Below, piece after piece: positions 1 through 64,000 of a stretch of DNA of 64,000 nucleotides; the stretch's first letter is position 1; the number at the start of each line of letters is the position of its first letter. The notes below the pieces were generated by a model that made no database searches, was not told the origin of the DNA, and worked only from the letters and a program-made list of their open reading frames with translations. Origin of the DNA: Physcia stellaris (Eukaryota; Ascomycota; Lecanoromycetes; Caliciales; Physciaceae); assembly GCA_018902385.1 (NCBI GenBank), contig JABSSW010000006.1, forward strand, positions 434,001 to 498,000, given 5' to 3'. Made by a program: the position numbers and the translations under genes.

Positions 1-589
1 AATTTTGTTTTCGTCGAACGTGTGAAAAGTCGTGAAACTGAAATCGAATTCGAATTTTGACTGAAAAAAATGAATTGACGTCGTTATTTCGAAAAATTGA
101 ATCGACAAAAATTGATGAATTTCGTAAAAATTTTTATCGTCGATGAGAAATCGCTGATCGTCATCGTGTGAAAAATCGTAAAACAAATGTTGCGACAATT
201 TCAACAAACGATCAAGATGCACGTCGAATATTACTTGTGCGTGAAAACGATTCGCAACGAAATTCATCAAATCAAATATGAATCGTTGTTGACGTACATG
301 ATCGATCACGCTTTCAAAAATTACGCACGTTCGTGAAAACAAATCGTCGTTTTTTTCGTTCGCATTCAAATTAATCAGAAAGTCAAAAAATCAAATGAAT
401 AACGAATTCGAATTAGAGTTACGAAACGAACAAACGAAAAATTTAGAAATTTTCAATTCGATTTGTTTGTTTTAAATCAATCAAATCGTTAATTTCAATC
501 ATTCGTTCTGATCGACGTCAAGATAAAATCAATCAAATCGATTGTTTAAATCATTCGTTTGAACGATTTCTTATCAAAATTTGAAATAA

Positions 590-1350
590 CAAATGATAAA
601 CATATGAAATTTAATATTTGTAACGTTCGATGAGAAAAATTCAATGTTGCAAAAATGAAAATGATGTGACAAATGAATAAATTGCTATTCAATTGCGAAA
701 ATTCAATTTTATACAAATTTATAACAATTCGATTTTTCAGTTTGCGTTTATTCAAAATTTTCAATTCAACAATTATGATGTCATTTCATGATACATTTGC
801 ATATGATATTTAATAATAACATAATATGTGTAACGTTCGATGAAAAAAATTCAATTTCGCAAAAATGAAAATGATGTGACAATTGCGTAAAAAATGATTC
901 AATTGCGAAATTTTGAATTCATACAAATTTTTGAACATTTAACAACAAAAATTGCGCGTTTGTTTTTAATCGAATTTACAATTCAGCGATCATCATTCAA
1001 AAATGTAAATTATCATCGAAAATTCGTTGTTTGACGTTTTGAACGAACGCAATTCAACGTCGTAAAAATCAAATTCGTGTGATTAATGTGTGAATAATCA
1101 ATGCGATGTGAAATTTTGATTTCATACAAAATAACGATAATCGATTTTTTCAATTTGTTCGCGACAACATATCGTTCAACAATTATTTCAAATGAAATGA
1201 TCAAATAATCGTTATCGAAATTTTTTGTAACATTCGAAAAAAAAATTTCAACGTCGTCGACACGAAATTGATTTAACGACTATGTGCAAAGTCATTCAAT
1301 TGCGAAAATTTCACATTATTCAGAAATATGAACGTTCAACAACAAAATTT
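590..1350. repeat. Diverged ~200-bp tandem repeat, four copies
   Basis: Four successive segments begin near 620, 829, 1036 and 1227. They share the order: a TAACGTTCGATGA-like start, a TTCAACGTCG/TTCAATTTCG-like stretch, then GATGTGAC and an ATTCAATTGCGAAA-like stretch. The first two copies are closest, with long matching runs; copies three and four are much more diverged. Spacing is about 190-210 bp. No open frame runs through them in a consistent way. The unit is unidentified and could be an eroded subtelomere-like satellite or part of an LTR. I see nothing else in bases 1-590. Confidence 0.6.
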
Positions 1351-1518
1351 GCGATCAATCAAATCACGTTTAAAAGTCATTCGTTTTGATTCAATCGTTT
1401 CGTTTTATTTTATCGAACATTAACGTTGAATGTTTTATTTCATTTTTAAATTATTTGTTTTTTGCAATGCACATCAAACGATTCAAATTGTCAACAATCG
1501 CATTCGTTTTCAGTTTCG

Positions 1519-1700
1519 TCGAACAACGAATTCGAAACAATGAAATGAAAATATAATTTGCAAACAACATGAATTTAATCATGATGTTTTCAAAATATTA
1601 AAATCATGTTGTTTGCAAATTACATTTTTCATTCATTGTTTTGAAATCATGTTGTTTGCAAATTATATTTTCATTTCATTGTTTCGAATTCGTTGTTCGA
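1519..1700. repeat. Perfect 54-bp inverted repeat with partly duplicated arm
   Basis: Bases 1519-1572 and 1647-1700 are exact reverse complements (54 bp), separated by a 74-bp spacer. The right arm is also imperfectly duplicated in tandem: 1602-1645 resembles 1646-1690 and starts with the same ATCATGTTGTTTGCAAATTA run. The arrangement could form a long hairpin or cruciform. Both arms share the window-wide lack of GG and CC. Perfect arm identity in otherwise decayed DNA suggests a recent inversion-duplication or ongoing homogenisation. It is not flanked by any recognisable transposase. Confidence 0.8.
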
Positions 1701-1749
1701 CATCGAATCAATTGCAACAATTCGTTTCGATTATTACGCACGATAAAAT

Positions 1750-3084
1750 TTGTTACGATCAATGCGCAATGTAATCAATATTTATTTTTGCAACAATCAA
1801 CGCGATCAAACATTTTTCATTAATCGAAAATCAAAACTTTTTCGCATTAACGTTTGTAATATTTTTTCAAACATCAAACGAATTTCATTTTTTTTATCAA
1901 TCATTTTTTTGATTTGTTTTTTGTTTTTTTCAAATATTTGTTTTTTTTTAACAGATATTTTGTTTGCGAACAACACGATCAATTTTTTGTTTATTTGTCA
2001 TTTGTTCACAATGAAATTTGTCGCATTATTGTGACAATGAATCGTTCAATCAAATACAATACAATGAAAAAAAAAACAACGAAAAAAATTGACATTCAAA
2101 AATATAAAACAAACAAAAAAACGAATATCGATATCAATAAATCAATAAACGAATTCAATACAAATATATCAATTTTTTTTATCAATATAATTTTTTTTGA
2201 AATCACAAAATTCACGTTTTTTGTCATTTTGTTGAAATTCATCAAAATCGACATTTTTATTTACGTCACGAATTTTCAAAAAATTGCTTTTTTTCATGTG
2301 AAACGACGACATGAATTACATTCATTGACGACGATTGTGTCATCGACAATATTTCAAAAATTCGAATTTGCAACACGTTCAATATCGTCGCAATTTCGTT
2401 TTTTTTCAAACGTATGTAAAAAATTCAAAAATCGTTTCGTTTTCGATTCAGATTTTATCGTTGACGTTTTTTAAAAAATTTAAAACGAACAAATCATTTT
2501 TCATCATTATTGATAACAAACAACATGATGTCGAAAACAATTTCGTTTTCAAAAATTTTTTTGATTTTCGAAATTGTATTAACATTGCAAATAAAAACAT
2601 TACAACATTTTCATTGAAAACGATGTTTTTTCATGTTTCAAATGTTAACATATCGACAATCAATTTTTCAAAAACGTCGACAATGATCGATGTGTTTATT
2701 TTCGTCGAAATCGCGTTTTCATTCAACGTTGCGATTTCGCAACGAATTTTTTCGTCATTTCGTCGTCAAAATGCGTCGACGCAATTGTTGATGTCGTTTT
2801 TTCGCGTCAAAAATCAATTTTTTTTATCGTTATCGTCATTTACAATTCGTTCGCGATTCGAATCATCGACGATGCAAAATTTATCGATACAATTTTCAAA
2901 ACAATCAAAAAAATTTTCATTTTCGTTCATTTACATCGATTTCGATTCTTTTTCGAATTTTCAAATTTTTTTCAATTTTTCGAACGAGTCGAAAACAAAC
3001 GCAAAATCAAATCGCTTTGATTATTTCAACAATGACGTGCAAAAAAACAATAACAATCATTTGTCAAATGTAAATTTTTATTGA
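1750..3084 (+). pseudogene. Unrecognised plus-strand open frames, serine/phenylalanine-rich
   Basis: Two overlapping plus-strand frames stand out: 1914-2474 (186 codons) and 2335-3084 (249 codons), with a shorter one at 1750-2034. The predicted peptides are rich in Ser, Phe, Asn and Lys and lack Gly, Pro and Trp, as expected from the window's base composition. I recognise no domain, membrane-segment pattern or catalytic motif. The longer frame has a low-complexity Ser/Phe character that could be a decayed proline- and serine-rich protein, for example a gag-like or regulatory protein. The stretch lies just left of the hAT boundary and might be the left part of the sequence that the hAT element entered. 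It could equally be open by chance, because stops are not evenly distributed in this composition. Confidence 0.3.
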
Positions 3085-3289
3085 AAATTGCGTCAACGTT
3101 TCGATGTCGACGATTTCGTTCGAATGAAAAACAAGTATGTTTTATTTTATTTTTCGATTCAAAAATGATTCGACGAACACAAATCGAATTTTCGTTTAAA
3201 AATCGATTTCGATCGATCAATTTTACAACGTTTTTTTTTTTTTTACATGAAATTTTCGAAATCGTCATTTGTCGACTTGATCAAATTAT

Positions 3290-3480
3290 ATTATTTCGAT
3301 TTGCAAATCGAAAATTTCGATTTGAGTTTGAGTTTGAATCAAGTTCAAATTCTTGACACGCTAAAAAGTTTGAGCTTGAATCAAACTTCAAGTCAAAATG
3401 TCAAGATTTGACTTGAATTTGAATCAAATTTCAAGTTTCGATGTCGAGTTTGATTTGATTCGTCAAGAGTTTTCGAAAAG
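3290..3480. repeat. Left subterminal repeat block of the hAT-like element
   Basis: Short words TTTGAG, CTTGAATC, TCAAGTT and CAAGATTTGACTTGA recur in both orientations. The same word set recurs at 15480-15720, 12 kb away. The role as a transposase-binding array is inferred from hAT biology, not shown. Confidence 0.6.
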
Positions 3481-3709
3481 CTTCATGACGTATTACATTA
3501 TTTCGCGATATTTTTGATACTAATTATAGATTTTTTTTCAAGAATTTTCGAATTTTTTTTTTCATTATTTCATATAAATCAAACGTGATAATCATAATAT
3601 TATTTTGTATTCGAAATTATTATCAATTCTTTTCGACAATCTATTACTTTTTGAATTATATTACTTTTTGATTCAAGACTTTCATCGAACAATTGCAATT
3701 ATCATATTT

Positions 3710-3793
3710 GCATTATCTTTGTGCATTATCTTGAAACTTGATTTCGTGTTATATACAATTAATGTTTCAAATTGCATTATCACTTTGCATTAT
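3710..3793 (-). repeat. Two paired-heptamer motifs before the transposase
   Basis: GCATTAT-N6-GCATTAT occurs at 3710-3729 and again at 3774-3793, 64 bp apart, just upstream of the first plausible transposase methionine at 3811. On the minus strand they read ATAATGC-N6-ATAATGC. The spacer is 6 bp in both although the spacer sequence differs. Confidence 0.8.
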
Positions 3794-3810
3794 TTTTATC
3801 ATCTATTCAA

Positions 3811-6510
3811 ATGTCAAATAAAATGTCGAATTTCGAATTGTTTTCGAATTTTTTTTCGTCTTCAATTCAAGATTTAGAAAACTCGTTCATCATGAGCGAC
3901 GATGACGATATGTCAATTGACAATTTTCAACAATCAATCATTTCAGTCTTTGATAATCATCACAAATTTCAATCATCGATAATTTCAACTTTTGATAATC
4001 GTCAAAATCAAATAATCAAATTGACGAAAGAATTTCGAACAAAGCATTCTGATTTTAATCTTCATAGCAATAAAAAATATGTACTTTGAAAAAAGAAAAA
4101 CTCGAATGCTTTTTTAGAATGATGAAAACAAATCAATCTTGATGAAAATATCTTGAACAAAACTCAAACAAAGTACAATAATTCACATTGATCGAACAAG
4201 AAAGATAAAATTGCTTCATGCTGACAAGAATTTGCTCAAATAGCGAAAATGTTTGACGAAACATCAATGATTGCTTGTAAAACATGTCATAAAATTCAAC
4301 AACATTCGTCAAACGCAAATGACGACATCAACGTCATGAACAAACATTTGAAAAGCGCAAAGCATCGTTTTAAAATTGAAAAAAGAAATCGAACAATGTC
4401 GCTTGACTTTCAGAAAATAATCGAGTCTTTCGAGAATGTCAATGTAAATCTGTTGAATAATGCATGTTGATAATGCATTTATTTATTTTTATTAGAAAAA
4501 AAGCAAACTCGATTTTCGTGCAACATTCGACGAGAAACTTTTTGAAAAACATTTAATCAAAATTTTTATTGTTTGTGATTTTTTTTATCGAACGATCGAA
4601 AACGAGCATTTTCGAATATGTTTGAAAATGAATCGATTCATTTTGAAACTATCACATCGCATCAAATTAAATCAACTTGTAACGAAAAACTATGAAAAAA
4701 TTCGTGATCAATTGAGAGACGAATTGAAAAATGCTGATCGAATTTTTATTTCGTTAAATGTTTGATTCAATCAACAAAAAATCGCTTATTTAGATGTGAT
4801 GATATATTGAATGAATATTAATTTTCAATATCAAAAAAAACTTATCGACTTTGTTTCGTTAAATGTTTGTCATGACGAAAAAGAAATGTTAAATTTTCTG
4901 CTGTCAATATTAAAATTTTATGAAATAACAAAAAAGCTAATGACGATCACGATTGATAATGCATTCAATAATCGTATTTTCAAACAATTATTGAATTTAA
5001 CGATGATTGAAATGAACATTAACTGAAATGTGAATCAAAATTCCATGAACTGTTTAATTCATGTGTGCAATTTAGTCGCACAGAATTTTATCAACTCGAT
5101 TGAAATCGAAACTATTAACGATGATGTTATTCAAAATTTGAAAAATGATCAAATCGATGACATCGAACAAAGTACAAAAATGTCAAAAGTCGTCAAGAAG
5201 ATAAATCAATTTGATAATGCAAAAAAGTAATGCATTTATTAACAAAATAATCAAATTCGTGCTTTGACGATTGTTATCAATTTTTTTTCGCAACGAAAAA
5301 TTCGCTTTGTGAAGTTACAAAAGAAAGCAGAAATTAAGCGTTCTCGAAAATTGAAACAAAATGTCAAAATTCGTTGAAACTCTTGCTATTTTATGATACG
5401 ACGTGTCTATCAGCTTCGACGATTCGTTGATAAATAAATTCAAAAGAATCGCAACGATGTCAAAATTGCCAAAATTCGAATATTTGATGATGATTGAAAT
5501 CAAATTTTATTTCTCGAAAACATGTTAAAAACATTTTACGAAATCACGTTGATTGTTTCACGAATCACGAACACTAATGTGCAAACTGAATTTAAAATTT
5601 TCAATTTTTTATACGATCATCTGAATTATCTCAATGAAACGATACGACAAAATCAATGTTTCGACAAATCATTAATTTTGATTGCTTGTGCGAAAGTCAC
5701 TCAAAAACTTTTCAAATATTATGCGAAAACAAAGAAAAATGATGAATTGATATACGATTTTGCTAATATTTTAAATTCAATCAACAAGCTATCGATTTAT
5801 GAAATTTGAAATGAAAATAACAATTTCGAAAAAATCACAAAAAAAAAAAGCATGCGTATATCAATGACGTTCGTAAACGATTTTTGAATTACTATCGAAA
5901 TCATTATGATGACAAAATATATGATGATTTTCAACGCGTTACTTTTCAATCGTTCGATAAAAAAATAATGCATCAAAATAATGCATTGAAATTCAATTTA
6001 ACAAAACAATAAATTTTTTCTATTAATTCGATTTTGCGATCGAATCGAAAATCGAAACAATCACAGAACGAAATCGAACGTTATTTTTTATATCAATCAT
6101 GAAAAGAAATTTAATTGACAATATTGAAGCGATAATGTTTCGAGTTTTTTTCGATTGATTCGAATGACGAAAAATATTTTGTTTTGTTCTGTTTCATCGA
6201 TAGAAATGAAACGAATTTTCAATTTGACACGTCGAATTTGTAAATATGATCGAGCAATGTTGAATCAAAAAACGATTGAAAAAACGATGATGATCAAATA
6301 CTATAATCGAACGATAAATGCAAAATTTAAAAATGTTGTTTCGAAAATTTGAAATTTAATAAAACGATGAAAAAACGAAAATAATGAAATTGCGATGAAA
6401 AATGCTTTTCGTCGTTCAATAGAAAAAGTGCTTCGTTTTATGATTTCAAAATTTAATAATAAACGATTTGAAGTGAAATTTGCAATAATCATCGATAATG
6501 CAAACAAATA
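3811..6510 (+). pseudogene. Degenerate hAT-family transposase
   Basis: Conserved landmarks of fungal hAT transposases appear in order. A BED-type zinc finger lies at about 4274-4365 (C-x2-C, then HLKSAKH). The RNase-H-like core has ITIDNAFNN at about 4945-4975, matching the family's DNASNN block, followed by NCLIHVCNLVAQ (about 5050-5085). A helical region follows (5522-5809). The C-terminal dimerisation domain, with RIFNLTRRICKYDRAMLNQK, lies at about 6190-6270 and is followed by IEKTMMIKYYN. The product would bind the element's ends and excise and reinsert it. The frame has many in-frame stops, largely TGA where the family has Trp, and Gly and Pro are missing. Paired-heptamer motifs interrupt the coding at 4457, 5214, 5965 and 6495, which suggests introns. 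It is clearly inactive. The family call is firm; the start at 3811 and the exon edges are guesses. Confidence 0.85.
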
Positions 6511-6615
6511 ATGCATAAATTATTTGCATTCAATCAAAACATCGAAAGTATTAATTAGATTGCGCATAATCGCATATAATTGCAAAATTTAATTTTCGAA
6601 TCGTATAAACGTTGA

Positions 6616-6638
6616 TTTTTTTTTTTTTTTTTTTTTTT
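6616..6638. repeat. Poly-T tract (~23 T)
   Basis: An uninterrupted run of T separates the end of the transposase fossil from the next gene-like region. It may be a nucleosome-excluding promoter tract or simple homopolymer growth. The surrounding 6510-6760 holds no open frame I can support. Confidence 0.9.
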
Positions 6639-6759
6639 CTTTCAATTTTCATTCTAATATTCTAATTAATCTATTATTAATAATTTATTTGATAGATTAT
6701 TTCGTAGCGCAAACAAACATGAATTCTATGAAGCTTGAAAGTCTGTATTTTTCACTTTA

Positions 6760-7901
6760 TTGTCTGAATATATTATTGATAATATAACAAAATCTGTTCG
6801 AGAATACTTTTCAACGACAAATTTATCAAAACATTTTCAAAGTTCAAACATTTTCGAAACTGAAAATTTCAATTCGCGAAACGATGAGACATTTATGAAA
6901 AACGAAATTGATATCGATTTTTCGATTTTGAAAAAATGTTTAAAATTTGAACTGAATGACACGAACAAAAAACAAAAAAAAAACATCGATAACATGAATC
7001 AAAATAATGTTTAATAGTAATGCATTCAACGATTAAGAACTAATAATTGATTTTTTAGATACAGTGATCACGATGTTTCTGAACGATGTCAAAACAAAAA
7101 AGATGAAAAAATCAATTCGTCTGCTGAGAATTCCGAGAAAATCATCGATGAAATGAATCGAAATAATGCTTGATAGTAATGCATTTGACGATTAAAAGTT
7201 GAAAAATGATTTTTTAAATATCATGATCACGAAGTTTCTGAATGATGTCGAAAACAGAAAAAATAAAAAAATCAATTCGTTTGCTGAAAATTTCGAGAAA
7301 AATATTGATGATATGCATCGAAAATCGCGAAAAATATCGAAGTTTAACGATATTGTTGCGAACGAAAACATCGTCGCATTTTTAACGATTCAGAAACGAA
7401 TTGATCAATTTCAAATCAATAATAGTTCGCGAGAAAAAGTCGTGAATAGACGAACTAAAGATTCACGAAATAAAAATCGTGAAAATGATGTTGAAAAAAA
7501 ATTCGCGCAAAAAAAAAGTTTATGATTCAACAAAAAAACTTTCAAATCGATTTGATCGTTTTTGAAATTTCGCGTAAAATTGTTTCGAGTAATGTTTCGA
7601 GCAAGAAATCGAAATCAAGAAAAATAATGCATATTGATAATGCATTTGATTCGCACAAATTGATTTTTATTGAATCAAAAACAAAACGCGATTGAACGCT
7701 TTTAAAAAAATTCGAAAATATCAAAAATCGATTGATTTTATGATATCAAAACTGTCATTTCAACGAGTAATTCGGAAGATTTTGTTTGAAATAGTTGATC
7801 AAAATGTCGAAATGCGAATTCAAATAAGTGTTTTGAAAGCATTACAAAAAGCAATCGAAATTTATGTCATTGATATATTCGAAAGTAAATATTTTTTTTA
7901 A
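6760..7901 (+). pseudogene. Unrecognised second gene of the hAT-like element
   Basis: Plus-strand frames at 6760-7014, 7199-7525 and 7692-7901 appear to be pieces of one gene, interrupted by paired-heptamer motifs at 7004, 7163 and 7624. The peptides are highly charged (Asp, Glu, Lys, Asn, Arg) with a helical, coiled-coil-like character in 7199-7525. I recognise no domain. A GG (7774) and a CC (7133), both very rare in this window, lie here, so this part may be slightly less mutated than its surroundings. The gene shares its orientation with the transposase and follows it by about 250 bp. It could be an accessory transposition protein or passenger cargo; nothing in the sequence decides. Confidence 0.45.
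6985..7305 (+). repeat. 159-bp exon/intron-like tandem duplication
   Basis: The segment running from an ATGAATCAAAATAATG-like stretch through the motif pair, GTAATGCATT, a TGATTTTTTA stretch and GATCACGA(T/A)GTTTCTGAA is repeated once at an offset of 159 bp (motif starts 7004 and 7163). A coding block, the motif pair and the following non-coding stretch were therefore duplicated together. Confidence 0.75.
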
Positions 7902-7919
7902 TTGTTCGAACTTTGAAAT

Positions 7920-9020
7920 CATAAGCTTTATTGACACTTATTAGCTGCTAACAAATTAACTATTCATGCAAAACGAGTAACTGCTCAGAACAAAATATTA
8001 AATTAATTAAAAAATTATTGAACATGTTAGCTCGTATATAGAAATTAATGTCATAAGCTTTTCATTGAAAAATTCAATCAATTGAAGTTTTCAAAACGAA
8101 TATTGATATTAATTATATTCGAATTTTGAAAAAATTAGAATTTAACTGAAATACATTTTTAGAATTAGAAATTTGAAATTCAATATAAACGTTTTTTCAA
8201 TTCAAATTCAAACATATATATGATACAAATATTTGTTTTTAAAAAATACAAATTTGAAATTAAAATATTAACATACAACAATTTAAACAATTAATAAAAT
8301 GAAAATATAATCACAATAAAAACGTACGAAATAATATGAATTGACATTTCAATATTATATTATATATAAATTATTATAAAATTACAAAAATTGTCATTTT
8401 ATTAATCATATGCGAAAATATAAAATATAATAAAATAATAATATAATTATAAATTTATGATTGTAATATAATTAATATATGTTTGATGTTTCAATAATTG
8501 AAATGATTTATATAAACATATATAATATATTTGAAATAACATATCAAATCGTATTGTTTTAATTTATATACGAAATTAATCGAATAATATTTTATTATTT
8601 TTTCGTTTTTTTAAATCGATATTTTATTTTTTATTTTTTATTTCGATGTATTAAAAATTTAAAATTATTTGTTTTCAACAATCGAAAATGAATTTTAATT
8701 TTATTAAAAAACAAATATTGTTATTATGAACATTTGTTTTGTTTTATTTATGATGATTTTTGATTTTTTGAAAAATTAAATATTCGAATAATTCGATATT
8801 TAATATTTTTTTGCACGCAATAATTTAATGCAAAAATTAAAATTCATATTTATATTGCGTTATTTGAAAAACATAAATAAAATTCTAACAATTCAAAAAT
8901 TAAAATGAAAAATAATGATATAATGTATTGTTCAAAATTGACAAAAAGTCATTTATCATATTATTATTATTTCATGAAATATTGTTATAAATCGAAATCA
9001 ATTATAAACAAATGAAAATT
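7920..9020. other. Very AT-rich island without genes
   Basis: This stretch is much poorer in G and C than the rest. From about 8150 it is mostly A/T words such as TATATAAATTATTATAAAATTAC, and CG is nearly missing, whereas CG is common on both sides. No open frame or repeat unit is evident. It separates the transposase/second-gene half of the hAT-like element from the duplicated module. It may be an older insertion, a replication-related AT tract or plain decay. Confidence 0.6.
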
Positions 9021-9180
9021 GATGATATTTTGTTACGTCATATTTGACAAAAATTTTGCTTTCGTTTCATATGATTTTGATGATGATTCGACAACAAAAT
9101 CGTCAAATACATACATAATTTGACATTTCGCGTTTTTTAAATGTTAATCGATTCAATTTTCACTTTATTCATAACAAATA
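9011..9180. repeat. Segment resembling 62591-62750
   Basis: Shared words in the same order include ATTTTGTT, TTTGACAAAAATT, TTTCATAT, GATGATGAT, ATACATAA(T/A)TTGACATTT and a following TCAATT stretch. By eye about two thirds of bases match over roughly 120 bp. The other copy lies just beyond the 3' coding end of Gypsy fossil E, so this may be an old LTR or 3'-end fragment of that family, now inside the hAT-like element. Confidence 0.4.
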
Positions 9181-9330
9181 TCGATTTGAAAAGCAAAATT
9201 CAAACGCGAATTTAAATTATGTAAACTAATTATTAACAGAATTAACGTTGTGTTTAAATGATTGTGACGTTGTTGTTCACAAACATTTTCAGAATTTTTC
9301 GAACAAAATGAATATTTTTCATTTGAAAAG

Positions 9331-11395
9331 TTATTCGTTTCGCATGAATCGTTTTTGATAAATCATTTCATAAAAATTAATCATCAAAATAATGCGCAAA
9401 AATAATGCATTTGATTTATTTTCAAACATTTTTGTGACAAACGTTTCGATATTTTCTTGCAAAATTTCAAAATCGATATCTGAATTTTGACATTTTTTTT
9501 TATGTTTTGCATCATTTTTTTCACAAGTTTCGCGAACGATTTTTTGCAATTAATAATTCAATGTTTTTTTGAAAACGTTTAATTTCGCGCAATGCGATCA
9601 TTTCGAATTTTGTTCGTTTGTGCTTTTATTGAAATGTTAATCAATATTCGATAACGCATGATTTGAATGCATTATCGATTTGTTCGTCATTTTCGTTTTA
9701 ATCAATGATTTCAAACGTTTTGCGATTGATTTTTTGCTCGATTGAATTGCAAACTTGAACGCAAAAAACTTGAACGCAAAAAACTTGAACGCAAAAAACT
9801 TGAACGCAAAAAATTTGAACGCAATAAATTTGAACGCGAAAAATTTGAACGCGATAAAAATCAATTTTTGTGATTTTTTGATTGACGTTTTGTTTTTGTT
9901 CACATCAATGTCATTATTCATTCGTCGATTTGCTTTTTTCATGCGACGTTTTTCGATTTGTTAATTTGTGCATTACTTTGACGCATTATTCGATTTATTC
10001 AAAATTCGAATATCGTTATCGTCATTCGTTTCATTATCGTCAAAATCATCATCATCGAATTGATTTGCATTCAAATTTTCATTTTTATCAAATTTTTTTT
10101 CATTCGAAATATTGTTTTCGACATTTTTTTGATTTTCAAATTTTTGAGTCGTTTTCATTGCGAACTCTTTTGAAATTTTCGTATTTTTAACAATTGCTAT
10201 AATTTGTTAATTTATGCATTATCTTCATGCATTATCTGATTTATCAAAAAAAAAATTATTATTATTATTGATATTATTATTGACATCAATGATTTCATCA
10301 TTTTTCGTTTTTTCAAATTTCGTATCGATTGTCGCTTTAAATGTTCGCATCACGTTTTTCAAAACATTAAATTTGAACGATTGAATATTCGTCATAAACG
10401 AAACAAACAAATCAGTTTTCGCGAACATAAATTTTGAAAATTGTTAATTTATGCATTATTTTTATGCATTATTATTTATTCGTGTTTTGAACATTTTTCG
10501 AATTATCATCAATATTATTTTCGTTATTTTCAATGTTTGTTTGAAAATCGACAACATTTCGAAATTGATTTATGAAATTGATGACATCGATGTCATTTGA
10601 TGAAAACATGATTCAATTTTTGTGATTTGAATATAAATTGAAATGTTTTAATTAATGTTAATCAACGCATTATTTTCATGCATTATTTTATTTATTTATT
10701 ATTGTCACAAATGAATATTCAATAAAATTGTCGATGCGTTTTATCGAAATTTGTTCAACAATCAATAAGTTCATTTTATTGCGATTCAAATTTGCTTTAT
10801 TTGCAAACGTTGCAAAAATATTGATACGATCGTGTTGAATGTTTGATTAAATGTTTTGCATCGAAATATTGTTTTTGATTTCGACGTTTAAATTTTTTCG
10901 ATAAACGCAACAATCGCGTGTCGACAATTTTCGATCGATTTTCTATAACATTTTCAGTTTCTTTTTTTCGATATTGATAAATCATTTCGCATATTCGATT
11001 ATTTTCTTGTGTAATATTCGTTATTTTTCGTTTCATCATTTACGTTGTGAATATTTTAAGATTGTATGCATTATCATATCGCATTATCGATGCTAATCAA
11101 CTTTATTGCAAATAAACTTTCAAACTTGACGATTAAACATTATTTTGTATTTTCACGTTTGTTTTTCTTCTCGTTTTCAAATATGATTCAATTGTTTATT
11201 GCATGACGTTTGCTAATGATTTCAATCACAAATTTGTTTTCAAGTTTGTCGATCATTTCGTATTGATTCATATTCGACGTACGTTTTGAACATTGTTCAA
11301 TGATAATGCATTATTCTGTCGCATTATCGTGTTGATATTTACATTCAAAATGTTCGAATTCGCACAATTTACATTTGTTAAAATTTACTCGACGA
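9331..11395 (-). pseudogene. Unknown minus-strand gene, module copy 1
   Basis: Minus-strand frames at 10797-11039, 10225-10428, 9973-10158, 9637-9942 and 9331-9549 lie in series, each gap holding a paired-heptamer motif. Together they look like exons of one gene reading leftwards from about 11395. Near the start, minus-strand translation around 11395-11340 gives KCKLCEFEHFECKYQ, a C-x2-C-x6-C pattern that could bind zinc. A second Cys-containing stretch, CSKRTSNMNQYEMIDKLENK, follows after the motif at 11308. The middle is basic and helical (10797-11039). The exon at 9637-9942 carries the five-residue FAFKF repeat. I do not recognise the family. A fungal Cys-rich DNA-binding protein is possible, but this is inference. 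Confidence 0.5.
9752..9856 (-). repeat. 15-bp coding minisatellite, seven units
   Basis: Units of the form AACTTGAACGCAAAA repeat seven times in tandem. On the minus strand they encode a five-residue FAFKF-type repeat inside the frame 9637-9942. The right-hand units have AATTTGAACGCGAAA variants, consistent with C-to-T change after duplication. Confidence 0.9.
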
Positions 11396-11397
11396 AT

Positions 11398-12226
11398 TCA
11401 AAAAATATCGCTAATCGCGAAAAAAAAAAGCATTGATCGAATATTCAAATCAAACTGTACAAAACACAAAATGTCGACAATGTCGCTATGTTCAAATTCA
11501 AAAAAAACTTGATGAAAATTGCTGTTTGACTTGAATTTGATGAAAAAAATCGCAAAACTTTGAAAAAAAATAATAAAAAAAAAATGTTCGATGCACGTAT
11601 TGAAAACGACAATCATGATAATGCAATCGAGTAATGCATATAAAAATTGCGATTTTTTAATTAATTTTTAACGTGCTTTTTGAAAAATGAAATTTATCAA
11701 CAAAATAAAAAAAAGTTCGACGAACAAACACGACAAAACGATGCAAAAAAAAATGCAATCGAAATCATACGTCGAACAGCAAATTTCGAATTTGCGCAAC
11801 AATCGATGAATTTTCAATGTCAAAATTTGTCAAAATTTGTTAATTTCATTAATGATTCATTTTAAATGCAAAACGATAACGACATTGAACGCGTGCAAAA
11901 CGCAATAAAAAAATATTTGTATTCAATGATGAAATTGATTGCGCAACGCGTTCTTTATGACGATATGAAAATTCGCGCATTGAAAACGACGAATTTTGTT
12001 GACGCGATGAAAAAAATGCGAAAAACAATTAATGATTTTGTTTTTTCGCACAATGCGAAAAATCGAAATATTAAAATCGATTTTTTCAATGCGATCAAAA
12101 AAAAAAAAATGCAAAAAGCGACGACGATGACGAAAAAAAAAACAACGTGAAAAAATTCGATGACGAAAACGAGTTCGAAAACAACGAAAATACGAACGAT
12201 AAAAATTTCATAATGTTCGATTTCTA
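11398..12226 (+). pseudogene. Unknown plus-strand gene, module copy 1
   Basis: Plus-strand frames at 11680-11865 and 11866-12150 follow a paired-heptamer motif at 11618. A shorter coding-like stretch before it ends MFDARIENDNHDNAIE, near 11583-11632. The best-kept part reads IERVQNAIKKYLYSMMKLIA and continues as a helical, Lys-rich region, ending in a very acidic DDDDEKKNN-type tail. The gene starts back to back with the minus-strand gene, so a shared divergent promoter near 11396 is possible. No known domain is recognised. It would suit a small nucleic-acid- or chromatin-associated protein, but I cannot assign a function. Confidence 0.5.
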
Positions 12227-12370
12227 AATTGATTAAATAACGAAAATGCATTATCATCATGCATTATCATTTAATTTTCAATTCACGTATGACAAATATT
12301 GATATGAAAAACAATTCAAACACGAATTCAAATTATGTAAATTAATTATTTAACAAAAATAACATTGTGT

Positions 12371-14455
12371 TTAAATGATTGAAACATTGTTATTCACAAA
12401 CATTTTCAGAATTTTTCGAACAAAATGAATATTTTTCATTTGAACAATCATTCGTTTCGCATGAATCGTTTTTGCATTAATTATTTTATAAAAATTAATC
12501 AACAAAATAATGCGCAAAAATAATGCATTTGATTTATTTTCAAACATTTTTGTGACAAACGTTTCGATATTTTCTTGCAAAATTTCAAAAATCGATGTTT
12601 GAATTTTGACATTTTTTTTATGTTTTGCATCATTTTTTCACAAATTTCACGAACGATTTTTTTGCAATTAAAAAGTTCAATCGTTTTTTGAAAACGTTTG
12701 ATTTCGCGCAATGCGATCATTTCGAATTTTGTTCGTTTGTGTTTTTATTGATGTGTTAATCAATATTCGATAACGTATAATTTGAATGCATTATCGATTT
12801 GTTCGCGATTTTTTTTTTAATCAATGAATTCAAACGTTTTGCGATTGATTTTTTGTTCGATTTATTGACAAATTTGAACGCGAAAAACTTCGACGCAAAA
12901 AGTTTGAACGCAAAAAATTTGAACGCGAAAAATTTGAACGCGATCATGTTCATTTTTATTCGTTTTGTGATCGACGCTTTGTTTTTGTTCACATCAATGT
13001 CATCATTCATTTGTCGATTTGCTTTTTTCATGACGCGTGTTTCGATTTGTGAATCTGTGCATTATTTTGACGCATTATTCGATTTATTTGAAATTTAATC
13101 ATCATTTCCGAATTCAATATGAATAATGACAATATCATGAATATCGAATTTGTGAACAATTTTGATTTCATTTTCATCAAATATTTCTTCATTCGATTCA
13201 TCGTTTTCGACATTTTTTCGACTTTCAAACATTTGAAATGTTGATATTTCGAATTTTTTTTGAATGTTTTCATCTTCAACAATTGCGATGATTTGTTAAC
13301 TTATACATTATCGTCATGCATTATTCGACTTACAAAACGAAAAATCATTATGACTATTAATATCAACGATTTCATCATTTTGCGCTTTTTCAGACTTTTT
13401 ATCATTAGCAAATTCAATAGACATCTCAGCAGCGACTTTCGACTTAAACTTTCGAACAACGTTCGCAAAAACGTTTCAATTGATCGACGAAATATTGATT
13501 GAAAACGAAACAAACAATGCAATTTCTTCAACAAAACGCTTTATTATCTGTTAATTTATGCATTATTTTTTTGCATTATCATTTTTATCAATGTTCACAT
13601 TTCTCGTTGAAATATCATCAACAATATTCTCATCGTTTTCATTCATCGTCATAACAATAGCAGTTGTTGATTGAACGTTTTGAAAATTTTTAAATTTTGA
13701 ATGAACGTCGAAATATTCTAAATTTCGTTAATTTATGCATTATTCTCATGCATTATTTTATTTATCTAATGTTGCTACAAATGAAAATTTAATAAAAATG
13801 TCATTGATTACAAAGTTAAACATGCGATGAATCGATTGCTGTTTATCAATCAATAAATTCATTTTTTCGCGATACAGATTTGCATTATTTGCAAACGTTG
13901 CGAAAATATCGATGCAATCGTGTTGAATGTTTGATTAGATTTTTTGCATCGAAATATTGCTTTTAATTTCGACGTTTAAATTTTTTCGATAAGCGCAACA
14001 ATCGCGTGTCGACAATTTTCGATCGATTTTTTATAACACTTTCAATTTTCTTTTTCTCGATACTGATAAATCACTTGTCAAATCTGATTATTTTCGTGTG
14101 TAATATTCGTTATTTTTCGTTTCAAAATTGAATGCATGATCATATCGCATTATCGATGTTAATCAATTTCATTGCACACAAGTTCACAAACTTGACGAAT
14201 AAACATTAATTTGAATTTTCAAATTTGATTCATTTTTCGTTTTCAAATATGATTCAACTGTTTATCGCAACACGTTTGTTGATGAACTCAATCACAAATT
14301 TGTTTTCAATTTTATCGATTATTTGATATTGATTCATATTCGACGTACGTTCTGAACATTGTTCAAAAATGATGCATTATTTTGTCGCATTATCGTGCTG
14401 ATATTTACATTCAAAATGTTCGAATTCGCACAATTTACATTTGTTAAAATTTATT
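12371..14455 (-). pseudogene. Unknown minus-strand gene, module copy 2
   Basis: Second copy of the gene at 9331-11395. Visible pieces are 12371-12580, 12499-12720 and 12756-13031, with further segments up to about 14455. Motif pairs at 12507, 13059, 13305, 13560, 13737, 14134 and 14374 fall between pieces, at positions matching copy 1. The FAFKF-type repeat is shorter here (five units rather than seven). The FNCKKIVREICEKMMQNIKK stretch near 12600-12660 has a counterpart at 9480-9550. It is more fragmented than copy 1. Family unknown. Confidence 0.45.
12871..12945 (-). repeat. 15-bp coding minisatellite, five units
   Basis: Counterpart of 9752-9856 in the second module copy, with five units (AATTTGAACGCGAAA, CTTCGACGCAAAA, GTTTGAACGCAAAA types). 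Unit number differs between the two copies while the reading frame stays a multiple of five residues. Confidence 0.85.
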
Positions 14456-14459
14456 CGAT

Positions 14460-15283
14460 CAATTCAAAAAATATCGTTAATCGCGAAAAAAAAAAACATT
14501 GATCGAATATTCAAATCAAATTGTACAAAGCACAGAATGTCGATAATGTCGCTGTGATCAAATTCAAAAAAAATTTAATGAAAATTGTTGTTTGACTTGA
14601 ATTTGATGAAAAAAATCGTAAAACTTTGAAAAAAAATGACAAAAAAAAAATGTTCGATGCTCGTATTGAAAACGACAATCATGATAATGCAATCGAATAA
14701 TGCATATAAAAATTGCGATTTCTAATTAATTTTTAACGTGTTTTTTGAAAAATGAAATTTATTAACAAAACAAAAAAAAACTCGACGAACAAACACGACA
14801 AAACGATGTCAAAAAAAATGCAATCGAAATCATACGTCAAACAGTTAATTTCGAATTTTCGCAACAATCAATGAATACTGAATATCAAAATTTGTTGATT
14901 TCATTGATGATTCATTTCAGTTTCAAAACGATAAAAACATTGAACGAACGCAAAACGCAATAAAAAAATATCTGTATTCAATGACGAAATTGATTGCGCA
15001 ACGCGTTCTTTATGATGATAAAAAAATTCGCGCATTGAAAACGACGAGTTTTGTTGACGCGATGAAAAAAATGCGAAAAACAATTAAAAATCTTGCTTTT
15101 TCGCACAATGCGAAAAATCGAAATATTAAAATCGAATTTTCCAATGCGATCAAGAAAGAAAAAAATGCAAAAAACGACGACGATGACGAAAAAAAAAACA
15201 ACGTGAAAAATTCCGATGACGAAAACGAATTCGAAATCAGCGAAAATACGAACGATGCAAATTTCATAATGTTCGATTTTTAA
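14460..15283 (+). pseudogene. Unknown plus-strand gene, module copy 2
   Basis: Best-preserved version of the plus-strand module gene. The frame from about 14930 to 15283 runs through YLYSMTKLIAQRVLYDDKK, ALKTTSFVDAMKKMRKTIKN and HNAKNRNIKIEFSNAIKKEK. It ends in an acidic tail (NDDDDEKK, then SDDENEFEISENTND) and stops at 15283, shortly before a motif pair at 15304. The length after the last intron-like gap is about 115 residues. The pattern is basic helices followed by an acidic tail, with no signal peptide or membrane segment. I do not recognise the family. Confidence 0.5.
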
Positions 15284-15479
15284 TTTGATTAGATAACGAA
15301 AATGCATTATCATCATGCATTATCACTTGTTTGTGAATAATGATCAATTTTTTTTTTTTTTTCAAATTGCATTATCAAAACTCATTATTCATTATTCATG
15401 TCTGAAATTTCTTTCAGTATTTTCTTCTTTTCAGTAGAGTCTGTAAAAATAAAATCTATTTTTATTATTTTCTATCAAT

Positions 15480-15720
15480 AGTATTTCAAGTCAAATCAAG
15501 TTTTTCAAATCAAATTTCAAGTTCAAGAAAAAAGTTTGATTTGACGTCAAAACAAACTTCAAATCGAATATATCGATTTGAGTTTGAGCTTGACACTAAA
15601 ATCAAAAACTTGAATTTGACGTCAAAACAAGCTTCAAGCTCTACATTTCAAACTTGATTCGATTTTTTCGAGTCAAATTCTTGATTTTTTTCAAGTTCTT
15701 GACTCGACGCGATCAGTCTA
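15480..15720. repeat. Right subterminal repeat block of the hAT-like element
   Basis: Dense CAAGTT, CTTGA and TTTGAGTTTGAGCTTGA words match the block at 3290-3480. The longest shared run is TTTGAGTTTGAGCTTGA-like. The right end of the element probably falls between 15715 and 15730; I could not identify the target duplication. Confidence 0.6.
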
Positions 15721-18700
15721 ATTAAATCAACAAAATTTTTTTACGTCAAAAAAAACATCATATCAGAAATATCTGAACAGTGATCGAATCAATAATTTCG
15801 TCGTTGAATCAAAATCAAATTTTTGATCATCAATATTCGAAACATTTTTCTTTTTCGAGAATCTTTCGAAAATTCTATTTACATTCTTAGTAAAACGATT
15901 TTTTTTTCAGTTTTTGCGATCAATTCAATATCAATTTTTCAGAATTTTTCATCGAAGATTACGACATCAAAAATCTAATCATTACATCAAAAATTCTCGA
16001 TCGAATTCGAATCATTTATTTTTTTCGAGAATTTTTCAGAATTTTATTTATTTTATCAGTAATTTCATCGTTTTCTTTTATTTGCTCGATAGCTTCAATA
16101 CTCAATCAAAAAGTTTCGAAATTGACTCAAATATCAAGTCAAAAAGTTCACATATTTCGATTCAACATTACGTCAACATCGAAATTATTTTTTTTGTTTG
16201 AAAGTTCGTTCGAAAACATATTCATCGATTTATCAATTCAATGTCATTTTTTTACTTCGATGATAAATTCGATATTCAGTCAGAAAATCAATATCATTTC
16301 GAGTTTAAAAATTTTCAATATTCACATTGTTTCAATATCGAAATCATCTATTTTTTTGAAAAACATTGCGAAATTATATTTGTTTTTTTCAATGAACGAT
16401 CATATTTTTTGATTTCAACGATAATTTCAATATCGATTTCAAGAATCGTTCGAATTTTCATCAGCATCAAATATTGCAATCATTTTTTTCATTCGAGAAT
16501 TTTTCGATATTTTATTTATTTATTTAACAAATCAACATTTGTTTTTTGTTTCATTGTTAAATTCAATATCAAGTCTTCAACGTCTAAAATTTTCTAGTGA
16601 AATTTTTCGTCGCATTCGATATCAACATCATCTGAAATGTTTGAAAATATTCAAAAATCACATTTGTTTGTTTAGCAAATCGATTTTGATTTTCAGTTTC
16701 TGCGATAAAGTCAATATCATTTCAATTCAGAAAATTCATATCGATTTTTAAAATTTTTTCAATATTCAGTATTTTCATCAGTTCGTTCGCTCGAAAATCA
16801 ATTCGAAAACGTATTTATTTTCTTATCAATCGATTGTTTCTTTTCAGTTTTCACGATGATTTCAATGATTCAACATATCGATATTTTTTATTCAGAATTC
16901 ATTTTTGAAAATTTGAATGTTGAATTGTTCAATGAAATCGTGAATTTTTTGCAACATTTTCAACAATGTCGAAATCAATATTCGAAATCAAATATGCTCG
17001 AATGATTATCAACATGTTTCGAAAAATTTGTTCTCGAATGATTTAACGATCAATCGAAATTTATTTCTTGTATGAATTCGATATAGTTTTGACGAATGCA
17101 TTTTTTTTCAAACAAAACAATAATTCATCTTTTTCAATTTTTGCATTCGAGTCAACGTGCGAAACTTTCGAAAATTCAACAAATTCTATTTTGATCGTTT
17201 CGATTGTTTCGTTTATTTCGTCAAAAAAACAACAGAAATTGAAGATTTCAATTTCAAAATGTTGTCAATAATGTCAGTCAGATTACGAGAATTATTATTC
17301 GCATCGTTTTCAATATTTTTCATGTAATGTTCGAAATCAGCAAACATACGAATCAACTTTGCAATTTTTTGAAAAAAAAATTTGCGAAACTTTCGAAAAT
17401 TTAACAATTTTTGTTTTGATTATTTCGTCTGTTTCGTCTGCTCAACAGAAATTAAATGCTTTGAAAATCGCGAAAAAAACTAAATTCAACGCAGTCAAAA
17501 ATGTTAAACGAATCAAATCAAAAACTTTGAAAACAAAAAAAGTTGCAAAATCAACATCAACATTTCGAGATATCGATATTTTCGACTCAACTTTTACATG
17601 TGAAAATCGACAATTCAGCGAATTCGTGAAGTTCTTGCAACATTTTCAACAATGTCAAAGTTTGTATCGAAAATCAAATCTGTTCATGTTGTTGTTTATT
17701 TGTTTTTGAAATTTTGCTTTCGATATCTGATTTGTTAAACAAACAATCATGAAATCAACATCACTAAATGAATGAATTGAAATTTTACGAGTCGATTTCG
17801 CGAATGTCTCATTTGCAAAAGTTCAAAAAATCATCTGCATACGTGACGATTCAAATTTCGATTTCAAGAAAAGATTTCGTCAACATGTACGTAATCAACA
17901 TGCGAAAAAACGAATCAACAATTCGAATCTCATGATCAATGCAATCAAATTAACATGCGAAATCGTCGAAAAGTCAACGATTATCGATTTGTTCGATTCG
18001 TTTGCTTTGCAAAAATCGTTTGTTTTCTTTGCAACATCACGAAAACACGTATCGAAATCTGAAATGATTTTCGAAACGATTATTTTATCAACGAGTTCGA
18101 TTTTTTCGATTGCGACAATCAATAATGCATTACAATCGATGAAGAACGAGTCAATTCAATGTTTTTTTGTTTCGCGAATTTCATTTTCAACACTCGAATC
18201 AAAAGATCAAAAAATTCAAATTTCGAAACTCGTCAAAAATTCTCATTTCTCGATCAATGCAATCAATTTAGTATGTGAAGCAATGAAGATGTCGATAGTT
18301 GCATGTTCGTTTGTTTCGCAGAAATTCGATATCTTTATTGCAACATCAAAACAAAAATTCGAATCTGTCATGATTTTCGAAATCATCATTGCATCAGAAA
18401 ATTTATTTTTTTCATTCATTGCACTCGAAACTGTATCAGATTCGACAAAAAACACGTCAATTCAATGTTCATTTATTTCGTCGAAATCATCGTTTTCTCA
18501 AACGATCGAATCAGAATTTCAAGAAATTTCTGTTTGAAAATTTTCAGAATTTTGTTCATTTCTTTCAATCGATATAGTCAAGTCAATATGTGAAAGCAAA
18601 AAAAATTCAATTGTTATTTGTTCATTTGTTTCGTTTGTTTCGCAAATATCATTTATTTATTTTTTCAATTTTCAAAAAACGTTGTTACAGATGTCGAATC

Positions 18701-20035
18701 AATATTTTGTCAATTCAAAAGCATTATTTTCAATTTCATTCGTTTGATAAAACATTACGTCATCGATTAAAACAACAATTCGTTCGTCGTGCACATCAAC
18801 AAGAGCAAGAAATTCAAAAGCAAACAGAAATTGAAAAAACTATTAATCGATCAATTTCATCAGTTTGTTTGAATTTTTCGATTGCGACATCTGAAATCAA
18901 GTCGAAATCAACGAAAAAATCAACAACATGTCGACGTTGCAACAAAATATTCAATTTCAATAACAAATTTCACAAGCATGTACGCGAACATTATGTTCGA
19001 AAATTCGTCAAAAGTTTGAATTTTCGAATTTTCACATCAGAATTCACATACAAAATCATTGAAAAGTCAGCAAACATTCGTCTGTTTGTTTCGTTTATTT
19101 CGCAAAAATCATTTATTTTCTTTGCAACATCAAGAAGTCAGAAATTTTGATTTTCAACAATTTTTGAATCAGTCATCGCATCGACGCGTTCGAATCTCTC
19201 GATTGCATTATACAAAATCAATTCAAAGTCGATGAAGAGCGCAATCGTTAATTGTTCATTCATTTTTTCATCTATTTCATCGTATACATCAGTTCGAAAA
19301 CATCAAAAATTTTACATTCAGAAATTTTATTTGATTATGAATGATTTGCATCGCATGTTTGTTGAAAAATTTACATCATTTGATTTGCAACAACATCAAA
19401 ATCGTTGTCGTTTTTCGCAAAATTTTGATTTTCGTTAATTCGATCGATCACGTTCAATTTTTTCAAAAAAGTTTTATTTCACGATCGAAAATTTGTTCGA
19501 GATGTTCGATGAGAAATTCAGAAGAAAAAGTTTGTTTTCAGATCAAAATAACGTTTTTTTTCGAGAATTTTTTTCAGAACAGTCGCAAATGACGATCTAT
19601 TTCAAGTTTACAATCATTCAGAAATCGTCGATTAGTCAAGATTCGAAAAGTTCAAAATCGAAAAGTTTGAATCAACACAAATTTGCGAAATCAATTCGCA
19701 TTGTTTTCAGCAAAAATTTGTTTGAAAAATTGATCAATTTATTGTACAAATCGACAGATGTTTTTTGCGTCAAAAACAGATTTTTGCAAATTTTAGATTT
19801 TTACAAATCGAAATTTTCGAAGTTTCGTGTTTTTGTAAAAATTTCTTTTTTAATTTTCGTATTTTTTCGTTTTTTTTCGATTTTTTTTCTTGTTTTCGCA
19901 TTCGTTTCGATCGTTTCAATTACAAAAACGAATTGCGTTAACGTTTACGAACAAATCGTTTCGATCATTGATCGTGTCATTCAATAAGAATAATGAATTT
20001 GTCGTTTCGAAACGAAATTAAGAAAAGACGAAAAA

Positions 20036-20515
20036 TAAACGTTTACATTAATGTTTTATTATTTCGTCGAAACTATTTATAAAATTCGCAAGAATTATTT
20101 ATTTTTCAGAAAATTTATTTCATACACGTTTTATTAAATGAATTGTACACATCGATTATTGCATGCATTCAAATATCGATGCGTTAATCGTTGTTACGTT
20201 GATTTTATTAATGTGATGAAATTGTTTGTTTCACGATATAATCGATTTGAAATTTTCGAAAATTTTCATTGTTTGTTTATTAATTGTCGTCGAAATTACT
20301 CGTAAAAAATTGTATGAATTGATCATTTTTCAAAAAATTCATTACATTCACGTTTTGTTGAATGCAATGTACACATCAATTTTCGCATATGCGTAAATAT
20401 CAATGCATTAAACGTTGTTGCGAAAATTTTATCAACATGACGAAATTGTTCGTCTCATCGTATAATCGATTTGATGTTGCAAAAATTCAACATTTACATT
20501 AATGCGAAACATTTA
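20036..20515 (+). repeat. 3'-block repeat, two ~230-bp units
   Basis: Two related units (about 20040-20270 and 20280-20500) share TGTACACATC, AATATC(A/G)ATGC, GAAATTGTTTGTTTCACGA-like and ATAATCGATTTGA words. Related blocks lie at 38240-38720 and, reversed, at 56480-56700. The flanks at 20036 and 20505 share CATTTACATTAATG-like sequence. Confidence 0.65.
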
Positions 20516-21802
20516 CATTAATATTTTCAACAAATTCAACATCAATATCGAAAATCAAATGTGTTCGATTTATTGTTCAAATGTTTTCGAAATTTTGTTT
20601 TCGCATGATTCAATAGTCAATCAAATTTCATCATCATACAGAATTTCGACAAAGATTTAACATGTGCATTTTCTATTTTCATTGAATTCGCATCGAAAAC
20701 ATTGAATCAATCATCTATTACATTTATTTTTATTTCAAATTTTTCGTCGCAATATCATTCGTGCGTTGAATATTTCGCTCATTTCTCGTCAATGAATCGT
20801 TTGTTAAAACATATTCAATTTCATTGTACGAATTCGAAAGTTATTTGCAAACATTGCGATGCAAATTTCAATTTCAAAAACAAATTTCACGAGCACATAC
20901 GCGAACATCATGTTCAAAAGTTTGTCATTTCGATTGTCACATCAAAGAACTCGAATTTTCGAATTTTCATATCAGAATTCACGTACAAAATCATGAAAAA
21001 ATCAACAATCGTTTATTCGTTTGTTTCGTCGATTTTCGTTGCAACATTTACATCGATATTTGAATCAATATTATCAAAATGTTCGCATTTTTCTATTGCG
21101 ACACTCAATATCACATCGAAATCGATGAAAAAATTATCAATCAATTCATTTACATTTACGATTTCATTTTTTCGAACATTTGTACGAAAACATCAAAAAT
21201 TTCACATTCAAAAATTTTATTTCATTATCGATGATTTGATTCGCAAATTTCATGAAAAATCTAAATCATTTGATTTACATTCGCATCGAAAATGTTTTGT
21301 TTTTTCGCAACGTTTCGACATTCGTTCATTTAATCAATCACGTTCTTTTTATCAATTATGAATCATTGTTTACTTCATGTCTGCAGTCAATCAGAAGACA
21401 TCAATTAATCAAATTTCGAAAAACTCGAATTCGAAAAGTTTTCAACAACATACGTTTGCGAAATCGATTCGCTTTGTTTCTGTTCTGTCAAAGAAATCGA
21501 TTTTTTCGTTATACAAAAAATCAGACATTTTTTACATCTCGTTGCGATCAAAATTTTCATCAAAATTCTCATTCGCATGATTTACGTTTTCGTTTACGTT
21601 TTCGTTTACGTTTTCGTCATTTTTTCGATTTCGAATTTCAAATTACGTTTGTTGCATCTGTTTCGATCATTTCAATTTTCGCAATGATTCGTTCAACTAT
21701 TCACGTTCTAGTTAACGATACTTTTCGAATCGTCGATCGATGAGAAAAATGAAAGAAATAATTAGTCGTTTCGAGACGAAATTGAAAAAAAACGAAAAAT
21801 AA

Positions 21803-21997
21803 TATGACGAACGTGCATCGAATTCAACATTTGACAAAATTAACATTTTTATTTTATCACATCGAATGACAGATTCGAGTTTCGTTTATGATCAAATTTT
21901 TTACATATGTTTTGTCAAATTTTCATGTATTTGTTTTTCATTTCGATATTTTCGTGTAATTATGTATTAATATCATATCAATGCATGACATTTCACA
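21803..21997 (+). repeat. LTR of element J
   Basis: It begins TATGACGAACGTGCATCG and ends ATTTCACA, matching the 216-bp LTRs of element I and, less closely, those of element C. A purine-rich tract sits immediately upstream, so this would be a 3' LTR. Confidence 0.65.
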
Positions 21998-22049
21998 CAT
22001 GAAAAATCACAATTTTCGTTTGTAAATTTTCGAAAATCAATCATTTGAA

Positions 22050-25000
22050 ATTCAAATTGTAACGAAACGTGTTTTCGAACGATTGATACGAAAAAACGTT
22101 TAAATTTATCTGTACGTTGTTCGTATTATTGATCAAAAAATCGTCAATTCGTTTGAAAAATTTGTTTTCATTCAGCACATTATCGACAACGCGAAATTGA
22201 ACAGAATTTTGAATTTCGATGTATTGAAAAAAATTTTTAAAAACGATTTTTCGAATCAATCATTCTCGAAAAAATCGCAAAATCATCGCATTGATATTGA
22301 AAACGTTGAATCAATAAACAAATTCTCGTACGAATTTTTTAAAAAGCAATTGAACGAACAAATTATTCAAATCGATTATTTAACAAAAAAAAATCTAATA
22401 CGATCAAACACGTCGTCATGAAAAACGTCAATTTTTTTTGTCAAAAAAATGATTTTTGACGTATGTGTATAAACTATAAAATTCTCAACGCGATGACGCA
22501 AAAAAACGATTATTCATTGTCGAAAATTCAAAATTGTTTAAACATGATCGAAACAACGAAAAATTTTAACAAAATTGATTTAATTAATAATTATTGACAA
22601 ATCAATATAATCGAAAAAAATCGTCACAAAACAACATTCAATATCAAACGAAACAAATACGAATTTTGCGTCATGTTTTTCGAATTGATTAATGTTTTTG
22701 CGATTTTTCAAACAATCATGAATGATATGTTGAAATCGTATTTGAACAAATTTGTAATCGTTTATTTAAACGACATATTAATTTATTTCAAAAACGACGA
22801 AAAACATTTCGAACATGTGAAATTCGTAATTGAAATTTTTCATAAACATGATTATTATACGAAATCGTCGAAATGTTTTTTTTTTCAACAACAAATTGAA
22901 TTTTGTAAATATATTATAAATAATGATAAAATGCGCATGAACGAAATCAAATTGAAAATTATTCAAAATTGATCGTCGTTTCAAACGATACACGATGTTC
23001 TTTTTTTTTTTAATTTTTGTGTTTATTATCGAAAATTCATAAAGAATTTCGTCATCATTATTGAATCATTTTACGAATTTATTCAAAGAATTGAAAATCG
23101 CAAATACAAATCGATGTTTATAATATTTTCGATCAAAAACGTTTTTACGATTATCAAAAACGTCATGTGTAATGATCGTGTATTGAAACAATTTAATACG
23201 TTTTTGTCGTTTATTATTGAAATCGATATTTCGAATTTCGAATGAAAAACGATGCTTTATCAAATAAATCTCGATGACAAAAAACATTTTATTGTTTTCG
23301 AAAACAAAACATTTTTTTTCGTCGAACGTAATTATGCGATTCACGAACGTGAATTTTTGATCAACAAAAAAAAATTGCGAAAATGAAAATGTTACGTGAA
23401 AAATGAAACGACGATTTTAATTTGTACGAATCACGTCGAATTGCAAAATTTGAAAAATACGATAAAATTTTCGAATCGTTTGATTCGTTGATTCGTTGAA
23501 TTCGAAAAATATCGTTTGAACATCAAATATAAATCGAAATTTGAAATGATTGTGTTCGATATTTTAAATCGAAAAAACGATTATCGTTTGCGATTTTTGC
23601 AAATAAATTTGCGTATCATCATTTTCGACGAAACGATAATAATTTATGCGCGCGATGAAATTTTGTCAAATGAAATAAAATGAAATACGAAATTGAAAAA
23701 ATATGAAAATCAATTTAAATTGAACGACGATAATGTTTCGCATCATCGAGATTTTTTCGTTGACAATTGAATTTTTTATATCGAATTTTGAATTCGTGCA
23801 AATTATTTGAATCATGTTCACAAAATTTATGATCATTGTTTGAATACGATTTTGTTTGACATCATTAAAATCAAATAATGATAATTCGACATGCGCAAAA
23901 ACATCAAATATTTTGTGCGAACGTGATCAAAATGTCAATTGATCGTCAATTTCAAAAACGTCAAAAAAAATGTAATGCATTTTTCAAAAATTTGATTTGA
24001 TAAAAATCAATCATTTGAACGTTGAAATTTCGATTTGATCGAATCATTATTTATCATTGTTAATGATAACAAATGAATCGTGATTGTTATTGATTATACG
24101 ATTAAATGATTTGTTGCACGCGTTATTTTTGAAACAATTTTCGAAATTTTTGCGAATTTCGTGATCAACGATATTTATCGTGATTACGAAATTTTCAAAA
24201 AAATCATCATTGATAAAAATGTCAATTTGTGAACATTTGTTATGATCAAAACATTTGCGTTGTTTGAAATCAAACATAAAAATATTATTTTTTATCATTC
24301 AAAAACGAACGAAACAATGAAACGTTTCAATGACGTTTTGAATTATATGTTGATCAAATATTGCATTAAAAATCTTATCAAAAATTGAAATATTTGTTTG
24401 AATCAAATTTTGTTCGTCACGCGAATTCGAACGTATACGACGATTGATTTTTCATGTTTTTCTTTTTTCTATGAAATCAATTCGATTTTGTTTGACGATG
24501 TCGACGAATCAATTTCGAATTTCTATAACGAAAAAATAAATTCGATTTTATTTTTGAATCGTGAACGCGCAAAAACATTCAAAAAAATCATGCAACGTGT
24601 TAAAAAGAACAAAACAATTTGAAATGCGAAAATCAAAAAAAAAATTTTTACGAAAACGACAAAATATTGATACGAACGAAAAAATCAAAAAAGTTCGAAA
24701 TCGATTGATATGATTTTTACGAAATCGTACGTAATGAAATTTTGAATATTTATGTGTTTAAATCGTTTGAAAAGTCGTCAAATAAATATTTTATCAATGA
24801 TGATCGAATGAAATTGATCAATATGAATGAAAAAATGAACAAAAATTGACGTATGTTTAGAAATCGCGAACGTTTGTTCAAAACAAAAAAACAATTTGAA
24901 ATCATTGACGTCGTTGCGAAAAAAATCGTAACATCGAAAAAAAAACGTGACAAATCGCGCAAAATTCGAAATGTTAAAAAAAAATCGAATGAAAATTATA

Positions 25001-25050
25001 TGTCATTTTCAAATGATGAATTTTTGAAAAACGATGACATAATATAAATC
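22050..25050 (+). mobile_element. Ty3/Gypsy pol fossil A
   Basis: Remains of a Gypsy polyprotein on the plus strand. Reverse transcriptase lies at about 22290-22970, with the active-site region VIVYLNDILIYFKNDEKH (about 22757-22810), followed by SSKCFFFQQQIEFC. RNase H follows at about 23200-23500. Integrase runs from about 23750 to 24620, including the ETMKRFNDVLNYML region and RIRTYTTIDFSCFSFFYEIN. A basic tail reaches about 25050. Gag and protease are not recognisable. This is a different lineage from B and C. It is 5'-truncated and broken, with well over ten disruptions. An A-rich tract at 25053-25069 could be the polypurine tract before a lost or unrecognised LTR. Confidence 0.75.
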
Positions 25051-26600
25051 ATTTAAAAAAGAAAAAAATGTTTGTCGAATTTTGTACGATTCATACGAAA
25101 TGATTTCACGCGAAAAATCGAATTTTTTGTTGTTTTTTTTTATGTTATTGTTGTTGTTATTGTCGTTTTTTCTTTTTGAAATTTTCGAAAAATGAAAAAA
25201 AATCGTATTTATTATTCAAATTTTCGTATCTTTGTTTCGTTTTGTGAAATTTGATTTGAAATACGAATAAATCATGAATCAATACAATTAAAAAATAATC
25301 GATTAATTTTTTTGTATCGTCGCATGTAACGTAAACACGATAAAATCGTTTTTCATAATATTGATTTTTCGTAATATGATTTATAAAAACAAATAACGTT
25401 CAACGTCGAATTTCTAATTTTCAACAAAAAAAATTCATCGTTTTTTTCAATTCTCATTTCGAAAATCATGTTTTACGAGATTTTTAGTTTTCAACGTTAT
25501 CGATATCACGACATCGAACGATCGAACGTTTTTTTTTGACGTCGTAACGCAACGATCGATTTTTTAAATTTAACGACGAAAACATAAACACGTTCGAAAC
25601 GTGTATCATTTTTTTCATTTTAACGACGTTGTTTCAAACGTTTAATCAATCAATCAAAATTATAAAAAAATGATTTTAATCATGAAAAATCAAAAAACGA
25701 CATCGTTTTGAAATTTTGAACAATCGATAATTGTGTTACAATCGATGATTGTGCAACAATTGTTCATTGTGTTGATTGATTTGATTCGAATGTCTCGTTT
25801 TCGTTCGTCGATAAAAACGATGAATTTGACGACGTAAACATCGAATTGTTTTTATTGTTCATGAAAAAATTTTCATTTTCATTTGATAATTGATCGAATT
25901 GTGTTTGAATCGTCGTCGCAATCGATGTTATTGCAAACATTGATTGCGATAATAACGAAAACAAAATCGTTGAAATTGACAATATTTCAAATTTTCGTCG
26001 ATTGATTCGTACAAAAAAATACGACGATAAATTGTTAATCGCATCGTCGTGAACACGCGTATCAATTCGATTATCGAACGTAATTGAAATATTGTGTTGT
26101 TTAATTATCGAATCAAAATTTGCAACGAAAACGTATTTGTTAAAAAAACATTCGAAAACACGATACATGTAAATGCAATTGTTGCAAATTTTTTTGATTG
26201 ACGTTTATGAAAATCATATAAACAATGAACGAACAATTGTTCGAACATTGATCGTATGAAAATTTAATTTCTCGATCGTTACATTAAATCAATTGTCAAC
26301 ATGAATGATTTTCGTACGCGATCATTGAAAAAATATTGAAAATTTGAAAAAAATTTATTTGAATTAAAATAGTTGTCAAATTTTGAAAATGCATAATTTG
26401 AAAATTATTTTCATTTTCGAAATATTCGATGTTCATTTTTATTGTCGTTCGACGCAAACTCGAATGTTTTTCACGAAATTGCGTCGTCAAACGATTTAAA
26501 AATTGTTCATTATTAATCACGATTATCATTGAATTGAATTTTCATTCATCGTCGTTTGATTGACAATTCGAACGCGATCGATATCATAAATTATCGTTAA
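25050..26600. other. Unassigned stretch with two minus-strand open frames
   Basis: No known domain is seen. Minus-strand frames at 25764-26168 (134 codons, Ser/Asn/Phe-rich) and 26296-26529 (77 codons) are open but unrecognised. A short A-rich tract at 25053-25069 is followed by TGTTTGTCGA, a possible LTR start. This gap could hold the 3' end of fossil A, the 5' end of chromovirus B, or the missing 5' part of fossil E. Confidence 0.4.
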
Positions 26601-29600
26601 TTCAATCAATTACGCATACAAATTGATTGAGAACGAAATTATTTTACAAATGATTCAAAATTTTTCGATCATGTTGTTTCAATCGAAAAATAATAAAAAA
26701 AATTTTGTTGACATTCAAATGATTTTAGCATTTTTGTTTCAAATATTCATTTCGTACACGATTGAAAATCAATTTACGATGTTTGCGAAAATTTTTTTGA
26801 TAATGCGCAATATGATTGTTTATTTGTTTGTTGTTTAAAAAGAAAAAAACATAATGATCAAATTGTTTGACAGAAAATTTTTCGACAATCGAAACGATAT
26901 ATTCGTTTAAAATTCAAAATTTAATTTTGATTTTGAATTTTATCAAGTTTAATTATGCGCTTTTTGCGACTAATTTATTATATAAAATTAAACGATTTCT
27001 CACATTAATTTTATCAATTTTGAATTTTTACATTCGTCGTAATACGCGAACGTTCAAAAATAAAATTTCAAATCGATTAAATTTTTTTGACGAGATAAAC
27101 GACAAAAAAATCTTGTTGATCAAACAAACGACGAAAAATTCTTTTAACGAAACATTTGACGAAAATCGTAAAATAACAAATCGAATTTTTATGCAATCGA
27201 CATTAAAAAACGAAAATTGATTCGATTAATTTTTTTTTTTTTTTTTTCAATTTTTCATTTTCAATTATGATTCGAAATCATCACGAAACAATTTTTTTCG
27301 AATTTTTTATTTCGATGAAACAACGTTTCAAAACGTTACGCGTCAACGTAAATCGTATGTTATATAAAATTAAAAACAATTTTTTTGACGAAAATTTCGT
27401 TAATTAATACAAACGTCGTCGATTTGTATTAACGATCGAATTCATAAAAATGAAAAATGAAAAAATTATTCATTTTTTGAATATCGTCATCATCGATCAA
27501 TTGAAATGATAAATCAATCATAAAATCGTCGATTTTTTTAAAAAAATTCATTGATTACGCATCGATCGTGACAATTATTTAAATGTTTTAATTCAATATT
27601 AGAATTTGTACAATATTGTCAACGTCGATCGTGACGAATTGATTAATACGAATGTTAAATTAAATGAAATTCGTCGAAAATTGAATATTTTGAAAAACGA
27701 ATACGAAAAACAACGTGATTTATTTTTGATCAAATAAAAAAATTATATTTTTTTGAAAAAAAATCACAACGTTTTGTTGATCAAAATTCGCGATCGTGCA
27801 CGAAATTTTAACGTCGACGATGAAAAAAACGACGATAAAATCAATATAATTAATTTTTTTCAAAAAAACAAACGACGTTTCAAAACACATTCAAATTTTT
27901 TTAAATTTATCGATAAAATGAAATTCATTTGACGTGTTTGAAAAACAAAAATACACGATAAAATAACAATCAACGTTATTCATTACGACACGAACATAAT
28001 CGCAATTATTATTGTAATTGATTGAATTGAAAATAATGTCGATAATCACATACAATCGATTCGTGATATTGATATAAATTATTTCAAAATTTGACATATG
28101 ATGTTGAAATTTTTGAATATAATTTACGAAAATTTTGATTTCAAACGTAATATGTGTAATCAATTTCGAATATTGATCATAAATATTCAAAAATTTTAAT
28201 TTTTTTATTTCATTTTTTTTCGTTTTAACAATTCAATTGATTATAACGAAATCATCAAAATCGAAAAATTGATAAACAAAATTTTTTGAAATTTGAAAAA
28301 AAAAACGATGAATGTATATTCACGTGAATTCATTACGTTCGATGAAATTCGAATCATTTTGCAACAAATATACAATCGACAATCGAATTTTCGAAAAGAA
28401 AAAATCGCGACACGTCAATAACGTTTTAAATTGTTTCAATTCAAATCAATTTTTGTCGTTTCGATTTCGATATTTTTTACGAAATTTGTTATTTCGATTT
28501 TTTTCGTGAAATTTGCAATTCATTTTCATTTCAACGTTGAAATCAAAATTCGTGATTCGTTGATTGACAAATTAATCGTCACGAACAAATATTTCATATG
28601 CGATGAAATCGATCACGTATAAAAAAAAAATTCGAACATTTACAAACATTAAAAACGTCATTAACACAAAATGCAAATGTTTTATATGAATTTAATTGAC
28701 GAATCGAACGATTTTGAATCGAAAAATTAACAATTTACATCGAAAACGCGATTGATGAATATTTAAAAAAAATTTTTATTCACGATAATAATATGTTTGA
28801 TTTTTTCATTAAACGATTTTTAATTATCAATTGTACGTTATCATTCAACGATAATAAACATAAATTAAAAATTTTAATAAATATTGATGCAATTGATTAT
28901 GCATTTATTAATAAAAAAATCGCGCAATTTGTATGCAATATGTTAAACATGAAATTTGTATTTTTATTGAAATCGAAATCATTGATTGAATTCGACGATT
29001 GTTAAATTTTTTCAATAATTCACGTCATATATTTTAAATTAACGATAAAATTGCATTTCGAATTGATCGTTTTTTTGTTAATTATCGATTTGAATAATCA
29101 TTCGATAATTTTAAAAAAATCGTGAATAAACAAATATAAAATTATATCGAACATAATTTACGATAAATTAATTTTCAAATCGTTCAAATGCAATCGTCAT
29201 GACAATATATTCAATCAAATTGTTCAAATTCGACGTTTGAAAATTTTCAAATCAAATCGTCGATAAAATGTATTTAATTGACGTCGTGATATCGTATTAT
29301 CGTAAAAAAACAATTCGAAACATATAACGATGATAAAATTTCGATATATCATTTTATTTCGATTTAAAATCAAATTTTTATTTTTTACAATTGAAAACGA
29401 ATCAAACGTATTCGATTCGAAATGTTTCGAATGTTCAATTCATTCGAACGTCGATAACGATAACGAATCGTCAATTATCGAATCAAATAATTCAAAAATT
29501 GATATCACGACGATTACGAAAACGACATTCGTCAAAAAAAAATTTGAAAAAACAACGCAACAAACGTTGAAAAATCAAAAAACAACAATTCGAAATTTTT

Positions 29601-31627
29601 TCATTTTCGAAATTGAATTCAAACGATTCAATGAATATCGCGATAATTGATGCAACATTTTTTTGTTTGTTCGTCGATTTCAAAAATCGAAAACAAAAAA
29701 TGCAATGTTTTTTTATTACGATCAATCAAATCGATGTCGCGTTCAAAATATTGCGAACGAATTTTGAATCGTTGAAAATTGTTGTTATAATCAAAAAAAA
29801 TTTGAAACACGAACAAATCAAATCGATTTTTGAACGTATAATGAAAAAAATATCGAAATATTTCAAACATTTGTCAAAAATATTCGATTTTCAAAAAACA
29901 ATTGAATTGTTATCGCATCGATTTTACAATTACAAAATCGAATTTTTAAACGATAACAATACATTGTTTCGAAACAAAATATATTTTTTGTTCAAATTCA
30001 AATTTCAAAAATTCAAAAAATATTTGAAAAATAATTTTTAAAAAAATTTTATCGTATTCAATCAAATTATATACGTTTCGTTCGTTTTATTTGCAATTAA
30101 ATCAAATGATCAATTACGTTTGTGTGTGAATTATCGACGATTTAATTACATCACGAAACGTAATCGATATTTTATTTTTTTGATCGAAAAAATTTTAATT
30201 AAAATGCAAAATTGCAAATATTTGATCAAATTGAATATCATATCGATTTTCAACAAATTTCGAATGAATGAAAAAAATGAAAAATTTATCACGTTCGTTA
30301 TTTTCATGAAATCGTACAAATATCGAATATTATTTTTCGAATTAATCAACGAATTCGCAAATTGACAACATTACATAAACGATTTGTTGTTCAATTTTTT
30401 GAACGATTTTTGTCAAATTTATTTAAATGATATTTTCATTTACAACAAATTAAAAAAAAAACACATCGTTCACGTTCGTAAAATGTTGAAAAAATTCAAA
30501 AAAATCGAATTACAAATGAATATTGAAAAATGCGAATTTTTCAAAAAAAAATGACATTTTTGAACGTCATATTATCGATAAATGATTTTCGCATAAATTC
30601 AAAAAAAATAAAAATCATTGTCAATTGAAAACGTTTTACGAATTTGAAAAAAATACAAATTTTCGTGAATTTCGTCAATTTTTACAAACGATTCATTCGT
30701 GATTTTTCGAAAAAAATTCGAATTTTCATTCGAATGATCAAAAAATTTGTGAATTTCGAATGAATTAAAAAAAAAAAAAAATTTTCAATTTTTTCAAAAA
30801 AACGATGACGAAAATTTTCATATTACGACATTACGATCGAATCAAACAAATCATTTTAAAAATCAATTTTTTTGATTACGTTAATGCAAAAATAATATTT
30901 CAATACGACGACGAAAAAATGTTGCATTTCGTTGTTTTTTACAATCGTAACATGATTTCAATCGAATACAATTATAAAATTTTTAACAAAAAATAATTAA
31001 TCATTATTCGTTGTTTAAAACATTGACGTTTTGAATTCGAAAATATCGAAAAATCGATCAAAATTTTCATCGATCACAAAAAATTGAAAATTTTCATAAC
31101 GTCGAAAAAATTCATTTTTCGTCAAATTTGTTGAACAAAAATTTTTTCGAAATTTAACATTGTCATTCAATTTCAATTTGAAATTCAAAACGTTAAAACA
31201 AATGTTTTGATTTGTATGTTTGATTTTCGATTCAAAAACGAAATGAATAAACGACATCAATATCGAAAATAAATATTGTTTATTTTAAAACGATTCGAAA
31301 TTCACGCGATAAAATTTGACGATTTTATTTATAAACGAATTTTGATTATCAATAAAATTGACGATGATTGCACGACGTATCGTGAAATTATCGAACAAAA
31401 TTTCATTTCAATGAACGAAATCGATTTACGAAATTGCAATAAAAAAAACGAAATTTTATATCGAAATAATCGATTATGAATGTTTGTCGATGTTTTTTTA
31501 TTCGTTAATTTTTTCAAAAAAATTTACGAATTTTCGATTTCGAAACATTCAAATTTTAATCGTATGAAAAATTTTATACGTCGCGATTATTATTGATTCA
31601 ATATGCGCAAATTCGTTCGTCGATACG
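26600..31627 (+). mobile_element. Gypsy chromovirus fossil B, left part
   Basis: Gag-like capsid sequence lies at about 27600-28600 (FKRNMCNQFRILI region; NSIDYNEIIKIEKLI). A protease-like stretch is at 28840-29000 (IDAIDYAFINKKIAQFVCNM). Reverse transcriptase is at about 29600-30560, with LCVNYRRFNYITKRNRY at 30118. RNase H runs to about 31250, and the integrase zinc-binding region reaches 31627. The integrase then resumes at 39103 after element C. The 5' LTR was not identified. Broken, with many disruptions. Confidence 0.75.
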
Positions 31628-31843
31628 TGTAACGAATTTACATCGAATTTAACATTTGACAAAATTAACATCGAATTAACATCGTTATTTTATTATATCG
31701 AATGTTAAAGTCGAAATTCGTTTTGACGCATTCAAAAAATCAAATTTTCTAAATATGTTTTTGCAAATTTCATGTATTTGATTTTCATTTCGATATTTTC
31801 GTGTAATTATGTAATAATATCATATCTTTGCATAATATTTCGA
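31628..31843 (+). repeat. 5' LTR of element C
   Basis: It starts TGTAACGAATTTACATCG and ends near ATTTCGA. The last bases differ from the other LTR, so the end is set by alignment. Downstream leader sequence (about 31844-32050) matches the leader of element I at 60960-61170 on the other strand. Confidence 0.75.
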
Positions 31844-34800
31844 ATATTATATCGAAATCATTTTTTTTTTCATGTTCGTTTATGATACGCGAACATTCAA
31901 ATAAACAAAATTTTCTATTTCAAAATTCAAAAATTAATAAAAAAACATAATAAATTCGTATCGTTTGATTATTCAAAAAGAACAACAAAACGTAACAAAT
32001 TGATTGTGAATGCAAAAAAACGAAACATAATAAATTCGTTTGTCGATTCAATTGAATATTTTGACAAACGAATTTCAACGATAATCGATGTCACGAAAAT
32101 AATTTTTTCGAACGTCGATTCAAATTCGTTTCATTATTATTTGACAAAATTTTTTTGTTTCAAAAATGATTCGATTACATCATCAAACACATATCAAATT
32201 ATTTCGAAAAAATAACATTCATACAAAAAAACATCAAAAAATCAATCAAAAATTTCATCATTAATGATAATCAATATTTTTATCATTTCGAACGATTTTT
32301 GATTCAAACAATTATTTAAATTTTTGATATTTCGATTTCAATTTTTTTTTTAAATTATTTATTATTTTAAATTATCATGACATTTTCGATTCGTTTAAAA
32401 AAACGTCAACGATTCAACGAAATAAAAAAATTAAATATTTTTGATTTTAACAAAAAAATCGATGATTTCGAACGTTTTTCGATATTTACATAATCACAAC
32501 AATGTTCGATTTTGTAAATTCGAATTTCGAAATTATAATTTTGAATCAATTGACATATTCAGTTTTTCGAAAAAAAAAAAAGCGATTTTTGAACAATTTG
32601 CACGATTTTGAAAAGTTTTGAAATTTTTCGAAAAAATAGAAACAAAAACATCAATATCATTCGTGTTTGAAACAATCGCGAAAAATACATAAAAACGAAA
32701 ATTTAAAACATTTTTTGAAATTCGACGAAATTAACGTTCAATTCGAAATCAATCGAATTAAAATTCGTAAATTTCGTAAAAAATCGACAAACAATTCGTC
32801 GTTTATATTAATCGAAAAATCAAACGTAAAGAAAAAACTAAAAAAAAATTTTCGAATGATCAAAATGTCGATGTTTTTTCAAAAATCAATTATAACGAAA
32901 AAATTGATTTTTTCAAAATTCGTTCAAAAAACAAAAAATTGATTTCTAAATATATCGATTTTTTTATTTTTTATGAACACAAAAATTCAAACGTTTTCGA
33001 TTACATTCGATATAATATTTGAAAAAATAAATACGTAAATAAATTGAAAATTAATACGAATTGATATTTTATTAAACAACAACAAATCATTCAATCGTTC
33101 GTTCAATAATTAAAAAACAAAATCGTCGAAACGTTTCACATTCGACGTAAAATTCAACGTCATTTTTTTTCGATTACGAAAAAATTTTCAAATTATTCGA
33201 TATCATTTACGTCGATGCAAATTATAATCGCAATATTCGACGTCAATACGACGATTTTCAAAAAATGAAATTTTCGAAAATACAACGAATTTTATTCAAA
33301 ATTTTTATTATTTATTAATCAATTATTCAACAAGTTTGATGACGATAAAATTCATAATTTGAAAAAAAAAAAACTTATCGTTAAATTCAAATTAATTATG
33401 AATAATTTGAATAATTTCATTTCGTTTGATGTTTTTCATCGAAAAATTCAAACAATCGATAATCGTCATCGACGTATTCAAAATGACGACGATAATTTTT
33501 TCAAATTTTCGAATCATAAACAAACATTTCGAATTCGTCGAAATGAAAAATATTTTGCGAAATTAATCATCAATTACATCAATTCAATCGAGAAAATTTT
33601 TTACAAAATTGTTATAATTCGTTTTTTTATAAAAAAGAAATGTCGTCGTTGTGATAATTTAAAACATTGATAAAAAAAATACAAATCGAATAAATGATTG
33701 TTTGAATGAATAAACGATTTGATTAAAAAAAAATATTCAATTTTTAAAATATTGCAACAATTTTCGATTATGTAAACAATATTTTCATTTTTTTTTTTTT
33801 TTTGACGAGTCGAAAAATTAATTATTTTTTTCGAAAACGCGAAAAAAATTATCAAAATTTGTTCACGAGATTTTCAACATAACATTTTTAACGAATTTTT
33901 TTGTAAATTTTTAATTAAAAAATAAATTTGTTTTTTGACAATCGAAAAATCATGATTTATGATTTAATTGATATCGATATTTTTGAATATGTTTTCATTA
34001 ATGAAAAAATTGCGCAAAAAATATGTCATAAATTAAAATTAATTTCAAATTTTTATCGAAATTCAAAAAAATTTTTAATTTCGAAAAAAAAACAAAAATC
34101 AAATTTATTATTCATCAAATATTGTTCAAAATGACAATACAAAATTTCAAAATTTTTCGTTTTTTTGTTTATTATCAAAATAAAACAACATTCGTTGATT
34201 TTAAATAAATTTTGAATAAACAAACATGAAATGATTTTCAACATAATCAATAACGAATGTTATTTCATATCAAATCATTGTAATCATGACGAAATTTTTT
34301 TTTATCGTTTCGATTCGATATTTCAAAAATTATTCAATTCAAACAAACAATCGAATAAAACATTTTATTTATCGTTTTTGAACGATTTTTCACGTCGTTT
34401 TTTTTTACAAACGTTCAAAAATATAAATATTTCAAAAACGATCAATTTCGATTTCGTTTCGATCGATTTTTTTTCGTTTTATCGTTGAAAATTGAATCGA
34501 AAAAATCGTCGTTAAAAAATTTTTTGAATTTCGATTTCAAATATGTCATCGAAAAATAAACAAAAATTATTTTTCGAATAAATTATTCAAAAAGAAACGA
34601 AAAATAAAAACAATACAAAAAACACAAAAATTGAATTTAATCAACGTTTCGATCAAAAAATTCGATTTATTCAAGAAATTTACGCGACGTTCTAGTCGAA
34701 AATTTAAAATTACAATTTTCGAACATGAAAACGACGAGCAAAATTTCGATTTTGACGTATTATTAAATTTCGTTTTTATTGACGCGATTGCTTTTTAGTC

Positions 34801-37800
34801 GTTAACGAAATTTAAAAAAAAAATCAAAACATTTTGTTTGATTATGAAGAAATTGAACGAAATTATCGACAACGTCAAAAAAAATTTAATCAAAATAGAA
34901 ATTGATTTCGATTTGAATTTCAAAAAAAAATTTAAAATCATGAAAACAATCGTCGAGAAATTGAAACGTAAAATTTTTGAATTTTTTAAACGATTCGAAA
35001 ACGTATTCAATTCGAAAAAAATCGACAAACTATTTTCGCATAAATTTTACGATCACAAAATCGAATTGACGAAAAATTCGAATCAATTATTTCGAAATCG
35101 AGTTTATTTTTTATCGTTTAAAAAATTCGAAATTTTTCAAAAATATTTACACGATAATTTTCAAAAAAAATTTATCAATTCAAACAAAACGTTTTATGTT
35201 TCGTTCATTTTATTCGTCGTCAAATCGAACGAACAATTTCGTTTGTGTGTCGATTATCGAAAATTGAACGTTATAATCAAACGTAATAATTATTTTATTT
35301 CGTTGATCGAAAAAATTTTTGCAAAAATTATCGATTGTAAATTTTTGTTCAAATTAAATATTATATTTGTTTTCAACAAATTTCGAATGAATTTACAAAA
35401 CGAAAATTTCATTATTTTTATATGTTCGTTAAACATTTACAAATATCATGTATTGTTTTTTGAATTAATCAATGATTCGATCAATTGACAACATTACATG
35501 AACGATTTGTTGTTCGAATAAATCAATCATTTTTGTCAAATATATTTGAATAATATTTTCATTTACATCAAAATTCGAAAACAACACGAACGACATTTCA
35601 TTCAAATATTTCAAAAATTAAAAAAAATCGAATTTCAAATCGATATCAAAAAATGCAAATTTTTTCAAACAAAAATTTTCTTTTTCGACGTCATATTATC
35701 AACAAAAAATTTACGCATGAATTCAAAAAAAATACAAAATATTGTCAATTGAATTCGTTTTATTTGCATCAAAAAAATGCAAACGTTTATAAGATTTTGC
35801 AATTTTTATCGACGTTTTATCAAAACATTTTCGAAATTCGTCAAATTTTTAACTCGAATGATCAAAAAAAATTGATTTCGAATGAATCGATTTGATCAAT
35901 AAAACGTTCGAAATTTTGAAAAAACAAATAATCGAAATTTCAATTTTTCGACATTACGATCGTTATCGTAAAACAATTTTGAAAATCGATTTTTCGAATT
36001 GATATTTAAATGAAATTCTATTTCGATACGACGACGACGAAATTTTTCATTCGATAATTTTTTTCAACAAAAAAATGATTTTTGTCGAATGCAATTACGA
36101 AATATATAACAAAAAAATTTTAATTATTATTCGATGTTTAAAACATTGAAAATTCAAATTCGAAAATATCGACGAATTCGTCGAAATTTACATCGATCAT
36201 AAAAATTTGAAAATTTTTATGACAAATAAAAAATTCATTTTTCGTCAAATGCGTTGAATCGAAATTTTAATTAATTATAACATCAAAATTCAATATCAAT
36301 TCGACGTCAAAAATGTTAAAATTGATGTTTTAATTCGAATGTTTGAATTTCGTTCAGCGAAAAACGACGAGAAAAAATTTTATAAAAAACAAATTTTGTT
36401 TTTTTTTTCGATTGCAATTATGTTCAATAAACGCGAAAACGATTTGTACGAACGTGTCATGCAAATCAATCGATAAAAAAAACGAAAATTGTATTAATTA
36501 TCGTCAAATTTTGATCGATAATCAAATTATCAACGAAAAAATAAATTTGCGAAATTGTTTCGAATCGAAATGAAATTTTATTTAAAAACGAAAATTTTGA
36601 ATATCAAATCGATTAAATTTTTGATTGAAATAATTCGTGACGTTCACGATCAATTTTTTTGTGCACATTCGAACATGAATCGTATTGAAAAATTCATTAA
36701 ACGTTATTATTATTGATTTAATATAAAATTATTCATCAAACGTTATATTCGTAATTGTTACAAATGTTAACGATCGAAATTTTCACACGATAATTGTCAC
36801 GAATTATTAATTTCATTGTCGATTTCTAATTAACGATAAATTGATATATCGATGAATTTTATAATCGAATTGTTTGATTTCAAAAACAACAATGTCATTT
36901 GTATTATCATCAATCGTTTGATCAAAAAACGTCATTACGTTTTTTGCGTAATCGATGACGATGATTTGACAATTCAAATTTGTGTCAAAATATTGATATA
37001 TTACGTATTTCGTATTCATGAATTATTTTTTTTCATCATTTCAAATCGAAAAAATCAATTCGTAAATCGCGTTTGAAAGATTTTTTGTAAACGATTAAAA
37101 ATCAAATGTAAATTGTTCATTGTTTTTCAATTTGAAATTGATGATCAAATCGAACGAATCAATTAAAATATCGAAATTCGATTACGTTTGTATTGCAATT
37201 ATCGTCAAAACGATTAAATTGATTGAATAAATATCATGAAATTCGTTGACAACAACGATGTTTCAACAATTATCGAATTTATTTCATTTTTTATCAATAA
37301 AAAATATCATTTTCGAATGATTTTCGAATTAAATTTAAATGATTACGAAATCACAAAAAAACGTTTGTTGATTAAACAAAACGAATTCATTGTCGAAAAA
37401 ATGAATCGTATCATCGAATATGTCAAAATCAATATTGTCGATACAAAACAAAAAATGATTATTCGAATCAACAAATTTCGTTTGTTTATAAATTTTGAAA
37501 TAGAAAATTATTTTTGATTAAATCGTCGTTATATAAAAACGATTCGTTCATTAAACAAACTCGATGACAAAAAGTTGAATTCATACAAAATGATCAAAAA
37601 AAAAATTCGTTTATGAATTGAAATTGCTCGACGACATGCATATTCATTCAATTTTTCATTTTTGATTGTTAAAAAAAATTTTAAAAATTCGTTGAAAAAA
37701 CAATATAACGATTTTTCAAAATCAATTATTGCAAACGAAATGTTTGAATGAAAAATCGATAATATATTGCAATTTCGATATTATTATTATCGATTACAAT

Positions 37801-38077
37801 ATCGTTGCAATTGATTCGAATGAAAATTTCACGATCGCATTTGATATTACGTCGACGACGACGAATTTCAAAATATTCAAAACATCGTGAATGTTTTTCA
37901 CGAAATTAATTCAAAAACAACAAAATTTGTTTCGCGAAATGATTAAATCGTGAATTTTGTTGTTTATGATCGATCAAAAAACGTTAACATTCAATTCGTT
38001 ATTCATTTTCAAATTGATTCAAATAATTTTTTTTTTTTTCATTTTAATCATTCGTTTCGTTTTCATTTCGCGTTGTT

Positions 38078-38160
38078 TACAGTCAAAATTTACGTCGCAT
38101 GAAAAATTGAATCGTGTCAAAAATATTTTCAAAAATTGTCGTTCGATTTTATTGAATTAT
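38078..38160 (+). repeat. Shared 80-bp 3' segment (copy in C)
   Basis: Contains the core TCGCATGAAAAATTGAATCG. The same segment occurs in B (40510-40595), G (44245-44335, minus strand) and H (51857-51945). It lies between the last pol sequence and the 3' LTR. Confidence 0.75.
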
Positions 38161-38239
38161 GAATGATGTAAAATGTCATGTAATGATATAAATAAACAAC
38201 AAAATGTCAAAAAAAATTCGAATATTTACAAATTTGATC

Positions 38240-38720
38240 AACAAAATTTTCAATTGTTTATTAATGATTGACGAAATTGTTTATAAAATTCATGCAAAAT
38301 ATTTGTTTTTCAAAAAATTTAATATATGCATATTTCGTTGAATGCAATATACGAATTAATTGTCGTATATGCGATAATATCGACGAATTAATTTTGATGA
38401 CAAAAATTTTATCGACATAATCAAATTGTTCGTTTCGTGATATCGATTTGATGTTGCAAAAATTTTCAAAATTGTTGACGCGTTCAATTGTTTGTTTATT
38501 AATATTCGTCGAAATTACTTTTGACGAATTGTATAAATTGATTATTTTTCACGATATTCATTACATTCACGCTTTGTCGCATACAATGTAACATCAATTT
38601 TCGCATACGCGAAAATATCAAAATTTTAAACATTATTACGATGATTTTATTAACATGATCAAATTGTTCATTTCATCGTAAATCGATTTAATGTTTTCAC
38701 GATTTTTGACGAATCGATTT
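38240..38720 (+). repeat. 3'-block repeat of element C
   Basis: Two related units (about 38240-38460 and 38490-38720) share AATGCAATATACGAATTAAT-like, GATTTGATGTTGCAAAAATT and CATAATCAAATTGTTCGTTT words with 20036-20515. It lies between pol and the 3' LTR. Confidence 0.65.
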
Positions 38721-38885
38721 CGCGAACGAAATTGATTTCACAATATTTCGAATTTATTTATTTATTTTATCAATCATTCAATTCAACGTCATTCAATATC
38801 GTATTTAAATCGCGCAAAACGTTCATCGTTAAAAAAAAATTCAATTAATCATTTCGAAACGAAATTGAAAAAAAACGAGAAATAA

Positions 38886-39102
38886 TGTAACGAACGTATA
38901 TCGAATTCAACATTTAACAAAATTAACATCGAATTAACATCGTTATTTTATTATATCGAATGTTAAAGTCGAAATTCGTTTTGACGCATTCAAAAAATCA
39001 AATTTTCTACATATGTTTTTGCAAATTTCATGTATTTGTTTTTCATTTCGATATTTTCGTGTATTTATGTAATAATATTATATTTTTGCATAACATTTCA
39101 CA
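38886..39102 (+). repeat. 3' LTR of element C
   Basis: It starts TGTAACGAACGTATATCG and ends ATTTCACA. A purine-rich tract (GAAATTGAAAAAAAACGAGA) lies at about 38860-38880, just upstream, as expected for second-strand priming. Confidence 0.8.
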
Positions 39103-40980
39103 GCACGTACGTAATTGTTATAAATGTCAACGTACGAAAATTTTCAAAAATCGAAAAAATAATTTATTCATTTTTTTGATCGTTTTTTTGCAACGTTAAA
39201 TCGACATATTTATGAATTTTATTATCGAATTGTTCGACGTTCACGATCATAACGTCATTTACACGATAATTGACAAATTTAACAAAAAACGTCATTACGT
39301 GTTTTGTATCGTCGACGACGAAAATACAAACGCGAAAATTATAATCAAAATATTTATTAATTACGTATTTCGTACACATGAATTATTTTTCTTTATAACG
39401 TCAAATCGAAAATTTCAATTTATATCGTTCGTTTGACAAACATTTTGCAAAATTCTCGACATCAAATATAAATTTTTCATCGTTTTTCATTCAAAAATCG
39501 ATGAACAAATCGAAAAAATCAATTAAAATATCGAAAAACAATTGCGACAATATTGCAATTACATGCAAAACGATTAAAACGTTTGATTGTTTATAATCGA
39601 ATTTGCAAACAATAACGCGATATTTGCAACAACAAAATTGTCATCATTTTTTATCAATAAAGATTTTCATTTTCGTATAAATTTTTCATTAAATTTTATT
39701 TCGTATGTTACAACGAAAAAACGATTTTTGATTATCAAAACAAAAAATATTATCGACACAATGCAAAATATTTTCAATTACGTACGAAATCATGCAAAAA
39801 TAATTCAAAAACGTATAATAATTCAAATTAACAAACATCAAAAAATCGTGAAATACGTCGAAAAAAATTTCGTTTTTTTGAATCGACGAAATATCAAAAC
39901 GATCAAATCATTTGACAAATTTGATGACAAAAAATTAAAATCGTACAAAATGTTAAAACGTATAAACAATTTTTATCGATTCGAATTATCAAAAATTATG
40001 CGAATTTACGATGTGTTTCATTGTTGATTTTTTCGCAAAAATTTTCGTGATTTTTTCGAAAATTAAATTAACGAATTTTTCGATTTCGTCATAATCAACG
40101 AGAATTTCGAATGAAAAATGAACGATATTTTGAAATTTCGATATTATTACAATCGTTTTCAATATCGTGTCAATTGATCGAATTGATTTCATAATCGAAC
40201 ATGATATTATGTCGATAACGAAAAATTCGATAATGTTCGCGACGTGATAAACAATTTTTATCGTATTCATTTCACGACAACAAATTCAAAATCGTTCAAA
40301 ACGTTAATTTCAATATTTCAAATCGTTGTCAACGAAACAAATTTTTCAACGAATCGTTGTCGTTTTCGAAAAAAAAATCGTCATGTTAACATTAATCGAA
40401 ATTATTTTCGATTAACATTTGACGTCACGAATTCAATTTTCATTCATTTGTTTTTAATTTCACGATTTTTATTCAACAATTCAATTTTTATTATTTTTTC
40501 GATGTTATTTACAGTCAAAATTTACATCGCATGAAAAATTGAATCGTGTCAAAAATATTTTCAAAAATTGTCGTCAAATTTTATCGAACGTTGAAATGAC
40601 ATTAAAATATTGAAAAATGAAAAATGATAATCGTGAAATTTTTGAATTTTGCAATTATACAATTTGATCAACAAAATTTTTAACAAAATTTTCAAATTTC
40701 GCAATAACAACGAATCGTCGAAACGACATTCGTGAAAAGAAAAAAATAATGTTACGAATATGTTTGACAAATAGATTTGACAAATAAATAAATAATTGAA
40801 CAAATAAATTTAAATCGAATTATGTTTTAATTTTTTGACGAAATTAACGTGATTTGAAATTTAACGTTCGTACATTGTTTGCAATTTCATCATTTTGTAC
40901 ATATTTGTTTTTGCAAATTTATTGTTTTCGTTTAATTAATTAATATTACGTTTATTCAAACACGATTCATGATACGTTGA
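39103..40980 (+). mobile_element. Gypsy chromovirus fossil B, right part
   Basis: It resumes at the integrase zinc-binding region with HVRNCYKCQRTKIFKNRKN (39107) and continues through the catalytic core (39212-39700). The DNA-binding tail follows (to about 40020; RIYDVFHC), then a chromodomain remnant near 40130-40260. The shared 80-bp 3' segment lies at 40510-40595. A probable 3' LTR begins TGTTACGAATATG at 40750 after a purine-rich tract and runs to about 40970. Joined to 26600-31627 only by position and lineage, it shows that C is nested in B. Broken many times. Confidence 0.75.
40510..40595 (+). repeat. Shared 80-bp 3' segment (copy in B)
   Basis: Core TCGCATGAAAAATTGAATCG, nearly identical to 38078-38160. 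It sits between the chromodomain remnant and the LTR start at 40750. Confidence 0.75.
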
Positions 40981-40984
40981 ATTA

Positions 40985-43131
40985 TTCAAAATTGTAAAAC
41001 GACAATGAATTTACGATGAAAATTTCGAAAAATAAATGAATGTCAATCGAATTGAAATTTGACGTCAAAATCGAAACAACAAAAATGTATTCGTTTGATT
41101 TCGCAAACAAAAAATTTATAAACGAAATTTTTGACAAATTACATGCACAAAAACGCATGAAATACATTATTCAATATTTGCAATTTGACGAATCGTGTTT
41201 AAATCAAATGATTTAAAACACAAAAAACGCGTCGTTATGAATATACGTAATTTAAACAAAATTATTTTCATCGATTTATATTTTATGTCGTTTCAATTCG
41301 ATATTATTTCAATCGTAATTGAATGCAAATTCATTTCTGTGTTCGACGTCGCGAATTTTTTTCATCAATGATTAATAAAATTCGCAAATCGACATAAATA
41401 CATCGTCGTTTCTTACAGAAAACAAAAACAATTTAACGTTGTAATGATGAAATTTAAAAATTCATATTCGTACGTACAACGACGAATCGATTTCATTTTT
41501 CGAAAATTTCGCGAATTTGTTCGTGTTTACGCAAATGACATTATTGTTTTTTTTTTCAATATTTTTGAAAAACATATGATTCATTTACATTCGATGTTCG
41601 AACGATTGAATATTTATGAAATTAATTTTTTATCAAAGAAATTGTTTTTCGACTATTTTACGATCGCATTTTTTGATCAAAAAATTGACGTTTTTGATTT
41701 CATTATCGCAATTGATAAATTAAAAACAATAATTAAATTGATTTTTTTTATATTTTCAAAAATTTGAAATTCTATTTAAATTTTACAAAATAATTACGAA
41801 ATTTCGTCACGTTTTATGTTCAAAAAACGAACGCGTTATAACGTCGCAAAATTTAATTTTTACGTCAATTTTCATTCAACAAAAAAACGATTCGCAAAAT
41901 TTATTCGCAAAAAAATGTAATGAACAATTTTTCAATTGAAAAATTAAAATCATATCGATTATTGCAAGAAATTTTTAACAAAATTTTATTTTTGATACAT
42001 TTCAATTTCGATCGACAATTGTATATCGACATCGACGCGTTTAAACGACGCGAATTCGACGCAATGATTTATTATTTCAAAAGAAATCATAATTCAAACA
42101 AATTCAAACGTAACGATATCGAATTCATTTTATTTTTAAATCGAATGTTGAACGAAATCGAAATCAAATATTGATTTATCGAATTCGAAATGTGTGATTT
42201 AATATAAATTGTCAAAAAAACTCGACATATGATAAAAACAATCAAAAATATCATTGTTGTGTTCACGAATCATGTCGTCAATATTTTTATCGTTAAGCAA
42301 ATCACGATGAACTCGAACAACATCGATAAATTCGATTTTCGTTTTGTTCGTGTTTCAATTGATTTGTCACAATTTAAATTGAAAATGAAATATAAATCAG
42401 AAAAAAATCATGTGATTTCGAATGCGTTATCAAAATTAACGTTTAAAAATGAACAAATCGACAAAAATTCAAAAAATAAATTTGATTTGAACACATATCA
42501 TGACGAAATAATCGATTTTTCGAATAATTTCGATTGTTACGTTTTTTAAAACATTTTTATCGTCATGTCGAAAAATTTAAAAAAAAATCAAAAACGAATA
42601 TCAAAACGAAAAAACGTGACGAAACATGATCACGATGTTAAAATCGTTGACGATTCGAATGAACGAAAAAAAAAATTGTCGATTCGAAATTTTCAAATCT
42701 CATCGACGATCGAAAATAACGTAAAAAAACGAAACGTCAATGAACAAAAAAATGACGATACGAAATTTATATCAAAAAAATTCAAAACAAAAATCAATTT
42801 CGCGATAAATACGAATGATATTATATATTACGTTGACATTGATTCGCGTCGATCGTGTATATTTGTTACAATAAAACGAAAAATATTTCGTTTAATTCAC
42901 GATGCAAATCAACATTCAAAAATTCATCGATGTTATAACAGAATAATCAATACATTATATATATTTCGACTTTTCAAAAAGATTAAAAAATACATCGAAC
43001 ATTGTTTTATTTGTCAATTAACACAAACAAAACGACATAAATTGTACGAAAAATTGATGTTTATCACGTTCGCGTCGCGTTCATTTCATATTATTGTTAT
43101 CGATTTCATTTTAATTATGTTTGATGAAATG
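40985..43131 (+). mobile_element. Gypsy fossil E, left part
   Basis: Pol remains of a lineage distinct from A, B, C and G. The start of reverse transcriptase is at about 41100 (INEIFDKLHAQKRMKY). Core RT is at 41444-41770 (FKNSYSYVQRRIDFIFRKFR; VYANDIIVF). RNase H is at about 41920-42430, ending near HVISNALSKL. Integrase begins at 42820 and includes the zinc-binding IEHCFICQLTQTKRH (about 43000). It stops at 43131, exactly where element I begins, and resumes at 61387. Gag and protease are missing here and may lie left of B if B entered E. Broken many times. Confidence 0.75.
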
Positions 43132-43347
43132 TGTGAAATATTATGCAAAAATATAATATTATTACATAATTACACGAGAATATCGAAATGAAAAAACAAA
43201 TACAAAAAATTTAACAAAACATATGTAAAAAATTTGATTATAAACGAGATTCGACTTTGTCATTCGATATAATAAAATAAAAATGTTAATTTTAATGATT
43301 GATCAAATATTGATTTCAAATGTTGAAATCGATACACGTTTGTCACA
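43132..43347 (-). repeat. 3' LTR of element I
   Basis: On the minus strand it begins TGTGACAAACGTG and ends ATTTCACA. The purine-rich tract lies next to it at 43348-43380. Confidence 0.85.
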
Positions 43348-43433
43348 TTATTTTTCGTTTTTTTTCAATTTCGTTTCGAAACAATCAATTGAATTTTTTT
43401 TTGTCGATCGACAAAATACGTGATTTCGATAAT

Positions 43434-43753
43434 TGTAAAACTCGTACTAGAAATAGTATAATTTAATGAATTATTGACATCAAAGATGTATAATTTGAAA
43501 TGTAATATATTGATTTATTAATCGTTACAGAACAGATTACGTTTTGCAATTGCTTTTTATTCATATTTTATTTACTCAATCGTACGAATTCGAGCGATTT
43601 CGACTGACAATATGAATTTGTTGAATTTATCGTTAATCGAGTTGTAAAATGATTGAGATTGATTTTCTTCGAAATCATTCGAATTTCGATAATCGAATTG
43701 CTTGACGAAATGCGAATCGCATTTTCGAAAATTCTGAATTTTTATTTTTTACA
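43434..43753 (-). repeat. LTR of element G (left copy, 3')
   Basis: Its plus-strand ends are TGTAAAACTCGTACTAG and TTTTTTACA. It is 320 bp and collinear with 55389-55708. Confidence 0.9.
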
Positions 43754-44244
43754 TACGTTTTTTTCTAAACATCGAATTTTTTTGAAATCAACATGTTAAC
43801 AAAAACTTTGACGTATTTTGTTTGTTTTGACGTGTTCTGTTTGTTTTGATTTTACATTGATTTAAAAAATCATTATGATCGTGATTTTCGCATTTCGAAA
43901 TATTTTTGCTCGAATTCAATAGTCAATTTGCGTTAAAAATTTGAAAAAACATCTTTTTGAATAACTCAAAAAAAACATAATTTGATGAATCAATTGTTTG
44001 TTGCTTTCATGATCGAATGTTTAATTTCGTATCATTCACAGTTTTCGATATGATAATTGACAATTGATTTGTTGACAGAAAATTCTGAATTCGAACATTT
44101 TTTCATTTTTTCATTTTTTTATTTCGAATATCAACATCGATATCATGAAAAAATGTGTAACGCGATAAACGTTCATTAATCGCGATCGCATTGATATTCA
44201 GATTTTCGAAATTTTTTTTTATTTCATTTCATATTTTTTATTCA

Positions 44245-44335
44245 ACGATTTATCGTTCGATCAAATCGAACAACAATTTCTGAAAATGTTTTTGACACAA
44301 TTCAATTTTTCATGCGTCGTAAATTCTAAACAATA
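44245..44335 (-). repeat. Shared 80-bp 3' segment (copy in G)
   Basis: Minus-strand core ACGACGCATGAAAAATTGAA, matching the copies in B, C and H. It lies between integrase and the 3' LTR. Confidence 0.75.
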
Positions 44336-47148
44336 AATAACACACATAATTTTTGAAAACGAAAATGTGTTAACATGCAATAAATATTTCAATTCATTTT
44401 TTTCGTGATTTTCGATGATTTGTTTTCTTATTGACATTAGATTTTTTTGAATTTTCGTTGTGAAATTGTCGCAAAGTTTTTCGAAAATGTTTGACAAACG
44501 ATGCAAATTTTCAAATCGCGTTTTCATAGTTTTTTCATTTTATCAAATAGTAAAAATCGAATTCGCTGTAAAGTTTGTTTGAAATCTCATTTATTTTGAA
44601 AATTTTGTTGTTTTTAATGATTTCGATTTCATAGAATTTTTTCGTGATTTTCATTTTCATATTTTCGTCGAGTTCAATATCTTCAACTTGATACGAAAAT
44701 TCAAAAAAATGTGACGTATATTTTTTTTCTTTTTAACATTGAATTTCTTTAAAAAAAAACGTGAAAAACGTTGTAAATGCGTCAACGTTTGAATAAATTT
44801 AAACGATAAATTTGATTTTCTATAATTTCTAGAATTTGAAATGACTCAAAAAATTTTCATTTCAATTTCTTGTTTCGTTTAATTTTGATGTTTTTATCGT
44901 TCAAATTCACGTAATTTTCGACGTTGTATGACATTGATTTCGTGCGTTCGTCTTTGTACATCGTTTGTTGTTGTTGTGTCACGAATAAATTGTCTTTCAA
45001 TACTCGAAATAGCTCAATTAAATGTTCAACGTGTTTTTTTGCGAATTTGAATTTAGTTTTCTTGTTTCATGTTTTCTCGAAAAACATGCGAAACGAATAT
45101 TCAAACATGATTTCGAACGAAAAAATGTCTGTGAATGCGTGTTTGCTGTTGTTGTAAACGAATTCGATCATGAACAACAATTCTATTCAATCATTTTGCT
45201 CGAAGTTGACGAAAACGCGAAAAAATTGTTTCATAACGTTGTTCATTCGCTCGATTTGTTTATCGATTTGAAAATGAAAAACGATTGACAATTTACGTTT
45301 GATTTTCAAAACGTAACACAGCGCATCGTTGTATTTGAATGTGAAAATAAAATTTTTGTCGATAACGATTGACGAAAAAAAATCGTGAAATCGAATGATT
45401 TCGCGAAATAAAATTTCGATCAAATTCTTTGCGAAAATCGTTTTAATCACTGATATGTAATGAATCATTTTCGTTAAACGATTCACAATCATTAAAATCG
45501 AGTCGTAAATCGTTTCATTTCACGTTTTATTTGAAAAAAATTCTGTCACGAAATTCATGAAAAAATCAATTCACTTAAATTCAGAAATCGAAAGAAAAAA
45601 GAATTCGTCGTATGATTTGTATCGTGCAATTTTGTTTCGTTTGCAAACGACGCATGTTTCACAATGTTTTTTGATTTGTTGTCGCATTTCAAAAGTTTCG
45701 ATAAAATTTTGATTCGATCAATAGTATTTTCGACGTATCAATTTCAACGTTCGTTCGATATCGAAATGATCAACGAACGAATTATCGTGATTGACACGAA
45801 TAACGTTTTCACGCAAATTCTTTGAAATGTAAACGACGTCGTCGTAATACAAAAGTTCATTTTTGTGTTGTCAATGATTTGTTTTTGTTCTCGAAATAGT
45901 TAATTCTCGACATATTTCAAAGACGAATTGATTTTTATCGATCAAATCTCGAACGAAATTCAACAATGAAAATGTTGACTCGTCGTTATATGTCGTTTTT
46001 TCTCGTAGAACAATTTGTATTCGAACTCTATGCATTGCGCATTCAAATACAATCGTTGATTTTAACATAAAAATTTTTCATTTTATGAATGTCACGTTTG
46101 ATTTTTGCTCAATCGAATGTTTCGAATTTTTTGAATTTTTTGATTCGAGTGTTTTCGAAACAGCGCTGATTGAAATTCGATTTCGTTTTGAATTTTTTGA
46201 ATCAAATGTTTCTGAAACATCGTTGATTGATTCGATATTTTTTGAATCATTTAGATGCGATCGACGTTTCATGCTATGCATCGCATTTATAAGTCATTTC
46301 ATGACATGCATCGCACTCATAATTTTGATCGCATTTATTCGCATTTTTTCGAAACGTTTCGAGTTTGCGATCAATGACTTTTGCAATTGTTTCAAAATTT
46401 GACGATTGTTTTCGACGTTTTTTTCAATAATCATTATGTAATCAAATCGCTTTGAAAATTCGTCAGCAGAATTTTTGTTATCGAGACGATAATCGATTAA
46501 AAAATTATATCGATTCAACTTTTGAGTTCATCGAATTTGACGTGACGACAATTTAATTGTGATTATAAATTGTTTCAAATTGCGATGATCAATAAAGACA
46601 AAAATTTGCTTTTTTGCGTTTTCGAGATAGTGTTTTCATTGTTTGAACGAAATCACAATAATCAACAATTTTTTGTCATGAATTTCGTAGTTGCATTCGA
46701 TCGAAATCATTTTGCGTGAAAAATACGCAACAAAATGTCAATGATTTTCGTCGTTTTGTTGACATAAAATGATTTCGATGATTTTGTCGAATGCGTCGAT
46801 TTCGACTCGAATAACACGTTCGAAATCGAAATGACGTAAAATTGATGTTTCGATAAATGTTTTGCGAAGTCGTTTGAAAATCTTCAACGTTTCATTGATT
46901 AAAAAGATGTGAATATTCGAAAATTTGTTGCGATTTCGATTTTGATTTCGTTTGCGTTTACGAGTATTTTTTCGTAACTTTTGCGATTTTTTTAGAATAG
47001 CGATCAAAAATTCAACAATTTTATTGAAATGTTTAATGAATCGTCGATAAAAATTAACGATGTCGAGAAACTGCATGATGTCGAAAACGTTGCGAAATAC
47101 AAATCATTGTTGAATAATTTCGATTTTTTTGTTTTGCATTCGTATTTC

Positions 47149-47454
47149 TGTAAAGCATTCAGAGTTCAAATCGACAGAAAATATGATCGAATTTCGACAA
47201 AAGTGAGATATGTTGATCATTTGCAAAGCAAACATCGAATTCGAAGAAATGTTGTTTGCATTTCTTTGTATCACAACAAGCAATAAATCGAATGATTTGC
47301 AATTGAAACACGTTGCTCGATTTATTCGTACAATTGAACAGACAAAACGATTATATAATTGAAAATTTGCAAGACAATTAGTTTTGCAGTTATTAGTCTA
47401 ATCATAATATCGTTTTCTGTTATACATTTCTGATGTCACATTTCGTATTTTACA
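47149..47454 (+). repeat. 5' LTR of element H
   Basis: 306 bp, TGTAAAGCATTCAG to TTTTACA. Starts with TG and ends with CA, as LTRs do. Confidence 0.9.
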
Positions 47455-49934
47455 TTTTAATAATTACAATAATTTATCGATTAGCATCACTCGTGTATAG
47501 CAAACAATTCAACGATTGAACGTGTTACGTTCTCAACGTTCGATTCGAACAAGATATCGATTTTACAAAAGTTTGAACGAGAAACAGATCGAAAAGAAGA
47601 CTGTATACTATACAACTAAATATCGCAATCATGATTGATTGTATAATTTTGTTATCATTACATTGTTCAGTCTAGAAAGCGAGCTCGAGCTTGAAAAACT
47701 ATCTGAAGTTGATTTCAAGACAATGTTTCAAAAACAAATTATCTCGATGCAATGAAAAATCTAAAGCAAACAACAAACAATTTTCAACATTCGATTTCGT
47801 TGACATTTTCAGCGACAAGCGTCGATTATTTCAAGTCTCGATTATTCATGACAATGACGACAAATCAAAAACGTCAAAATCATCGAAAAAGTCTGCGCAA
47901 TTCGTCAAAACTTCTATTTAGAATGAATTCACTATATTCGAACAATCATGAAGAAACAATGCGACAGAATATCAAGAAGCATTTTCAAGAATTGATCGAA
48001 CGATGATTTCAACAAGAAAGCATAACAGAATATCTTTGAAAGAAAATTTCATGACGATTTCAATCGAAAACACGCTATCGTCAAATCGCATCGATGCAAT
48101 ATAATGATCTGAACATGAACTTTTTCGAGAAAAAGAAATCGCATCGATGCGATACATTTTCAGATCGAGAAACGACATGATTTCGAAATCGTATGAATGC
48201 AATTCAAAATCAAGAAAACGATAGAAAATTCACGTTCGATAAAGTTAATAGAAAATCAATCAAGATACACTGTATCGTCGACTTTTCGATTGCGTGAACT
48301 CAAGACAGATGTTGATTTTGCAGAAACTAATCATGAAAAAAACAACAGTTGAGTCAATTGATCACTTTCGATCAAAATTCACATCGTATAGTGAAGATTC
48401 TCAATCATCAAACAATCAGCAATAGCAGCAACGAGTTTCTCGCGACGAGTTTTGTTGACATTGACATCAAACGTTGTCGCAAAAAGTCTCGCATCGCTAA
48501 TTGCAATAGAGAAATCAATTCGAAGTAATGTCTTTTGTTGAATTCAAAGCAATTTCGTTTCAGATTTCTAGTCACGATGTTGCGACATTGAACAGCAATT
48601 AATTCAGATTATTGACGTTTGCTTCGTACGAGTATAATCTTCGAACAAAAACAGTCGCAGTCGTTTTTTGAAGAAAAATTTCAAAAAATTGATTTGAATT
48701 AGTCAGTTTCGTGAAATTGTCATGAATGCAACAAGATCAAAATGAATATATCGATCTTGACATTTCTTCATGCGAAATTTTTTCATCATGAATCATATCG
48801 AGCACATCGAATCGAAAGAATCAGTCGATTTTATTGTTTATAATCAGAATAAAAATTTGATCGTATTCGTACGAGTTTTTCATGACAAAAACAGAGTCTC
48901 GAACGAATCGTATAGCGAGCAACGTGTCGAGACAGTTTATTTCTATCGAAGATCGAAAACATTCGTAGAGAAAATTCACAAAGAGATTTACGAATCTGAC
49001 GAATTCTGAATTTGACGAACATACGATTTGCTCAAATGAACATAAAACAGATTTGACGAACATGCGATATGTTTGACAAATTCGCAATGAATCACGAACA
49101 TGCAATAGATTCGCAGTCGAGCAAAAAATCATTTCATAACTTTATTTATTTTTTATTCGAAGATGATTAACAATATTGAGAATATACTTGATTAAGTATC
49201 TAGAAAACGATCTTATCAGACTTTTCAGCATTTTCATTCTTATCGAATCTGAAATCGAGCAAGAAGATTTCTGACGAAACGTTTCGATTTATATATTACA
49301 ATGTATTCAAACATATACATTTCATGAAACATAATATAAATTCGTTTTTTTTCAAATTGTGTAAACGTAAAAGCAACAAACTTCGTCGTTTTTTTCGACG
49401 AGTGTGCAGACGCAATAACATGAATCGCTATACAAGCAACGAGTTACATCAAGAAATGTGCTCGAAATTCTCGAAGTTGTACAAGATATAAGCACAAAGA
49501 AACTTCAGTAAATTTGACTTTTTAATTTCATGCTAAAGAACAAGCAAAACTTCACACAGAATATGAAACGATTAGCAAAATTCAAGCGTCGACGAAACGC
49601 ACTTTTGAAAACTTTTACAAACATTCACTTTGCAGCAATTCGATTCGACTAAATCGTTCGTGTAAAAATCGACGTTCAGAACAAACAATAAATTCACAAG
49701 AAGTTTTGATCGTATCATCGAAATTTCAATCATTTCGTTCAGACAGCAACAATTTTGCGATGCGAACGACTGATTCAGATGATTCTGAAAATCATTGAGA
49801 AAAAAACACGTCAGTCGATTTCTGCAAACAACTCGATCAATTCGAGTCTGTCAGATGCGAAAATCACGACGATAGTGATTTTTCAAATTATTTCGATGAG
49901 ATTCAAGCAACGATGCTGAAGTCAAATCAGACGA

Positions 49935-50165
49935 AAAGCAAATATCTCGTGCTCGAATGAACTTCAAGTCAACAAAACTGAAAAAAGACTTCGTGCTCGA
50001 ATGATTTTCGAAAGAAAGTTGCAAATTCAGACTTCTATCAACGAGAAAATATTTCGTGTTCGAATGATTTCGTTTTATCTGAAGATTACGTTCTTCGAGA
50101 AATCTTCAATAAAGAAAAATTTCGTGTTCGAATGATTTCGTTTTTGTTCTCGATTGTGCATCAGA
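49935..50165 (+). repeat. Degenerate repeat array 1 in element H
   Basis: About four copies of a TTCGTG(C/T)TCGAATGATTT-like unit, spaced roughly 50-70 bp apart, at about 49948, 49990, 50050 and 50120. They are embedded in A-rich sequence. No continuous frame is evident. Confidence 0.6.
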
Positions 50166-50559
50166 CGTGATCATCGATGAATATAATAATATTGATAATG
50201 CGCGAATTCTCGAATCTGATTCATGAAATGATTGCGACAGAAACATATTCACGAATCTGATAAAAATTCTGTGCGCGATTCAAGTGAGACAAAAACTAGT
50301 TATTTCTGATATGTCACGCTCGCATTGACATGACGAAAATGAAATACTATGACACGAAACTGCTTGTATGTTTCATCGAGTCTTATAGAGAAAACGTCGT
50401 TCGTGCGAAACAATTTTCTGATCGAGCGCTTAATGTGAAACGCATACTGAAATCAATACGAAAATATTGTAAATCGAATCAAACAAACGAGATGATTCAT
50501 CGAACATCGAACACGATTTTAGCATGCAAAAAGCGATCATAAATTGCGAGACATATCGT

Positions 50560-51060
50560 CATACGTCAAGACATCTCGTCAGAATTTGAGCATGTGAACG
50601 AAGATCGAAAAATGTTACGAAGTCAAAAATTGAAAAATATATAGATCGTTTGTAAAGACATCTCGTCAGAACTCAAACATATTTTCACATAACATGCAAG
50701 CACGATTCAGAATCTGAGCATGTCAACAAAAGTCAAAAACTGAGAGAAATAAATCATTTGTAAAGACATTTTCTCAAGATTTAAATATATATTTCTTCAT
50801 GTAATGCAACAAATCGAAAGCGAAATATAAATCAATTGTCAAAACATCTCGTCGAGACTGAACATAAAAAGAAAATCAAATCACGAGACATGCAACACGT
50901 GCAAGCAAAGCACAACATCTCGTCATAAAATTTTAGCATGCAAACAAAGTCGAATGTTGCGAAAAAAAAATCGCAAACATCTTGACAGAATCTAAACATG
51001 CGAACATGAATCAGAGATTTGCAACAAACATCTCGTCACAAATTACACGATAAAATATTG
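50560..51060 (+). repeat. Degenerate repeat array 2 in element H
   Basis: About seven copies of a unit built on CATCTCGTCAGAA followed by GAGCATG-like sequence, at about 50568, 50650, 50765, 50844, 50922, 50975 and 51027, spaced roughly 50-110 bp. It is non-coding as far as I can see. Confidence 0.65.
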
Positions 51061-51499
51061 TTTTCGTTCAACGAGATTGAAATGAACTAATTTTACGTGA
51101 ATCTTGTAACAAACTATCAGAAAGTAAAGCATGAACTGTGTACTCACAATATGATGATCGCAAAAAATCTCATGTAACGTTACTAGATTTCAGACAGTCT
51201 GTCTGCAAAGCAAATATAATTTAATGAAAATATCATCGCTCAAAGTTCTGTCAACGTTTTTCAAAAAGATCAAGTTTGCAAATCAATGCATGAAAAGTCA
51301 CGATGTTTTTAAACATGCATAGTTTAAAACTCAAACAGTCAAATAACGTCTATGCGTTGACGTAAAAAGTTCAAACTAAAAGAAAGAAAAAAGTTTCGCT
51401 AAAATTCACATATCAGTTATAAAACATCGTCATTAACGAAAACACAATCACGAAGAAGTGATCATGTTATGAACAAATCATACAGCAGAAACGTATTTG

Positions 51500-51835
51500 A
51501 AAGTCAATTCATATCGCAACGTTTTTACGTGCGATCGTTTTAATGATGCAATCGATTTGAACAATCGTTTCAATATCGAGTATCGCGACGCGTTCAGCGT
51601 TCTGTAAATGCAATTCTTGATGAGACAACTGATTCGAATAGTCGTGTCAATATCGCGATCAAGTCTCGAACACGTCGTACAACGAGAAAATATTTAAAGA
51701 TCAATAGCACGACGAATGCGATTTTTGATGATACAATCGACTCGAAAACAATTCAATATCATGACGTCTGCAGATATAATTCTTTTGATAAAGCAATTGA
51801 CTCGAAAACAGTCATGTCAACATTTCGATTTCATG
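51500..51835 (+). repeat. Degenerate repeat array 3 in element H
   Basis: About four copies of a unit with GATGCAATCGA or GATACAATCGACTCGA, then a GAACAATCGTTTCAATATC-like stretch, at about 51544, 51620, 51728 and 51790. It lies just before the shared 80-bp segment. Confidence 0.55.
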
Positions 51836-51856
51836 TCACGATTTTGTGTTGCTTAT

Positions 51857-51945
51857 TGTTCAGAATTTACGACGCATGAAGAACTGAATCGTGTCAAAAT
51901 CATTTTCAGAAATTGCTGTTCGATTTAACGAAACGTTGAATATGT
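51857..51945 (+). repeat. Shared 80-bp 3' segment (copy in H)
   Basis: Core ACGACGCATGAAGAACTGAA. It is the copy richest in AG and CT of the four, so probably closest to the original sequence. Finding it in H links the pol-less H to the Gypsy elements. Confidence 0.75.
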
Positions 51946-52467
51946 GAATGTGAGATGAAATGCAAAAAATCGAGCAGATTTCGAAATCTGATGTATTCAA
52001 TGCGATCGCGTCTATTCGGCGTTTCTCGCGATTAATCATTTCTTTTTCGAGCAATTCATCGATTCGATATAAGAAATAGAAAAAATAAAAGATAATAGAA
52101 ATTCGAATTCAGAACTTTCTGTCATTCAATTAGTTGTCAATCATCAGATCGAGAATTGTGAATTGTACGAAATCAGATTCTCGATACTGAAAGCAGCAAA
52201 CAGTGAAATCATCAAATCATGCTTTTTTTGAGTCATTCACGAAGATGATTTTCAGATTTTTAACGCAAATTGATTAAAATCGAAATTCGATACGAAAATC
52301 ACGATCACAGTGATTTTCAAAATCAAAAAAGTTTCAAATGCGAAAATCACGATGACAATGTTTTTTCAAGTCGAGACACAAACACACAGATTTAGAAATT
52401 TCTGCTACAGAACAAATGAAAGAGTTTTGATTATCTCAAAAAACTTCGATGTTAAAAAGAAAACGCA

Positions 52468-52773
52468 TGTAAAGCATTCAAAATTCAAATCGACAAAAAG
52501 TATGATCGAATTTCGACAGAATTGAAATATGCTGATCATTTGCAAAGCAAACATCGAATTCGAAGAAATGCTGTTTGCATTTCTTTGTATCACAACAAGC
52601 AATAAGTCGAGTGACTTGCAATTGAAACACGTTGTTCGATTTATTCGTACAATTGAACAGACAGAACGATTATATAATTGAAAATTTGCAAAGCAATTAG
52701 TTTTGCAATTATTAATTTAGTCATAATATCGTTTTCTGTTATACATTTCTGATGTCACATTTCGTATCTTACA
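52468..52773 (+). repeat. 3' LTR of element H
   Basis: 306 bp, TGTAAAGCATTCAA to TCTTACA, preceded by an A-rich tract at about 52453-52466. Confidence 0.9.
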
Positions 52774-55388
52774 ATTTCTTTGAATGAAACAACGAATTCA
52801 AGAAAATCTATTTCGTCAACGAATCATTTGCATTTCTCAAAAACAATATATAGTTTATTTTTCTTAAAACGATCAAAAATTTATTTGACATCGTCGACAT
52901 GAATTTCGACGTTCATCGAGTAAATTACTATATCGTTCAAATATACTATGACGTTAATATCGAAACGAATCGTCAAAATTCGATTGATAAAATCTTGAAA
53001 CGTCGTCGAAACGTTAATGAAATCGAAAAAAAATACATTATATTCGAAATGATTATATCGAGTACGAAAAATTGTTTTTCATTCGTTTTCATGTTTGATA
53101 CGCAATCGATGATAAGCAACAATCAAATCAATGTTGATATATTTGACGATTTTGTTGAATCTATTTAGATTTTCATCGATTAACGATAAAGAATATCTAT
53201 TCTTTATCGTGAAAACATTAAAATCTTTGTAATTCACACATAGACGTAGATTATCGTTTTTTTTTTGACGAACAAAATAGATGTTTTTGCAAAAAATTGT
53301 GAAAATCGAATAAAATCGTTAGTTAAATGTTTCTCGATGTAAACACGTAATATTCGAAACTCATTTTCAAATAAAGAGTAAATTGATTCATGCGACGATT
53401 TTTTGTTTTTTTTTAAATCAATAACATGATCGTTTGAATCATGATTCGATAATTCGTAAATTTTATTTTCGTTATCGAGTTTTTCATACGTTTTCAAAAT
53501 ATCGAAAAACGTGATTTTGACATCGAGTTTTTTTTCATTTCAATCAAAACAAATTTTATTTGAATTCGTTTTGAAACGTGCATTTCATGCATGTCGAATT
53601 GTTTGTCAATATACACTCGTACGAACATGAAATACGTTTCAGTTTCGTTATCGATAACGTTTATGATCAATTGTTTTGATTCGATGTTTTCGATACGATT
53701 CGTCGTGAAAATGAAATGTTTTTTTTTGCAACGTCAAATTTTGATATTGTCGTCGTTTCAATTCATTTTGATTTTCGAAAACTGTATTCAAAACATGTTT
53801 AACGTTAAATTTCAGTTCAAATTCACGATCAAAAACGATTTCTCGAAAAAACGATTGATTTTTTTGACGTCTGACATTTCGAATTGTACGAAATAAACGT
53901 CATATGTTTTCAAACGATAATTGTCAATTGTTATTGCATCACAATCTAGAATTTCGAAACGACAAAAATCGAACTTTTTCGCATAAACATGATTTATCAA
54001 ATTAATTTTCGTCTTTGTATCGAATATTGTTTTCGATTCGTTTCAAATCTGATTTTTGTTTTGTATGTTAATTTTGATTTTAACGCACTTACGAATCACA
54101 AATTTTCTAAATTTTTTGCGTCGTTTTTTTTTTTGTTAGCATGATTTTTGTTCATGTTTGAAAAGAACGACGTATCGAAATCAAAATTCGAAAATTTTTT
54201 TTTTTTAACGATTTGAACGAAAATCATCAAATCGACTAGTTTTTTGATTGTTCAAAAATTTGATCAACGAAAATGATTTTGTTTTTCTTGTTTGTGCAAA
54301 TTTCGATTTGATGATTTGATTTGTCACAATTTATACAATTATTTTTGTTTTGAATTTTTTTGAATTCGTTAGCGAATCAACGATACATTCGAATATTTTT
54401 CGATTTGACTGACTCGTGATTCGAATTGATTTTGTTAATATTTTTGATTTTTTTATCTTTAGATTTCGCAGTTTTGAATTTCTCGTTCTCGTTTTCAAAG
54501 TTGTCAATATCGAACGAAATTTTACGTTTTTTGAATTTTTTGAATTCTTTTCTTCAGAATTTGAACGTTTTTCATACGTTTGAATCGTTCAAACAGTTTC
54601 GTCTTTATGAGAATTTTTTTTTTTTAAAAAGCATGCAGCGAAATTTCAAACGTAACTCGTCACGAAAATCGTTGAATTTCATTGTTTTCGTGAATTTGAA
54701 TTCGAATTTCAATTCAGCAAACATATTTACTCGTTCGACATTGTAATTTTTAATCGATTGATTGTGATTTTGTTTGTGTTTGCGATATTTTTTCAAAAAT
54801 TTTGTTGCAACGTGATTGTTCGTTCGATGTCGCTTTTCAAAAAAATTTTGAATTCGATTCAAATGTATTGTTTGTTTGAATGAAAATCGATTTTTGCGTT
54901 TCAAAGTTTGTTCGCATTGCTATCTGATTTAAAATAAATATCAACATATGCGATTTTAACTAAATTCGAAAATTGAATCATGTGATTCACGTTGTTTTGC
55001 GTGAATTGATTTTTCATTTGTTTGCAATATCTTTTTCACTTTTTGTAGTTTTTTTTTTTCATATTGATTCGATGTCGTTTCGATGATTTTCATGACGAAA
55101 AACTTTCAAACAAAATCAAAAGCAAAAATAAATGAAATAGAAACAAATGAAATAATGATTGCAAATTTCGAACGCTCGACAATTCGAATTTTGAATTTGA
55201 TTTTTTTTTTGTGATTTTTTTCGATTTGTTGTTTGTAATAGATCAATCAGAAAAATAAATCAACATTTTCGACAAATTCAAAAAACAAATCATTATCAAA
55301 ATTCGACATGATGTATGCGAAACAACAAAATTGTGTTTTGTTAAATATACACGAATGACATCATTCTGAAATATGATAACGATTAGAA

Positions 55389-55708
55389 TGTAAAACTCGT
55401 ACTAAAAATAATATAATTTAATGAATTATTGACATCAAAAATGTATAATTTGAAATGTAATATATTGATTTATTAATCGTTACAAAACAAATTACGTTTT
55501 GCAGTTGCTTTTTATTCACATTTTATCTATTCAATCGTACGAATTCGAGCGATTTCGATTGACAATATGAATTTGTTGAGTTTATCGTTGATCGAGTTGT
55601 AAAATGATTGAAACTGATTTTTTTCGAAATTATTCGAATTTCGATAATCGAATTGCTTGACGAAATGCGAGTCGCACTTTCGAAAATTCTGAATTCTTAT
55701 TTCTTACA
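55389..55708 (-). repeat. LTR of element G (right copy, 5')
   Basis: 320 bp, plus-strand TGTAAAACTCGTACTAA to TTTCTTACA, followed by the target-site copy ATAAT. Confidence 0.9.
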
Positions 55709-56479
55709 ATAATTTAATCGTAAATGTGTTGAATTCATAACGAACGCGACAATCGTAAAAACGTACAAAAATTTGAAATGAAAACGACGAAAACGACGAA
55801 AACGACGAAAAAAACTTTTGCAAACTATTTGACGTTGTATTTGAAAAAATCGTTGAATATCGAAAATATTTGACATTTAATATAATAAAACGATCGTTTT
55901 TTCAAAATATGAAAATTTTTCAAAAAATTTGCACTTGAATCGAAATGTGAAAAATTTATTAAAATAATCGAAACGTGCAAAAATATCACGTCATTTTGTA
56001 TAATGAAAAAACGTTTTTTTTTGCAAATGTTTGAACATGTATGCGAAATTCATTAATGATTAATACAAATACAAAATAGAAAAAATGAAAACGTTTTGAA
56101 ATTTCAATTCGAAATTTAATTGCAAAATATGAATCATGATATTTGCGAATAAATGATATAATAAATCATTTGAAAATATTTGAAATTCGAAAATTTTGAA
56201 ACAAACTAGTCGAAATGAAAAAATTGTTCAACGTTTTGAATTTCTGATCAAAATAACGATTCGTTTTTATCAAATTTTCGATGTGAATAAAAATATTTGT
56301 TCTTTAATGACGAATGCAAATCTATGCGAAATATTTAAAATCGAAATTATTGCAATTGATAAAAAAACTAATTTGCAATCAATTCGCGAAAATTGATGAA
56401 TTAAACAAACGATCGAAAGTTTGTTTTTTCAAAATTTAATACGTAATTTAGAATGTAAAAAATCGAAAATTTGAACTTT

Positions 56480-56700
56480 TGAATGTAATGAACGTTGAAT
56501 TTTTGCAACATCAAATCGATTATACGATGAAACAAACAATTTCGTCATATCAATAAAATCAATTCAACAACGATTAAAACGTTGATATTTACGCAAATCA
56601 ATATTTGATGTATACATTGTATTCAGCAAAACGTGTATGCAATAAATCTTTTTAAAAATGTTTCGTGACTGAGTATTCGAACAATTTATTTTTCGTTTTT
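56480..56700 (-). repeat. 3'-block repeat of element I
   Basis: Reverse-complement relative of the units at 20036-20515 and 38240-38720 (words TATACATTGTATTCAGCAAA and ATAATCGATTTGATGTTGCA on the appropriate strands). It lies between the zinc-finger frames and the point where element G entered. Confidence 0.65.
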
Positions 56701-56736
56701 TCTCAATTTCGTCTGAAAACGACAAATTCATTATTT

Positions 56737-59700
56737 TTATTGAATGACACGATCAATGATCGAAACGATTTGTTGATAAACGTTAATACAATTTATTTTT
56801 GCAATTGAAATGATCGAAACGAATGCGAAAACTAGAAAAAAAATCAGAAAAAGACGAAAAAGTATGAAAATGAAAAAAAAAATCTCGTCGAAAACATCGA
56901 GCATTTTGCACGATAAATCGATCAATTTTTTAAACAAATTTTTGTTGAAAACAATGCGAATCGATTTCGCAAACATGTGTCGATTCAAATTTTTCGATTT
57001 TGAATTTTTCAAATTTTGATTAATTAATGACTTTTGATTGATTGCAAACTTGAAATAAATCGTAATTTATATTTAATTTGAAAATGTTTGAAAAAACACG
57101 TTGTTTTGATTTTGAAATAGATTTTTTTTTTGAATTTTTCATCGAATATTTCGAACAAATTTTCGATGATAAAATGAAATTTTTTCGAAAAAGTTGAACA
57201 TGATCGATCGAATTGACGAAAATCAAAACTTTGCGAAAAAAATCGTCGATTATGATATTGTCGCAAATCAAATGATTTAGAATTTTTAACAAATATGCGA
57301 TTCAAATCATTCACAATCAAATAAAATTTTTGAATGTAAAATTTTTGATGTTTTGAAACTGAATCAAACGATAAAATAAATGAAAAAATGAACGAGCAAT
57401 CGACAATTGCGTTTTTCATCGATTTTGAATTAATTTTGTATGTCGCAATTGAAAAATTCGAGCATTTCGATAATAAAAATTGCGAAATTATTTTCGTCGA
57501 AAATATTTGACTTCGTGATGTTGCAAAAAGAATAAACGAAACGAACGAAACAAAAAAACATTCAATTGTTGATTTTTTTTTGATTTTACATGCAAATTCT
57601 GATGTAAAAACTCGAAAATCAAAACTTTTGATCGATTTTCGAACACGATGTTGACGTATATATTCGTGAAATTTGTTATTGAAATTGAAATTTTGTTTGC
57701 AACGTTTGCAAATTCGAACGCAAACGATTTGTTTAATCGAGAATTTTTTTATCGATTTTGATGCAAATTCGAATATTGATATTTAAAAAATTGTTCGTTC
57801 AATTTTCATTTTTATGCGAATGCGAACAATTTGAATTCGAATATTCGCGATCGATTTTGCGAAAATTTTTGCAATTTTTGCGATTTTTGATGCACTTTTC
57901 GTGCATTTTGACGTGATTTTGAATATCGCAATCGAGAAATTTGAACAATTCGATGAAACGAATTGCAAAAATATTATTGCATTTGTAATCAAATTTTTTG
58001 ATGTTGCAAAAAAAATCGATAATTTTTGCGACGTAAAAAAACATTGAATTAATTCATTTTTTTTCGATTTTGATACAATTTTTAGTGAATGAATTGAAAA
58101 ATGAATATTTTTTTGTGAAATGATTATTTTGAAAATTAATATTGATTCAAATATTTGTTTTAATGTTGTAATAACAATTTGCAATTCAAACGAAACGAAC
58201 GAATTTATAACGATTGATTTCTTTTCGATCGCGCATAGTAATTTGATTGCGTTGTTTTCGAAACGAGAATTTTTGACATGTTTTTTCGAATGTTGTTCGC
58301 TTTTATGTTTGCGAAACGATTTTTTGAAATTGAAAATCTCGTCGCAATGTCGACACGTTGATAATTTTTTCGTGAATTTTGATGTAATTTCGAGTGCAAA
58401 AGATTGAAAAATCGAACGTTTCAATAAAATGATTGTTTTGAATGTTATTGCAAATTTCAATATTGATTTTTGAAATTTTGTGAATGATTCATGCGATTTC
58501 TGCGAGACGAATGATTTTTTCTCGATTTCGTATATTAAATTGACTGCATCGATCGAGAAATGAAAATTTTCAACGAATTTCAAAATTTCATGATCGCGAA
58601 TATGTTCGTATAATTCGTTGTTGAAATTGAAATTCTGTTTGCAAAGTTTGCAAATCATTTGAACGTTTATGATTTCAAAATTTGATGTGTTTTCAATCAA
58701 TTTTGATACAATATCGAATGCATTTAGTTGAAAATTCAAACGTTTTGATAAAACACGTCGCGAAAATGTTTCTGCGAAAGAAAACGTTTTCGCTAAAATC
58801 GTATTGAAACGTTTCAACGATGTAAATTCTAATTGAAATTTGAATCATTCAGAAACGAAATCACAAAAACATTTCGACAATAAATTCAACAAATTTGACT
58901 TTCGATATTGATGTTGACATTGTTGAAAACTTTGTAAAAAATTCGCGATTTCGTCATACAGTTCAAAATTTGATTCGTTACATGATATTGAATCGAAAAT
59001 ATCGATATTTTGAAATTTTGATGTTGATTTTGTATCTTTTACAACATTTTTCGCGATTTTTCGATTTGTTCGTTTTCGAACTTTTGCATCTTTTTTTTGT
59101 TGTTGAAAAAAAAAACGTTCGTCAAAACTGTATTGAAAATATGTAAAAATTCGAAATATAATTGTTTTTGAAATTATTTAAAAATCGAATCATTGAAACA
59201 ATTGAATAAAAACAAAAATAAATGTGTTTTCGATATCGATACAAATGTTGACAATGTTCAAAATTTCGCAAAAAATTCGAAATCTCATTGAAATGTTTGA
59301 AATTTGAATTATTGTGTTTCAAATTTGAATCGAACAAATCGATGTTTCGAAACAAATCGTAAAAATCAAAATTGAAAAATAATGAAAATATTGTCGTTTT
59401 CAATTTTTGTTGTTTTTGCGAAACAAACGAGCAGAAATTTGTTGATTTTTCGAAAATTTCACAGAAAAATTCGAATGCAAATATTCGAAAATTTAAATTG
59501 AACGTCGTATTGAAATCAAATGAAAAAAACACGTTCGTTAAAATTATATCGAATTTTCACAAAAAAATGAAATTCGATTGATTTTCAAATCATGTGTTGA
59601 CAAAATCATAAAAAATTGTTTTCATTTTATTTAGCAAATTTGATTCACAAAATAAATGCAAACATTATTGAAAATGTTGAAAAAAATTTGCGATTTCACA

Positions 59701-60871
59701 GAACATTTTCTTTTTAAATCAAAATAAAAATATTTCGAATTGAAAATGTTTAAACTTTTGAATATTAAAATCATTTGAATGCTCGAAAAAAAACTTTAAT
59801 TTGTTGAATATTTGAATGTAATTTTTTTTCGAAAAATTTTCAAACACAATGAATAAATTCAATATCGAATGAATGTAAAATTTTCGTTAAAAAATTCTTG
59901 TCGTTTTTGATAAAACGATATTGAATTCATCGTCGAAACGTGAAAAACAAAATTTTTTGCTAATGAAACAAATATGATTTCGCAATGATTTCGAAAAAAG
60001 CGAATAATTTCAATATTAATTTTTTATCGAAATATTGAACGAAAATATGAAAAATTTGAATTCGAAATGTCATTAATTTTATCATTGATAATGAAAAAGT
60101 CGAACTGAATTGCTTGACAAACAAATGTAATTTCTAAAACTTTTCAAAAATCAAAGATGATTCAAATATCGAATATTGAAATTATTTCTGTAACAAAAAA
60201 GAAATGTCGATTTGTTATAATCAATAAATATGTTTTATGATCGATTTTCAAACAGATAAAATGATTGTAATGAAAAGAAATTTCATTGATAAAATGATTC
60301 AAAATTCGATTTTTAGAAAAATATCGAGTTCATCGAATAAATAAAAAAAAACGATCGATTTGTTAATAAAATAAATAAAATTCTGTAAAATTTTCGAAAA
60401 AAATAAATGATTCGAATTCGATCGAAAAAATAAAAATCGATCGAAAATTTTCGATGTAATGATTTTCGATATGAAATTTCGAAAAATTGATATTGAATTC
60501 ATCGCAAAAATTGAAAAAAAAATCGTTTTATTAAAATCAACAAACACGTTTTCGAATTGTTTCTCGAACAAAAAAAATGATTACATTATCAAATGTTGAT
60601 TGATCGTCAAATAAAATATTGAACGATTTTTTGATCGATATTGAAATTATCGAATTAAAATGAAAAAACGACTGTTTTGTTAAGAAAATAAATAAAATTT
60701 CGAAAGAATTTCAAATAAGATAAATGATTTCAATTCGTTCGAAAAAATGAAAATTCGATCGAAAATTTCTGACTTAACGACGAAATTTCTGATTCGATTT
60801 TTGTTCAAATATGATGTTTTTTGATGATTTAAATTTGATTTTCTGAATTTCAAACACGAATGTTTCGTCAA
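56737..60871 (-). pseudogene. C2H2 zinc-finger frames of element I
   Basis: Minus-strand frames at 60680-60871, 60299-60571, 59122-59532, 57783-58817 (344 codons, the longest open frame of the window), 57024-57419 and 56737-57012. The long frame holds at least two C2H2-type fingers, CKLCKQNFNFNNELYEHIRD (about 58660-58600) and CRHCDEIFNFKKSFRKHKSE (about 58350-58290), separated by Ser-rich linkers. Further on comes the IQKFYLIVNDLNRIF block (57340-57290), also seen in J at 19315, and the end IIDRVIQ (56737). C2H2 fingers normally bind nucleic acid; the natural role here is unknown. This is part of an LTR fossil and is broken. Confidence 0.7.
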
Positions 60872-61170
60872 AAGTGATAAAGCGAATCTAAATCAACGTT
60901 TGAAAAGAAGAAAATTTATTTGTAAATCGAAATTATCGCGTAAATTCGTCTGTTTTGAGCGTTTTTTAAGACACAACGACGAGTTTATTATGTTTCGTTT
61001 TGCACATTCACAATGAGTTTATTATGTTTCGTTGTTTTCGTTGAATGATCAAAACGATACGAATTTATTATGTTTCATTATCGAACATTTGACTTTTAAC
61101 TGTGAAAAAATCTTGTTTATTCGATGTTCGCGTATTTCAAACGAACATGACGTGAATGATTTCGATATAA

Positions 61171-61386
61171 TGTGAAATATTATGCAAAAATATAATATTA
61201 TTACATAATTACACGAAAATATCGAAATGAAAAAACAAATACAAAAAATCTGACAAAACATATATAGAAAATTTGATCATAAACGAAATTCGATTTTGTC
61301 ATTCGATGTAATAAAATAAAAATGTTAATTTTAATGATTGATCAAATGTTGATTTCAAATGTTGAAATCGATGCACGTTCGTCACA
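61171..61386 (-). repeat. 5' LTR of element I
   Basis: On the minus strand it runs from TGTGACGAACGTGCATCG to ATTTCACA, 216 bp. The target-site copy AAATG follows on the plus strand at 61387-61391. Confidence 0.9.
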
Positions 61387-62460
61387 AAATGAATATTGTT
61401 ATGTTCGCAACATGTAAACATTCTCGTCGAATTTCATTGATTTTCGACAAGAAAATTTATGAAACGAAAAAATGAATCAATGCATTATTGAACAGATTGT
61501 TAATAATCGATTGAAAAATATTTGAAATTATAATTTCAAATCGCGATTCAAAATTCATGTCGAATTTTTGACAAATGTTTTTCATCAAATTAGACACGAA
61601 ATTGTTAATTTCAATGACATATTATTCGCAAACGAATGATTCGTCAAAACGAATCAATCAAATTGTTGAAATTGTTATCAAATATTTCGTCATCGAATTT
61701 TCGAACATCGATTACATTTTAATTTTTTTTGCAATTCAAATTCAATTAAACAACACGTTTAACATCGTTACAAATTTATCACTCAATGAAATCATATACG
61801 AAATCAAAATCAAAAACGCGATATCGAATTTCATCGAAATTAACACAACAAATGTACAGAACTTGTCAACGCAACGCATGAAATATCAACGAAAAATTGT
61901 CGATATCACGAATTTTGCGATTATCAAAATCAAAATATATTATAATTTGCATTATATTTCGATTCGATTAAAACAAAACGAAAAAATCTATTTACAATTC
62001 AACAAAAATTACAAACTGTTTGACAAATCAAGTTCGAAATTATTTCAACAACGTTACGAATCATTTCGAATTTTTGAACGCATCGAACGTTTTGCGTATC
62101 GATTGAAATTGTCATCAACGTGACGAATTCATTTAGTCGTGTTTATTGCACAATTCGAATTAACATTTGTCGAAATTGATTTTTACGCGCGTTTTCGTTT
62201 TCATTATTTTGATTTCATTGAAATCGAAAATGATACGAATCAATACAAATTTTATGAAATCGAGAAATTAATCGACAAACGAATCAGAAAATACAACAAA
62301 ATTTTAATTATTCAATATTTGATTCGTTGAATGAACTACGATTCAAAATACGACGAATGACGAAATATTTCAAAATTGAACAACGTCACGAATTTCATTG
62401 AACAATACGAATTCAATCATTCGAATGATTTTGATGATCGCAACGACAAACGAAAAACGA
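61387..62460 (+). mobile_element. Gypsy fossil E, right part
   Basis: It resumes in the integrase core after element I. The C-terminal integrase runs over 61575-62123 (LLISMTYYSQTNDSSKRINQ; FRIFERIERFAYRLKL). A chromodomain follows at about 62235-62410 (FYEIEKLIDKRIRKYNK, then a YDSKYDEW stretch). The 62139-62330 frame links them. Chromodomains direct integration of this class to marked chromatin. The fossil ends near 62460. Its 3' LTR was not identified, although the following sequence resembles 9011-9180. Broken many times. Confidence 0.75.
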
Positions 62461-64000
62461 AAAATAAATAAATTGATGCATGATATGATTACGCATAATA
62501 ATAAAACATGAAATTCAATAAAAACATTGATTTTTTTTTTGATTGACAAATTGTTATGACACAAAATTAAATTAAATGATATGAAATATGACAACATTAT
62601 TTTGTTTGATTTTTGACAAAAATTCTGTCGTCATTTCATATTAAATGAATGATGATCAGACAATTGATTCGCAATTATTATACATAAATTGACATTTTGT
62701 CGTTCATAATTTTTACATCAATCAATTCAGACTTTACGCATAACACAAATGTTTCGAAACGTTTTCAAATTTCTTTATTGATCAAAACATTCGTATGACA
62801 TTTTTTTCGAATCATGATAATTTTTGAAACATTCATGTGACACGCATAAATTCATTTTACATATTATATAATGATTAAACGTTTTGCGATTCGAACGATG
62901 TTATATGTTGACATTTTTGAAAATAAATGTTTGACGTTTTCGAAATCATTGATCGAACAATCATTTCATTCACAATAAATTGATTTAATACATTTTGACG
63001 ATTGATATATGATATTTGAATTTCGTAAAAACTTTTCAATCAATTTTTGAATAAATACACGTCGATTTCGATGATTGAAATTTTTCGTTGATTGATGATG
63101 ATTTTATACGATGTATGCGTTCGTATTAATCAAATTCATTAATTCGTTTCGTTCATTTGATTTGTTCGAATCGTAATATCGTCAATTTATTTCGAAATTG
63201 ATTTGCACGATTCACATGATTTATATAAAGATTGTATTGCAAATTTCGAAATCATCGCGAAATTTTCACAACATGAAATCATGTAAAATGTTTTTATCAT
63301 TGATTAAAACGTATAAAACGAAACGCTGATTTGTTTGTAAAACAAAATTTGTTTTTCATACGATCGTGAAATTCGATTGTTGATTCGTCGATTGCAAAAT
63401 GATTTTCAAAAATAATAAACGAAAATGATCGAGTTTTAAAAACATTCAAAACGATTTCGATTTTTCAAAATCATGATGCATTGTTGTATGACATTTGTTG
63501 ATTAAATTCAACGTTCAAATGACGTTTAATGACATGATATCGATCGCGATTGAATGATGCATTGTGAAAATTTTTTGAAAATCAAAATGATTAAATTGTT
63601 GCGTTTTTTGCAAAATTCTGAGTCGTTTGAATGCGTATAGCAATTCATTGACGTAATTTTCTCATAATGAATGCATTTCAATTGATTTTTTCAATATGAA
63701 TTTTCTGATTGATGTGTTGAAACAATAAATCGAATATCGATTGCAAAAAAAACAAAAACAATTGAACGAATTTTCAAAACGTCATACAAACGTGATGCAA
63801 TTGAAATGATCGATAAATAAATGTAATAGAAAATGTATAATCAAATTCAAACGTTTAAATGACTTTTTTCTGTTTCAATACAATGAAACGTCGTTTTTTC
63901 GATTTCGAAATGAACGCGTTTGCATCGACACGTGTTTTTTTCTCTTTTTGAGCGATGATTAACTCAAATGTTGATTCAACAAATGACATGTTGTTTATAT
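62460..64000. other. Unassigned sequence right of fossil E
   Basis: No open frame or domain is recognisable on either strand. Bases 62591-62750 resemble 9011-9180 and may be the 3' untranslated region or LTR of E. From 62760 onward I see only AT-rich sequence with the same lack of CC and GG. Confidence 0.5.

Follow-up and report, generated by a model that had tools for sequence, protein, structure and literature searches.

RIP-type C-to-T hypermutation before pyrimidines as the very probable origin of a retrotransposon domain nearly free of CC and GG

The window considered here (the whole stretch of DNA that was analysed, 64,000 nucleotides, C6:434001-498000 in a filamentous-ascomycete genome of 44 Mb) is almost devoid of the dinucleotides CC and GG. 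What process removes them from 64 kb of DNA, and does it strike genes as well as repeats? The evidence assembled below makes it very probable that the window is a domain of nested retrotransposons after repeat-directed hypermutation of the RIP type, in which C was changed to T on both strands wherever a pyrimidine followed (CpY).

Composition of the window

An exact count leaves six CC and two GG in the window, at precisely the eight positions that an initial annotation had given. The features defined by counting and composition are as follows:

5043 (5043..5044), 5469, 7133, 7774, 13108, 15141, 15213 and 52018 (start positions), no strand: remaining CC or GG, by count
15214..52018, no strand: stretch of 36.8 kb in which neither CC nor GG occurs, by count
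1..64000, no strand: CpY-depleted domain of degenerate retrotransposons, with C-to-T change on both strands wherever C or T followed, by composition
28001..42000, no strand: most converted part (core), with 0 CC/GG and 64 CT/AG in all
46001..54000, no strand: less converted part, GC about 31%, CC gone and CT partly retained

Base composition predicts about 2,170 (2168) CC and GG for the window, close to the two thousand estimated in the initial annotation. In fifty mononucleotide shuffles the count averaged 2174 and never fell below 2075, and about 7,460 occur per 64 kb in gene-rich DNA from this contig. The shuffles and the expectation from base composition rule out a composition effect as the cause of the loss. 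The run free of CC and GG from 15213 to 52018 measures 36,805 bp, as against 600 bp for the longest in 18 normal 10-kb samples. With both strands pooled, the observed/expected ratios (o/e) are 0.004 for CC, 0.26 for CT, 1.27 for CA, 3.33 for CG, 0.43 for TA and 1.47 for TC, and CG and CA are thus common and CT reduced, as the annotation had described. Its GC content of about 23%, however, applies to the core only (22.9%), the whole window having 26.0%. Likewise, its statement that the open frames lack Gly, Pro and Trp holds for 35 of the 36 frames of at least 100 aa but not for the frame at 14978-15316 (minus strand), which has two Gly.

When CpY to TpY change was imposed on both strands of normal DNA, the dinucleotide distance to the core fell from 0.696 to 0.027 bits, and every one of 12 other context sets modelled in the same way on the core did worse; for the window taken as a whole, CpT by itself is almost as good a fit as CpY (0.155 vs 0.143 bits). 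Pure CpY conversion of this genome's normal DNA yields a GC content of 24%. In the core, the C:T odds relative to normal DNA are 0.012 before T and 0.52 before A, and in the less converted part the odds before T are 0.22 of normal. The state of this latter part, with CC gone and CT partly retained, fits a change of CC ahead of CT. The fraction of C kept, C/(C+T), is 0.497 in TCG and 0.57 in TCA.

Borders of the domain and its mutated copies

The CpY-depleted domain extends past the window, to about C6:429,498-498,132, and its borders are sharp against normal DNA of 49% GC. Ten-kb samples taken from the same contig are normal in 18 of 20 cases (GC 47-53%, CC o/e 0.85-1.02), and so are 8 of 8 half-kb samples from other contigs; of the other two samples, one is largely converted (L017) and one, adjoining the window, has converted stretches (L009). 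Equal loss of CC and GG in host genes, which according to the annotation would have spoken against its reading, was therefore not seen in the DNA sampled. Within this sample, repeats are struck and gene DNA is spared, and a converted piece is present at least 40 times. The domain itself consists of nested, degenerate retrotransposons, in which the following pieces can be recognised:

30000..31000, + strand: reverse-transcriptase-like retroelement piece, its likeness to Ty3/Gypsy-type reverse transcriptase judged by eye
22457..22906 (C6:456457-456906), + strand: RVT_1 profile match with two internal TGA stops
42565..43191, + strand: open frame matching Integrase_H2C2 (38.7 bits, above the cut-off)
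61575..62123, + strand: open frame with a Tf2-1-like SH3 match below threshold (26.5 bits, cut-off 30)
57783..58817, - strand: 344-aa frame without Gly, Pro or Trp, with a C2H2 zinc-finger profile match below threshold

The piece at 30000-31000 has 39 further long copies in the genome at 91-96% (40 of 312 candidates scored). Relatives of the 344-aa frame number 42 in environmental (ENA) contigs, and 34 of these likewise lack any Gly or Pro.

The direction and context of the changes are seen in a comparison of one unmutated reverse-transcriptase fragment with six copies. CpC had become TpC at 335 of 346 sites and CpT had become TpT at 320 of 379, as against 30 of 444 CpA and 16 of 382 CpG sites changed. 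In total, 701 C:G to T:A changes stand against 38 other differences (9 transversions and 29 transitions in the opposite direction), so that the copies differ almost only by CpY change, and the base 5' of the mutated C has hardly any effect. One copy, L051, has 119 differences in 517 bp, and 119 of 119 are C:G to T:A (54 C to T, 65 G to A); the strand split is similar in the other five. These sums exclude L042 and L043 (59% and 55% identical to L041) as well as the L039 set, which are other families. With L042 and L043 added, the counts are CpC 389/460, CpT 369/505, CpA 68/590 and CpG 47/510; in the L039 set of three they are CpC 69/171, CpT 65/193, CpA 32/212 and CpG 27/164. Among the 18 fragments, L049, L050 and L054-L056 entered the composition analysis only.

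Intermediate copies exist, in graded states in which CC is lost ahead of CT. CpA is not wholly spared, as 25% of CpA vs 13% of CpG sites vary between copies of one family (aligned blocks of 13 of 28 pairs among eight loci). The stops inside reverse-transcriptase copies, from a profile search in which 150 of 527 candidates were scored, number 249 TGA, 33 TAA and 3 TAG; such an excess of TGA is expected under the CpY rule, by which TGG is the only codon able to become a stop. Composition, the copies set against their unmutated relative, and stop codons thus all bear out the rule first proposed in the annotation, namely C to T before a pyrimidine in repeats, strongest at CpC.

Methyltransferase genes and candidate processes

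The annotation had suggested a search for methyltransferase and deaminase genes. The genome holds one DIM-2-like cytosine methyltransferase homologue, one RID-type homologue and one divergent second RID (RID-A), and thus two of the RID type, and no APOBEC_N match.

C6:791557: RID-A, divergent second RID paralogue with a PF00145 domain

RID-A, whose exons were joined by eye across inferred introns, has the features of the RID family (PF00145 with PPCQ, QxRxR and GNAVPP): it retains PPCQ, QNRRR and GNAVPP, and it has an EET motif resembling the one in many other RID-like proteins. The catalytic-loop residue after PPCQ is Gln in 39 of 39 proteins of the RID-A clade and His in 66 of 72 other RID-like proteins; His at this position, which RID-A lacks, is a criterion of our own and not a published definition. 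The clade of 39 proteins has a support of 1.0 in a tree whose deep branches are weakly supported, and which took P0001-P0109, P0111 and two proteins of this genome, leaving out P0110 and P0112-P0120. Among the best 120 of 131 proteins, the nearest named relative of RID-A is a MAG protein of Heterodermia aff. obscurata (72%), and on this likeness the genome is probably that of a lichen-forming fungus. In a search with an MCM7 fragment, the best 120 of 933 proteins included no lichen name, and the closest named one was from Aureobasidium melanogenum (87%).

Could plain methylation account for the domain? In a slow decay, DIM-2 or RID would act as an ordinary methyltransferase on CpC and CpT of repeats, and the 5-methylcytosine would deaminate spontaneously, with no burst. 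Both the methyltransferase genes and the graded states, with CC gone ahead of CT, agree with this account. Other substitutions should nevertheless build up meanwhile, unless deamination is far faster than background, and the 119 C:G to T:A changes of L051 are accompanied by zero others in 517 bp, with 701 vs 38 over the six copies; we therefore regard slow decay as unlikely. An AID/APOBEC-type cytidine deaminase, with the elements' single-stranded DNA or cDNA as its substrate, is less probable still. APOBEC3G likewise favours CC, but the C changed here is the one with a 3' C or T, and an exon-by-exon search of the genome found no PF08210 match at E 0.1 (PF00383 matches number 11). Editing of a cDNA intermediate is also expected to be one-sided, whereas the strands here are near-even, as in L051.

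The remaining two explanations have almost no probability left. For UV damage, a genome-wide compositional bias, or an artefact of assembly or library, no supporting evidence was found beyond the extremeness of the pattern. Normal DNA flanking the domain on both sides, sharp borders and normal samples led us to reject artefact and genome-wide bias; intermediate copies also speak against an artefact, as do the related frames from other data sets that lack Gly and Pro. UV damage is expected at C after T, yet the fraction of C kept is 0.57 in TCA and 0.50 in TCG. The last explanation is classical CpA-type RIP, or the basidiomycete CpG or TCG type, after heavy AT enrichment. The domain structure and low GC do recall RIP regions elsewhere, e.g., in Cladonia rangiformis (PMC12542154). 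However, TpA/ApT is 0.43, vs 0.65-0.75 in this genome's normal DNA, and (CpA+TpG)/(ApC+GpT) is 1.45, vs 1.18-1.33; CpA-type RIP is disfavoured because both indices lie further from RIP than normal DNA does. CpA is not the preferred target (30/444), nor is CpG (16/382), and TCG keeps C at 0.497 of its T/C positions. The six-copy comparison refutes both types as the main process, and the annotation was right that neither fits. On CpA-based indices, a domain of 64 kb that has been fully converted can thus come out as less RIP-like than normal DNA, so that this defence may escape surveys built on such indices.

A RIP-class process, probably driven by a DNA methyltransferase homologue in bursts and not by slow decay, is the preferred reading. 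Unmutated repeats also occur in the genome (e.g., L039/L040 at 97% identity), so the mutating process is not constant. Repeats are mutated from C to T before a pyrimidine on both strands, CpC first and CpT next, with CpA and CpG nearly spared. We conjecture from its sequence that RID-A is the suspect for the CpY preference, which its altered catalytic loop (Gln for His) may confer. An ascomycete lineage, probably lichen-forming, may have evolved RID-A as a second RID enzyme whose rebuilt catalytic loop would shift the mutation of repeats away from CpA to CpC and CpT, an idea that we consider about as likely to fail as to hold, if not slightly more so. If true, this would be a second RIP dialect, with TGA stops only, Gly, Pro and Trp codons erased, CpG spared and the common RIP indices negative. 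The reversed preference, together with a clade-specific catalytic-loop change in a RID paralogue, makes the determinant of RIP context directly testable.

Comparison with known systems

The RIP-like mutation of Basidiomycota (Pucciniomycotina, Rhizoctonia) shares a context-biased C to T change with the present case (PMC4014442). Its target is CpG or TpCpG, whereas CpG is kept here (o/e 3.33; 16/382 changed). RIP of Cladonia rangiformis resembles the window in having large TE domains rich in AT, borders that are very sharp, and homologues of RID and DIM-2, and differs in a low-GC peak of about 16%, under the 24% of pure CpY conversion here (PMC12542154); the words 'dinucleotide' and 'CpA' are absent from the text of that article. 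Within the RID family, RID-A shares PPCQ, QNRRR, GNAVPP and EET, and differs in its own clade and in Gln for His.

RIP of Pezizomycotina (Neurospora, Trichoderma) has the same restriction to C:G to T:A on both strands of repeats, the same sparing of gene-rich DNA and the same sharp borders, and its DIM-2-like and RID-type genes are also present in this genome. Its order of targets, however, is CpA>CpT>CpG>CpC in N. crassa, and CpC is likewise last in T. reesei (PMC5496416), whereas here CpC precedes CpT, and CpA and CpG are nearly spared. Taken by itself, the CpT component has precedents, much CpT to TpT change having been reported in some studies (PMC2621366; PMC7882544). A preference for CpA is described as shared in RIP (PMC12543289). 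In the accessible open-licence literature, a scope outside which most subscription journals lie, no RIP preferring CpC or CpY was found, and CpC comes last or the CpA preference is shared; this agrees with the annotation's remark that no described repeat-defence system has such specificity. Set beside these systems, the window very probably represents repeat-directed hypermutation of the RIP type with its preference turned round, a target nearly opposite to that of known RIP.

Extent and content of the converted domain

A full count of the 64,000-base window gives only six CC and two GG dinucleotides, and the eight places listed for them in the initial annotation are the exact and complete set. 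Its chance expectation of about two thousand also stands, as base composition predicts 2168 and the minimum among 50 shuffles of the window was 2075. CC/GG is absent across 36,805 bp (window 15213-52018); the longest CC/GG-free run within 18 normal 10-kb samples is 600 bp. With strands combined, observed/expected ratios are 0.26 for CT/AG, 0.43 for TA, 3.33 for CG and 1.47 for TC, in agreement with the reduced CT and AG and common CG first described. Both strands are affected, since C and G are similar in number (8497 and 8158) and CC and GG are both gone. The claim that open frames lack Gly, Pro and Trp holds for 35 of the 36 frames of at least 100 aa and fails for the remaining one, which has two Gly.

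The window occupies positions 434001-498000 of contig C6. A genome-wide bias, the alternative raised at the outset, is contradicted by normal DNA of the same genome (44.0 Mb, 147 contigs). Ordinary dinucleotides were found in 18 of 20 ten-kb samples of contig C6 (GC 47-53%) and in all eight half-kb samples drawn from other contigs, one per contig; one remaining C6 sample (L017) is mostly converted, and the other (L009), adjoining the window, contains converted stretches. The closest CC/GG outside the window lie at C6:429,497 and C6:498,133. Counted in 200-bp bins, the drop of CC/GG from normal to zero takes one or two bins at the domain's left border and about 400 bp at its right border. Directly left of the domain is an unmutated 3.3-kb island with normal CC/GG (C6 about 426.2-429.5 kb), on the far side of which lies a second converted stretch.

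The legible part of the window DNA consists of degenerate retrotransposons. Of seven further frames scanned, six had no profile match above threshold, any weaker ones being to unrelated families. Direct and inverted repeats are numerous within the window, and one 1-kb piece has at least 39 further long copies at 91-96% (40 of 312 candidates scored).

Profile matches in the window
22457-22906, RVT_1
42565-43188, Integrase_H2C2, in an open frame
an open frame, Tf2-1 SH3, sub-threshold
57783-58817, minus strand, C2H2 zinc finger, sub-threshold, in a 344-aa frame

Sequence context of the changes

The rule was modeled by converting every C before C or T (CpY) to T, on both strands, in the 18 normal C6 samples and comparing dinucleotides with the core (window 28001-42000), the most heavily converted part. 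The distance fell from 0.696 to 0.027 bits, with 24.3% GC predicted and 22.9% found; 12 other context sets were all worse, the runner-up being CpT alone (0.215 bits). For the whole window, CpY is again the best fit (0.143 bits), with CpT alone near (0.155 bits) because CT is only partly lost there. Relative to normal DNA, C-over-T odds in the window are 0.001 for CpC, 0.069 for CpT, 0.71 for CpA and 1.17 for CpG; those in the core are 0, 0.012, 0.52 and 1.40, with CpA at about half its normal odds and CpG without a fall. The order is therefore CpC first and CpT second, as originally proposed for C-to-T change before a pyrimidine, and CpA too is somewhat eroded in the most converted part. Judging from the core odds, a weak CpA activity may operate alongside the CpY activity.

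The same order appears when six reverse-transcriptase copies (L044-L048, L051) are compared with an unmutated reference of normal GC (L041; identity 73-78%). Summed changes are CpC>TpC 335/346, CpT>TpT 320/379, CpA>TpA 30/444 and CpG>TpG 16/382, with 9 transversions and 29 opposite-direction transitions as the other differences. In L051, 119 of 517 positions are changed relative to L041, every one by C:G>T:A (54 as C>T, 65 as G>A). The preceding base hardly matters, either for CpC (ACC 96/96, GCC 92/97, TCC 93/96) or for CpT (ACT 64/78, GCT 84/108, TCT 72/84). Retained CpT sites mostly differ between copies, some pairs having more in common than expected (up to 7 vs. 2.4), and the copies seem to have been mutated largely, not wholly, independently. 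L044-L048 form one subfamily, as most of the other differences are common to them. CC loss exceeds CT loss in partly converted fragments of other families; the reverse-transcriptase fragment L042 retains 5 CC/GG and 47 CT/AG, vs. 58 and 64 in L041. Within the window's own family (13 pairs), 175 of 190 remaining CpT are variable between copies, as are 1140 of 4536 CpA and 613 of 4706 CpG.

Two other reverse-transcriptase copies, L039 (C5:1166500-1167020) and L040 (C12:60290-60810), are 97% identical and unconverted despite being repeated; their GC is normal, and their open frames measure 1024 and 1151 aa. The pair shows 14 C/T-type differences, ten of them at CpC or CpT, which may represent a faint start of conversion.

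Under the CpY rule, TGG is the sole codon convertible to a stop and TGA the sole product, whereas CpA-type RIP is expected to yield TAA and TAG out of CAA, CAG and TGG. Among 150 reverse-transcriptase matches scored of 527 candidates, in-frame stops comprise 249 TGA, 33 TAA and 3 TAG; 10 of the 150 have none. The 33 TAA go beyond the CpY rule alone and could stem from weak CpA activity or ordinary mutation.

Candidate enzymes and environmental relatives

Cytosine methyltransferase genes, suggested initially as candidates, are present: a PF00145 search of the genome found three, one DIM-2-like and two RID-type.

Cytosine methyltransferase genes
C3:340323, DIM-2-like, PF00145 and DUF7893, BAH sub-threshold
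C5:499307, RID-type, PF00145
C6:791557, second RID-type (RID-A), PF00145

In a FastTree phylogeny of 112 sequences, whose deeper branches are weak, the C5 protein belongs to a group with seven further sequences, among them that of Xylona heveae (support 0.68; 0.997 for the group without Xylona), and RID-A falls in a separate clade of 39 (support 1.0). RID-A retains the motifs PPCQ, QNRRR and GNAVPP. Throughout its clade (39/39), the loop that follows PPCQ carries Gln at a position occupied in other RID-like proteins by His (66/72; N in 4, Y in 1, C in 1). Alignment to M.HhaI places this position in the loop behind that enzyme's catalytic cysteine, a loop that touches DNA. RID-A is the first suspect for the responsible enzyme; that it causes the CpY preference is conjecture. 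For the cytidine deaminases also suggested, a profile search of the genome gave no APOBEC_N match and 11 matches to the general deaminase family PF00383.

The 344-aa frame (window 57783-58817, minus strand) has 42 relatives among predicted proteins (P0122-P0163), all on ENA contigs. Thirty-four lack any Gly or Pro and 40 have at most one of each, the two with several being P0134 and P0135. Their 15,872 residues include 8 Gly, 17 Pro and 87 Trp; as a yardstick, Gly, Pro and Trp together make up about 13% of three RID-like proteins from the methyltransferase relative list. The near-absence of Gly and Pro indicates that the same loss exists in other data. Some relatives may come from the same species as the window, and the 87 Trp may reflect gene calls in which TGA was translated with a different code. 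Metagenome protein sets may thus contain converted fungal DNA in the guise of odd-code proteins.

Comparison with known RIP

RIP in N. crassa prefers CpA>CpT>CpG>CpC, and that of T. reesei likewise ranks CpC last (PMC5496416). A kingdom-wide k-mer study describes CpA preference as common to RIP-like defences (PMC12543289), and mainly CpA changes are reported for rDNA pseudogenes (PMC5555474), M. graminicola (PMC4522978), Phialocephala (PMC5148876) and Monilinia, the last with CpC>TpT double changes in addition (PMC8959702). The CpT component is not in itself new, because RIPCAL reports abundant CpT>TpT for Tad1 of N. crassa and for certain repeats of S. nodorum (PMC2621366), and an Ascomycota survey finds CpT>TpT and ApG>ApA dominant in retrotransposon alignments (PMC7882544). 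In the open-licence literature searched, we found neither RIP with CpC first and CpA and CpG nearly spared nor any repeat defence of such specificity, in keeping with the initial annotation.

RIPCAL thresholds are TpA/ApT of at least 0.89 and a second index of at most 1.03 (PMC2621366). TpA/ApT is 0.43 in the window vs. 0.65-0.75 in normal DNA of the genome, and (CpA+TpG)/(ApC+GpT) is 1.45 vs. 1.18-1.33; by both indices, therefore, the converted window scores as less RIP-affected than genes. As the initial annotation held, neither known type fits: the CpA target of canonical RIP is nearly spared (30/444 changed), and so is CpG, the basidiomycete-type target (16/382). In the broad sense, the process resembles RIP in its mode of working, and all broad features testable here were found. 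This is a real, near-saturated, repeat-directed C-to-T hypermutation of unusual context, and the CpC-first context, which we did not find in print, is what is new here within a RIP-like process.
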